This document shows positions 1 to 48,213 of a stretch of DNA of 48,213 nucleotides, piece after piece. Source of the DNA: Chloroflexota bacterium. Lineage in GTDB: Bacteria > Chloroflexota > Dormibacteria > Dormibacterales > Dormibacteraceae. The translations under genes and the position numbers were made by a program. Where the stretch lies: the NCBI GenBank assembly GCA_005889495.1, contig VBHA01000003.1:4627-52839 (forward strand), given 5' to 3'. The first letter of the stretch is position 1, and each line of letters starts with the position of its first letter. The notes below the pieces were generated by a model, which was not told where the DNA came from, ran no database searches, and saw only the letters and a list, made by a program, of their open reading frames with translations.

Positions 1-1175
1 GTCCGTGTGTTCGGCTTGACGAAGTTCCGTCGCTTCAGCTCTACGGGGTCGATGTCCAGGTCGCGGGCGATCTTCTCCAGGTGCAGCTCCAGGGCGAACC
101 GCGGCTGCGGCGTGCCGTGGCCGCGCTTGGGGCCGCATGGCGGCTTGTTGGTGAAGACCCGGCAGCCCTCGAAGCGATAGGCGGGGATGTCGTAGGTGAC
201 GGTCTGCAGCGCGCCTGTATAGAAGGTCGAGGCGACCCCGTAAGAACCGTAGGCTCCGCCGTCCAGCGCGCTCCGGAAGTGCATCGCGACGATGCGGCCG
301 TCGCGCGTGACGCCCGTGCGCACCCACATCAGGACCGGGTGCCGGCCGCGATGGGCGTAGAACACCTCCTCGCGGGTCAGCGTGCACTTGACGGGCCGGC
401 CGGTGAGCATCGCGAGCTTGGCGACGATGATCTCGTGGGCGAAGGGGTCGGTCTTGCCGCCGAACCCGCCGCCGTGCGCGGCGCCGATGACACGGATGCG
501 GTGCATCGGCAGCTCCAGCACCTTGGACAGCGCGCGGTGGACGTAGTGCACGACCTGTGTCGACGACCAGAGCGTGACCTTGCCGTCGACGCACGTGGCG
601 ATCGCGCTGTGCTGCTCCATCGGGAGGTGCGTGTTGCCCTGGAAGAAGAAGACGTCCTCGCGCACGTGGTCGGCCCGCGCGAATCCTCCTTCGATGTCGC
701 CGAACTCGAGCGCTACGAGCTTGTGGATGTTGTTCGGGCCGCCGTAGTCCTGGATGCGCTCGTCCTTCGATGGCTCGAGCGCGGCCTCGATCGACATCAC
801 GGGCTCGAGCAGCTCGTACTCCACCTCGACCGCGTCGCAGGCCGCGGCGGCGATCTCCTCCTCCGTCGCCGCCACGGCGACGATGGGGTCGCCTACGTAA
901 CGCGCCTTCTCATGCTCCAGCGCGCGCTCGTCCTGGGTGACCGGGAGGATGCCGAACCTGACCGGTAGGTCCGCGCCCGTGATCACCGCGACGACGCCCG
1001 GGATCCTGCGGGCGGCCGACGTGTCGATGGAGACGATCCTCGCGTGCGGATGTGGGCTGCGCAGGATCCTGCAGTGCAGCGTCCGCGCGGGAAGCATGTC
1101 GTCGGCGTAGACGGCGCGGCCTGTGACCTTGGCGGCGCCGTCGACCTTGGGGAGAGGCTTGCCGACGACCCTCAT
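1..1175 (-). CDS. Molybdenum hydroxylase large (Mo-binding) subunit, 3' end outside window
   Basis: Xanthine dehydrogenase / CO dehydrogenase / 4-hydroxybenzoyl-CoA reductase superfamily large subunit, which binds the molybdopterin cofactor and the substrate. About 391 N-terminal residues are visible of a usual 750-800. It opens with the family-typical RVVGKPLPKVDGAAKVTGRA. The Mo-site loop GGGFGGKTDPFAHE lies near residues 235-248 and DPVELKRRNFV near the window edge. The FGGKTDPF context resembles aromatic CoA-ester reductases more than CoxL, but the substrate cannot be fixed. The ATG start overlaps the stop of the 2Fe-2S subunit gene as ATGA, so the two are translationally coupled. An FAD subunit is not visible and may lie beyond position 1. 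Confidence 0.9.
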   Translation of the reverse strand, partial: MRVVGKPLPKVDGAAKVTGRAVYADDMLPARTLHCRILRSPHPHARIVSIDTSAARRIPGVVAVITGADLPVRFGILPVTQDERALEHEKARYVGDPIVAVAATEEEIAAAACDAVEVEYELLEPVMSIEAALEPSKDERIQDYGGPNNIHKLVALEFGDIEGGFARADHVREDVFFFQGNTHLPMEQHSAIATCVDGKVTLWSSTQVVHYVHRALSKVLELPMHRIRVIGAAHGGGFGGKTDPFAHEIIVAKLAMLTGRPVKCTLTREEVFYAHRGRHPVLMWVRTGVTRDGRIVAMHFRSALDGGAYGSYGVASTFYTGALQTVTYDIPAYRFEGCRVFTNKPPCGPKRGHGTPQPRFALELHLEKIARDLDIDPVELKRRNFVKPNTR

Positions 1176-1666
1176 CTCATCCTATCCGCGGCGAGCTCCA
1201 CAGCCTGCAGGATCTTCGTGTAGCCGGTGCACCGGCACAGGTTGCCGGCGAGCGCCTCGCGGATCTCGTCGCGCGTCGGCCGCGGATTCTCCTCGAGCAG
1301 CGAGCGCGCGGACAGGAGGATTCCGGGTGTGCAGTAACCGCACTGCGCCGCCCCGAGCTCGGCGAACGCGGCCTGCAGCGGATGCAGCTCGGAGCCAGAG
1401 GCCATGCCTTCGACGGTCGTGATCGCGCGGCCTTCGAGCTGGATCGGGAGCAACAGGCAGCTCAGCTGCGGCTTGCCATCGACCAGCACCGTGCAGGTCC
1501 CGCACTCGCCCAGCTCGCAGCCGTGCTTGGTGCCGGTGAGCTGCATTTCCTCGCGCAGGATCTCGAGCAGCGTCTTGTGCACCGGCGCGAGCAGCTGTCT
1601 TGTCTCGCCATTGACGTTCAGCGCCAGGACGACGCGCTCGACTTCGCGCAAGATCTCGTTCTTCAC
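1172..1666 (-). CDS. Molybdenum hydroxylase small subunit, two [2Fe-2S] clusters
   Basis: 164 residues, the usual length for the electron-transfer subunit of xanthine dehydrogenase-type enzymes. The N-terminal plant-ferredoxin-like cluster is bound by Cys50, Cys55, Cys58 and Cys70 (KHGCELGECGTC). The C-terminal four-helix cluster is bound by Cys109, Cys112, Cys144 and Cys146 (QCGYCTPG, NLCRCTGY). The start is a GTG that overlaps the stop of the upstream HAD gene as GTGA; longer readings only run antisense through that gene. It forms an operon with the HAD-like gene and the Mo-binding subunit, both joined by 4-base overlaps. Confidence 0.93.
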   Translation of the reverse strand: MKNEILREVERVVLALNVNGETRQLLAPVHKTLLEILREEMQLTGTKHGCELGECGTCTVLVDGKPQLSCLLLPIQLEGRAITTVEGMASGSELHPLQAAFAELGAAQCGYCTPGILLSARSLLEENPRPTRDEIREALAGNLCRCTGYTKILQAVELAADRMR

Positions 1667-2418
1667 TGCGATCCGAGCATATCCCTGACCGCCTGCGCGC
1701 ATGCCCAGAGGTCCGGCGCCACGGCATGGGCCCGACTCGCCGCCGGCTTGGGGTCGTCGGGGTGGACCAGGATCGTCCACATGCCCAGGGTGAGCGCTGG
1801 TGCTATGTCGTTCTCCTCGCGGTTGCCGATGACGACGCAGCGGTCTGCTGTCGTGCCGGCCCAGCGCATGGCCGCCTCGAAGACCGCCGGGTGCGGCTTG
1901 AGATGGCCCGCGTCGACCGAGGTCACGATGCCGTCGATGTGCTCGGCCATGCCGAGCAGGCGGAAGTCCTCCCAGTAACTGTCGGCGTCGCGCCAGTAGG
2001 TGTTGCTCGCGATCACGTTTCGGATGCCAAGGCGGCATAGCTCCGCGAGCAGGTCGACCGCGCCCGGCAGCGGCTGCATGCGGTCCGAGACCGGGATCGA
2101 CATGGCGCGCCGCAGGCGCCGGATGGTGTCGGTATCGGCCGGCAGCCCGCAGCGACCGAGACACCCGGCGATCAGCGTCTCCGCCGGCGAGTCGATGGAG
2201 ACCTGGTTCTCGGTCGAGATGGTGCGCGCCTCGTCGCCCGGCCGGCTGCTTTCGATCAGGTCGTCGGCCAGAGTTTCGACGGCGGCCGCCTCTACTCCCT
2301 GCATCGCGGCCCTGATCCTGAGCCGGCGTCCGGCGGCATCAGCCTTGCGGATCGGCCAGGAATTCGGCCACAGTGTGCCGCCAACGTCGATGAGCGCGAC
2401 CTCGAGGGCTCTCGGCAC
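1663..2418 (-). CDS. HAD-superfamily hydrolase-like protein
   Basis: 251 residues with the HAD order of motifs. Motif I is IDVGGTLW at residues 10-17; the nucleophile Asp11 is present but the second Asp of DxD is Gly13. A Ser/Thr-containing motif II (VIASNTYW), a motif III lysine (HLKPHPAVF) and a motif IV-like GNREEND follow. Loss of the general-acid Asp is more typical of phosphonatase/dehalogenase-like or weak phosphatases, so the activity is uncertain. It is the first gene of the Mo-hydroxylase operon and overlaps the 2Fe-2S gene by 4 bases. A role in processing the same substrate is only inferred from position. Confidence 0.75.
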   Translation of the reverse strand: MPRALEVALIDVGGTLWPNSWPIRKADAAGRRLRIRAAMQGVEAAAVETLADDLIESSRPGDEARTISTENQVSIDSPAETLIAGCLGRCGLPADTDTIRRLRRAMSIPVSDRMQPLPGAVDLLAELCRLGIRNVIASNTYWRDADSYWEDFRLLGMAEHIDGIVTSVDAGHLKPHPAVFEAAMRWAGTTADRCVVIGNREENDIAPALTLGMWTILVHPDDPKPAASRAHAVAPDLWACAQAVRDMLGSQ

Positions 2419-2425
2419 TGCTAGC

Positions 2426-2431
2426 TATCAT
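2426..2431 (+). promoter_or_regulatory. Candidate -10 element of aroC (leaderless start)
   Basis: TATCAT ends 7 bases before the aroC ATG. This would put the transcript start on or next to the start codon. There is no Shine-Dalgarno sequence. The whole gap to the divergent HAD gene is 20 bp, so any -35 box would lie inside that gene. Confidence 0.35.
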
Positions 2432-2438
2432 CGCCTCA

Positions 2439-3593
2439 ATGCTCCGATTTCTCACCTCGGGGGAGTCGCATGGACCCCAGCTCACGGTTGTGATCGAAGG
2501 TCTGCCGGCAGGTCTCGAGATCGCCGAGGAGGACCTTCGCCGCGACCTTGCCCGCAGGCAGGGCGGTCACGGCCGTGGCGGACGTCAGAAGATCGAGACC
2601 GACGTCGCCCGGATCGTCAGCGGCGTGCGCGGCGGCTACACGATCGGCAGCCCCGTCACGCTGGTCCTCGAGAACAAGGACCACGTCAACTGGACCGGCC
2701 AGATGACAGCGTCGAAAGAAGGCTACGAGCCGAAGGTCGTGACCAGGCTGCGGCCGGGCCACGCCGACCTCGCCGGGGCGCTCAAGTACGGCCACACGGA
2801 CATCCGCAACGTGCTCGAGCGCTCGTCGGCGCGAGAGACGGCGACCCGGGTCGCCGCGGGTGGCATCGCCCGCAAGCTGCTCGGCCACTTCGGCATCGAC
2901 GTGGTCAGCTTCACGCAGTCGATCGGTACCGTCGACATCGGCTTCGAAGGCTGCGACCCAGACATCCTCACCGAGGACGACGTCGAGCGCTCGCCCGTGC
3001 GCTGCCCGGACCCCGAGGCATCGAAGCAGATGGTCGCGGCGATCGATCAGGCGGCCGAGGAGGGCGACACGCTGGGCGGCACTTTTCGAGTCATCGCGCG
3101 TGGCGTGCCTCCCGGGCTCGGGAGCTACGTGCACTGGGACCGCAAGCTCGACGGCCGGCTCGCCCAGGCCGTGCTGTCGATCAACGCGGTCAAGGGGGTC
3201 GAGTTCGGCGCGGGCTTCCAGGGCGCCGCGAGGCGGGGCTCTGATTTTCATGATGAGATCGACTACCAGGAGGGCCGCTTCCGGCACCTGACCAACCGCG
3301 CGGGCGGGCTCACCGGCGGCGTGACCAACGGCGAGCCGATCGACCTTCGGGTGGCGATCAAGCCCATCTCGACGATGAAAAAGCCGATGCGGTCGATCGA
3401 CCTCAACACCAAGGAGAAGACGGAGGCGCACTACGAGCGCAGCGACGTCTGCGTCGTCCCGGCGGCGGGCGTGATCGGCGAGTCCGTGGTGGCGCTCACC
3501 CTGGCGGACGCGCTGCTCGAGAAGTTCGGCGGTGACTCGATGGCCGAGCTCGAACGCAACTACCGTTCATACGTGGAGTCGATCGCGCAATAG
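2439..3593 (+). CDS. aroC: Chorismate synthase
   Basis: Converts 5-enolpyruvylshikimate-3-phosphate to chorismate using reduced FMN, the last common step of aromatic amino-acid synthesis. 384 residues, normal length. The family signatures are present: SGESHGP at residues 7-13, RRQGGHGRGGRQKIETD with the phosphate-binding arginines, and GVEFGAGF. The ATG start gives the expected MLRFLTSGESHG N-terminus. It is followed at a 5-base gap by the CoA-transferase genes, which may be co-transcribed but have no obvious pathway link. Confidence 0.97.
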   Translation: MLRFLTSGESHGPQLTVVIEGLPAGLEIAEEDLRRDLARRQGGHGRGGRQKIETDVARIVSGVRGGYTIGSPVTLVLENKDHVNWTGQMTASKEGYEPKVVTRLRPGHADLAGALKYGHTDIRNVLERSSARETATRVAAGGIARKLLGHFGIDVVSFTQSIGTVDIGFEGCDPDILTEDDVERSPVRCPDPEASKQMVAAIDQAAEEGDTLGGTFRVIARGVPPGLGSYVHWDRKLDGRLAQAVLSINAVKGVEFGAGFQGAARRGSDFHDEIDYQEGRFRHLTNRAGGLTGGVTNGEPIDLRVAIKPISTMKKPMRSIDLNTKEKTEAHYERSDVCVVPAAGVIGESVVALTLADALLEKFGGDSMAELERNYRSYVESIAQ

Positions 3594-3598
3594 ACAAG

Positions 3599-4447
3599 GT
3601 GATGTCGATGGCCCAGGCCATCGAGCGATTCGTTCCGGACGGCGCCAGGGTGGCGATGGGAGTCGCGCTCGAGCCGCTGATCCCGTTCGCGGCGGGACAC
3701 GAGATCATCCGCCAGAGACGCCGTGACCTCGAGCTGGTGGGGCCGATCTCCGACTCTCTCTTCGACCAGATGATCGGCGCGGGCTGTGTTCGCCAGGTCA
3801 CGGCGGCCTGGGTGGGCAATGTGTCGGAGGGCCTCGGGCACTGTTACCGCCGCGCCGCCGAACAGGGCATACCACGGTCGATCGTGATCCACGACCACAC
3901 GAACTTCTCGATCGCGCTCGCACTGTGGGCCGCCGCGTGGAACGCTCCGTACATCCCGTCGCGAACGCCGCTGGGAAGCGACATCCTCAACCGGAACCCG
4001 GGTCTGGAGATGGATGGCGATTTGGTGCGTGTTCATGCCGTGCGGCCAGACGTGGCGATTGTGCACGTGCAGCGCTGCGATGCAGAGGGACACGCGCAGG
4101 CGTGGGGGCCGATGGGCATCACAGAAGAGGCCGGGCTCGCGGCATCCAGCGTGATAATCACCTGCGAGGATCTCGTCGACCCCGCCGTCGTGCTCAGGCA
4201 CCCCAACCGGGTCCTGTTTCCCGAAACGAAGGTGGCGGCCGTAGTGCGCGAACCGGGAGGTGCGCACCCGTCGCCGGTGCAGGGCTACTTCAACCGCGAC
4301 CACGCCTTCTACCGCGACTATGCCCAGGCGTCGCGCACGCGTGAGGGTTTCGATGCGTGGCTCGAGCAATGGGTGCTGGACCTGCCCGACCGATCGACCT
4401 ATCTTTCGCGGATCGACCTGGGGGCGCTGCGTATGAGCGATGAGTGA
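3599..4447 (+). CDS. Family I CoA-transferase, alpha subunit
   Basis: 282 residues resembling the alpha subunits of glutaconate and 3-oxoacid CoA-transferases, with the glycine-rich CoA-binding start (GARVAMGVALEPLIPFAAGHE) and an extended alpha/beta core. The first start is GTG; ATGs follow one and three codons later. It overlaps the beta-subunit gene by 8 bases, so the pair is coupled. The acyl substrate cannot be told from sequence. An IpdA-like (steroid ring) or glutaconate-type enzyme is possible. Confidence 0.85.
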   Translation: MMSMAQAIERFVPDGARVAMGVALEPLIPFAAGHEIIRQRRRDLELVGPISDSLFDQMIGAGCVRQVTAAWVGNVSEGLGHCYRRAAEQGIPRSIVIHDHTNFSIALALWAAAWNAPYIPSRTPLGSDILNRNPGLEMDGDLVRVHAVRPDVAIVHVQRCDAEGHAQAWGPMGITEEAGLAASSVIITCEDLVDPAVVLRHPNRVLFPETKVAAVVREPGGAHPSPVQGYFNRDHAFYRDYAQASRTREGFDAWLEQWVLDLPDRSTYLSRIDLGALRMSDE

Positions 4448-5213
4448 AGCGCCCTACACCGAACAGGAGCTGATGGTCGCGGTCGCGTCGCGCGAGATCC
4501 GCGACGGCGACCTCGTCTTCGTCGGCATGCGGCTTCCGATCCTCGCCTATGCGGTGGCGCGCAATTCGCACGCCCCGACCGCTCGCGGCCTCTTCGAGGT
4601 CGGCTTGATGCGCGACCAGCCGGCGACCGAATTCCTGGGCACGATGGGCGATCCGCCGAACGTCGCCGGCGCGCTGTGGGCGACACGCATGTCGAACGTC
4701 ATGGCCCTCCTGGCGCAGGGACTGGTCGATCTGGGCTTCATCGGCGGCGCCGAGGTGGACCGTTTCGGCAACCTGAACACCTCGTACGTCGGCGACCCGG
4801 CGCGGCCGAAGGTCAAGCTTCCGGGAAGCGGCGGAGGGGCCGACATCGCAATCCTGAGCCGGCGCTGGGTGACGCTTATGCGGCACGAGCGCCGCCGCCT
4901 CGTCAAGGACGTCTCCTTCATCACCTCGCCCGGCTTCGGCGACGGCTCGCCGGGATGGCGCGGGCGCCATGGGCTTCTCGGCGGAGGGCCCGCCGCGATC
5001 ATCACGACTCTTTGCGTCTTGCGTTTCCCGCTCGGAGGCGGCGAGGCCTACGTGGCTTCGGTCCACCCGGGACGGACCTTCGCCGAGGTGCGGAGCGAGA
5101 CGGCCTGGGACATCAGGGCCGCCGACGATATGAGCGAAACGCCGGCGCCGACCGATGCCGAGCTGGCCTCGATCCGTCGCTTCGACCCCGGAGGCTTCTG
5201 GACCCGCGGTTAG
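4440..5213 (+). CDS. Family I CoA-transferase, beta subunit
   Basis: 257 residues. Glu53 in the context LFEVG sits where the catalytic glutamate of glutaconate CoA-transferase beta (Glu54) lies, and the glycine-rich GSGGGADIA loop is present. Glu53 would carry the CoA thioester during transfer. It pairs with the alpha subunit directly upstream. The ATG lies inside the last codons of the alpha gene. The gene ends 12 bases before the convergent rsgA. Confidence 0.85.
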   Translation: MSEAPYTEQELMVAVASREIRDGDLVFVGMRLPILAYAVARNSHAPTARGLFEVGLMRDQPATEFLGTMGDPPNVAGALWATRMSNVMALLAQGLVDLGFIGGAEVDRFGNLNTSYVGDPARPKVKLPGSGGGADIAILSRRWVTLMRHERRRLVKDVSFITSPGFGDGSPGWRGRHGLLGGGPAAIITTLCVLRFPLGGGEAYVASVHPGRTFAEVRSETAWDIRAADDMSETPAPTDAELASIRRFDPGGFWTRG

Positions 5214-5225
5214 AAGCCCCCGGGG

Positions 5226-6251
5226 TCACGGCCGCGCGCGCTCACGCGCGGCCGTGGTGATGCGCTTCCACTTCTTGCGCTCCTCGATCTGCAGGCGCGC
5301 GCTCGAGCGGACTTCGATGGAACGGAGCTCGCGCAGCAGCTTGCGGTAGCTCTCGAGGCGGTCGCGGTCAAGCGTTTCATCCGCCAGGGCAGCCTTGATC
5401 GCACAGCCCGGCTCCGTGTCGTGAGCGCAATCGCTGAACCTGCACTGGAGCGCGAGCGCCTCGACGTCCTCGAACAGGTGGTCGATCCCCTCGTCGCCCT
5501 GCCACAGCTGCGCCTCGCGAAGGCCGGGCGTGTCGATGATCATGCCGCCGCCCGGCAGCTGCACCAGTTGGCGATGGCTCGTCGCGTGCCTTCCCTGTCC
5601 GGACGCCCCGTGGATCTCGCGCGTCCGCAGCAGCTCGGTGCCGAGGATGGTGTTGACGAGGGTGGACTTGCCCGCTCCCGACGGACCGAGCAGCACGCCG
5701 GTCCGGGCCGGGCGCAGCTCGTCCAGGACCGCCTCGACGCCTTCGCCGGTGACGCTGCTGGTGACGATCACCGGCGTCCCGGCGGAAACCGCCGCGAGGT
5801 CTGCCTCCGTCGCCTCGATCGAGTGGGCGACGTCGGCCTTGGTGACCAGGACGACCGGCACGGCCCCGCTCTGCCACGCCATGGTCAGGAAGCGCTCGAT
5901 CCTCCGCACGTTGACGTCGGTCGCCGCCGCCACGACGAAGGCGACGTCGACGTTCGCCGCGAGGACCTGCCGGCGGTTCTCGTTGCCGGCTGCCCGGCGC
6001 GAAAAGACGGTGCGGCGCTCGACGATTCCCCGGATCTCGCCGCCGGCGAGGGTCACCCAGTCGCCGACGGCCGGGTCGACGTGCCGGGCCATCGCCCGCT
6101 GAGCGCAAGCGCCGTCATGGACGAGGTAGCTGGCCCCATGGTCGGCGATCACGCGCGCAGCCACGGCGCCCGGCGGCGCGATCTCGATGAAGCTTTCCGC
6201 GAAACGGGAATCCCAGCCCAGCGATGCGAGCTGGAAAGTAGAACTGGACAA
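5226..6251 (-). CDS. rsgA: Ribosome small-subunit-dependent GTPase A
   Basis: 341 residues; a late 30S ribosome assembly GTPase. The order is an N-terminal OB fold (about 25-95), a circularly permuted GTPase domain (TKAD at 137-140 before the P-loop GPSGAGKST at 189-197, then DTPG at 240-243) and a C-terminal zinc-binding helical domain (Cys270, Cys275, His277, Cys283). The permuted G-motif order is diagnostic of the YjeQ/RsgA family. The start is TTG with a strong GGAGGAG ahead of it. The stop codon is embedded in a perfect hairpin. Confidence 0.95.
   Translation of the reverse strand: MSSSTFQLASLGWDSRFAESFIEIAPPGAVAARVIADHGASYLVHDGACAQRAMARHVDPAVGDWVTLAGGEIRGIVERRTVFSRRAAGNENRRQVLAANVDVAFVVAAATDVNVRRIERFLTMAWQSGAVPVVLVTKADVAHSIEATEADLAAVSAGTPVIVTSSVTGEGVEAVLDELRPARTGVLLGPSGAGKSTLVNTILGTELLRTREIHGASGQGRHATSHRQLVQLPGGGMIIDTPGLREAQLWQGDEGIDHLFEDVEALALQCRFSDCAHDTEPGCAIKAALADETLDRDRLESYRKLLRELRSIEVRSSARLQIEERKKWKRITTAARERARP
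5227..5256. terminator. Perfect 12-bp hairpin between convergent genes
   Basis: Arms CACGGCCGCGCG and CGCGCGGCCGTG are separated by six bases. It lies 13 bases after the CoA-transferase beta stop and overlaps the last codons of rsgA. There is no T-tract on either side, so it is at best a non-canonical bidirectional terminator. The symmetry itself is clear. Confidence 0.45.
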
Positions 6252-6308
6252 CTCTGACTCCTCCGAACCACAGGTGGGCGATGTCGGTCCGCCCAGGTGC
6301 CGGAGTGT

Positions 6309-6368
6309 CTAGAGGGCGCCTCCGGAGGCGGCCGACGGCCGGGAATTCGTGATCACTTCTTCAGCCAT
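6309..6368 (-). other. Possible 19-codon small ORF behind a strong ribosome-binding site
   Basis: In the 154-base gap between the enoyl-CoA hydratase gene and rsgA, on the same strand as both, GGAGGTG sits 8 bases before an ATG that opens a 19-residue reading frame (MAEEVITNSRPSAASGGAL). The Shine-Dalgarno sequence is as good as any in the window. No homology is recognised. It could be a leader peptide, a real microprotein or a remnant of a longer gene. The rest of the gap shows nothing else recognisable apart from the small palindrome CCTCCGGAGG within this frame. Confidence 0.25.
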
Positions 6369-6405
6369 GACAACGCCACCTCCTTGCTTGATTTCGTCGG
6401 AGATC

Positions 6406-7182
6406 TTACTCCCCTTTGAAGTCGGGTTTTCTCTTCTCGCCGAAGGCCTTGATCCCCTCATTCGCGTCCCGGGAGACGAACACGCGGCTGATCGCCTCGC
6501 GCTCGATCGCCAGTCCGAGGTCGAGGGGCGCGCCGAAACCCTGCGTGACGGCGAGCTTGGCGTGCCCGAGCGCCACGCTCGGACCCGCGGCGATCTTCGT
6601 CGCGTAAGCGATCGCTCCCTCGCGGCACGCGGCGGCGTCCGGAAACAGCCGGTCGACCAGCCCGGCCTCGCCGGCCTGCGCTGGATTCATCGTGGTCGCG
6701 TTGATGATCAGGTCGAGTCCCTTCGAAAGACCCACGAGCCGGGGCAGGCGCTGCGTGCCGCCCGACCCGGGGAAGAGGCCCAGGCTGATCTCGGGTAGGC
6801 CGATCTGATACGAGCCCTCGGCCGCAAATCGCAGGTCGCACGCAAGCGCGAGCTCGAAGCCTCCGCCGAGGCAGTGCCCCGCGATCGCGGCGATGAAGAT
6901 GATCGGCGTGTTCTCCATCTTCCGAAACGCTTCGTGGGCCATGATCGCGGTCATCACGCGCGACCTCGTGGTGCCGGCGCCGAAAGCGCTCACGTCGGCA
7001 CCGGCGGAGAAGAACTTCTCCGACGCGCTCGTGACCACCACGGCATGGATGTCCTCGTCGCCGCGCGCGTCGTCGACAGCCCCGGCGAACTCTCTCAGGA
7101 ACGCGTAGTCGTAACTGTTGGCTGGCGGGCGGTCGAGGACCAGCAGACCGACGCCACCCTGCTTCTCCAATCTGACCGGCAT
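6406..7182 (-). CDS. Enoyl-CoA hydratase/isomerase family protein
   Basis: 258 residues from the ATG at 7182, the usual crotonase length; a TTG 45 bases upstream would add an atypical extension. Crotonase features are the oxyanion-hole loops (FFSAGADVSAF and AGHCLGGGFELAL) and the two catalytic glutamates, in GGGFELAL and in LPEISLGLFPGSGG. It likely hydrates or isomerises an acyl-CoA in fatty-acid or aromatic-acid breakdown. It faces away from the aldehyde dehydrogenase gene, sharing a 59-base divergent region. Confidence 0.9.
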   Translation of the reverse strand: MPVRLEKQGGVGLLVLDRPPANSYDYAFLREFAGAVDDARGDEDIHAVVVTSASEKFFSAGADVSAFGAGTTRSRVMTAIMAHEAFRKMENTPIIFIAAIAGHCLGGGFELALACDLRFAAEGSYQIGLPEISLGLFPGSGGTQRLPRLVGLSKGLDLIINATTMNPAQAGEAGLVDRLFPDAAACREGAIAYATKIAAGPSVALGHAKLAVTQGFGAPLDLGLAIEREAISRVFVSRDANEGIKAFGEKRKPDFKGE

Positions 7183-7241
7183 ATCGAACCCGATAACCTT
7201 AACCAAGTACCTGAACCACGAATCCAACGGGGGTGCCGCGA

Positions 7242-8569
7242 ATGGCGACGATGATCATCGAAGGCGACCGGACCAAGGCCGCTTCCGGCAAGACGTACGA
7301 GGTCCGCAACCCGGCCACCGGCGAGGTCGTGGACGAGGTCCCCGCGGGCGGACCCGCCGACGTCGACAAGGCCGCGCAGGCCGCGGCCCGGGCTTTCACG
7401 ACCAGGGCAAGACGATCCTCGAGTCGCGGCTGGAAGCGAGGCGTTTTGGCGAGAACATCGGGTGGTTCGCGGACCTCGCGGACAAGGTCCACGGCCAGTA
7501 CGTCCGGCTCCCCGACCTCACCACGTACGGCCTCGTCGTGCGCAAGCCGATCGGCGTTTGCGGTGCCATCGTGCCGTGGAACTTCCCGCTCACGCTTGCC
7601 GCCAACAAGGTCGCGCCCGCGATCGCGGCGGGCAATACGGTGGTGCTCAAGCCCGCGAGCACCACGCCACTGGCAACGCTCGCGTGCATCGAGGCTCTGA
7701 TCGAGGGCGGCCTGCCTGAAGGCGTGGTCAACGTCGTCATCGGGCAGGCCACCGGAGAGGCGATCGTCGAGCATCCGCTCATCCGCAAGGTCGCCCTCAC
7801 CGGGTCGACTCCGACGGGCAAGCGGGTGATGGTCAAGGCGGCCGAGTCGCTGAAGAAGGTGACGCTCGAGCTCGGCGGGAGCGACCCATGCATCGTGCTG
7901 GACGACGCCGACCTCGAAGGCGCCGCGCGTGCGATCTCGGTCGGACGCTTCTTCAACTGCGGCCAGCAGTGCCTCTCCACCAAGCGGCTCTACGTCCAGG
8001 AGGGTGCATACGACGCGCTGCTCGAGAAGCTCATCGCGCGTGCGTCCAAGCTGAAGCCGGGCAACGGCCTGGACAAGGACAGCCGGATGGGGCCGATGCA
8101 CACGGAGACCCAACGCGCCGAGGTCGAGGCGCAGGTCAAGGACGCGGTCGACCACGGGGCCAAAGTGCTCTTCGGTGGCGGCCGGCCAAAGGGTGAGGAC
8201 TACGAGAAAGGCTGGTTCATCGAGCCGACCATCCTCACCGACGTCCCGGACGGCGCGCGGATGTGGAAGGAGGAGGTCTTCGGCCCCGCGCTGCCGGTGC
8301 GGAAGATCAAAGACCTCGACGAAGGCCTGCGCCTGGCCAACGACTCGCAGTACGGCCTGGGCTCGTCGATCTGGACGAGCAACATGGCGGCGGCGCACCG
8401 CGGCGTGCTGGAGCTCGAGGCCGGGTACACGTGGGTCAACTCGATCGTCATCGCCCACGACGAGCTGCCGTTTGGCGGGACGAAGCAGTCTGGCTTCGGC
8501 AAGGAGCACGGGGTGGAGGCTTTCCTCCAGTACACCGAGGAGAAGTCGGTCGTCTACGGGGGAATTTGA
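7242..8569 (+). pseudogene. Aldehyde dehydrogenase, frame broken by an internal loss near 7397
   Basis: The N-terminus is in one frame (MATMIIEGDRTKAASGKTYE up to QAAARAF at about 7397). The rest is in another frame, starting DQGKTILESRLEAR and running to the stop. The 3' part is a normal NAD(P)-dependent aldehyde dehydrogenase: PWNFPL, the ELGGSDP glutamate, catalytic Cys in FNCGQQCLS, and the C-terminal PFGGTKQSGFGKE. Between ARAF and DQGKT about 35-40 residues expected in the family (the W-R-x-ER-x-LL-x-AD-LI segment) are absent and the frame changes. As written no full-length enzyme is made. An assembly error is as likely as a true pseudogene. Confidence 0.85.
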
Positions 8570-8596
8570 AGTAACTCACCCCGGTAACCAGTTGCC

Positions 8597-8791
8597 GTGA
8601 GGATCGGGCTCGCGGTCTTGGGAGTGCTCGTGCTGCTGGCGGGCGCGGTGTTCGCGGGACAGGGCCTGGGCTACATCCCAGGCAGCTACATGACCGGCGA
8701 CATCAAGTGGTTCTGGATCGGGTCGGCGATGGTCGTCGCCGGGCTGGTGCTGGGCGCGTTCGGACTTCGCCGCACGACCAGGCGAACCTAA
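8597..8791 (+). CDS. Small membrane protein with two transmembrane segments
   Basis: 64 residues from a GTG start. Two hydrophobic helices (about 3-22 and 37-58) flank a conserved-looking GQGLGYIPGSYMTGD loop, and the tail is Arg/Thr-rich and cytoplasmic. The pattern 'GQG-x-IPGS-x-MTG-x-W-x-IG' recurs in short uncharacterised proteins of high-GC Gram-positive bacteria. Function unknown. Confidence 0.7.
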   Translation: MRIGLAVLGVLVLLAGAVFAGQGLGYIPGSYMTGDIKWFWIGSAMVVAGLVLGAFGLRRTTRRT

Positions 8792-8812
8792 ACCGACCGG
8801 AGCGAACCGGTT

Positions 8813-9205
8813 TTAGGCGGTCCTTCCGTTAAGCCGATCCCAGTGGGCCTGACACTCGACGCAGCGGGTCGCCGCCGGCTGATATCTCAGCCGGGCCTCC
8901 GGGATGCGCCGGCCGCAGCCTTCGCAGATCCCGTACGCGCCCTCGCGGAGCCGCTCCAGGGCGCGCTCGACCTGCTCCCGGTTCTGGTCCAGCAGGTGGA
9001 CCAGGAGGTCGGACGTCTCGCGGTCGGAGAGCGCCTGGGCGAGGTCGGTCTCCTCTGGAATCCCCGTGATCACGCCGCCGACGACGTCGTTCAACGGGCG
9101 GTGCAGCCCGGCTTCCTCGCCGCACTGCGCGGCCAGCAGCTCGAGCCGTCTCCTGTCAGCTTCCAGCCTCTCTTCTGGAGCCTTGCCGATCTTCTTGGTG
9201 GCCAT
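8813..9205 (-). CDS. TraR/DksA-family zinc-finger protein
   Basis: 130 residues: an N-terminal helical coiled-coil region, a central region with SDRETSDLLVHLLDQN, and a C-terminal four-cysteine zinc finger CEGCGRRIPEARL...CVEC. This is the DksA C4-type layout. Such proteins can bind in the RNA polymerase secondary channel, or act as general stress proteins (YteA-like in Gram-positives). The acidic tip residues of E. coli DksA are not clearly present, so a transcriptional role is inferred only. It is divergent from the lipoprotein gene across a 108-base gap. Confidence 0.82.
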   Translation of the reverse strand: MATKKIGKAPEERLEADRRRLELLAAQCGEEAGLHRPLNDVVGGVITGIPEETDLAQALSDRETSDLLVHLLDQNREQVERALERLREGAYGICEGCGRRIPEARLRYQPAATRCVECQAHWDRLNGRTA

Positions 9206-9313
9206 CTGCTCAACCCCCCTCCAAACTCATTGCCGAATTCGGCGGCGTTTGGATTCCGAGAGTCAGAACGCGCGCATCAGGATGCATACCCGCTCCCGCA
9301 CAATTAGTCGCCG

Positions 9314-9756
9314 ATGCGGTCCCCGCTGCCTTTCCCCCGGAACGTCCTCGTCGCTTTGGCGCTGCTCGCGTTGGCCGGTTGCCAGCCGGGCCTCGACCAG
9401 CGGCCGGTGCCGAGCGTACCGCAGATCGGCGCCGATCTCAAGTGTGTAGTAGGCGACCACGCGTACGAGGACCAGCAGGTAGGTTGGGGCTTCTGCTACC
9501 CGAGCGCCTGGCGGTACCGGGAGAGGGCGCAGTCCAGCCAGAGCCCCGAAGGCCTCGACCTGACCTTTGACATCACCTACGTGCCGGCCACCCCGGGACC
9601 ATGCCCCAGCGCCCGGCCTGCGGGTTCCAGCCCCTGCTCAGGGGACTACGCCTTCATGATCGTCTCCACCTACCAGCGAGGCAGCTGCACTCCGGGCTGC
9701 TCGACCTGGAGGCCGACATGGGCGCCAGGCTCGACACCTGGAAGTTCAGCTTTTAG
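9314..9756 (+). pseudogene. Putative lipoprotein, probable single-base frameshift near 9680
   Basis: A lipoprotein signal peptide is clear: basic start, hydrophobic stretch VLVALALLALAGC, then a lipobox Cys. The mature part has WGFCYPSAWRY, like secreted proteins of unknown function. In the initial frame the protein reads to about MIVSTYQ (9675) and then becomes Ser/Pro/Thr-rich junk antisense to the SCP2 gene. A shifted frame gives ARQLHSGLLDLEADM and LDTWKFSF, then a TAG at 9754-9756, only 4 bases into the convergent gene. One missing base near 9676 would join them into about 147 residues. Without a shift the frame runs to 9817. Confidence 0.6.
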
Positions 9757-10094
9757 CCAGGTCTCCGGAACATCGTCGGCATCTTCATCGCCAGGCTCAG
9801 GTCGCCGTCGGTCTTGAGCTTGCCCTGGAGGAACGCCGAGGTCCCGTCGAGCTTGCCCGTCATGATCTTGATCCAGTCGTCGACCGACGCCTTCAGGGTC
9901 AGCTTCGGCGACTCGGGCGGCTCGCCCTTCCCGGAGTCGGCCTTGCCCTCGTGAACGCGCACCCACCACTTGCCGCCGCCCTCGCCGCTCAGGTCGAAGA
10001 CGATCGTGGCGTTGGTGCTGCCGGCCTTCTCGGGGATCAGGTAGTTGGGCATGGCCTCGACGATCTGGTCGGGGGTCATCTGGACTTCGGACAT
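9753..10094 (-). CDS. SCP2 sterol-binding-domain protein
   Basis: 113 residues covering one SCP2 fold: TNATIVFDLSGEGGGKWWVRV, then LTLKASVDDWIKIMTGKLDGTSAFLQGKLKTDGD, which matches the family's D/W-x-x-I/L-x-x-G-K-L-x-x-x-x-A-F-x-x-G-K-L-K pattern. It probably binds a hydrophobic acyl or sterol-like ligand. GGGAGG-type Shine-Dalgarno bases lie just before the ATG. It is transcribed away from the MBL-fold hydrolase, and the shared intergenic region holds the GAGTACCG palindrome. Confidence 0.88.
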   Translation of the reverse strand: MSEVQMTPDQIVEAMPNYLIPEKAGSTNATIVFDLSGEGGGKWWVRVHEGKADSGKGEPPESPKLTLKASVDDWIKIMTGKLDGTSAFLQGKLKTDGDLSLAMKMPTMFRRPG

Positions 10095-10135
10095 CGCGCT
10101 CCTCCCTGGTGCAGTTCTCGATAACTAGTACGTTC

Positions 10136-10153
10136 GAGTACCGTTCGGTACTC
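10136..10153. promoter_or_regulatory. Palindromic operator candidate, copy 1
   Basis: GAGTACCG-TT-CGGTACTC is a perfect inverted repeat apart from the central two bases. It lies between the divergent SCP2 and MBL-fold hydrolase genes, 30 bases before the hydrolase ATG. A related half, AGTACGTTCG, precedes it. Size and symmetry fit a TetR- or MarR-type operator. The cognate regulator is not identified here. Confidence 0.5.
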
Positions 10154-10182
10154 ATCTTAGATCCCTCAGCGACAATGCCGGG

Positions 10183-10587
10183 ATGGCTGTCGAAATGGGG
10201 TTGACCGAGGTCGCCGCCGGCGTCTTCGAGCTCCGCCTGCCCATCCCTTTCGAGGACGGCCTGGTCAATGTCTTCCTCTTCAAGTCCGGCCAGGAGGTCG
10301 ACCTCCTCGACTGCGGCATGAACTCGGAGGACTCGCTCACGGCCATTCACCGCGCCCTCGAGCAGCTGGGCGCGCGCCGGCTGCGCAGGCTTGTCGTCAC
10401 GCACATCCACCCCGACCACTACGGCGCGGCCGGCGCCCTGGCCGGGGAAGGCCTGGCCGACCTCTACATGCACCGCCTCGAGGTCCCCCTGGTGCATCCG
10501 CCGATAACTAGTACGTTCGAGTACCGTTCGGTACTCATCTTAGATCCCTCAGCGACAATGCCGGGATGGCTGTCGAAATGGGGTTGA
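10183..10587 (+). pseudogene. Truncated 5' copy of the MBL-fold hydrolase
   Basis: The first 106 residues are identical to the intact downstream gene, including the HIHPDH metal-binding motif. The frame then crosses the duplication junction at 10501/10502 into the second copy's promoter and ends after 28 unrelated residues. It lacks the GHSPGH and GDH metal ligands and the C-terminal domain, so it should be inactive. It is a by-product of the tandem duplication. Confidence 0.85.
10519..10536. promoter_or_regulatory. Palindromic operator candidate, copy 2
   Basis: Second copy of GAGTACCG-TT-CGGTACTC, carried by the 383-bp duplication. It sits 30 bases upstream of the intact MBL-fold hydrolase start, so the complete gene keeps its own control region. 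Confidence 0.5.
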
Positions 10588-11543
10588 CCGAGGTCGCCGC
10601 CGGCGTCTTCGAGCTCCGCCTGCCCATCCCTTTCGAGGACGGCCTGGTCAATGTCTTCCTCTTCAAGTCCGGCCAGGAGGTCGACCTCCTCGACTGCGGC
10701 ATGAACTCGGAGGACTCGCTCACGGCCATTCACCGCGCCCTCGAGCAGCTGGGCGCGCGCCGGCTGCGCAGGCTTGTCGTCACGCACATCCACCCCGACC
10801 ACTACGGCGCGGCCGGCGCCCTGGCCGGGGAAGGCCTGGCCGACCTCTACATGCACCGCCTCGAGGTCCCCCTGGTGCATCCGCGCTACGTCGAGCTCGA
10901 GCATCTGGTCGAGGAGGTGAGGAGATACCTGCTCGTCCACGGGGTCCCCGAAGACGAAGCCGAGGTCCTCAGCAACTCGCAGCGGGCTCTGAGCCAGGTC
11001 GTGAAGCCCGCGGACCCATCGGTGCAGCTGGACGGCGCGGAGCTCATCGAGATGGGCGCTCACGTCCTGAGGGTGGAGTGGACGCCTGGCCACTCGCCCG
11101 GCCACATCTGCCTGCACGAGGCGGCGGCGGGCTTGCTTTTCGCCGGCGACCACATCCTGCCCGACCTCTCGCCCAACATCGGCCTGCACCCGCAGAGCAC
11201 GCCTGACCCGCTGCACGACTACCTGGACGGTCTGCGCCGGATGGCAGCCCTGGAGCCCAGGCTCGTGCTGCCGGCCCATGGCCGTCCTTTCACCGGGGTG
11301 AAGCAGCGCGTCGATGCGCTCGTCTCGCACCACGCCCGCAGGCTCGACCAGGTGTTGGAGATCGTGGGCCGTGAAGCGAAGTCCGGGTGGCAGGTGGCGC
11401 TCGACCTGTGGGGCCCGCGTGAGAATCTCTACGAGAAGCGGCTGGCGCTGCAGGAAGGGCTGGCGCACCTGCAGGCGCTCGCCGTCGAGGGCCGCGTGAC
11501 CAAGCTGGTCATGCCCGGCTCTGCGCGCTGGCGGTCATCTTGA
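10566..11543 (+). CDS. Metallo-beta-lactamase-fold hydrolase
   Basis: 325 residues. The zinc ligands are visible: HIHPDH (His74, His76, Asp78, His79), GHSPGH and FAGDHI, plus a late GRPF-type histidine region (PAHGRPFTG). A C-terminal helical/winged-helix part of about 80 residues follows, as in LACTB2-like and other acyl-CoA or nucleic-acid-related MBL proteins. The substrate is unknown. It is divergent from the SCP2-domain protein, which may mean lipid or acyl metabolism. The 3' end overlaps the convergent degV gene by 35 bases. Confidence 0.88.
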   Translation: MAVEMGLTEVAAGVFELRLPIPFEDGLVNVFLFKSGQEVDLLDCGMNSEDSLTAIHRALEQLGARRLRRLVVTHIHPDHYGAAGALAGEGLADLYMHRLEVPLVHPRYVELEHLVEEVRRYLLVHGVPEDEAEVLSNSQRALSQVVKPADPSVQLDGAELIEMGAHVLRVEWTPGHSPGHICLHEAAAGLLFAGDHILPDLSPNIGLHPQSTPDPLHDYLDGLRRMAALEPRLVLPAHGRPFTGVKQRVDALVSHHARRLDQVLEIVGREAKSGWQVALDLWGPRENLYEKRLALQEGLAHLQALAVEGRVTKLVMPGSARWRSS

Positions 11544-12402
11544 TGCCGAGCGGCAGCAGGTCCGCGGGGTAGCAGCCCACCCCGACGACGCCCGGACCGG
11601 CATGCGCGCCGACCACCGGACCGAGCGGCTGAATCATCAACGTCTCCGCGACCGGCTCCAGCTCGCGCGCGACGCGCTCGGCGTCGGACTCGGCGTCGGC
11701 GTGACCCACGATGACGCACAGGCCGCTGCCGCGGTCGACCTCACGCGTGAGCTCGACCACCCGTTGGAGCGCGCGCTCGAAGGTGCGCACGCGCTCCAAC
11801 GGCGTCACCAGGCCGTCGCGGATGCACAGCACGGGCTTGACCTGCAGCACCGAACCGAGCATCGCGCTGGCGCGGCCGATGCGCCCGCCGCGGCGCAAGA
11901 ACTCGAGCGTGGCGACAGAGAAATAGGTGTGCACCTGCTCGCGCATCTCGGTCACGCGCTGCACGACCGCGCCCGCATCCCCGCCCTGCGCCGCGACCTG
12001 CGTCGCGGCCAGGGTCAGGAGACCGAGCGACATCGAGACGAGCTGTGAGTCGACGACGTATACCCGCTTCGGGTCTGTCATCTCGGCGCCCTGCACCGCG
12101 GACGCGTACGTCCCGCTCAGCTTCTCGGAGATGTGGATCGACACGACGTCGGTGTCATCGTCGAGAAGCCCCGCGTAAGCCTCGGCAAAACGGGCCGGGG
12201 ACGGCTGCGACGTGGTCGGATGCGTGGTCGCGTTGGGAAGCTTGCGGTAGAACTCCGACGGCCTGATCTCGACGCCGTCGAGCAGCGAGCGGCCTTCGAA
12301 GTCGAGGGTCAGCGGCACGACAGTGATGCCCCGTGACTTGACGAGCTGCGCGGGCAGGTCGGCGGTCGAGTCGGTGACGATTGCGATCCGCCGAGCGGTC
12401 AT
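11509..12402 (-). CDS. DegV family fatty-acid-binding protein
   Basis: 297 residues from an ATG that overlaps the upstream mgtC-like stop as ATGA. DegV/FakB signatures are VTDSTADLP near the N-terminus and the THPTTSQPSP loop that contacts the fatty-acid carboxylate; GRI and the C-terminal HAGPG-type loop also fit. FakB proteins present fatty acids to the FakA kinase. FakA is not in the window. It is the last gene of the BFN - MgtC - DegV operon. Confidence 0.92.
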   Translation of the reverse strand: MTARRIAIVTDSTADLPAQLVKSRGITVVPLTLDFEGRSLLDGVEIRPSEFYRKLPNATTHPTTSQPSPARFAEAYAGLLDDDTDVVSIHISEKLSGTYASAVQGAEMTDPKRVYVVDSQLVSMSLGLLTLAATQVAAQGGDAGAVVQRVTEMREQVHTYFSVATLEFLRRGGRIGRASAMLGSVLQVKPVLCIRDGLVTPLERVRTFERALQRVVELTREVDRGSGLCVIVGHADAESDAERVARELEPVAETLMIQPLGPVVGAHAGPGVVGVGCYPADLLPLGIKMTASAQSRA

Positions 12403-12881
12403 GGATGGATTTCGTCGGTCTGCGGGTCGGTCTCGCGCCGGTGTCCGCGGCTTCGGAAGAAACGTTCCTCCAGCGGTTTCAGCGCGACCAGGATGATGAC
12501 CACGATCACCGTCACGTAGACCGCCACACCGTAATAGCCGAATCCGACCGCCATGCCCAACGAGGCGGCGACCCAGATCGAAGCAGCGGTCGTCAATCCA
12601 CGGACGAGCTCGCCCTGGCGCAGGATGCTGCCCGCGCCCAGGAAGCCGACGCCGGTGACGATCTGGGCCGCGATGCGCGTCGGGTCGACGGTCTTCGGGA
12701 AATCCGGGATGAGGCCCAGGCCCGTGAACATGCATGACCCCGCGCTGATCAGCGCCATCGTGCGCAGCCCTGCCGGGTGGCCGCGGAACTCGCGCTCGGC
12801 GCCGATCAGAAGACCGAGGGCGAGGGCGACCGTGACGCGGAAGGCGAGCTCGAGCTCGCCGCTGAGGTGCGTGTTGGTCAG
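12399..12881 (-). CDS. MgtC/SapB family membrane protein, apparent CTG start
   Basis: The first in-frame ATG (12758) would begin inside the protein and drop the family's conserved N-terminal helix. Upstream codons continue the family pattern without a stop: ELELAFRVTVALALGLLIGA, then ERE and AGLRT. The only plausible initiator is CTG at 12881-12879, which overlaps the stop of the BFN gene as CTGA. From there the protein is 160 residues with four to five transmembrane helices and the DPTRIAAQIVTGVGFLGAG motif. No ATG, GTG or TTG exists in frame before 12758. The role is membrane transport or ATPase modulation, unknown in detail. Confidence 0.78.
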   Translation of the reverse strand: MTNTHLSGELELAFRVTVALALGLLIGAEREFRGHPAGLRTMALISAGSCMFTGLGLIPDFPKTVDPTRIAAQIVTGVGFLGAGSILRQGELVRGLTTAASIWVAASLGMAVGFGYYGVAVYVTVIVVIILVALKPLEERFFRSRGHRRETDPQTDEIHP

Positions 12882-13474
12882 CCCCGGCCGGGGCGTCCTC
12901 CGGGCCGATCCTGGGCGCCGGGCTCGTCTTTGGCGCCCGGCTCGTCGGGAAGCTCGGGGAGGTCCAGGCTGTTCACGAAGTCGCGAAAGACCGCGAGGCG
13001 CTCCTCATCGACGACCGTCTCCGTCTTGTCCTTGTCACCCTCGAGCTCGTCCGCCTCGGGGATGATGCCGGCGGTCTCCATGACCTCCGAGGCGACGAAG
13101 ATCGGGCACTCGACGCGGACCGCGAGCGCGATCGCGTCCGACGGCCGGGCGTCGAAGTCGAGGTCGCGTCCATTCTGCTTCACGTAAAGACGCGCGTAGA
13201 ACACCTGGTCCGCGAGGCGCGTGACGACGATGCGCCTGACGCTGATGCCGAGGTCGCCGAATGCGGTGGCCATCAGGTCGTGCGTCAGCGGGCGGCCGAG
13301 TGCGTTGCCCGAGATCTTGGTCGCGATGGCCTGGGCCTCGAAGGAGCCGATCCAGATGGGGAGGTAACGGTCCGCCTCCTTCTCTTTGAGGATCACCAGG
13401 TGCTGGGCAGTCGGCATGTGGATGCGGATGCTGTCCACGGACACCTCGATGAGGTTCTTCATCCTCGGATCCAT
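12878..13474 (-). CDS. Bifunctional nuclease domain (DUF151) protein
   Basis: 198 residues. The DUF151/BFN core is clear: HLVILKEKEADRYLPIWIG, EAQAIATKISG, RPLTHDLM and ARPSDAIALAVRVECPIFVA. The C-terminal tail is acidic then Pro/Gly-rich and probably disordered. Proteins with this domain have been reported with nuclease activity in a few organisms; the bacterial role is not settled. It is the first gene of a minus-strand operon, divergent from polA across 63 bases. An ATG four codons in is an alternative start. Confidence 0.9.
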   Translation of the reverse strand: MDPRMKNLIEVSVDSIRIHMPTAQHLVILKEKEADRYLPIWIGSFEAQAIATKISGNALGRPLTHDLMATAFGDLGISVRRIVVTRLADQVFYARLYVKQNGRDLDFDARPSDAIALAVRVECPIFVASEVMETAGIIPEADELEGDKDKTETVVDEERLAVFRDFVNSLDLPELPDEPGAKDEPGAQDRPGGRPGRG

Positions 13475-13537
13475 TCTAGCCTTCGGTCCTCCAAGTCCCT
13501 GCTATTTGAACGCGCCAGCCCCTGAAGGGTGTCGAGC

Positions 13538-16246
13538 GTGCGTACGTACACTTCGAACGTGCCCAAGGGTAGGCGCGGGCGTGTGATTTTGATCGACGCC
13601 CACAGCCTCATCTATCGAGCGTTTTTCGCCCTCCCGCCGATGAGCACGTCGGACGGCCGGGTGACCAACGCCGTGTACGGCTTCACGTCGATGCTGGCGA
13701 TCGTCCTGGCGTCGCGACCCGAGTTCGCCATCGCCGCCTTCGACCTGGGCAAGCCCACCTTTCGCTCCGTGGAGTACAAGGAGTACAAGGCCGGCCGGCG
13801 CGCCATGCCGGAAGACCTGCGGCCCCAGCTGGAGATGGTGCGAGAGGTGCTCGGGGCGTTCTCGATCCCGATCTACGGCGTGGAGGGTTTCGAGGCGGAC
13901 GATGTGATCGGCACCCTGGCGCGGATCGCCGAGGAGCGAGGGCACGCGGTGACGATCGTCTCCGGCGACCTCGACTGCCTGCAGCTCGTCACCGAGTCGG
14001 TCGAGGCGCTGGTGCCTCGGCGAGGGATCACCGACACCTTTGTCTACGGTCCGGACCAGGTGCGCCAGCGCTATGGCTTCGAGCCGCCGCAGCTGGTCGA
14101 CTTCAAAGCCCTGAGGGGCGATACCTCGGACAACATCCCTGGGGTCCCCGGTGTCGGCGACAAGACGGCGGCCAAGCTCGTCCAGGATTACGTGACGGTG
14201 GAGACCCTGCTGGACCGCGTGGAGGAGCTGCCCGAGGGCCGGTTGAAAGCCTCCTTGAAGGCCAACTCGGACAAGGTGCGACTGGGCAAGCGGATGGTCA
14301 CGATCGTCCGCGATGTGCCGGTCGAGCTCGAGCTCGAAAACGCGCGCTGGAGCCGCTACGACTACGACGACGCGCGCCGGGTGTTCGACCACCTCGAGTT
14401 CCGCCAGCTGCTGACCCGCTTTCCGCCGCCGGACCAGGTCCCTGTCCAGCCGAGCCTTGCCTTTGAACCGGCGCCCCGGCCGGCCGGCCTTCGCATCATC
14501 GAGGACCCGACCGAGGCAGCCAGCCTCCTCGACGGCTCCCAAGACGTCGGCGTCTACACCTTCACCGAGGGCACCGGCCGAGGCTGCCGGATCTGCGGCC
14601 TCGGCGTCTCCAGCGGCGGCAACACCTTTTACGTCGCCCGCGCGGAGGCTATGGACGCGGTCGCGAGCACGCTGTCGGGCCGGCCGATCTCCGGGCACGA
14701 CGCCAAGGAGACCGAGCTTGCCCTTCGCTCGCTCGGCGGCGGGAAGCGCGATTGGGCGTTCAGCACCTTCCTGGCGGCCTACCTCCTCGGCGCAGGCTCG
14801 CGCGACCCGCGGCTCGAGGACCTCGCCCGCGAGTTTCTCGGCACCGAGCTCATCAGCACCGAGCAGCTGCTCGGCACCGGCCGTGCGGCGCGAAAGCCGT
14901 CCGCCATCCTCGAAGGCGAGGCCGCGGAGTTCTCCGCCCGCCGCGCCGAGGCGATCATCAACCTGCGGCCGAGGCTCGAGGCCGAGATGCGAAACCTCGG
15001 GGTCGACTACCTGTTCCACGAGATCGAGCTTCCGCTGGCCGGCGTGCTCGCGGACATGGAGACCGAGGGCGTCGCGATCGACGTGCCTTACCTCAAGCAG
15101 ATGCAGGACGAGCTCGGTGCGCAGCTCGCGGCGATCGAGTCGGAGGTCGAGCAGGTGGCGGGCGAGAAGTTCAACCTCAACGCGCCGCAGCAGCTGGCGA
15201 AGGTCCTCTTCGAAGACCTGCGCCTGCCGGTGGGAAAGCGGACGAAGACCGGCTACTCGACGGACGCCGACACCCTCGAGTCGCTGCGCGAGAAGCACCC
15301 GATCGTCGGCCTCATCCTGGAGCACCGCCAGCTGTCGAAGCTGAAGTCGACCTACGTCGACGCGCTGCCCCAGCTGGTCGATCCATTGAGCGGGCGCGTG
15401 CACACGTCGTTCGGCCAGGCGAGCACGGCGACGGGCCGCCTCGCATCGTCCAACCCCAACCTCATGAACATCCCGATCCGGACCGAGCTTGGACAGAGGA
15501 TCCGGCGTGCCTTCAAGGCAGGGCGGCCGGACCACGTCATGGTCTCGGCGGACTACTCGCAGATCGAGCTGCGGATCGCCGCTCACCTGAGCGGCGACCC
15601 CAGGCTCCTGGAGGCGTTTGCGGCCGGCCAGGACATCCACACGGCGACGGCCGCCGCCGTCTTCAAGATTCCGATCGAGGCCGTGAACCCGGACCAGCGC
15701 CGGCTCGCCAAGGTCGCGAACTTCGGCTCGATCTATGGACAGGGCGAGTACGGGTTGTCGCAGCAGCTCGGCATCACCGGCGACGTCGCCCGCGAGTTCC
15801 TCGGCCAGTACTGGTCCACCTACTCACACCTGCGCGAATACCTCGACGAGGTGCGGCGCAAAGCGCGCGAGGAGGGATTCGTGGTCAGCGCCACGGGCCG
15901 GCGCCGCGCCATCCCCGACCTCCGCTCGCCGAACTATCAGCTGCGCAGCGCGGCCGAGCGCATGGCCATCAACTTTCCGATGCAATCGCTCGCCGCGGAC
16001 ATCATCAAGATCGCGATGGTGCGGCTGCATCGCGAGATCGAGGCGGACGAGATCGAGGGCCGCATGCTGCTCCAGGTCCACGACGAGCTGCTTTTCGAGG
16101 TGCCGCGTGGCGAGCTCGACCAGTTCGCGGAGAAGGTGCCGCGGATCATGACCGGCGCCTACGAGCTGGAGACGGGGATCGAGGTGGAGATGAAGGCGGG
16201 CCCCAACTGGGCCGACATGAAGAAGCTCGCGGTCGTTCGTGCCTGA
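13538..16246 (+). CDS. polA: DNA polymerase I, proofreading domain apparently inactive
   Basis: 902 residues from the GTG at 13538, chosen because AAGGG lies 8 bases upstream; a GTG at 13529 is also in frame. The N-terminal 5'-3' exonuclease domain starts VILIDAHSLIYRAFFALPP and has EGFEADDVIGT and the GVPGVGDKTA helix-hairpin-helix. The central exonuclease-like domain has lost the DxE motif (VGVYTFTEG where VAFDTET is expected) and other metal ligands. The polymerase domain has motif A SADYSQIELR (near 669), the O-helix RRLAKVANFGSIYG (near 720) and motif C QVHDELLFEV (near 845). It acts in gap filling for excision repair and Okazaki maturation. Confidence 0.96.
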   Translation: MRTYTSNVPKGRRGRVILIDAHSLIYRAFFALPPMSTSDGRVTNAVYGFTSMLAIVLASRPEFAIAAFDLGKPTFRSVEYKEYKAGRRAMPEDLRPQLEMVREVLGAFSIPIYGVEGFEADDVIGTLARIAEERGHAVTIVSGDLDCLQLVTESVEALVPRRGITDTFVYGPDQVRQRYGFEPPQLVDFKALRGDTSDNIPGVPGVGDKTAAKLVQDYVTVETLLDRVEELPEGRLKASLKANSDKVRLGKRMVTIVRDVPVELELENARWSRYDYDDARRVFDHLEFRQLLTRFPPPDQVPVQPSLAFEPAPRPAGLRIIEDPTEAASLLDGSQDVGVYTFTEGTGRGCRICGLGVSSGGNTFYVARAEAMDAVASTLSGRPISGHDAKETELALRSLGGGKRDWAFSTFLAAYLLGAGSRDPRLEDLAREFLGTELISTEQLLGTGRAARKPSAILEGEAAEFSARRAEAIINLRPRLEAEMRNLGVDYLFHEIELPLAGVLADMETEGVAIDVPYLKQMQDELGAQLAAIESEVEQVAGEKFNLNAPQQLAKVLFEDLRLPVGKRTKTGYSTDADTLESLREKHPIVGLILEHRQLSKLKSTYVDALPQLVDPLSGRVHTSFGQASTATGRLASSNPNLMNIPIRTELGQRIRRAFKAGRPDHVMVSADYSQIELRIAAHLSGDPRLLEAFAAGQDIHTATAAAVFKIPIEAVNPDQRRLAKVANFGSIYGQGEYGLSQQLGITGDVAREFLGQYWSTYSHLREYLDEVRRKAREEGFVVSATGRRRAIPDLRSPNYQLRSAAERMAINFPMQSLAADIIKIAMVRLHREIEADEIEGRMLLQVHDELLFEVPRGELDQFAEKVPRIMTGAYELETGIEVEMKAGPNWADMKKLAVVRA

Positions 16247-16259
16247 GGCGCTGACTTTC

Positions 16260-16322
16260 CCGGATCGTCCGGACCATCCGGCCTTCAGCTCATCGAGATG
16301 TTCAGTCAGTCCGGACTATCCG
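16260..16322. repeat. TCCGGA-centred palindrome, one and a half copies, between polA and mutM
   Basis: 16260-16281 is a 22-base inverted repeat with half-site CCGGATCGTCC. It differs from the perfect copy at 20818-20839 only at two symmetric positions. 16308-16322 (AGTCCGGACTATCCG) reproduces the centre and right arm of that same palindrome exactly and ends 4 bases before the mutM GTG. The same motif therefore occurs three times, always in a gap just upstream of a gene. Confidence 0.6.
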
Positions 16323-16326
16323 AGCT

Positions 16327-17268
16327 GTGCCTGAGCTTCCGGAAGTAGAGACGATCGTCGCCGACCTGCGTCCGCACCTCGTCGGCCGGACCATCGCGCG
16401 CTGCGAGCTGAGCTTTCGGACCATCGTGCGCCATCCGGAGCCGGAGGAGTTCGTCGACGCGGTGGTCGGGATGCGCATCGAATCCGTCGCGCGGCGGGGC
16501 AAATACATTCTGATTCGGCTTGTCCCCGGCCCCGGGCCGGGCTCGCGCCCCGGCCCCTCCGGCCCTGCCCCTCCGCCGGCTCTGCCGGCACCTCCCCATG
16601 AATGGGGAGGAAAAGGCCGCTTCCCCATGAATGGGGAGGAGGAGGACGTGTTGCTGGTCGTGCATCTCGGCATGACCGGGCAGCTGCGCCTGGTCGACGA
16701 GGTCACGCCGCTCGAGAAGCACACGCACGCGGTTTTCTTTCTCGATGACGGTCGGCAGCTGCGCTATCGCGACCCGCGCCGTTTCGGCCGCCTGCTGGTC
16801 GGCACGCAAGAGGCGCTGCTGGCGTCGAAGAAGATGCCGCGCCTTGGGCCGGAGCCGATCGACATGGAGTTCCAGGCCGAGCAGCTGTACCGGGAGCTGA
16901 AGCGCCGGCGCGCGCCGCTGAAGGCAGTGCTGCTCGACCAGAAGGCGATCGCCGGCGTGGGCAACATCTACGCCGACGAGTCGCTGCATCGAGCGCGGCT
17001 CCGACCCGGCCGCTTGGCGAACACCGTGAGCAAGAAGTCCGCGCGCCGGCTCCACGAATCGCTGCGCGAGTCGCTCCTGGTCGCGATCGCGAACCGCGGC
17101 AGCTCCGTGGACACGTACCGCGACGCGTGGGGCGAGGCCGGCGGCCAGCAGGAGAAGCTCCTCGTGTACGGCCGCGCCGGGGAGCCGTGCTTCACGTGCG
17201 GGAGGCCGCTGAGCTCCACGCGCATCGCCGGCCGAACCACGGTCTTCTGCCGCCGTTGCCAGCGGTAA
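16327..17268 (+). CDS. mutM: Formamidopyrimidine-DNA glycosylase with an internal repeat-derived insertion
   Basis: 313 residues, about 40 longer than usual. It removes oxidised purines such as 8-oxoguanine. The GTG start gives PELPEVETI, whose Pro1/Glu2 are catalytic after Met removal. The conserved RRGKY lysine follows, then HLGMTGQL, the helix-two-turn-helix region (GVGNIYADESL) and a four-Cys zinc finger (CFTCGRP...CRRC). Residues about 67-107 (Pro/Gly-rich, then PPHEWGGKGRFPMNG) are encoded by a palindromic repeat inserted in frame at the turn between RLIL-type and LLVVHLG strands. The enzyme may tolerate this because a loop is extended. Confidence 0.93.
   Translation: MPELPEVETIVADLRPHLVGRTIARCELSFRTIVRHPEPEEFVDAVVGMRIESVARRGKYILIRLVPGPGPGSRPGPSGPAPPPALPAPPHEWGGKGRFPMNGEEEDVLLVVHLGMTGQLRLVDEVTPLEKHTHAVFFLDDGRQLRYRDPRRFGRLLVGTQEALLASKKMPRLGPEPIDMEFQAEQLYRELKRRRAPLKAVLLDQKAIAGVGNIYADESLHRARLRPGRLANTVSKKSARRLHESLRESLLVAIANRGSSVDTYRDAWGEAGGQQEKLLVYGRAGEPCFTCGRPLSSTRIAGRTTVFCRRCQR
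16567..16640. repeat. 45-bp palindromic element plus second palindrome, inside mutM
   Basis: 16567-16611 matches the intergenic element at 22268-22312 in length and layout: GCCCCTCC, a small hairpin (GCCGGC-TCT-GCCGGC), then CCTCCCCATGAATGGGGAGG. A second copy of the last palindrome, starting TTCCCCAT, follows at 16621-16639. The preceding 40 bases are also C/G-rich and low in complexity. This is a REP-like dispersed repeat that has entered a gene in frame. Confidence 0.85.
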
Positions 17269-17348
17269 CGGCCCGGGCGGAGATCCTCGACGGATCTTCG
17301 GCGCCCATGCAGCCGATCTGCGTCGTTGCGGCCTCCGCTCCTCGTCAC

Positions 17349-17371
17349 CCCCGCGCAACCACGGCGCGGGG
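17349..17371. terminator. GC-rich hairpin in the mutM-PAP2 gap
   Basis: CCCCGCGC and GCGCGGGG pair around a 7-base loop. Flanking GCTCCTC and GAGGAGTGC could extend the stem with interruptions. The hairpin lies 80 bases after the mutM stop. There is no T-run. The rest of the 193-base gap (17269-17461) shows no gene. Confidence 0.4.
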
Positions 17372-17461
17372 ACCCCGGGAGGAGTGCGCTCGCTCCGGTG
17401 CTCGACCGCGCCTAGCATCTCAGCCGCCTGTGCACCGAATCTCTCGCCGAGGTCCCCTCCC

Positions 17462-18121
17462 GTGCCGTTAACTCCTCGCCTTGTCGGAATCGCGATCCTC
17501 AGTGTCCTTTTCATCGCGCTTACCATCGCCATCACCGCGGGCGTCTTCGACAGCCTCGACCTGCAGATCGCGCAGGACACGCACCAGCTGTGGCAGCCCT
17601 CGCTCCATCCTCTTTTCCAGGTGATCGCCGAGCTCGGCGGCCTCGAGCTGACAACCGTCCTGATGCTCGCGCTGACGTTGTACCTGTGGCGCGGAGGCTT
17701 CGGCTCGGACGCGCTGGTCTTCATCGCCTTCATCGCCGCGCAGGGGTTCGAGCTGTTCTACAAGCTCAACCTTCATCACCCGGCGCCGCCCCTTTCGCTG
17801 GCGCAGTCCGACGGTCCGAGCATCAGTGAAGCCTTCGCCTCGAACGCAGGGCTCGGCAACAGCTTTCCGAGCGGGCACATGCTGCGCGCGGTGATCGTGT
17901 ACGGGCTCATCGCATTCGTGATCGCGCGCCTGTCGCCTTCGCGCGGCGTCCGGACGGGCGCTGTGATCGGGGCGATCGCCGTGATCGCCGTCCTCGCCTT
18001 CGACCGCCTGTACATGGACGTGCACTGGGAGTCGGACGTCATCGGCGGCGTGGTGCTGGGCGCGATCGCGCTCCTGGCCGGCACCGTCTGGCTCGATAGA
18101 CCCAGAAAAACGGAGAATTAG
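17462..18121 (+). CDS. PAP2-type membrane phosphatase
   Basis: 219 residues from a GTG with GAGGT 8 bases upstream; an ATG at 17384 would add a non-hydrophobic extension lacking coding character. Five to six transmembrane helices carry the PAP2 signatures in slightly divergent form: KLNLHHPAPP (motif 1, K-x6-RP-like), NSFPSGHMLRAV (motif 2, PSGH) and RLYMDVHWESDVIGG (motif 3, SR-x5-H-x3-D-like). It probably dephosphorylates a lipid or undecaprenyl pyrophosphate at the outer membrane face. cutA follows 7 bases later. Confidence 0.88.
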   Translation: MPLTPRLVGIAILSVLFIALTIAITAGVFDSLDLQIAQDTHQLWQPSLHPLFQVIAELGGLELTTVLMLALTLYLWRGGFGSDALVFIAFIAAQGFELFYKLNLHHPAPPLSLAQSDGPSISEAFASNAGLGNSFPSGHMLRAVIVYGLIAFVIARLSPSRGVRTGAVIGAIAVIAVLAFDRLYMDVHWESDVIGGVVLGAIALLAGTVWLDRPRKTEN

Positions 18122-18128
18122 GGCGGCG

Positions 18129-18461
18129 ATGGGGGAGAAGGCGGTCCTGATCATGGTCACGACGGGCGCGCGGGACGATGCCGAGCGCCTCGGCGAGGCC
18201 CTGGTGATCGAGCACCTGGCGGCGTGCTGCTCGGTCGTGCCGACCGTGCACTCGATCTACTACTGGGACGGCCAGCTGCAGCGGGAGCACGAGGCCCTCC
18301 TCCTCGTCAAGACCCTGGAGTCCCAGGCCCAGGCGGTCCAGGAGTTCGTCCTGAGCCGCCACGAGTACGAGCTCCCCGAGATCCTGCAGGTCTCGATCGA
18401 AGGCGGCTCGTCGAAGTACATGGAATGGCTGGAGAAGCAGGTAGCGAAACCGGGCCACTGA
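18129..18461 (+). CDS. cutA: CutA family divalent-cation tolerance protein
   Basis: 110 residues, full length. CutA hallmarks are GEALVIEHLAACCSVVPTV, SIYYWDGQLQREHEALLLVKT, then HEYELPEILQV and YMEWLEKQ. CutA forms very stable trimers with a PII-like ferredoxin fold. A link to copper tolerance is debated and cannot be judged from here. Confidence 0.94.
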   Translation: MGEKAVLIMVTTGARDDAERLGEALVIEHLAACCSVVPTVHSIYYWDGQLQREHEALLLVKTLESQAQAVQEFVLSRHEYELPEILQVSIEGGSSKYMEWLEKQVAKPGH

Positions 18462-18514
18462 CCGTTAAGTAGGGCGAGCGCCAACACTTAGACTGCGGGC
18501 AAAGGAGGGCCGGG

Positions 18515-20794
18515 GTGGCCACAGTCGCGACGAATCCGATCGAGCCGAGCGGCCCCAAGCGCCGCCGTCGGCGCTCGCGCCGAGAGCTCGAGGCAGCCGC
18601 GGCCCTGGCCACCGAGGCGACCGCCGCGAGTCCCGCCGAGAACGGCCAGAACGGCGACGCCCATACCAACGGCGAGGCCCACACCAACGGCGAGGCGGCG
18701 GTGGCGGCAGCCGTCGAGGCGGTCGAGCCGGCCCCGGCGGCCGAGCCGGCAGCGGCGGTCGACCCCGACCGGTTCCGCGACCTCCTCGGCCAGGCCGTGG
18801 GGCTGCGCCTCGACGCCGTCTCGCGCGAGTTCGGCGGCCGCAACGAGACGCGCGTGGCCGCGCTGCGGAACGTGACCCTCGACGTCGGGCCTTGCGAGTA
18901 CGTGGCCGTCGTCGGACCCTCCGGCTGCGGCAAGAGCACGCTGCTGTCGCTGATGGGCGGTCTCGACCGCCCGACCTCCGGCCACGTGTACGGCGCGGGG
19001 CTGCCGCTCGGCGAACTGCCCGACCGGGCCCTCTCGGACTACCGCCTCCAGCGCGTGAGCACGATCTTCCAGACGTTCAACCTCATCCCGTCGATGACGG
19101 TCGAGGACAACGTCGCGCTTCCGCTTACCCTCGCCGGGGTCGAGCTCGAGGAGCGCCGCAAGCGGGCACGGCACCTGCTGGCTCTCGTCGGCCTCGAGGA
19201 CCGGGCCCGGACGCGGGCCGGGCGACTGTCGGGCGGGGAGCAGCAGAAGGTCGCCGTCGCGCGGGCGCTGGCCAATCGCCCGGGACTCCTTCTGGCCGAC
19301 GAGCCGACGGGCAGCCTCGACTCCGCCGCGGGGGAGGGCGTGCTCAGCCTGCTCGACGACCTGAACCGGCGCGGCGCGACGGTGGTGCTCGTGACCCACG
19401 ACCCCGAGGTCGCCCGGCACGCGCGCCGGGTCGTGCGCATGATCGACGGCCGGGCGATCGAGCTCGATGCCGGCCAGCCGACCGTGCGCAGCCAGGAGCC
19501 CATCGACCCCGCCCCCCGGATGCAGTGGCGGGACACGCTCAAGCTCGGCCTCGGCAGCGCCGGCCGGCGGCCGCTCCGGACCGCGCTCACCACCACCGGG
19601 GTGGCGATCGGCATCGCGGCCCTGAGCTTGATCGTCGCCCTCGCGGGCGGCCTGCAGGACGCCTTGAGCTCGCCGGCCCTGGTCACGAGCCAGGTGCACC
19701 AGGTCGCGGTCTACCCGGTGGCGGACGCCTCGACGCCGGCGTTCACCGAAGGCACCATGACCACGCTGACGCAGCTTCCGCACGTCAAGGCGGCGTGGGG
19801 ACAGGTCGGCATGAACGGCACCTTCTCGGCCGGTGCGTCGCCCCTGGGCGTCAAGCCGCCGGCCACGAACCCGACCGGCGCCCTGGTCTCGCTGCCGCTG
19901 CTGGCCGGCTCGAGCGCGCTGCCCGCTGTGAGCGCCGGGCGCATGCCCAGCTCGGACTCTTCGTCGGAGGTCTTGCTCACCGACAGCGAAGCCGTCGCCC
20001 TCGGCTATCGCTCGCCACCTGGCGCGGTCGGCACGCAGGTCAGGTTCACGGCCACCTACGGCAGCCTGGTCCCCGCCCTGGTGCACAACCAGGTCTCGAA
20101 GCCGGTCGTCCTCAACCTCCTCGTCGTGGGGATCGTCTCCAACAACTACATCCCCGCGGGCGCCCCGGGCGCGCTCGCGCCGTACGGCCTGATGCGTGGC
20201 TACTGGAGCAGCCTGGCCGCGGCCAACGGATGGAAAGGTGGCGAGTACGCGAGCATCACGCTGCTCGCCGACTCGGGACTGAACGTGGAGAGCTTGCGGC
20301 AGAGCGTCGAGGCACTGGGTTTCCAGACGCAGACGTTCGGCGACCAGTTCCGCAACTTCGAGGACCTGCTCGGCAAGCTGCGCGTGGCGCTGCTCGGCCT
20401 GGCGCTGGTGGCGCTGCTCCTGGCCTGCCTCGGGATCGCGAACACGATGTACACGGCAGTCCTCGAGCGGACGAAGGAGATCGGCGTCCTGAAGGCGCTC
20501 GGCTCGCGCTCGCGCGACGTCCTGCTGCTGTTTCTCGCCGAGGCGCTCGGCATCGGGCTGGCCGGCGGCCTGGTTGGCGCCATGGTCGCCGTCGGGCTCA
20601 GCCGGCTGGGCAACGAGGCCGTGGACCGGCTGACCCAGTCGGTCACCTCGACGGGCTTCGACGTCTTCCGGATCGACGTGCGCGTGGTGCTCATCGCGAT
20701 CGTGCTGGCGGCGGCGCTGAGCGTGGTGAGCGGCCTGCTGCCGGCGCTGCGCGGAGCCCGCCAGGACCCCGCCCGCGCGCTGCGGTACGAATAG
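18515..20794 (+). CDS. MacB-like ABC transporter, ATPase and FtsX-type permease in one chain
   Basis: 759 residues from a GTG behind GGAGG. Residues 1-85 are an Ala/Glu-rich, probably disordered extension with a short repeat (HTNGEA twice). The ATPase domain has Walker A GPSGCGKST, signature LSGGEQQKV, Walker B LLLADEPTG and the H-loop VLVTHD. From about 340 comes a MacB/FtsX permease: one helix (TALTTTGVAIGIAALSLIV), a large extracytoplasmic domain, then three C-terminal helices with ERTKEIGVLKALG. The layout fits export or mechanotransmission rather than import. No partner periplasmic adaptor is nearby. Confidence 0.92.
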   Translation: MATVATNPIEPSGPKRRRRRSRRELEAAAALATEATAASPAENGQNGDAHTNGEAHTNGEAAVAAAVEAVEPAPAAEPAAAVDPDRFRDLLGQAVGLRLDAVSREFGGRNETRVAALRNVTLDVGPCEYVAVVGPSGCGKSTLLSLMGGLDRPTSGHVYGAGLPLGELPDRALSDYRLQRVSTIFQTFNLIPSMTVEDNVALPLTLAGVELEERRKRARHLLALVGLEDRARTRAGRLSGGEQQKVAVARALANRPGLLLADEPTGSLDSAAGEGVLSLLDDLNRRGATVVLVTHDPEVARHARRVVRMIDGRAIELDAGQPTVRSQEPIDPAPRMQWRDTLKLGLGSAGRRPLRTALTTTGVAIGIAALSLIVALAGGLQDALSSPALVTSQVHQVAVYPVADASTPAFTEGTMTTLTQLPHVKAAWGQVGMNGTFSAGASPLGVKPPATNPTGALVSLPLLAGSSALPAVSAGRMPSSDSSSEVLLTDSEAVALGYRSPPGAVGTQVRFTATYGSLVPALVHNQVSKPVVLNLLVVGIVSNNYIPAGAPGALAPYGLMRGYWSSLAAANGWKGGEYASITLLADSGLNVESLRQSVEALGFQTQTFGDQFRNFEDLLGKLRVALLGLALVALLLACLGIANTMYTAVLERTKEIGVLKALGSRSRDVLLLFLAEALGIGLAGGLVGAMVAVGLSRLGNEAVDRLTQSVTSTGFDVFRIDVRVVLIAIVLAAALSVVSGLLPALRGARQDPARALRYE

Positions 20795-20817
20795 CCTCGA
20801 TGAGCCACGCCGAACAT

Positions 20818-20839
20818 CCGGATAGTCCGGACTATCCGG
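20818..20839. repeat. Perfect 22-bp palindrome upstream of moeA
   Basis: Half-site CCGGATAGTCC is followed directly by its reverse complement GGACTATCCGG. It lies 23 bases after the ABC-transporter stop and 50 bases before the moeA ATG. Near-identical sequences precede mutM at 16260 and 16308. Confidence 0.65.
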
Positions 20840-20889
20840 TGAATTGCTCAAGGAAGTGTTCCGTTAGTCGCGACTGTCCGAGGTTCTAG

Positions 20890-21985
20890 ATGCGCGCGTC
20901 GACGTATCCGCTGATCGACGCCGACGAGGCCGCGGCGCTGGTGCTCGAGCGCACCGTCGTGCTCGGCGTCGAGCGCGTGGCGCTGGCGGAGGCGCCAGGC
21001 CGGGTGCTGGCCGAAGACCTGGTCGCCGGAGCTCCTCTGCCCCCGTTCCCGTCGAGCGCCGTCGACGGCTACGCGGTGCACGCATCCGATGCGGGCATGT
21101 CGCTGCGCGTGGTGGGCGAGTCAGCCGCCGGCCGGCCGTTCGACGGGGTCGTCGAGCCAGGCACCGCGACACGCATCCTGACCGGTGGCGTCGTGCCCGA
21201 CGGAACCGACTGCGTCGTCATGGTCGAGGACGTCGAGGTGGCGGGGGATCACGTCAAGGTGCCTGCCCGGCTGGTCCCCGGCACGAACTTCCACACGGTC
21301 GGCTCGGACCTGCGCGCGGGCGACGTCATCCTGCGGGCCGGGACGCAGCTGGGTGCGGCCGAGCTCGGCATCGCCGCGGCAAGCGCTCACGCCCGGCTGC
21401 CCGTGCATCGCCGGCCGCGGGTCGCCCTCATGTCGACCGGCGACGAGCTGGTCGAGGTGGGGACGACGCCCGGCAGAGGCCAGATCCAGGATTCGAACCG
21501 GTGGGCGCTGCTCGCGGCGCTGCGTGAGGCGGGCGCGGACGTGGACGTGCTCGGCATCGCGCCCGACGAGGCGGCTGCGCTGCGCGGCTTCGTCACGGGG
21601 GCGCTTGCTCGTGCGGACGCCCTGGTCACGTCCGGCGGCGTGTCGGTCGGCACGCACGACCTGGTCAAGCCGCTGCTGGATCGTCACCTTCGAGGTCTTC
21701 GTGCGTCCGGCGCTGCGAAAGATGCAGGGCTTCGCCCAGCTGCAGCGGCCGCTGCTGCCGGTCCGCCTCGCGTACGACGCGAAGCCCACGGCCGAGCGGA
21801 CCGAGTATCAGAGGGTCACGCTGCATCGCGAGGGACGAGAGCTGGTCGCGGAGACGACCGGCTCCCAGTCCTCCTCGCGTCTGATGTCACTTGCGGGCGC
21901 CCATGCCCTGGTTCGCGTTCCGGCGGGCGGTCAGGGCCTCAAGGCCGGGTCGATCGTGGACGCGATGATCCTGTCCCTGCCCTAG
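20890..21985 (+). pseudogene. moeA: Molybdopterin molybdenumtransferase, frame broken near 21680
   Basis: The 5' frame encodes MoeA domains up to TSGGVSVGTHDLVKPLLD (about residue 263), including PPFPSSAVDGYAV, the TGGVVPDGTDCVV loop and MSTGDELVE. The conserved segment holding the (K/R)PGKP and LPGNP motifs is missing. The sequence then continues in another frame with VTFEVFVRPALRKMQG through the C-terminal domain IV to the TAG at 21985. About 40 residues are lost with a frame change. As written this cannot make active MoeA, which the Mo-hydroxylase at the window start would need, so an assembly deletion should be suspected. Confidence 0.85.
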
Positions 21986-22207
21986 CTACCAGGACCTCTT
22001 TTCGCGGACGGTCCCGGCCTCTCGGTCGCGCGCCCGCTCTTCATCGCTCATCTCGCCGGCTTTGTCCTTGACGTCGTCGCGAATGTCGCGGGCGTTACGG
22101 CGCATCTTGTCCGCCTCCTGCTCCGCCTTGCCCTTCCACTCCTCGGACTTGTCGCCGGTCAGCTTGCCCTTGAGCTCGTCCGCCTTCCCCTTGATCTCGT
22201 CCTTCAT
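21986..22207 (-). CDS. CsbD-like stress protein
   Basis: 73 residues, highly charged and helical, beginning MKDEIKGKADELKGKLTGDK, which is the CsbD repeat type. GGAGGT lies just before the ATG. CsbD-family proteins are general-stress proteins of unknown mechanism in Gram-positive bacteria. The gene converges with moeA with no gap. Confidence 0.85.
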   Translation of the reverse strand: MKDEIKGKADELKGKLTGDKSEEWKGKAEQEADKMRRNARDIRDDVKDKAGEMSDEERARDREAGTVREKRSW

Positions 22208-22267
22208 TCCAACCTCCAGGTGAATTGGTCCCTAATTTGGTAACGCCTGCCTTTCAAGTACTGGCCA

Positions 22268-22312
22268 GCCCCTCCGGCGCCTGCGGCGCCACCTCCCCAT
22301 GAATGGGGAGGA
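22268..22312. repeat. 45-bp palindromic element, intergenic copy
   Basis: Same layout as the copy in mutM: GCCCCTCC, hairpin GGCGCC-TGC-GGCGCC, then CCTCCCCATGAATGGGGAGG. The small hairpin differs in sequence but keeps its pairing, so it looks like a structure-conserving variant. It lies in the divergent csbD-uvrB gap. Confidence 0.85.
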
Positions 22313-22314
22313 CC

Positions 22315-22328
22315 CGAACGGATGTGCG
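22315..22328. promoter_or_regulatory. LexA (SOS) box candidate upstream of uvrB
   Basis: CGAAC-GGAT-GTGCG matches the Gram-positive SOS consensus CGAACNNNNGTTCG at nine of the ten specified bases. It lies 19 bases before the uvrB ATG, just upstream of a TAGAAT -10 candidate at 22332-22337. uvrB is a classic LexA target. No lexA gene is seen here. Confidence 0.4.
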
Positions 22329-22347
22329 CCTTAGAATTAGGTCCCCC

Positions 22348-24429
22348 ATGACGAATCGATTCCGCGTCGACGCACCCTTCAAGCCCGCGGGGGACCAGCC
22401 TCAGGCCATCGCCGAGCTCGTCGAGGGCGTCCGCTCGGGGCTGACCCAGCAGGTCCTGGCCGGCGTGACAGGGAGTGGCAAGACCAACGTCATGGCGTGG
22501 GCGGTGGAGCAGCTGCAGCGTCCCGTGCTCGTGCTCAGCCCGAACAAGACCCTTGCCGCTCAGCTGTGCGCGGAGTTTCGGCGCCTGCTGCCCGACAACG
22601 CGGTCGAGTACTTCGTCAGCTACTACGACTACTACCAACCGGAGGCGTACATCGCGCGCTCCGACACGTACATCGAGAAGGATTCGAGCCGCAACGACGA
22701 CATCGACCGCATGCGCCACTCGACCACGCAATCCCTTCTCACGCGGCGGGATGTGCTGGTCGTGGCGAGCATCAGCTGCATCTACGGCGTCGGCTCGGTC
22801 GAGGACTACATGGGCGAATCCCTCCACGTCGAGCAGGGCGAGTCGATCCGCCGCGAGGTTTTCCTTCGCAAGCTCACCGAGATGTTGTACGAGCGCAACG
22901 ACTATGACCTGGCGCGGTTGCGTTTCAGGGTGCGCGGCGATGTCGTCGACCTGGTGCCGGCCAACGAGGAGAAGGTCTTTCGGGTCGAGTTCTTCGGGGA
23001 TGAGATCGAGCGGATCCAGGAGCTCGACTCCATCACCGGTGAGATCCTCGGCACCAAGAATGAGTTCACGGTGTTTCCGGCCTCGCACTACGTGACGCCG
23101 GCCGACAAGCTGCGGCTCGCGATGACGGACATCGAGGCCGAGCTCGAGGAGCGGTGCAAGTGGTTCGAGGACCACGGCCGGCTGCTCGAAGCCCAGCGGC
23201 TCCGGCAGAGGACGAACTTCGACCTCGAGATGATGCGCGAGACCGGGACCTGCGCGGGGATCGAGAACTACTCGCTCCACCTGACGCGCCGCAAGCCGGG
23301 CGAGGCGCCATACACGCTCATGGACTTCCTGCCCGACGATGCCCTGATCTTCATCGACGAGTCGCACGTGGCCGTGCCGCAGATCGGAGGCATGCTGGGC
23401 GGCGACCGGTCGCGCAAGGCGGCGCTGGTCGAGTATGGATTCCGCCTGCCGAGCGCGTTCGACAACCGGCCGCTGAGCTTCGAAGAATGGGAAGAGCGCG
23501 CGCACAGCGTGGTCTACGTCTCTGCGACGCCGGGTCCGTACGAGACTCGCCGGTCGCAGCGGACGGCCGAGATGGTCGTGCGTCCCACCGGCCTGGTCGA
23601 CCCAACGGTCGAGGTGAGGCCGACCGAGGGCCAGATCGACGACCTGCTCGCCGAGGTCAAGAAGCGGACCGAGATGGGGCAGAGGTCGCTCGTGACGACT
23701 CTGACCAAGCGCTTTGCCGAAGACCTCGCCGACTACCTGCGCGAGTACGGCGTCAAAGTTCGCTACCTGCATTCGGAGCTGGACGCCATGCAGCGGATCG
23801 AGGTGCTGACCGCCTTGCGCACAGGCGATGTCGACGTGGTCGTGGGCATCAACCTGCTCCGCGAAGGCCTGGACCTGCCCGAGGTCGCTTTCATCGGCAT
23901 CCTGGACGCCGACAAGGAGGGCTACCTGCGCGCGTACCGGTCCTTCATCCAGATCATCGGCCGCGCCGCGCGCAACGTGGAGGGTCACGTCGTGATGTAC
24001 GCCGACTCGATCACGGACTCGATGCGCCAGGCGCTCGACGAGACCGACCGCCGGCGGAACAAGCAGATCGCCTACAACGCCGAGCACGGCATCACCCCGG
24101 AGACGGTGAAGAAGGCCATCTACGCGCTCGAGATCAACGAGAACGACATCCAGGCCGACGCGATCGAGATCATGGCCGGCGCGGGCGTGCCGCGCGAGGA
24201 CCTGCTGGCGATCGTGCGCGACCTCGAGAAGGAGATGCGCCGCCTTTCCAAGGAGCTTCAGTTCGAGGACGCGGCGCGGGTGCGCGACCGCATCATCATG
24301 CTGCGGCGGCGGCTGTCGGGCGAGCTCGAGGCGAAAGAGGACGACGCCGACGTGGCGATGGCGATCGCGGCCGCGCCCAAGCAGAAGACGACTGTCCGGA
24401 ACTGGAGAAAGACACGTCGCGGTCCTTAG
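22348..24429 (+). CDS. uvrB: Excinuclease ABC subunit B
   Basis: 693 residues, normal length; the damage-verifying helicase of nucleotide excision repair. It starts RFRVDAPFKPAGDQPQAI, then Walker A TGSGKTNVMAW (the family's usual T is intact), the beta-hairpin region EYFVSYYDYYQPEAY, DESHVAVPQ, motif VI QIIGRAARN, and a C-terminal UVR domain that binds UvrC. The ATG has no Shine-Dalgarno sequence but TAGAAT ends 10 bases upstream, suggesting a leaderless transcript. It overlaps the convergent tetR gene by 4 bases. Confidence 0.97.
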   Translation: MTNRFRVDAPFKPAGDQPQAIAELVEGVRSGLTQQVLAGVTGSGKTNVMAWAVEQLQRPVLVLSPNKTLAAQLCAEFRRLLPDNAVEYFVSYYDYYQPEAYIARSDTYIEKDSSRNDDIDRMRHSTTQSLLTRRDVLVVASISCIYGVGSVEDYMGESLHVEQGESIRREVFLRKLTEMLYERNDYDLARLRFRVRGDVVDLVPANEEKVFRVEFFGDEIERIQELDSITGEILGTKNEFTVFPASHYVTPADKLRLAMTDIEAELEERCKWFEDHGRLLEAQRLRQRTNFDLEMMRETGTCAGIENYSLHLTRRKPGEAPYTLMDFLPDDALIFIDESHVAVPQIGGMLGGDRSRKAALVEYGFRLPSAFDNRPLSFEEWEERAHSVVYVSATPGPYETRRSQRTAEMVVRPTGLVDPTVEVRPTEGQIDDLLAEVKKRTEMGQRSLVTTLTKRFAEDLADYLREYGVKVRYLHSELDAMQRIEVLTALRTGDVDVVVGINLLREGLDLPEVAFIGILDADKEGYLRAYRSFIQIIGRAARNVEGHVVMYADSITDSMRQALDETDRRRNKQIAYNAEHGITPETVKKAIYALEINENDIQADAIEIMAGAGVPREDLLAIVRDLEKEMRRLSKELQFEDAARVRDRIIMLRRRLSGELEAKEDDADVAMAIAAAPKQKTTVRNWRKTRRGP

Positions 24430-25115
24430 CCTTCGATCACGTTCCTGATCAGCCCGAGGAGGCGCCTGCGCGAGCCGCGCAATACCGGAAGGTTGGCCAG
24501 CCCGAGAAGCCGGACGATCAGGTCGGCCGTCTCGTCGATCACCTCGAGCGTCCGCAGCCGCCCGGGAGATTTGTCGAAGATCCAGAAGTAGAGGATCGCC
24601 ATCTGGTAGAGCCAGAGGCTGAGGGGAAGCATCTCGCCGATGTCGGCGGGGATGCGCGCGTCCGAGCCCTTGACGACCTCGGCGTACAGGGCGACGACCT
24701 CCTCGCGCAGAGGCCTCGCCGCGCCGCCAAAGGGATTGAGCGGGCTGGAGGGGTTGGCGACGGTGCTGAAGATCGAACCCGCGACCGCGTGGAAGGGCTC
24801 ACACGTGACCACGACGGCTCGGACCGTGCCGCGGAGTCGCGCGGCCAGGTCCTTCTCGCGGCCGAGCAGCGGAGCGATCGCCGCCAGGTGCAGCTCGTGC
24901 GTGTGGCGGTAGAACTCGAGCACGAGGTGCTCCTTGGAAGGAAAGTAGTGGTAGGAGCTGCCCAGAGAGGCGCCGGCGCGTTCCGCGATCGCACGCATGG
25001 TGGTGGCGTCGTAGCCGCGCTCCCCGAAGAGGTCGAGGGCGGCGCCCAGGATGGCCGCCCTCGAGGTCTCGCCGCGCCGGGTCCTGACCGTTCTTTGCGG
25101 GGAGGCTGTGGCCAA
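24426..25115 (-). CDS. TetR family transcriptional regulator
   Basis: 229 residues from a TTG start. The N-terminal helix-turn-helix is clear (ILGAALDLFGERGYDATTMRAI, then ASLGSSYHYFPSKEHL). The C-terminal ligand-binding domain is longer than average and aromatic-rich. It lies 9 bases downstream of the small membrane protein gene and is probably co-transcribed with it. The TTGAACATGTTCAA palindrome in front of that gene is the best candidate operator, which implies autoregulation. Confidence 0.9.
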   Translation of the reverse strand: MATASPQRTVRTRRGETSRAAILGAALDLFGERGYDATTMRAIAERAGASLGSSYHYFPSKEHLVLEFYRHTHELHLAAIAPLLGREKDLAARLRGTVRAVVVTCEPFHAVAGSIFSTVANPSSPLNPFGGAARPLREEVVALYAEVVKGSDARIPADIGEMLPLSLWLYQMAILYFWIFDKSPGRLRTLEVIDETADLIVRLLGLANLPVLRGSRRRLLGLIRNVIEG

Positions 25116-25124
25116 GAGCCCGCC

Positions 25125-25520
25125 CTAGGCGCCTGGCGCGGGTTGATAGGGGTTGTAGTTGACCGGCGTGGCCGGCTTCTGGCGCAGCGGCCTGCGGATC
25201 ACGTGCAGAACCAACAGATTGTTGAAGTGCATGAACCCAAGGACCAGGAGCACGACGCCGACACGCGTCACCGTCTGCTTGAGCATGTCGGCGACCGAGC
25301 CGGGAACTCCGCCGGTGTTGATCAGGATCGCCGCCGCCCCGAAGTTGACCAGGTAGAAGCCGATGACGAGGAGGCGGTTCACAGAGTCGGCCAGCCCGTC
25401 TTCTTTGAAGACGGAGACCAGGAAGGGACGCCCGTTTCGCCGGAGCGTGTCGCCGACCCAGACGGTCAGGAACACGCTGGCCAGTATGTATACGGTGTAG
25501 TCGATCAGCTGCAGCTCCAT
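25125..25520 (-). CDS. Membrane protein with three to four helices, tetR partner
   Basis: 131 residues. Hydrophobic segments lie at about 6-24, 47-68 and 85-108, with a proline-rich cytoplasmic tail (NYNPYQPAPGA). GGGGTGA precedes the ATG. No named family is recognised. It shares an operon with the TetR regulator and a divergent region with the thioesterase genes, so all four may answer to the same signal. Confidence 0.75.
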   Translation of the reverse strand: MELQLIDYTVYILASVFLTVWVGDTLRRNGRPFLVSVFKEDGLADSVNRLLVIGFYLVNFGAAAILINTGGVPGSVADMLKQTVTRVGVVLLVLGFMHFNNLLVLHVIRRPLRQKPATPVNYNPYQPAPGA

Positions 25521-25549
25521 GTTTTATCACCCCAGTTCAAGAGATGGAT

Positions 25550-25563
25550 TTGAACATGTTCAA
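25550..25563. promoter_or_regulatory. Palindromic operator candidate for the TetR regulator
   Basis: TTGAACATGTTCAA is a perfect 14-bp inverted repeat in the gap between the divergent membrane-protein/tetR operon and the thioesterase/uvrA genes. A second, looser site (GAACGTGTTC, 25606-25615) lies 56 bases away over the candidate GTG start of the thioesterase gene. The half-site spacing of two bases argues against a LexA box. Confidence 0.55.
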
Positions 25564-25575
25564 CTCTGAGCCTAG

Positions 25576-26037
25576 ATGAATCTTGCGCCCAAGTCAAGGG
25601 AAAACGAACGTGTTCAAAACTTCGCCCGTGCACGAGCGCTCCTGTCCGCGGAGCCGGCCGGCTGGATGGAGACCCTGGGGGCGCGGATCACCGAGGCCGA
25701 GCCTGGGCGGGTGGTGCTGGAGCTGGTCGCAGGCCCCCAGCACCGCCACGGCGGCGGGGTCGTCCAGGGCGGCGTGATCACCCAGATCGCCGACGCGGCG
25801 ATGGGGATGTCGCTCGCCACGCTCCAGGAAGACGGGATGTGGAACACCACGATCGAGCTCAAGATCAACTTCCTGCGTCCCGCGATCGAGGGCCGGCTGC
25901 GGGCCGTCGGGAGGGTGGTCGAGATGCGCCAGACCCTGCTCTTCAGCGAGGCGGACGTGTTCGACGACAGCCGGCGGCTGGTCGCGCGCGCGTCCTCTAC
26001 ATGTATGCCGGTGCCGGAGGGCCAGGGCCGTGAGTAG
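25576..26037 (+). CDS. PaaI-type hotdog thioesterase, first copy
   Basis: 153 residues from the ATG at 25576, or 141 from the in-frame GTG at 25612, which has AAGGG 11 bases upstream and better fits the family N-terminus. The hotdog core [23 protein letters not shown] carries the HGG and acidic residues of the PaaI family. It hydrolyses an acyl-CoA, probably aromatic or medium-chain. It is followed by a second thioesterase with an 8-base overlap. Confidence 0.88.
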
Positions 26038-26449
26038 GGTGCACGTGTCCTCCCCCGCGTGGAAGTGGCTGGGGATCGCGGACGTGTCCGCGGAGGAAGG
26101 AGTGGCGGTGGTCGAGATGACTCCGACCGGCGATATGGCCAACACCGCCGGTTTCGTCCACGGTGGCATGATCGGCGCCCTGGCCGACTCTGCCATGGGC
26201 CGCTCGTTGCGTACCATCAAGCCGGAGGTCGTGCGCTCCATGAGCTTCGACCTGAAGCTCAGCTTCATCTCGGCGGCCAAGGTGGGCGAGACGCTGCGCG
26301 CGACCGGACGCGTGGTCCACGCCGGCCGGCGGACCGCCGTCACAGAGTGCCGGGTCGAGGGGCCGGGGCAAAGGCTCGTGGCCACCGCCAGCGGAACGTT
26401 TGCGATCACACGAGAGAAGGGGATAACCGAGAGTTCGAATGCCGACTGA
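26030..26449 (+). CDS. PaaI-type hotdog thioesterase, second copy
   Basis: 139 residues from a GTG inside the end of the first copy. Core: [20 protein letters not shown], then [20 protein letters not shown]. The two neighbours share the hotdog layout but are clearly diverged, so an old duplication or a heterodimer/heterotetramer is possible. It overlaps the uvrA start by 11 bases, which couples uvrA translation to a metabolic gene pair. Confidence 0.88.
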
Positions 26450-29327
26450 CCAGATCACGATCCGCGGGGCCCGCGAGCACAACCTCAAGAACGTCACCCT
26501 TTCGATCCCGCGCGACAGGCTGATCGTCTTCACCGGGCTTTCAGGCTCCGGTAAGTCCTCGCTCGCCTTCGACACGATCTACGCGGAGGGGCAGCGCCGG
26601 TACGTCGAGTCGCTTTCCGCATACGCGCGGCAGTTCCTCGGCCAGATGGAGAAGCCCGACGTCGACATCATCGAGGGGCTCTCGCCGGCGATCTCGATCG
26701 ACCAGAAGGGGACTTCCAAGAACCCCCGGTCGACAGTGGGCACCGTGACCGAGATCTACGACTACCTGCGCCTGCTGTACGCGCGGGTCGGGCATCCGCA
26801 CTGCCCGGTCTGCGGCCGCGAGGTGCGCCGGCAGACGGTCGAGCAGATGGCGGACCACGTGGAGAAGCTGCCGAAGGGCACCCGGATCATGGTCCTCGGC
26901 CCAGTCGTCAAGGGCCGCAAGGGCGAGTACCGCGCGCTGATCGACGACGTGCGGCGCTCGGGTTTCGTCCGCGTGCGCGTGGACGGAAGCCTCTACGAGA
27001 TCGGCGAGAAGATCCCGATGGACAAGAACAAGAAGCACGACGTCCAGGTCGTCGTCGACCGGATCGTGGTCGGGCCGGAGCAGCGCACCCGGCTCGTCGA
27101 CTCGATCGAGACCGCGGCCCGGCTTGGCGGAGGCTCGGTGATCATCGCGCCCGTCGACCGTGGTGAAGAGATCAACATGTCGCAGGACTACGCCTGCCCG
27201 TACGACGGCACCAACGTTCCCGAGCCCGAGCCGCGCAACTTCTCGTTCAACAACCCGCACGGGGCGTGCCCGGTGTGCACGGGGCTCGGCTTCCAGCTGG
27301 TCGTCGACGCCGACCTGGTGGTACCAGACCCCTCGCTCTCTCTGCGCCAGGGCGCGGTCGCGGCCTGGAGCCGCTCCCAGTTCTTCTACCCGGAGCTGCT
27401 CGAGTCCGTGAGCAAGTACTTCGGCATCGACATGGACCGGCCATGGTCGAAGTTGACCAAGCAGCAGCAGAACATGCTCCTCAACGGCACCGGCGAGAAG
27501 AAGATCCGCTTCGGCTACAAGAACCAGTACGGGCACTCGCGCTGGTACGAGGCTCCATTCGAGGGCGTGGTCGCCAACCTGCAGAGGCGCTACGAGGAAA
27601 CCCAGTCGGAGTACCTGAAGGCGGAGCTCGAACGGTACATGTCGGACAAGCCTTGCCCGACGTGTAAGGGAACGCGCCTCAAGCCCGAGTCGCTGGCGGT
27701 GACGGTCAGCGGCCACAACATCGCCGAGGTCTGCCGGCTGGCGGTGAGCAGGGCGATCGACTTCTTCGACAAGCTCGACCTCACCGAGCGCGAGCAGCTG
27801 ATCGCGCGCGGGATCATGAAGGAGATCCGCGAGCGGCTGCAGTTCATGATCGACGTGGGGCTCGACTACCTGACCATCGAGCGTCCCGCCAACACCTTGA
27901 GCGGCGGCGAGTCGCAGCGCATCAGGCTGGCGACGCAGATCGGCTCCAAGCTGATGGGCGTTCTCTACATCCTCGACGAGCCGTCGATCGGGCTGCACCA
28001 GCGTGACAACCGGCGACTGATCAACACCTTGATCAGCCTTCGCGACCTCGGGAACACCTTGATCGTGGTCGAGCACGACGAGGAGACGATTCGCTCGGCC
28101 GACTACATGGTCGACATCGGCCCGGCGGCCGGCGAGCACGGCGGTGAGATCGTGGCCGCGGGCCCGGTCGACAAGGTGCTCCGCGACCCGCACTCGATCA
28201 CGGCGGCTTACCTGCGCGGCGACAGGATGATTCCGGTCCCGCCGCGCCGCCGGAAGGGCAACGGCAAGCAGCTCGTGATCCGCGGCGCGCAGGCGAACAA
28301 CCTGAAGAACATCGACGTCACAATCCCGCTCGGAGCTTTCGTCGCGGTCTCAGGGGTGAGCGGCTCTGGCAAGTCGTCCCTGATCACCGACATCCTGAGC
28401 CGCAAGGTCGCGCAGCACTTCTACCGCGCGAAGGAGCGGCCGGGGCCGCACAGCGCGGTCGAAGGCCTGGACCATCTCGACAAGGCCATCGACATCGACC
28501 AGTCCCCGATCGGCCGCACGCCGCGGAGCAACCCCGCGACCTACACGGGCATGTTCACCTACATCCGCGACCTCTTCGCGACCCTCCCGGAGGCGAAGAT
28601 GCGCGGCTACAAGCCTGGGCGCTTCAGCTTCAACGTCAAGGGCGGTCGGTGCGAGGCGTGCCAGGGCGACGGCATCATCCAGATCGAGATGCAGTTCCTG
28701 CCGGACGTGTACGTACCCTGCGAGGTCTGTCACGGCACTCGCTACTCGCGCGAGGTGCAGGAGGTCAAGTTCCGCGGCCACTCCATCTCCGACGTGCTGG
28801 AGATGACGGTGGACGAGGCGCTCGAGGTCTTCGAAAACGTGCCGCCGATCAAGACCAAGCTGCGCACGCTGCATGACGTCGGGCTGGGCTACATCCGGCT
28901 CGGGCAGCCGGCGACGCAGCTCTCGGGCGGCGAGGCGCAGCGGGTCAAGCTCTCCGCGGAGCTGTCCCGCCGGGACACCGGACGGACGCTCTACCTGCTC
29001 GACGAGCCGACGACCGGGCTCCACTACGCGGACGTGGAACGCCTGCTGGCGGTGCTGCACCGGCTCGTCGACCATGGCAACACCGTGGTCGTGATCGAGC
29101 ACAACCTCGACGTGCTGAAGACCGCGGACTGGGTGATCGACCTGGGGCCGGAGGGCGGTGAGAAAGGCGGATACGTGATCGCGGAGGGCACGCCCGAGCA
29201 GCTGGCCGCCAACCGCGAGTCGGCCACCGGGCAGTACCTCGGCGCGCCGCTCGCGAAGGCGCGCAAGACCCCGGTGTCGGCCAACGGAGCGAGTCGCTCC
29301 AGGCGCGCTCGGGTCGCGGTCGGCTGA
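26439..29327 (+). CDS. uvrA: Excinuclease ABC subunit A
   Basis: 962 residues, full length; the damage-sensing ATPase of nucleotide excision repair. It has two ABC modules: Walker [16 protein letters not shown] and [14 protein letters not shown], and signatures [12 protein letters not shown] and [11 protein letters not shown]. Zinc-binding Cys sets are at CPVCGRE, CPTCKG...CPVC and CEACQGDG...CEVCHG. It lacks an obvious SOS box of its own and sits downstream of two thioesterases by overlap. Confidence 0.98.
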
Positions 29328-29407
29328 TTCAGACGACGACCGAGCTCGAAACTCAGCTTCCCACCGCCTACAGCGCGCTCCTCCGCGTCGAGGGGTTTCC
29401 ACGCCTG

Positions 29408-30766
29408 GTGGTGAGCCTCCTGCTCGGCCGCATCGCCGGGCAGATGCTCACGGTGAGCCTGGTGCTCTTTGTCCTCTCCCGGTACCACTCGCCCCAGCTG
29501 GCCGGCGCCGCGGCGTTCCTGCTCACGTTCCCCGGGCTGCTCCTGTCCCCGATCGCCGGAGCGCTGCTCGACAGGTATGGACGGGCCAGGCTGGTGACCG
29601 TCGATTACGCCATCGGCGCCGCCGCGCTCGTGCTGATGGCCGGCCTGTCCCTGGCCCACGCCCTGCCCGCGCCGGTGCTGCTGGCCATCTGCGGCGTCGC
29701 GTCCCTGACCGCTCCGCTCAGCGCCGCGGGGGCGCGCTCGCTGTTTCCGACCATCGTGCCGGTGCGCCTATGGCCCCGCGCCAACGCCCTGGACAGCACC
29801 ACGCACGTCGTCGCCTCGTTGATCGGGGCGCCCGCGGGTGGAGTCCTCGTCGCGCTGGCGGGCGGGGAGTGGGCGCTGGCGGCGACGGCCGTGCTCTTCG
29901 CGTGCTCGGCGGTGGCGATGCTGAGCGTGCGCGACCCTGGGGCGAGGCGGTCGGAGGGGGACGTGCTCAGGGACGCGTGGGCCGGCCTCGTCTACGTCGT
30001 CCGCAACCCGACCATCCGCGGCATCGCGCTCACGCTCTCGAGCTTCAGCGCCGGGTGGGGTTGCCTGGCCATCGCGGTGCCAGTGCTCCTGCTGGGGCGC
30101 CTCCACCAGGGCCCGGCGACGGTCGGCTACCTCTGGGGATTGATGGGCGCCGCGGGCATCGTCTCGGCCCTGCTGACGGGTCGGATCCGCATGGCGGGCC
30201 GGGAGAGGCGGCTGATGGTCGCCTCCGTGCTCGCCTGCGGGGTGGCGATGGCCGCGCTCCCGCTGGCGGGCTCTGTGATCGTGGTCGCGGTGGCGATGTT
30301 TGCCATCGGTTTCGTGAATGGGCCTTTCGACGTCGCGCTGTTCACGCTGCGCCAGCGCAGGACAGACCCGGCGAGGTTCGGCCGCGTGTTCGCCGTCTCG
30401 ATGTCGCTCAACATGGTGGGTGGCCCGATCGGTTCCGCCGCGGCGGGGCCGCTCATCGGCTGGTCGCTAGATGCGGCGCTGTGGGCCGCGGTTGTGGTCA
30501 CGCTCGTGGCAGCGATCTTCCCGATCGCGACCATCCCCGCGAAGGACGAGCCCCCGAACCTGGGTGCCGAGCGGCTAGCGGTTGGCCAGCAGGAAGATCG
30601 TGAGCAAACCGCCGATCGCGTTCAGCACGATGCCGACGACGCCGCCGATCAGCTGACCCCGCCGGATGGCCTGGATCCCATAGAGCAGCCCGATCAGCGC
30701 CAGCACGTAAAAGACGAAATTGAAGAAGAACGGCGCCACGATCGTCGCTACACCGATGAGGCATGA
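29408..30766 (+). CDS. MFS transporter (both ends uncertain)
   Basis: About 12 transmembrane segments; MFS features include LLLSPIAGALLDRYGRARLV between helices 2 and 3. The first usable GTG (29408) falls directly at helix 1. In-frame codons upstream continue a typical MFS lead-in (ALLRVEGFPRLVV) back to an ATT at 29327-29329 that overlaps the uvrA stop, so the true start is probably further upstream. At the 3' end the frame runs 192 bases into the convergent gene, where it reads as charged antisense sequence. A TAG at 30576-30578 in a neighbouring frame would be the natural end, so a small frameshift near 30560 is possible. Substrate unknown. Confidence 0.8.
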   Translation: MVSLLLGRIAGQMLTVSLVLFVLSRYHSPQLAGAAAFLLTFPGLLLSPIAGALLDRYGRARLVTVDYAIGAAALVLMAGLSLAHALPAPVLLAICGVASLTAPLSAAGARSLFPTIVPVRLWPRANALDSTTHVVASLIGAPAGGVLVALAGGEWALAATAVLFACSAVAMLSVRDPGARRSEGDVLRDAWAGLVYVVRNPTIRGIALTLSSFSAGWGCLAIAVPVLLLGRLHQGPATVGYLWGLMGAAGIVSALLTGRIRMAGRERRLMVASVLACGVAMAALPLAGSVIVVAVAMFAIGFVNGPFDVALFTLRQRRTDPARFGRVFAVSMSLNMVGGPIGSAAAGPLIGWSLDAALWAAVVVTLVAAIFPIATIPAKDEPPNLGAERLAVGQQEDREQTADRVQHDADDAADQLTPPDGLDPIEQPDQRQHVKDEIEEERRHDRRYTDEA

Positions 30767-30985
30767 CCATCCCGCCCGGCCGGTGAACTGCGACATGAGA
30801 CCGGCCGCGCCGCCGATGCCCGCCGAACCCGTTCCTGGATAGGGCTGCGGCGGCTGGTACTGGTATGGCTGGGGGTAGTCCGGCGCGGTCGGACCCTGGT
30901 ACCCGGGAGGCATCCCGTAGCCGGGTGGCGGCGGGGGAACGCTGGGTGGTGGTGGAGGCGGGTAGGCCGGAGGGTTGTCTGACAT
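30575..30985 (-). CDS. Proline-rich small membrane protein, DUF4190-like
   Basis: 136 residues. The first 60 or so are Pro/Tyr/Gly-rich (PPPPPPSVPPPPPGYG, PYQYQPPQPYPG) and disordered. Two to three helices follow (WSCLIGVATIVAPFFFNFVF, then LIGGVVGIVLNAIGGLLTIF). It is the third gene of a row of similar proteins. It could be a membrane scaffold or envelope protein; no function is known. Confidence 0.75.
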   Translation of the reverse strand: MSDNPPAYPPPPPPSVPPPPPGYGMPPGYQGPTAPDYPQPYQYQPPQPYPGTGSAGIGGAAGLMSQFTGRAGWSCLIGVATIVAPFFFNFVFYVLALIGLLYGIQAIRRGQLIGGVVGIVLNAIGGLLTIFLLANR

Positions 30986-31047
30986 CGGCGGCAATGGTAA
31001 AGCGCGCGGACCCAAATAGAGATTCGGATCTGTAGTTCGGGCGATTC

Positions 31048-31476
31048 CTAAGCGGACGGAACTGGGGTCGGAGTCCCTCCACCTCCGTGCGCGGAGATGC
31101 TGAAGATCGTCACACCGACCACGAAGATCAAGAACAGGAAGAGCATCGCCAGAACGAACGCCAACGCGAAGTGGAGGAAGCCGATGATGATGCCGGCGTT
31201 CGCCATCCACATGCCCTGCTCTCCCGAGCGCTTGATCTGGCCCCGGGCGATGAAACCCGTGATGATCGCGACCACCGCGACCGTGAACCCACCGACCACG
31301 GGGATGACATGCGCGAAGAACGACGCCAGGCCGGCGACAAAGCTGACCACGGCCAGGTTGTTGGTCGGGGTGGTGGTCGCGGCGTACCCGGGCAGGCCCG
31401 GGGTATGAGGCACCGTGCTGGACGGCGCCGATTGCTGACCCGTCACCTGGGCCGCCGAGGGGTCGTTGGAGCTCAT
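31048..31476 (-). CDS. DUF4190-domain membrane protein
   Basis: 142 residues. A Ser/Thr/Pro-rich N-terminus of about 40 is followed by helices at about 43-75 and 92-130, with the DUF4190-type link AIITGFIARGQIKRSGEQG...ANAGIIIGF. It begins 9 bases after the neighbouring paralogue and is very likely co-transcribed with it. Confidence 0.85.
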   Translation of the reverse strand: MSSNDPSAAQVTGQQSAPSSTVPHTPGLPGYAATTTPTNNLAVVSFVAGLASFFAHVIPVVGGFTVAVVAIITGFIARGQIKRSGEQGMWMANAGIIIGFLHFALAFVLAMLFLFLIFVVGVTIFSISAHGGGGTPTPVPSA

Positions 31477-31485
31477 GAAGCGAGT

Positions 31486-31857
31486 CTAGCCGGGGGTCGG
31501 TGAGGGCGTCGGTGCCGGATGGGTCGCCGCGTACGCGAACACGAAGACGAAGAACAGGATGTAGAGGGTGAAGAAGCCGACCGTCAGGGCGATGGCGACG
31601 TAGCCGGCGATCAGCCCCGCCAGCGCCAGCGATCCGCCAGCCTCTCCAGTGCGCTTGATCTGGTGGCGGGCAATGTGGCCGGTGATGACGGCGACCAGCC
31701 CGCCCAGGCACCAGGTGCCGATCACCGTCGAGGCGGCGAAGGAGACGCTCGCGATCGCCCAGGGGTTGTAGGGCATGCGCAGGAAGGCCGTTCCCGTGGG
31801 TTGGTGCGCCGGGGGCGGAGGCGGCAGCTCTGGCGTTGGGCTCGGCTTTGAGGCCAC
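31486..31857 (-). CDS. DUF4190-domain membrane protein, first of three
   Basis: 123 residues from a GTG at 31857. Proline-rich start (TPELPPPPPAHQPTG), then the DUF4190 signature AVITGHIARHQIKRTGEAGG...ALAGLIAGYVAIAL between two hydrophobic regions. It diverges from uvrC across 43 bases. Longer in-frame readings toward 31956 run antisense into uvrC and lack membrane-protein character. Confidence 0.82.
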   Translation of the reverse strand: MASKPSPTPELPPPPPAHQPTGTAFLRMPYNPWAIASVSFAASTVIGTWCLGGLVAVITGHIARHQIKRTGEAGGSLALAGLIAGYVAIALTVGFFTLYILFFVFVFAYAATHPAPTPSPTPG

Positions 31858-31900
31858 GGCGCCGAGTTTATGGGTTCCTAGAATCGCTAACGACACTCTG

Positions 31901-33751
31901 ATGAGCGCGACCCTGGAAGACGCGATCAAGCGACGGCTGCAGGCCGTTCCCGACACGCCTGGTGTCTACATGTTCCGCGACCAGCGGAGCCAGGTGATCT
32001 ACGTCGGCAAGGCGCTGCGCCTGCGCGACCGCCTGCGCCAGTACTTCACCCCTGGCTACGCGGAGACGGCGCGGATCTCGGAGCTCGTGCGCCGGGCGAC
32101 CGACTTCGAGTTCGTCACCACCGCGAACGAGGTCGAGGCGCTCGTCCTCGAGAACAACCTGATCAAGAACTACCGGCCGCGGTTCAACATCCGGCTCAAG
32201 GACGACAAGAACTACCTCTACCTGAAGCTGCCCGTGACCGAAGCCTTTCCGCGCGTCCATTACTCGCGGCGCGTCCAGAACGACGGGGCGCTGTACTTCG
32301 GGCCTTACACCTCGGCGCTGTCGCTCCGGTCGACGGTGAAATCGATCCGCCAGCTGCTGCCGTTTCGCACCTGCAGCGACGAGATCTTCAAGCAGGGCAA
32401 GGTGTGCCTCGACTTCCACATCAAGCGCTGCCCGGGGCCGTGCGAGCGGCGGATCAGCTCGGAGGACTACAAGGCGCGCATCAACGAGGTCGCGCTGTTC
32501 ATGGAGGGCCGCTCAGACCTTCTCGTGCGCGAGCTGCAGGAGCGGATGGAGTCGGCGGCGGCGCGCCTCGACTTCGAGAACGCGGCCCGGTATCGCGACC
32601 AGCTGCAGTCGATCGAGCGCATCGCCGACCGGCAGAAGGTCCTGACGCGCGGGCGCGACGACCAGGACATCGTCGCCTACGCGCGAAGCGCCAACGACGT
32701 CTTCGTCGAGGTGGCATACATCCGGCAGGGCAAGATGGTCGGGCACGACGGCCACGCCCTCGACGGAGCGGTCGACGTCTCCGAGCCCGAGCTCCTGCGC
32801 GGCTTCATGCTCCAGTACTACTCGAGCGCGACCCACGTACCACGCTCGGTGATCCTGCCCGGGCCGGTCGACGAGCCCGGGCTGATCGCCGGCTGGCTCA
32901 GCGAGAAGCGGGGCCGGCCCGTGACGCTGGAGATCCCGCAGCGCGGGCGGCTGCGGGCGCTCGTGACCCAGCTGGGCGAGACAGCGACCCAGGAGCTCGA
33001 GCAGATCCGGATCCAGGCCGACTACGACCGGAGCCGCACCGAGCCGATGCTGGCCGCGCTCGCCGAGGCGCTGGACCTCGAGAGCCCGCCGAAGCGGATC
33101 GAGTGCTACGACATCTCCAACATCCAGGGCGACTCGGCGGTGGGCTCGATGGTCGTGTTCGAGGACGGCCGGCCGCGCAACGACCACTACCGCCACTTCC
33201 GGATCAAGTTCACGCCCGGTCCGAACGACTTCGCGATGCTCCAGGAGGTGCTGCGCCGGCGGCTGGAGAGGCTCGAGTCGGCGCAGCGCCGCGAGGAGGC
33301 CGAGATCGTCGGCGACCGTTCTTTCACGAGCAGGCCGGACCTGATCCTGATCGACGGCGGCAAAGGGCAGCTGAGCGCCGCGCTCGAGGTGATGGAGTCC
33401 GCCGGCTACGCCGACATCCCGACCTTCGCCCTGGCCAAGGAGCGGGAGGAGATCTTCGCGCCGGGCCGGGCGGAGCCCATCGTCCAGGAGCGCAACTCGC
33501 CGGGGATGTTCCTCGTCCAGCGCATCCGCGACGAAGCCCACCGGTTTGCGATCACCCACCATCGCAAGGTGCGCTCACGCAGGGCGCTGACGTCGCCGCT
33601 CGACTCGGTCGAGGGCATCGGACCCGCGCGCAAGCGGGCGCTCCTGCGACACTTCGGGTCGGTGCAGGCGATCCGTGAGGCGCCGGTCGACGAGATCGTC
33701 AAGCTCGGCATCCCGGAGCGCCTCGCGGCGCGGCTGAAAGAGACCCTCTGA
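31901..33751 (+). CDS. uvrC: Excinuclease ABC subunit C
   Basis: 616 residues, normal length; makes both incisions in nucleotide excision repair. GIY-YIG domain at the N-terminus (DTPGVYMFRD...IYVGKALRLRDRLRQYF), a Cys cluster (CLDFHIKRCPGPC), UVR domain (LDFENAARYRDQL), RNase H-like domain with ECYDISNIQGDSAVGSMV and LILIDGGKGQL, and a C-terminal helix-hairpin-helix (SVEGIGPARKRALLRHFGS). It starts the uvrC / rapZ-like / epimerase run. The rapZ-like ATG shares one base with its stop. Confidence 0.97.
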   Translation: MSATLEDAIKRRLQAVPDTPGVYMFRDQRSQVIYVGKALRLRDRLRQYFTPGYAETARISELVRRATDFEFVTTANEVEALVLENNLIKNYRPRFNIRLKDDKNYLYLKLPVTEAFPRVHYSRRVQNDGALYFGPYTSALSLRSTVKSIRQLLPFRTCSDEIFKQGKVCLDFHIKRCPGPCERRISSEDYKARINEVALFMEGRSDLLVRELQERMESAAARLDFENAARYRDQLQSIERIADRQKVLTRGRDDQDIVAYARSANDVFVEVAYIRQGKMVGHDGHALDGAVDVSEPELLRGFMLQYYSSATHVPRSVILPGPVDEPGLIAGWLSEKRGRPVTLEIPQRGRLRALVTQLGETATQELEQIRIQADYDRSRTEPMLAALAEALDLESPPKRIECYDISNIQGDSAVGSMVVFEDGRPRNDHYRHFRIKFTPGPNDFAMLQEVLRRRLERLESAQRREEAEIVGDRSFTSRPDLILIDGGKGQLSAALEVMESAGYADIPTFALAKEREEIFAPGRAEPIVQERNSPGMFLVQRIRDEAHRFAITHHRKVRSRRALTSPLDSVEGIGPARKRALLRHFGSVQAIREAPVDEIVKLGIPERLAARLKETL

Positions 33752-34425
33752 TGACTCTGGTCATCGTCGGCGCCTCGGACCGCGAGCGGATGGAAAAGTC
33801 TGTCGAAGCGTTTGCGCAAGCCGGCTTTGAGCGGATCGGCGAGCTCGACGGCCTGCGCGAGGGCGACTTCGTCCTCGGGGTGAGCGACGGCGGGGCCGAG
33901 CTGCTGCGCGAGGCCGACCGGCGCGCGATCAAGTACGTCCTGGTCCACGACGGCGCCGACGACCGGCATCCGGGGGGGACGTTCGAGCGCGCGCATCACC
34001 GGATCGAAGCCGGCCAACGGGATGAGCTCGCGCAGCACCTTCGCAGCCGCGTCCGTCCGCTGATCACATGCCTGGCCTTCGGCTACAAGAACGGAGCGCC
34101 GGCCGACGCGGCGCTGCTCATCGACGCGCGCTTCCTGGACAACCCTTACTGGGTGCCGGAGCTCCGCGACCTTTCCGGCAAGGACGTGGCGGTGGCCGAC
34201 TACGTGATGCTGCAGCCTGCCGCGGGCCGGCTGCTGGACGACGTGGAGCGGATCGTGCGTGAGCTGGTTCCTCTCTACCAGCAGAAAGGGAGGATGCACA
34301 TCGTGGTCGCGTTCGGCTGCACCGGCGGGCGGCATCGCTCGGTCGTCCTCGCCTCCGAGCTGGCCAAGCGCCTGGGCGCAGCCGAGGGAATCGACGTCGA
34401 CTTCGTGACCCGCGACATAGATTGA
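33751..34425 (+). CDS. RapZ C-terminal-domain protein lacking the P-loop kinase domain
   Basis: 224 residues against about 285 in RapZ. Residues from about 105 match the RapZ C-terminal domain: AFGYKNGAPADAALLIDARFLDNPYW, SGKDVAVADYV, and FGCTGGRHRSVVLASEL. The N-terminal 100 residues have no GxSGxGKS loop and do not look like the RapZ ATPase. They resemble a small alpha/beta domain of unknown type. In E. coli the C-terminal domain binds glucosamine-6-phosphate and RNA. The uvrC neighbour is the classic one, but yvcK is missing and whiA lies 5 kb away. Confidence 0.85.
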   Translation: MTLVIVGASDRERMEKSVEAFAQAGFERIGELDGLREGDFVLGVSDGGAELLREADRRAIKYVLVHDGADDRHPGGTFERAHHRIEAGQRDELAQHLRSRVRPLITCLAFGYKNGAPADAALLIDARFLDNPYWVPELRDLSGKDVAVADYVMLQPAAGRLLDDVERIVRELVPLYQQKGRMHIVVAFGCTGGRHRSVVLASELAKRLGAAEGIDVDFVTRDID

Positions 34426-35360
34426 CTCGCGCTCTCGTGATCGGTGGCGCCGGGTTCATCGGCGTCGCCGCGTGCAAGGAGCTGATGCGGCGCGGCGTGG
34501 AGACGATCGCGGCCGGCCGCAAGGAGAGGCCGTACGGAACCTTCACGAGCTACGTCGCGTTCGACCGCACCGACGAATCGCAGCTGGCGCGGGCGCTGGA
34601 CGAGACTCGGCCGGACGTGCTCCTCGACCTGGCCTGCTACCGGCCGGGCGAGGTGCAGATGGCAGCCCGCAATTTTCGGGGCGCGCGGTACATCTTCGTG
34701 TCGACGGGCGTCTACCCCGACCTCCACGGCAAGCCCGCCCGCGAGGAAGACTTCGTGCCGCTCGACGGCGAGCCGCCCGCCGAGCTCGACTACCGGGAAG
34801 GCAAGCGCTGGTGCGAGACGATGCTTTCGCGCCACCCCGACTTTCCGTGGACCGTGATCCGGCCGCCCGCGGTGTTCGGTCCCGCCGACCACACGTTGAG
34901 GATCGCGGCTTACATCCAGCGCATCGCCGACGGCGGCGCCGTGCTCGTTCCGATGGAGACGTACGAATGGCAGGCCGGTGTGGCGTGGGTGAAGGACATC
35001 GGGTTTGCGTGCGCGCTGGCGTGCGACCCGCGCAAGGACGCCGATCACAAGGCCTACAACGCTTCCTTCGAGGGGGTGAGCCTTCGCGACCTGATCGAAG
35101 GCATCGCCAGCGCGCTCGGAATGCCGGCGCGCCTGCAACCCATCCCGTTCGCCGAGCTGCCGGAAGGCGCAAGCCCGTACGGGCCTGATCCGCGCCGAGC
35201 CGCCGGTTACGTGATCGACCGCGCGCGCCGCGAGCTCGGCTTCGAACCGTCGGCGCTAGAGGATGCGCTGGCGGAGACGCTGGCGTGGTATCGCGTGGCC
35301 AGGCCGTCGCACCCCGGGTACGCCAACCGCGACAAGGAGCTGGCGCTGGCGGGAACGTAG
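34422..35360 (+). CDS. NAD-dependent epimerase/dehydratase family protein
   Basis: 312 residues. The TTG start overlaps the previous stop as TTGA and is needed to complete the first Rossmann strand (ALVIGGAGFIG, residues 4-14). Extended-SDR features are VSTGVYPD and a YREGK tetrad (Tyr-x3-Lys), then RPPAVFGPADH. The C-terminal part is a substrate domain. It is similar in style to isoflavone-reductase- or RNA-binding-type epimerase-like proteins; the substrate is not predictable. Confidence 0.87.
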   Translation: MTRALVIGGAGFIGVAACKELMRRGVETIAAGRKERPYGTFTSYVAFDRTDESQLARALDETRPDVLLDLACYRPGEVQMAARNFRGARYIFVSTGVYPDLHGKPAREEDFVPLDGEPPAELDYREGKRWCETMLSRHPDFPWTVIRPPAVFGPADHTLRIAAYIQRIADGGAVLVPMETYEWQAGVAWVKDIGFACALACDPRKDADHKAYNASFEGVSLRDLIEGIASALGMPARLQPIPFAELPEGASPYGPDPRRAAGYVIDRARRELGFEPSALEDALAETLAWYRVARPSHPGYANRDKELALAGT

Positions 35361-35365
35361 ACTCG

Positions 35366-37083
35366 TTACTGCTCCGCGTGACTCCGGTTGAGGACATACG
35401 CGGCCAGGAACGCGACCAGCACGAGGCCGGGTGACCAGCCCAGCCCCGGCCCGAACGGGTCGTACGCCGAGAGGTCGACGAACACCGCCAGGCCGCTCAC
35501 GGCGGCGAACACCAGAACGATGAGCACGCCGCGGATGGCGCCGTGGCGGGCGAAGAACAGCTCGATCTCGAGCTGCCATCTCGGGCGGTGTCTTTCGTGA
35601 ACATGTCGCGCCCTCGCCGCGTGGGCCGAGATCCGTTCCCGGCGACCAGCACGCCCAGCGCAAGCCAGCCGATGAAGATGAACGTCGAGTTGGAGATGTT
35701 CTGGAACACGAGCTGCGTGAACACAGTGCCGATGAACAGCGCGCCCACCACGGAGAGCACGGGGATCGATTCCCTGCCGAACTTGATGTTCCACGGCATT
35801 CGGTACGGGCGGTGCAGGCCGGGTTCGATGAATCGCAGCCGCATCACGGAGAGGTGCGCCGAGCAGAAGGCGAACGTGGCCGCCAGCGAGTAGACGGCCG
35901 CCATCAGGTCGATCTGCGCGCCATGGACGACGATTCCCGGGAGCACCAGGGCCGCCGCGACGACGCCGAACACGATGATCGAGATGTACGGCGTCTGGAA
36001 CTTCGGGTGGAGCTTCGCGAAGCGCTTGGGCAGCAGGTCGACGCCGGCGAGTGAGTAGCTGAGCCTCGAGATCCCGATCAGGCCGGCGTTGGTCGCGATG
36101 ACCAGGATGGTGAAGGCGAGGACGCCCACCCAGATCCCCGACCAGAACGCCAGCTGCTGGACGGGGAACTGGCGCACGATGCCCGCCACCGGGTCGTCCT
36201 TGAACTTGGTCGCAAGGTCCGTGACCCACACGCCATGCTCCATGTGCACCGGAAACGCGCTCATGCCGATCGTGGGCAGGAAGGCGGAGACGAAGAGCAC
36301 GGCCACGATCACCCACCATGTCGCCAGCGGGACATTGCGGCCGGGGTCCTTGGCCTCCTCCGACAGGTTCGAGATCGTCTCGATCCCGGTGTAGGTCACC
36401 ATCGCGATCGAGACGCTGGCGAGGAAGCTTCCCCACGTCGGCGCGACGCCGAGGTGGATGTTGTGCAGCACGGTCTGGATGTTGAGGATCAGGATCAGGC
36501 CGAGGATCACGAGCACGAACTGGGTGATCAGGTCGGCGAACGCGAGCACCAGGTTGAGGATGCTCGACTCCTGGATGCCGATGATGTTGACCACGATCAA
36601 AAAGCCGATCAGGAGCGCGGTCGCGCCGACGTGCGCCGCGTCGTTGTGGCGCAAGAGGTCGAAGAGCCCGACGTACTTGCCGAAGACGCCGAGGTAGCCG
36701 ATGGCGAAGTAGGCGGAGATCGACGCGGTCGCCGTGTAGTTCAAGAGCTGGACCCAGCCGACGATGAATCCGATCGGCTGGTTGAACGCGCGCCTGGCGA
36801 AGCTCGAGCTGCCGCCGGCGTGGGGCAGGGCGGCGGTTCCCTCGGCGTAGTTGAGCGCGGTGGTGACGAAGATGAAGCCGGCCAGGATGAGCGCCACCGG
36901 CGTGAGGCCGAGAGCGAAGGCGGCCGTGACGCCGAGCGCGTAGTAGATGCTCGAGCCGACGTTGCCGTAGCAGGCGGCGAAGAGCGCGCCAGGGCCGAGC
37001 GTGCGGGGGAGCTTGGCGGGGCGGCGGACGACGATCCGGAGGTCACCCGGCCTGCGGCCGCGGCGGGCCACCGAATCACCCAT
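35366..37083 (-). CDS. APC-superfamily amino-acid permease, probable frameshift near 35585
   Basis: About 12 helices, starting with the APC motif GPGALFAACYGNVGSSIYYALG and containing YAEGTAALPHAGGSS and the EEAKDPGRNVP loop. The initial frame is convincing to about GRDMFTKDTA and then ends at 35497 in Ser/Cys-rich sequence. A neighbouring frame continues plausibly with RWQLEIELFFARHGAIRG, two more hydrophobic segments (VLIVLVFAAVSGLAVFV, GLVLVAFLAAYVLN) and a stop at 35366, just past the convergent epimerase end. A one-base error or mutation near 35585 fits. It is the third gene of the operon with the M24 protein and E1-beta. Confidence 0.8.
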
Positions 37084-37110
37084 CGCGCCCGAGCGTAATA
37101 GATCAGGGCG

Positions 37111-38328
37111 CTAGACGATGAGGTCCTTCAGCTCGCGTGGGTAGTCCGTCATCACGTGGCGCCCGTCCTCGGTGATGACGACCGTGTCGGAGTGGCGAAA
37201 CCCGCCGAGCTCCTTGATGTAGACGCCGGGCTCGACCGTGAAGACCATGCCCGGCTCGAGCACGGCGTCGTCGCCGCGGTCGAGGAACGGAGCCTCGTGT
37301 CCCTCCAGGCCGATCGAGTGGCCGGCGTGGTGGCGCAGGTTGTCAGCGACACCGAGCTCCTCCGCGAGGCGCACGGTCGCAAGCTCGACCTCGCCGGCGG
37401 GAACTCCCGGGGCCATGGTCTCGATCGCCCGCGTCTGCAGCGCGAGCATGGCGGCGAACGCGCGCTCCTGCTCCGCGGTCGGCGGGCCGACGACCATGGT
37501 CCGCTCCAGCTCGCTCCGGTACCCGTCGATGTTGGCCCCGGCGCCGCTCACGAGCACGTCACCTGGCTGGATGCCGTGGCCCTTGACGAAGCCGTGCGGC
37601 ATCGCGGTCGAGCGACCGGCGACGAACATGGCGATGAAGCCCGTGTCGTCGTTGCCTCTCGGCCGCCAACCTGGCATCTCGTGGACCATCTCGAAGAGGG
37701 TCTCGTTGGCGGGCGGCGTGTAGCACTCCATCTCGGTCTTGCCGGCCTGGATCGCGCCCTGCATCCGGCGGTGGCCGCGCACCGCCCAGTCGCAGCTGAG
37801 CTGGATGCACTCCAGCTCGACCTTTGACTTCACGCGCCGCAGCGACTCGACGATCATCTCGGCGTCGAACGGCTCGACCCCGGTCAGGTCGCTGAGGCGC
37901 GGCCCGCGATAGCCCCAGTAGGGAACGTAGCCGTCGTGGTCGGCGCCGGTGCGGTGCGGCCGGGCCTTCATCTCGACCAGCACCTCGGCCACGGTCTCCA
38001 TCGGGTGCTCGGAGCCTGGGTACTCGAAGTAGACGCGGACCTGGTCGACCGTGGTCGCCGACTCCGCGTGCTCTTTCTCGACCGCAGGCACGACCATCGC
38101 CGACTGCCCGCTCGAGCCCACCAGCACCGCGATGGGCCGCTCGGTCGGGATGTGATGAAAGCCGGTCAGGTAAGCGACACGGGCGGGATAGAAGATGCAG
38201 AGCGCATCGAGCCCGGCGGCCTGCATTCCCGCCGCCACGCTCTCCCTCCTCGCCTGGTATTCGGCCTGGGAGATCTGAGGAAGCTGTTGGTGCCGCGGGA
38301 CCGTGGCTGCTTTCCTAGTACGCGGCAA
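37111..38328 (-). CDS. M24-family 'pita-bread' protein, creatinase-like, metal site not conserved
   Basis: 405 residues from a TTG overlapping the E1-beta stop; no ATG or GTG fits before the conserved N-terminal domain (EYQARRESVAAGMQAAGLDA). The C-terminal M24 fold has HHAGHSIGLEGHEAP and FTVEPGVY. Metal-dependent peptidases carry Asp, Asp, His, Glu, Glu. Here the first Asp is Ser (VLVSGAG), the second is Glu (SELERT) and the last Glu is Ser (FRHSDTV). The ELERT and FRHSD contexts resemble creatinase, a metal-free amidinohydrolase of this fold. A C-N hydrolase for a small amino compound, taken up by the adjacent permease, is a reasonable inference. Confidence 0.82.
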   Translation of the reverse strand: MPRTRKAATVPRHQQLPQISQAEYQARRESVAAGMQAAGLDALCIFYPARVAYLTGFHHIPTERPIAVLVGSSGQSAMVVPAVEKEHAESATTVDQVRVYFEYPGSEHPMETVAEVLVEMKARPHRTGADHDGYVPYWGYRGPRLSDLTGVEPFDAEMIVESLRRVKSKVELECIQLSCDWAVRGHRRMQGAIQAGKTEMECYTPPANETLFEMVHEMPGWRPRGNDDTGFIAMFVAGRSTAMPHGFVKGHGIQPGDVLVSGAGANIDGYRSELERTMVVGPPTAEQERAFAAMLALQTRAIETMAPGVPAGEVELATVRLAEELGVADNLRHHAGHSIGLEGHEAPFLDRGDDAVLEPGMVFTVEPGVYIKELGGFRHSDTVVITEDGRHVMTDYPRELKDLIV

Positions 38329-39298
38329 GCTTGCGCATCGCCTCCGCGATCTTCCGGGGGCTCGGCATGAAGAACTCCTCCTGGGGGGTGTTGAATGGCA
38401 TGGCCGGGATGTCCGGCGCGGCCACGCGCACGACCGGGCCGTCAAGGTCCTCGAACGCGTGCTCCGAGATGATGGCTGACACCTCCGCCCCAAACCCGCC
38501 CGTGAGGTTGTCCTCGTGCACGACCATCGCCTTGCCGGTCTTCCTGACCGAGGCCAGGACGGTGTCGCGGTCGAGCGGGGCCAGCGTGCGGAGGTCCACG
38601 ACCTCGACGCTCACGCCCTCGGCCTCGAGCTCCTGCGCCGCCTCGAGACAGTGGTGGCTCATCAACCCCCATGCGAAGCAGCTGAGGCTGGTCCCTTCCC
38701 GGCGCACCACCGCGGGACCGATCTCGACCAGGTGATCGCCGTCAGGGACCTCCTCGGCGATGAGGCGGTAGACCTTCTTGTGCTCCAGGAACAGCACGGG
38801 GTCGGGGTCGCGCACGGCGGACTTCAGGAGCCCATGCGCATCGGCCGGCGTGCTGGGCACCACCACCTTGACCCCCGGCACGTGGGCGTAGAAGGCCTCG
38901 ATCGACTGGGAGTGGTACAGGCCGCCGTGCACGCCGCCGCCGAACGGCGCCCGGATCACGATCGGCACCGACCAGTCGCCGTTCGAGCGGTAACGCGTAC
39001 GCGCCGCCTCGCTGACGATCTGGTCGAAGGCCGTGTGGATGAAGTCGGCGAACTGGATCTCGGCGATCGGGATGAGGCCGTTCAGCGCGGCCCCGATGGC
39101 GACGCCGACGATGGCCGACTCGGCCAGGGGCGTGTCGAGCACACGAGACTCGCCGAAGCGCGCGTACAGGCCGTCGGTCGCCCCGAAGACGCCACCTTTG
39201 CGGCCCACGTCCTCGCCCATGACCAGGACCCGATCGTCGCGTTCCATCTCCTCGCCGATGGCCGCGCGCACCGCCTCGATCATGCGCATCTCCGGCAT
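38315..39298 (-). CDS. 2-oxoacid dehydrogenase E1 component, beta subunit (orphan)
   Basis: 327 residues, full length; with an alpha subunit it would bind thiamine diphosphate and decarboxylate pyruvate or a branched-chain 2-oxoacid. Features: VLVMGEDVGRKGGVFGATDG, RVLDTPLAESAIVG (the Glu that activates ThDP), EIQFADFIHTAFDQIV, PFGGGVHGG-LYHSQS. Neither E1-alpha nor E2 lies next to it. The downstream gene is the M24 protein, coupled by overlap. The ATG at 39286 is an alternative start. Confidence 0.92.
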   Translation of the reverse strand: MPEMRMIEAVRAAIGEEMERDDRVLVMGEDVGRKGGVFGATDGLYARFGESRVLDTPLAESAIVGVAIGAALNGLIPIAEIQFADFIHTAFDQIVSEAARTRYRSNGDWSVPIVIRAPFGGGVHGGLYHSQSIEAFYAHVPGVKVVVPSTPADAHGLLKSAVRDPDPVLFLEHKKVYRLIAEEVPDGDHLVEIGPAVVRREGTSLSCFAWGLMSHHCLEAAQELEAEGVSVEVVDLRTLAPLDRDTVLASVRKTGKAMVVHEDNLTGGFGAEVSAIISEHAFEDLDGPVVRVAAPDIPAMPFNTPQEEFFMPSPRKIAEAMRKLAAY

Positions 39299-39410
39299 TG
39301 CGAAAATATTGTGGCGCGCGTGGCAACATCGCGACTCCTGAGGGTCGGTCCGGCGTTAGACTCGAAGGCGAAAGGGGGGAGGTTTTATCACTTCCCTGGA
39401 GGTACGTGCG

Positions 39411-40328
39411 ATTTCGTTCTCGGCCGAGGTCAAGAACGAGATGGCTGGGCTTCTACCTGCGCGGCCCTGCTGTCAGCTGAGCGAGTTGCTCGGCATCTAC
39501 TTCGGCTCGCGCGGACGCCTGCTGGGCGACCAGCGAGGGCGCTCCGCGTATTTCTCGCTTCTGCGCAACCACGTAGCGCGCAAGGTTGTCCGGCTGGGTC
39601 GGGCGGTCGACCAGATGGACGCCAAGTACCAGGCTGTGAAGACCCGCAAACGGATGTCCTTCTTCATCGAGCTCGCCCTTCCGACCGAGCTCGTCCCCGC
39701 GTTCTCCCAGCCGCCGGTGCAGGCGACGCCGGACGCCGCGTGCGACCGCAAGGCGATGCTTCGAGGCCTGTTCCTCGGATGCGGGTCGGTCAACGCGCCG
39801 AACACCCGCTACCACCTCGAGTTCGTCGCCCCGACACGTTCGTGGGGCAGGTCGATCGCGTCGATGCTCGAGAGCTCGGGCGTCAAGGCGGGGATCACCG
39901 AGCGGGGTGGCCAGGCCGTCGTGTACGTGAAGGACGGGGACGGGATCGTGCGGTTGCTGTCGACGATGGGCGCCAACCGGGCCGTGATGGAGTTCGAGAA
40001 CGTCAGGGTTGTCCGCGAGGTGAGCGGCGAGGTCAACCGGCGCCTCAACTTCGAGACGGCCAACATCGGCAAGACGATCGGCTCGGGGTTGCGCCAGGCC
40101 GTGGCGATCGAGGCGCTGGAGGCCGAGGGGAAGCTCGCAACCCTGCCGCCGGCGCTGCGTGAGATGGCGCGGTGGCGGCGCGCGAACCCGGAGCTGAATC
40201 TCGGCGAGCTCGCGGATCGTATGAACCTCTCCAAGTCCGCGGTCAACCATCGCCTTCGGAGAATCCAACAGGTCGCGGACTCGAACGGCGGCTCGTCGCG
40301 CTCCAAGGAACAACGCCGCTCCGCCTAA
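39411..40328 (+). CDS. whiA: WhiA family sporulation/cell-division regulator, apparent ATT start
   Basis: 305 residues if started at ATT 39411. WhiA proteins begin MSFS-x-x-VK-x-E; here ISFSAEVKNEM is encoded from that ATT, and GGAGG (39398-39402) lies exactly 8 bases upstream. The first in-frame ATG (39441) would delete these ten residues and has no ribosome-binding site. The LAGLIDADG-like domain follows (CCQLSELLGIYFGSRG, KAMLRGLFLGCGSVN), then a C-terminal helix-turn-helix (ELADRMNLSKSAVNHRLRRI, near 265-285). It regulates division/sporulation genes in Actinobacteria. Gap follows at 10 bases. Confidence 0.9.
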   Translation: MSFSAEVKNEMAGLLPARPCCQLSELLGIYFGSRGRLLGDQRGRSAYFSLLRNHVARKVVRLGRAVDQMDAKYQAVKTRKRMSFFIELALPTELVPAFSQPPVQATPDAACDRKAMLRGLFLGCGSVNAPNTRYHLEFVAPTRSWGRSIASMLESSGVKAGITERGGQAVVYVKDGDGIVRLLSTMGANRAVMEFENVRVVREVSGEVNRRLNFETANIGKTIGSGLRQAVAIEALEAEGKLATLPPALREMARWRRANPELNLGELADRMNLSKSAVNHRLRRIQQVADSNGGSSRSKEQRRSA

Positions 40329-40331
40329 CAT
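40326..40331 (+). promoter_or_regulatory. Candidate -10 element of gap (leaderless start)
   Basis: TAACAT, which includes the whiA stop codon, ends exactly 7 bases before the gap ATG, and no Shine-Dalgarno sequence is present. The spacing equals that at aroC (2426) and at the aminotransferase gene (TAGGAT, 47425-47430). Confidence 0.35.
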
Positions 40332-40338
40332 TTGCCGC

Positions 40339-41345
<1,007 letters not shown>

Positions 41346-41349
<4 letters not shown>

Positions 41350-42512
41350 AAGCATCGATCACCGCCGTCGACGTCGCCGGCAAGCGCGTCCTGGTGCGTG
41401 AGGACCTGAACGTGCCGATGAAAGACGGCGAGATCACTGACGATTCCAGGGTGCGAGCGGCCGCACCCACGGTCCAGCACCTGGCGCAGCGCGGCGCGCG
41501 CGTCGTGGTGATGTCCCACCTGGGGCGGCCGAAGGACCGCGAGAGTGAGCTCTCCCTCAAGCCTGTCGCTGCCGACCTCGGACGGCGCGTGGGCCGGGAC
41601 GTGCAGTTCGCGGAGGATTGCGTCGGCGACAAGGCGACGGCGGCCGCAGGACGCCTGCAGTCGGGGCAGATCCTGCTGCTCGAGAACGTGCGCTATCACA
41701 AAGAGGACGAGGCCAACGACTCCGGGTTTGCTCGTGGGCTGGCGGCCCTGGGCGACCTCTACGTCAACGACGCGTTCGCCGCCTCCCATCGCGCCCATGC
41801 CTCGGTCGTCGGCGTCGCCGCCTACCTTCCCGCGTACGCGGGAGAGCTCATGGAGGCCGAGCTCGCGGCGCTGCACCGCGCGCTCGACGACCCGAGGCGC
41901 CCCCTCGTCTCGGTCGTAGGCGGCGCCAAGGTGTCGACCAAGGTCGGCGTCCTGCGCAGCCTGCTCGCCAAGGTCGACGTGCTGATGGTCGGCGGCGCCA
42001 TGGCGAACACGTTCTTCAAGGCTCGCGGCTGGCCGACTGGCGCGGGGCTGGTCGAGGACACCGCGCTGGACGAGGCCAACGACGTCGCCCGCCAGGCGGG
42101 CGACAAGCTCGTCCTGCCGCTCGACGTGGTGTGTGCGCGGAAGATGCAGGCGGGGCAGGCTCTGCGCGTGATGGAGGCCGACCACGTCGAGCCGGGATGG
42201 ATGGGCCTGGACATCGGCCCCAGGTCCGTCGCGCTCTTTCGCGACCGGCTGCGCGGTGCGGGCACGGTGATCTGGAATGGGCCGGTCGGCGTGGCGGAGA
42301 TCAAAGACTTTGCGGATGGCACGAAGGCTGTCGGCGAAGCGGTCGCGGCGACAGGCGGCTTCACGCTGGTCGGCGGCGGCGACACGGTGGCCGCGATCGA
42401 ATCGATGGGCCTCGCGGGGCGGTTCTCGCATGTGTCGACCGGAGGCGGCGCCACGCTCGAGTACCTGGAAGGCAAGGAGCTGCCCGGCATCGCGATCCTC
42501 AAGGAGGCATAG
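41346..42512 (+). CDS. pgk: Phosphoglycerate kinase, probable CTG start
   Basis: 388 residues from the CTG at 41346, which overlaps the gap stop as CTGA and has GGAG 5 bases upstream. Homologues start MKK/MK-x-I-x-D-V-x-x-K-V-L-V-R, and here CTG AAA GCA gives (M)KASITAVDVAGKRVLVRED exactly. The only standard start in frame is a GTG at 41292, which would add 18 residues encoded inside gap. Signatures: DLNVPMKDGEI, SHLGRPK, LLLENVRYHKEE-type, GGAKVSTKVGVL, NGPVGVAE, and GGGDTVAAI. Makes ATP and 3-phosphoglycerate. Confidence 0.95.
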
Positions 42513-43307
42513 GTGTCCTCGTCCCGTCCGCCGGGGATGCCGCTGGTCGCCGCCAACTGGAAGATGAATCCCAACAACCTCGACGACGCGCTCGACCTCG
42601 TGCGTGGCGTCATGGCGGTGGCGCGCGGCCAGGCCGACCGGGTCGAGGTCGCGATCTTTCCTCCCTTCCCATGGCTCACCGCCGTCTCCGACCTCCTGGT
42701 CGATTCCGGCGTCAAGCTCGGCGCGCAGAACGTCTTCTGGGAGATGGCCGGGGCGTACACCGGCGAGGTCTCGCCGCCGATGGTCAAGGCCCTGTGCCAG
42801 TGGGTGATCGTCGGCCACTCCGAGCGCCGCCTCCACCTCGGCGAAACCGACGACATGGTCGCCAGGAAGACCGCGGCCGCGCTGTCGTGCGAGCTGGGCG
42901 TGATCATGTGCGTGGGCGAGCTTGCCGACCACTACGACGCCGGAACCTCGGACCAGGTCGTGTCGGCGCAGGTCCGGGCCGCCCTGGCGCGGTGCTCGGC
43001 GGACGACTCGGCGCGCCTGGTGATCGCATACGAGCCGGTGTGGGCGATCGGGAGCGGACGCAACGCCGACCCGGAGCACGCCTACAAGACCATGCGCCTG
43101 ATCCGCAAGATCGTGGGCGAGATGATCGGGGCCGGCGCCGCGCGCAAGGTCCGCATCCTCTACGGCGGCAGTGTCAAGGCGGACAACGTGCAGTCGTACG
43201 TCGAGCTGCCCCTGTGCGACGGTGTCCTGGTCGGGGGGGCGAGCCTCGACGCGGACGAGTTCGCCCATATCGTCAAGGTGACATCGGAGGTCTACGGCCA
43301 TCGCTAG
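42513..43307 (+). CDS. tpiA: Triosephosphate isomerase
   Basis: 264 residues from the GTG directly after the pgk stop, supported by GGAGG 5 bases upstream. Catalytic residues are Lys17 in NWKMN, His102 in VGHSERR and Glu174 in [11 protein letters not shown]. The phosphate loop YGGSVKADN and [10 protein letters not shown] are intact. Interconverts dihydroxyacetone phosphate and glyceraldehyde-3-phosphate. Confidence 0.97.
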
Positions 43308-44079
43308 CCCCTCTGAGCCGGGCACGCTGATCCTGCTCCGCCACGGCGAGAGCACATGGAACCTCGAGAACCTGTTCACGGGCTGGACCGACGTCCCCCT
43401 GAGCGAGCGTGGGGTCAGGGAGGCGGTCGAGGCCGGGCGGCTCATGAAGGAGGCGGGACTGAGTCCCGCGGTCGTGCACGAGTCGCTGCTGGTGCGTGCC
43501 ATCCAGACCACCCAGCACGCCCTCGCGGAGATGGAGATGCCGTGGGTCCCGGTGAAGCGGACCTGGCGCCTGAACGAGCGCCACTACGGTGCGCTGCAGG
43601 GCCTCAACAAGCAGGAGACGGCGGAGAAGTACGGCGAGGCCAAGGTCAAGCTCTGGCGTCGCAGCTATGACGAGCGCCCGCCGGACCTCGACCCCAGCGA
43701 CGCACGACATCCATCGCATGACCCGCGCTACGCGGGGCTGCCGCCGGAGCTGTTGCCGAACTCCGAGTGCCTGAAAGACGTGGTCGATCGGATGCTGCCC
43801 TACTGGTACGACGCGATCGTGCCGGACCTGCACGCGCTGCCGTGCGTACTCGTTTCGGCCCACGGCAACAGCCTTCGCGCCCTGGTCAAGCACCTGGACG
43901 GGCTCGGCGACGAAGAGGTGGTGGAGCTGAACATCCCCACCGGCGTGCCCCGGGTCTACGAGCTGGACGCGGACCTGCGGCCCCGCTCGCATCGCTACCT
44001 CGGCGACCCGGCCGAGGTCTCCAGGCGCGCTGCCGCCGTCAAAGCGCAAGCGTCGGGGTCGAAATCAACCAGCAACTAG
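43300..44079 (+). CDS. gpmA: 2,3-bisphosphoglycerate-dependent phosphoglycerate mutase, apparent ATC start
   Basis: 259 residues if begun at ATC 43300. The frame opens after a stop at 43279 and has no ATG, GTG or TTG until 43444, which lies past the catalytic [10 protein letters not shown] (His15) and [19 protein letters not shown] (43286-43290) stands 9 bases before the ATC, inside the end of tpiA. The rest is typical Gpm[40 protein letters not shown]. The C-terminus is Ser/Ala-rich. Converts 3- to 2-phosphoglycerate, continuing the glycolytic run. Confidence 0.92.
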
Positions 44080-44129
44080 ACTGGTTTCCGTAATCAAGGG
44101 CTAATCCAAGAGCAAAGGGGGGTCGTGTC

Positions 44130-44744
44130 ATGGCATTCGAAGTTCCCAAGCTTCCGTACGCGTTCGATGCGCTCGAGCCACACATCGACGCGAAGACGAT
44201 GGAGATCCACCACGACAAGCACCACGCCACCTATGTGACGAACGCCAACGCCGCGATCGAGAAGCACCCCGAGCTGGGCAGGAAGACGGTCGAAGACCTG
44301 CTCTGGGGGATCAACAACATCCCGGAGGACATCCGGACGGCGATCCGCAACAACGCCGGCGGCCACGCCAACCACTCCATCTTCTGGTCGATCATGGGTC
44401 CGGGCGGCGGTGGCAATCCCACGGGACGCATCGCCGACGCGATCAAGACCACCTTCGGTGGCTATGACCAGTTCAAGGAGCAGCTGCAGAAGGCCGCGGT
44501 CGGGCAGTTCGGCAGCGGCTGGGCGTGGCTCGTCGCGGACCGGCAGGGAAAGCTGGCGGTCAAGGGCTACCCCAACCAGGACAGCCCGTTCATGGACGAG
44601 CTGACGCCGCTCCTGGGCGTCGACGTGTGGGAGCACGCTTACTACCTCAAGTACCAGAACCGGCGCGCCGACTACGTGACCGCGTGGTTCAACACTCTGA
44701 ACTGGGAAGCGATCAATGCGCGGTTCGGCTCGGTCTGGGCCTAG
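44130..44744 (+). CDS. sod: Superoxide dismutase, Mn/Fe type
   Basis: 204 residues, cytoplasmic. Metal ligands are His27, His82, Asp165 and His169 ([23 protein letters not shown]). The GGHANH context and the NQDSP glutamine favour manganese. AAAGGGG precedes the ATG. It lies 50 bases after gpmA and may have its own promoter. The run whiA-gap-pgk-tpiA-gpmA then resumes with secG. Confidence 0.96.
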
Positions 44745-44763
44745 CGGCCGGGCGCCCGCTCGG

Positions 44764-44769
44764 TAAAAT
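44764..44769 (+). promoter_or_regulatory. Candidate -10 element of secG
   Basis: TAAAAT ends 9 bases before the secG ATG; there is no Shine-Dalgarno sequence. The element may serve a leaderless transcript. Confidence 0.3.
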
Positions 44770-44778
44770 CCGGGTTCC

Positions 44779-45033
44779 ATGGCAAAGCTCCAGAACGCGC
44801 TCGTCATCGCGGAAGCTGTCCTGGCGGTCCTTCTGATGGCCGGCGTGCTCATCCAGACGCCGAAGGCCTCGGGCCTGGGCGGCACCATCGGCGGAGGCGA
44901 CTCCGGGCTCGGCGGCGGCTACCGCACCCGCCGAGGGCTGGAGCGCCAGATCTACTGGACCACGTGGGTCCTGGTCGCCGCGTTCCTCGTGTGCTCGATC
45001 GCCAACGTCTGGGTGACGACTCATCTCCATTAG
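44779..45033 (+). CDS. secG: Preprotein translocase subunit SecG
   Basis: 84 residues with two transmembrane helices (about 7-25 and 63-80) and the glycine-rich, conserved link LIQTPKASGLGGTIGGG-type loop between them. It belongs to the SecYEG export channel. Placement after the glycolytic genes is typical of high-GC Gram-positives and Chloroflexota-like bacteria. The next gene's start overlaps its stop. Confidence 0.93.
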   Translation: MAKLQNALVIAEAVLAVLLMAGVLIQTPKASGLGGTIGGGDSGLGGGYRTRRGLERQIYWTTWVLVAAFLVCSIANVWVTTHLH

Positions 45034-46498
45034 GGCCCTGGTCGCCGCCGCATTCGCGGCGGCACTGGCCCTCGCGGGGTGCCAGCCGGTCGCCACAGTG
45101 CCCAAGCCGGCGCGCGGCGGCACCGCCATCGAAGCCCTGGTCGGGCAGGCGACCGTGCTCAACCCTCTCTTCGAGACCAACGAGAGCACGCGCGACGTCG
45201 ACAGGCTGATCTACCAGGGCCTGACCGCGGTGGACTCGCAGCAGAACGTGGTCGGGGTGCTGGCGAGCGGCTGGAGCGTGTCGCCCGACCACCTGACCTA
45301 CACGGTCGACGTCCGCACCGACGTGAGGTGGGGGGACGGGCAGCCGTTTGGCGCGGACGACGTCCTGTTCACGTTCCACGTCCTGCAGGACCTCGAGTAT
45401 CAGCAGCCGGGCGGCGACATCTGGCGCCAGATCGGCGTCAAGGCCGGCGGTCCGGGTCAGGTCGTGTTCGCGCTGCGCGCCCCTGACGCTTCGTTCCCGC
45501 TCTCGCTGCGGGTCGGGATCATCGCGAAGCACATCTTCACGGGCCTCGCGCCGGCGCAGATCGCGGAGAGCCCGTACAGCGGAGTGCGTGCGGTGGGGAC
45601 AGGCCCGTTCAAGGTCGGATCGATCAGCAACCTGGCGATCACGCTGGACCGCAACCCGTTCGCCGTGCCACAGCCGTACCTGGACCACCTGGTGATGCGC
45701 ACTTATCCCGCGTCGGACCCGCAGCTCAACTCAGACGGAGCCGGCAAGCCGTACTTCAGCGACCCGAGGGTCCGCCTCGCGCTGGTGCAGGCGATCGACA
45801 GGCAGCGAATCATCTCCGACGTCCTCGCGGGGCGAGGCGACGTCGACGCCAACCCGATCCCGACCGCGGACTGGGCTTACTCGCCGGCGGCCGGGAACCT
45901 GCACCCGTTCGACATGGTGTCGGCCGCGAAAGCCCTGGACGGCGCCGGATGGGTGCTCGACCCGTCGAACAAGCTCCGGGCGAAGGGCGGCGTGCCGTTC
46001 AAGGTCACGCTCGTGGCCGCCGACTCCTATCCGAACCAGCAGGTCGCGCAGGCGCTGGCGAGCCAGCTGTCGAGCCTGGGGCTGGAGGTCGACGTCAAGC
46101 CGCTTCCGGCCTCGAAGCTGCTGCAGAGCTACCTGCTCACCCATCAGTACCAGATGGCCCTAGTCTCGGTCGACCTCGGTCCCGACCCCGACCAGTACTG
46201 GCTGTGGCACTCGGGCATCGATCCGAGCGCGCTCAACTTCGCTTACTCGCGGGGCTGGGGCCTGATCGACAAAGACCTCGAGGACGGCCGCGCGGCGGTC
46301 GACCCGCCCGCGCGGCTGGCGGCGTACATCGACTTCCAGATGCTGATGGCCGACGCGGCGCCGGCGATCTTTCTCTACGCCAGCCGCTACGAGTACGCGG
46401 TCTCGCAGCGGGTGCATGGGGTGCACTTCAACAAGGCGATCGAGCCTTACGATCGGTTCCAGTACGTGACCGACTGGTACGTCAACACAACCGGGTAA
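45029..46498 (+). CDS. Oligopeptide-type ABC transporter substrate-binding lipoprotein, apparent ATT/ATC start
   Basis: About 489 residues. A lipoprotein signal peptide, RALVAAAFAAALALAGC, is encoded right behind the secG stop, but the frame (open from 45017) holds no ATG, GTG or TTG until 45098, past the lipobox Cys. The start must be ATT 45029 (overlapping the secG TAG) or ATC 45023. SBP_bac_5 features: VLNPLF, LIYQGLTAVD, VRWGDGQPFGADDV, GTGPFKV, FSDPRVRLALVQAIDR. About 40 residues usually found between the YLDHLVMRTYP strand and the LNSDGAGKP stretch are missing, in frame. No permease genes follow. Confidence 0.88.
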   Translation: MRALVAAAFAAALALAGCQPVATVPKPARGGTAIEALVGQATVLNPLFETNESTRDVDRLIYQGLTAVDSQQNVVGVLASGWSVSPDHLTYTVDVRTDVRWGDGQPFGADDVLFTFHVLQDLEYQQPGGDIWRQIGVKAGGPGQVVFALRAPDASFPLSLRVGIIAKHIFTGLAPAQIAESPYSGVRAVGTGPFKVGSISNLAITLDRNPFAVPQPYLDHLVMRTYPASDPQLNSDGAGKPYFSDPRVRLALVQAIDRQRIISDVLAGRGDVDANPIPTADWAYSPAAGNLHPFDMVSAAKALDGAGWVLDPSNKLRAKGGVPFKVTLVAADSYPNQQVAQALASQLSSLGLEVDVKPLPASKLLQSYLLTHQYQMALVSVDLGPDPDQYWLWHSGIDPSALNFAYSRGWGLIDKDLEDGRAAVDPPARLAAYIDFQMLMADAAPAIFLYASRYEYAVSQRVHGVHFNKAIEPYDRFQYVTDWYVNTTG

Positions 46499-46501
46499 CT
46501 T

Positions 46502-46532
46502 ATGAGAGGAAACCCAAATGGTTTCCTCTCAT
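46502..46532. terminator. Perfect 13-bp hairpin after the lipoprotein gene
   Basis: Arms ATGAGAGGAAACC and GGTTTCCTCTCAT around CAAAT, starting 4 bases after the stop codon. It is A/T-richer than its surroundings and has no T-run. Probably a terminator or a 3'-end stabilising hairpin. Confidence 0.6.
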
Positions 46533-46581
46533 CGGCCGGTCGCTCCGCGACGGGCCTGCTCTCCTACCGGTATACGGTTAG

Positions 46582-46658
46582 GACTTGTTTGACTAGCCAT
46601 TCGTCGCGACGCTTGGGCGACGTTTCAGACAAGTCGCGGCCGGGGTGAACCCGGCCGC
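46582..46658 (+). ncRNA. Structured intergenic region, possible leader RNA of the SDR gene
   Basis: An outer stem pairs GACTTGTTTGA (46582-46592) with TCAGACAAGTC (46625-46635), with one G-U pair, around an inner stem CGTCGC/GCGACG (46602-46607 and 46617-46622). It is followed at once by a perfect 9-bp hairpin GCGGCCGGG-GTGAA-CCCGGCCGC (46636-46658). All lie in the 185-base gap before the SDR gene, whose ATG is 25 bases further on. No named RNA family is recognised. The strand is assumed from the gene. Confidence 0.35.
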
Positions 46659-46683
46659 CAGGGCGGCGCTGGAGAATTGGTAG

Positions 46684-47427
46684 ATGGATCTCGGGCTGAA
46701 GGACCGGCGCGCGCTGGTCACCGCCGCGAGCAAGGGACTGGGGCGCGCCTGCGCCGAGGGCCTGGTCGCCGAGGGCGCCAGGGTGTTCATCTCCTCGCGC
46801 GACCCGGAGCGCACCGGGCGCGAGATCGGCGCCGCGGGCTGGCTTGCGTCAGACCTGTCGAGCGAGGACGGACCCGAGCGGACGGCCGGCGAGGCGGCGC
46901 GCGTGCTCGGCGGGCTCGACATCGTGATCGTCAACGCCGGCGGCCCGCCGCCCGGGACGTTTCAGAGCACGGACCTGCCCGCCTGGGAGGCCGGCTTCCA
47001 GCTGACGCTGATGAGCGCCATCCGGCTGGTGAAGGCCACGCTGCCGCTGCTCCGGCAGTCCGAGCAGGGCCGGATCGTCTTCATCACCTCGATCTCGGTG
47101 CGCCAGCCGATCCCGAACATCGTCATCTCGAATGCCATGCGCGCCGCCGTGACCGGCCTGGCCAAGACCCTTTCCCGCGAGCTCGCGCCCGACCGCATCA
47201 CGGTCAACTGCGTCGCCCCCGACGCGATCCTGACCGACCGGATTCGCCATCTCGCGGGCGGCGACGAAGAAAACGTCCGGCGCATGGCCGAGCGGACCCC
47301 GATGAGGCGGCTGGGCACGCCCGAAGAGTTCGCGGCCGCGTGCGTCTTCCTCTGCTCCAGGCAGGCCGCGTACATCAGCGGGCAGACGCTTGGCGTCGAC
47401 GGCGGTTCGACGCTAGGCGTGCACTAG
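46684..47427 (+). CDS. Short-chain dehydrogenase/reductase-fold protein lacking the YxxxK catalytic pair
   Basis: 247 residues with a complete SDR scaffold: nucleotide loop TAASKGLGRACAEGL, NAGGPPPG in place of NNAG, ITSISV, and the C-terminal YISGQTLGVDGGSTLG. Where Tyr-x3-Lys is expected the sequence is IVISNAMRAAVTGLAKTL, so both Tyr and Lys are absent. A recognisable SDR subgroup with SNAxRAxVxGLAKTL shares this. It may be a non-canonical reductase or a binding protein. It follows a structured intergenic region. Confidence 0.9.
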   Translation: MDLGLKDRRALVTAASKGLGRACAEGLVAEGARVFISSRDPERTGREIGAAGWLASDLSSEDGPERTAGEAARVLGGLDIVIVNAGGPPPGTFQSTDLPAWEAGFQLTLMSAIRLVKATLPLLRQSEQGRIVFITSISVRQPIPNIVISNAMRAAVTGLAKTLSRELAPDRITVNCVAPDAILTDRIRHLAGGDEENVRRMAERTPMRRLGTPEEFAAACVFLCSRQAAYISGQTLGVDGGSTLGVH

Positions 47428-47437
47428 GATTCGGTTC

Positions 47438-48213
47438 ATGGCGAGCACCGCGATTCGTTTTGCGGAACGCATGTCGCGACTCGGCACAGAGGGAGCGTTC
47501 GAAGTGCTCGCGCGCGCCCGCAAGCTCGAGGCCGAGGGTAAGCGCATCGTCCACCTCGAGATCGGCGAGCCCGACTTCGCCACCCCGGACAACATCGTCG
47601 AGGCGGCGATCGGCGCCATGCAGAACGGCTACACGCACTACACCCCCGCGAGCGGCATCTTCGAGGCGCGCGAGGCCGTCGCGCAGTTCGTCGGCCGGAT
47701 GCTCTCGACGCAGGTCGACCCGAACGAGGTCGTCCTCGTCCCCGGCTCGAAGAACGTGCTCCTGTTCACGCTTCTCGCTTGCATCGAGCCTGGCGACGAG
47801 GTGATCCTTCCGGACCCTGGCTACCCCGCGTACGCCTCCCAGGTCAGCTTCATCGGCGCCATCCCCAAGACCGTGACGCTCCGCGAGGAGTCCGGCTTCC
47901 GGATGGACCTCGACGAGCTGGCCTCGCTCGTCAGTCCCAAGACCCGGATGCTGATCATCAACACGCCGCAGAACCCGACGGGCGGTGTCCTGACCGAGGA
48001 CGACGTCGACTTCGTCTGCGACCTGGCCCAGAAGCACGACCTGCTCGTCGTATCCGACGAGATCTACAGCCAGCTCGTCTACGGGTTCCACCACGTGTCG
48101 CCGCTCTCCCGGCCTGGCATGCGCGAGCGCACGGTCCTGATGGACGGGCTTTCGAAGTCCTACGCGATGACTGGGTGGCGCCTCGGTTACACGGTCGCCC
48201 CTCGTGCGCTGGC
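47438..48213 (+). CDS. Class I/II pyridoxal-phosphate aminotransferase, 3' end outside window
   Basis: 258 residues visible of about 390. Fold type I features: EIGEPDFATP, YTPASGIFEAREAV, DPGYPAY, NTPQNPTGG (Asn179), VVSDEIYSQLVY (Asp207, Tyr210) and SKSYAMTGWRLGY with PLP-lysine Lys240. Probably an aspartate- or broad-specificity aminotransferase. TAGGAT, which includes the SDR stop, ends 7 bases before the ATG, with no Shine-Dalgarno sequence. Confidence 0.95.
   Translation, partial: MASTAIRFAERMSRLGTEGAFEVLARARKLEAEGKRIVHLEIGEPDFATPDNIVEAAIGAMQNGYTHYTPASGIFEAREAVAQFVGRMLSTQVDPNEVVLVPGSKNVLLFTLLACIEPGDEVILPDPGYPAYASQVSFIGAIPKTVTLREESGFRMDLDELASLVSPKTRMLIINTPQNPTGGVLTEDDVDFVCDLAQKHDLLVVSDEIYSQLVYGFHHVSPLSRPGMRERTVLMDGLSKSYAMTGWRLGYTVAPRAL

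What the first reader, a model, noticed from the sequence alone, without database searches (positions are those of the whole stretch)
12879..45031. Cluster of genes with non-canonical start codons (CTG, ATT, ATC)
Six genes lack a usable ATG, GTG or TTG where the conserved N-terminus must begin: mgtC-like (CTG 12881, minus strand), MFS (ATT 29327), whiA (ATT 39411), pgk (CTG 41346), gpmA (ATC 43300) and the peptide-binding lipoprotein (ATT 45029 or ATC 45023). For whiA and gpmA a full GGAGG sits 8-9 bases before the codon. In mgtC, pgk, MFS and the lipoprotein the codon overlaps the previous stop, so re-initiation is possible. Such starts are normally very rare (infC is the textbook case). Several in 33 kb suggest relaxed start selection in this lineage, or heavy reliance on Shine-Dalgarno sequences and coupling. 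pgk is the weakest case, since a GTG exists 54 bases upstream.
Basis: partly seen in the sequence, partly recalled or inferred. Interest (0 to 1): 0.75.

Follow-up and report, generated by a model that had tools for sequence, protein, structure and literature searches.

The report
Conserved AUU start codon of whiA
Several genes in this soil bacterium begin with codons that gene finders do not accept as starts, and in one of them, the regulator gene whiA, the rare AUU-type start is shared by nearly all family members examined, which suggests it is a kept brake on protein production.

Summary
The window is from a Dormibacteria-type soil MAG. All six genes lack a workable ATG/GTG/TTG at the conserved N-terminus, and relatives sharpen each case. 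whiA is the strong one: AUU (AUC in one branch) in 40 of 42 family rows, GGAGG 6-10 nt upstream in 32 of 33 distinct contexts, although internal Ile codons of whiA are ATC in 254 of 269. pgk starts at CUG inside a CUGA stop/start overlap in 25 of 29 relatives; the upstream GTG is excluded in L015 and L021. The lipoprotein has a conserved AUH (ATC 45023). MFS and mgtC homology runs far upstream of their first canonical codons. In gpmA many relatives have ATG where the window has ACG, so that case is recent. More CUG starts in CUGA overlaps occur elsewhere (alr, rnhA, aroE, rsmA). Best reading: two known devices, an infC/pcnB/ccpN-type weak start with a strong SD, and termination-reinitiation. 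Lineage-wide loss of stringency is not shown: 4 of 141 families outside the window against 0 of 58 in a control. IF3, initiator tRNA and anti-SD look normal. One surprise: family members with a readable 16S carry two compensatory base-pair swaps in helix 28, beside the P site.

The parts
39398..39402 (+). GGAGG Shine-Dalgarno of whiA, 8 nt before the start codon
   Evidence: sequence; GGAGG in 32 of 33 distinct family contexts
39411..39413 (+). ATT start codon of whiA
   Evidence: ATT/ATC in 40 of 42 family rows; 18 of 33 contexts have an in-frame stop upstream and no canonical codon between
39411..40328 (+). whiA coding region
   Evidence: TIGR00647 E 4.9e-50
40339..41349 (+). gap, ATG start (canonical comparison)
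   Evidence: ATG in relatives; NCBIfam hits
41346..41348 (+). CTG start codon of pgk, overlapping the TGA of gap (CTGA)
   Evidence: CTG in 25 of 29 relatives; no canonical alternative upstream in L015 and L021
41346..42512 (+). pgk coding region
   Evidence: PF00162 E 9.3e-147
42513..43307 (+). tpiA, GTG start
43286..43290 (+). GGAGG before gpmA
   Evidence: sequence
43294..43302 (+). gpmA start region: ACG 43294 (ATG in many relatives) and ATC 43300, inside the tpiA end
43300..44079 (+). gpmA coding region (from the ATC)
   Evidence: NF010713 E 7.9e-108
45023..45025 (+). ATC, most likely start of the peptide-binding lipoprotein; the gene then overlaps the last 11 nt of the short upstream ORF (SecG-like by eye, stop TAG 45031-45033)
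   Evidence: ATH at this place in 15 of 16
45023..46498 (+). SBP_bac_5 lipoprotein
   Evidence: PF00496
29327..30766 (+). MFS transporter, ATT at 29327 sharing one base with the stop of the upstream ORF (UvrA-like by eye)
   Evidence: 23 best full-length orthologue rows align from residue 3-14; PF07690
12399..12881 (-). mgtC-like gene, start CTG 12881 or ACG 12872
   Evidence: 27 of 28 orthologues align from residue 1-11; four start contexts, own included; PF02308

Best explanation
These genes really start at near-cognate codons, by two ordinary devices. (1) whiA (and infC, and tatD in G079) combine an AUU/AUC/AUA codon with a Shine-Dalgarno sequence, a very strong one in whiA: initiator tRNA pairs with one mismatch, IF3 rejects most such complexes, and the gene is held at a low level that follows the IF3-to-30S balance, as in E. 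coli infC and pcnB and S. aureus ccpN. (2) pgk, alr, rnhA, aroE, rsmA and perhaps mgtC use CUG in a CUGA overlap, and the lipoprotein and MFS use AUH at the previous stop: the ribosome that ends the upstream gene is already placed over the codon and re-initiates despite the mismatch. Shown: positions, conservation, lack of canonical alternatives, strong SD in whiA. Inferred: use of the codon with fMet, low output, IF3 dependence, re-initiation.
For: whiA: AUH in 40 of 42 family rows, best read on the tree as one gain and one loss; 32 of 33 contexts with GGAGG 6-10 nt upstream, 18 of 33 with no canonical codon down to an in-frame stop; ATT kept although 94% of internal Ile codons are ATC. pgk: 25 of 29 CTG, no canonical alternative in L015 and L021, CTGA also at the gap/pgk junction of f3 genomes L256, L257. 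Other CTGA starts whose family profiles begin within about seven residues of the CTG: rnhA, aroE, alr, rsmA, thiE. infC near-cognate in phylum members read. Precedent: PMC13009471 passages report conserved AUU/AUA starts with extended SD giving about 10% of AUG output in RPMI medium; PMC4611024 passages say IF3 discriminates against codons other than AUG, GUG, UUG.
Against: No expression or N-terminal data exist here. whiA has a normal ATG or TTG in genus g4 (L187, L191), so the brake is not indispensable; the placing of g4 inside the AUH group has support 88/89 only, and 8% of bootstrap trees need one change. L005, the one context without GGAGG, has an in-frame GTG three codons upstream, and L010 one nine codons upstream. 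Exact codons for mgtC, MFS, gpmA and the tyrosine phosphatase stay open. thiE has a canonical codon 17 codons upstream.
Confidence: 0.62

Rival explanations
1. The lineage has a relaxed start-codon check throughout, for instance because of its altered 16S helix 28, and the cluster is one sign of it.
For: Family f1 has A921/G923 with U1396/C1393 in 16S (two compensatory pair swaps). The A921/G923 side is in 6 of 6 f1 genomes where the site was found, the universal form in 15 of 15 other class genomes where it was found; 6 of 400 phylum genomes carry it, all f1. Non-canonical starts recur elsewhere.
Against: Ribosomal protein genes are almost all canonical; 4 of 141 families against 0 of 58 is not significant; CTGA pgk also occurs in f3 genome G017 with universal 16S (L256; L246); g4 carries the swap but a canonical whiA. 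IF3 complete, initiator tRNA and anti-SD look normal.
Confidence: 0.15
2. Ordinary background: every GC-rich genome has a few such starts that gene callers hide, and the window only happens to hold several.
For: Control difference not significant; infC-type starts widespread in the phylum; gpmA is a recent ATG-to-ACG change in an overlap.
Against: whiA AUU is shared by most of the family with few changes; no CTGA start with a recognisable product in 0.36 Mb of control f11 against several families in f1 (the f1 sample is about five times larger).
Confidence: 0.18
3. The true starts are canonical codons elsewhere (upstream extension, downstream truncation) or the sequences are wrong.
For: pgk has an in-frame GTG 54 nt upstream in the window and most relatives; MFS has GTG 29408; whiA in L005 has a GTG three codons upstream.
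Against: In-frame stops with no canonical codon between (18 of 33 whiA contexts; pgk L015, and L021 back to its stop); homology upstream of the first canonical codon; same codons in many independent assemblies.
Confidence: 0.05

Closest known systems
infC (IF3) near-cognate start and its autoregulation; pcnB AUU in E. coli (recalled; the E. coli papers seen only as reference entries)
   Same: AUU/AUC/AUA start with SD, expected low output and IF3 sensitivity; infC of this genome itself appears to start at ATA
   Different: whiA encodes a DNA-binding regulator in front of the gap-pgk-tpiA-gpmA genes, not a translation or RNA enzyme; IF3 sensitivity untested
S. aureus ccpN (AUA) and cvfC1 (AUU), PMC13009471 (passages)
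   Same: regulator with a conserved near-cognate start plus strong SD; ccpN also acts on central carbon genes
   Different: unrelated protein and phylum; measured there, only inferred here
ATGA/TGATG termination-reinitiation, PMC6728339 (start of abstract in listing)
   Same: 4-nt stop/start overlap in operons
   Different: first letter of the start is C (CTGA), conserved in pgk

Membership tests
Attenuating near-cognate start (infC/pcnB/ccpN type), for whiA | AUU/AUC/AUA at the conserved N-terminus | tested here: met
Attenuating near-cognate start (infC/pcnB/ccpN type), for whiA | no usable canonical start in frame | tested here: met
   18 of 33 contexts closed by a stop without a canonical codon; the other 15 are open or have canonical codons upstream, nearest in L005 (3 codons) and L010 (9 codons)
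Attenuating near-cognate start (infC/pcnB/ccpN type), for whiA | strong SD at proper spacing | tested here: met
   32 of 33 GGAGG, 6-10 nt
Attenuating near-cognate start (infC/pcnB/ccpN type), for whiA | conserved across relatives | tested here: met
   40 of 42 family rows, some of them the same genome twice; exception genus g4
Attenuating near-cognate start (infC/pcnB/ccpN type), for whiA | output lower than with AUG and dependent on IF3 | not testable with these tools
   needs reporter assays
Termination-reinitiation pair, for pgk | start codon overlaps upstream stop | tested here: met
   CTGA at 41346-41349
Termination-reinitiation pair, for pgk | translation depends on upstream gene | not testable with these tools
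   needs reporter assays
Lineage with relaxed start selection | non-canonical starts more frequent than in relatives | tested here: inconclusive
   4 of 141 against 0 of 58 families
Lineage with relaxed start selection | lesion in IF3, initiator tRNA or anti-SD | tested here: not met
   IF3_N and IF3_C matched over their length; initiator-type tRNA in L047; CCTCC 3' end in f1 loci L247, L248; no 16S found in the window's own MAG
Lineage with relaxed start selection | altered P-site rRNA | tested here: inconclusive
   helix 28 pair swaps; ATTAGATACCC and CATGAAG segments unchanged; effect unknown

The most novel reading that the evidence does not exclude
The family evolved a 30S neck (helix 28 pairs 921:1396 and 923:1393 swapped) that checks the start codon less strictly, so that AUU, AUC and CUG became tolerable starts and one of them, whiA AUU, was captured as a family-wide regulatory setting that links a WhiA-type regulator and the glycolytic genes behind it to IF3 and ribosome supply.
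Probability: 0.1. Interest if true: 0.82.

Novelty: new variant of a known kind. Interest (0 to 1): 0.55.

Why it matters
A near-cognate start kept in a transcription-regulator gene across most of a family adds a clear case to the short list of conserved AUU starts, and conserved CUG starts in CUGA overlaps suggest that overlap may stand in for a canonical codon. Gene callers that accept only ATG/GTG/TTG would cut or mis-start these proteins in genomes of this family. The family's helix 28 swap makes the role of the 30S neck in start selection testable in E. coli ribosomes. Three searches on this lineage's or whiA's start codons found no paper in the held library.

Tried and rejected
Automatic genome-wide detection: reading substitution patterns and codon usage upstream of the first canonical codon mostly picked antisense ORFs and upstream-gene frames; only curated items are used. 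In one search, 40 of 572 genes in 15 families were flagged; by eye whiA, lipoprotein, gpmA, pgk, alr and a tyrosine phosphatase are start cases, one family is a formate dehydrogenase with an in-frame TGA, and the rest are artefacts. In one search, 7 of 141 f1 families were flagged, 4 judged real (tatD, alr, infC, tyrosine phosphatase); 4 of 58 f11 families, none judged real. One search leaves out the window and the whiA loci and misses cases such as truA and oppB; the judging was mine and not blind. In one search, 25 f1-relative CTGA junctions: 17 pgk, 2 alr, 2 thiE, rnhA, aroE, rsmA, 1 unknown; own genome 6, of which pgk, mgtC and a response regulator look real; f11 2, none recognisable; f2-f4 3, one TatD-like. 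The prints were cut, so I saw them in part.

WhiA_N (PF10298) found nothing in 101 class genomes, so TIGR00647 was used. A first WhiA motif scan missed minus-strand loci and was repeated. A loss of IF3 fidelity was considered and dropped. infC of f4 and f11 genomes was not found by my motif; f4 shows ATA by eye; f11 was not read.

Recalled, not from a call: E. coli rRNA numbering, E. coli infC and pcnB biology beyond the cited passages, WhiA biology, and the by-eye names SecG, UvrA and oppB.

Full report
Where it lies. The window is G000:C55:4627-52839 of a 2.73 Mb, 201-contig MAG, 86.7% complete. Its nearest named relatives are soil MAGs titled Chloroflexi bacterium CF_x or Candidatus Dormiibacterota/Dormibacteraeota. 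The genome tool's labels f1 (own family), f2-f4 (same class) and f11 (another family of the phylum) are used below.

whiA. The codon at 39411 is ATT, 8 nt after GGAGG. The NCBIfam WhiA profile starts at its fourth residue. In one search all 31 family loci with a whiA N-terminus have ATT (ATC in L030), while the distant Clostridia and Lactococcus loci have ATG, GTG or TTG. The phylum search and the 30 loci read show ATT or ATC in f1 genera g1, g2, g3, g5, g102 and g104, ATG or TTG in f1 genus g4, and ATG at or a few codons before the aligned place in most f2, f3 and f11 sequences (L188 and L197 unclear, L201 not readable). Other f1 genera were not read. On the WhiA tree the label AUH needs two changes, with the g4 pair beside the ATC pair at support 88/89; 8% of bootstrap trees need one. 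Of 33 distinct contexts 32 have GGAGG at 6-10 nt, and 18 have an in-frame stop upstream with no canonical codon between; the one context without GGAGG, L005, has a GTG three codons upstream and may start there. The codon does not drift as an internal Ile codon would: internal Ile codons of whiA are ATC 254, ATT 11, ATA 4, the start is ATT 38, ATC 2. Some rows are the same genome in two collections, so the number of independent genomes is lower than 40.

pgk. CTG 41346 overlaps the gap stop as CTGA. It is CTG in 25 of 29 relatives; L027 has TTG, L030 GTG, and L028 and L029 are unresolved. The GTG 54 nt upstream lies in the conserved gap end and is in frame in most genomes, but L015 has an in-frame stop two codons before the CTG, and L021 has no canonical codon in the 37 codons back to its stop. 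Two f3 genomes also show CTGA at the gap/pgk junction with a longer N-terminus, and f1 genus g4 has GTGA (L255-L257).

Lipoprotein, gpmA, MFS, mgtC. The lipoprotein has ATH in the end of the upstream ORF in 15 of 16 sequences, and no canonical codon at all between stop and lipobox Cys in 4 of 16, the window among them. gpmA lacks a canonical codon in 3 of 25; many others have ATG exactly where the window has ACG, so either ACG 43294 or ATC 43300 (9 nt after GGAGG) serves. For MFS the 23 best full-length orthologue rows align from residue 3-14, before the GTG at residue 28; four of these rows carry in-frame stops somewhere, and their start codons were not read.

Elsewhere. By eye, infC is ATA or ATC in f1, ATC in f2, ACG in f3 and ATC/ATT/ATA in the phylum members read. 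The family profiles of rnhA, aroE (both G079), alr, rsmA (G111), thiE and tatD (G079) begin within about seven residues after non-canonical codons; alr shows CTG in four of four genomes. truA has CTG in G000 and G181 but GTG or TTG in the other f1 genomes shown. Against this, I found no other non-canonical start in the S10-spc-alpha genes of 20 genomes (79 of 631 entries were flagged automatically, nearly all from overlapping frames), and the control comparison is 4 of 141 against 0 of 58 families, not significant.

Machinery. IF3 matches both Pfam domains over their length, an initiator-type tRNA with a C1/A72 end and a GGG/CCC anticodon stem lies in L047, and the 16S 3' ends of f1 genomes G071 and G027 carry CCTCC. 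No 16S was found in the window's MAG. Those two 16S genes differ from the universal form at two pairs of helix 28; the Rfam alignment of L248 shows both partners changed and pairing kept. In the class search 21 of 110 genomes held the site: 6 of 6 in f1 have the swapped form, 15 of 15 in f2-f4 the universal form. Of 400 phylum genomes 6 carry the swapped form, all f1 (how many of the 400 hold a 16S was not counted). Because the gain of the swap and of whiA AUU may each be a single event, and g4 has the swap with a canonical whiA, the link is a hypothesis only.

How it most likely works. For whiA I infer a weak start rescued by a strong SD, IF3-sensitive and low in output, as reported for S. 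aureus ccpN and cvfC1 at about 10% of AUG in RPMI and up to 30% for ccpN in BHI (PMC13009471, passages) and explained by IF3 discrimination (PMC4611024, passages). For pgk and the other overlap genes I infer termination-reinitiation (PMC6728339, start of abstract only); mycobacteria rarely use CUG (PMC11260477, passages). In Salmonella 4 of 26 new N-terminal forms used CUG and 1 AUU (PMC11005335, passages), so such starts are not unheard of.

Verdict. The kind is known; the genes, the conservation in the family and the CUGA variant appear new in the searches made. Relaxed initiation in the lineage is possible but unproven.

Noticed in passing
L247 (G071), L248 (G027) 16S; rows: Family f1 has GGAATAGGCGG and GCACTCACCGCCC instead of the near-universal GGAATTGACGG and GTACACACCGCCC: two compensatory base-pair swaps in helix 28, at sites (recalled) used by common universal 16S primers.
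   Followed up: partly
L048 (G000:C2) 547-2209 and L003, L005, L006, L008-L011, L020: Formate dehydrogenase-like ORF (by eye) with an in-frame TGA right before HAPSVAGL, probably a selenocysteine codon.
   Followed up: no
L216, L217 (f3 genomes G017, G103): infC appears to start at ACG in family f3, an unusual near-cognate even for infC.
   Followed up: no
MFS orthologues in G160:C30, G095:C165, G175:C83 and G111:C41: In-frame stop codons inside the matched MFS frame of four family genomes.
   Followed up: no
L161, L166, L175 (oppB-like permease genes, by eye): ABC permease whose conserved N-terminus starts upstream of the first canonical codon in three loci but has ATG or TTG in L172; another possible non-canonical start.
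   Followed up: no
L116 (G000:C40) 11152-13143: GH42 beta-galactosidase whose profile begins just after an ACG/ATC, with the first canonical codon 26 codons into the frame.
   Followed up: partly
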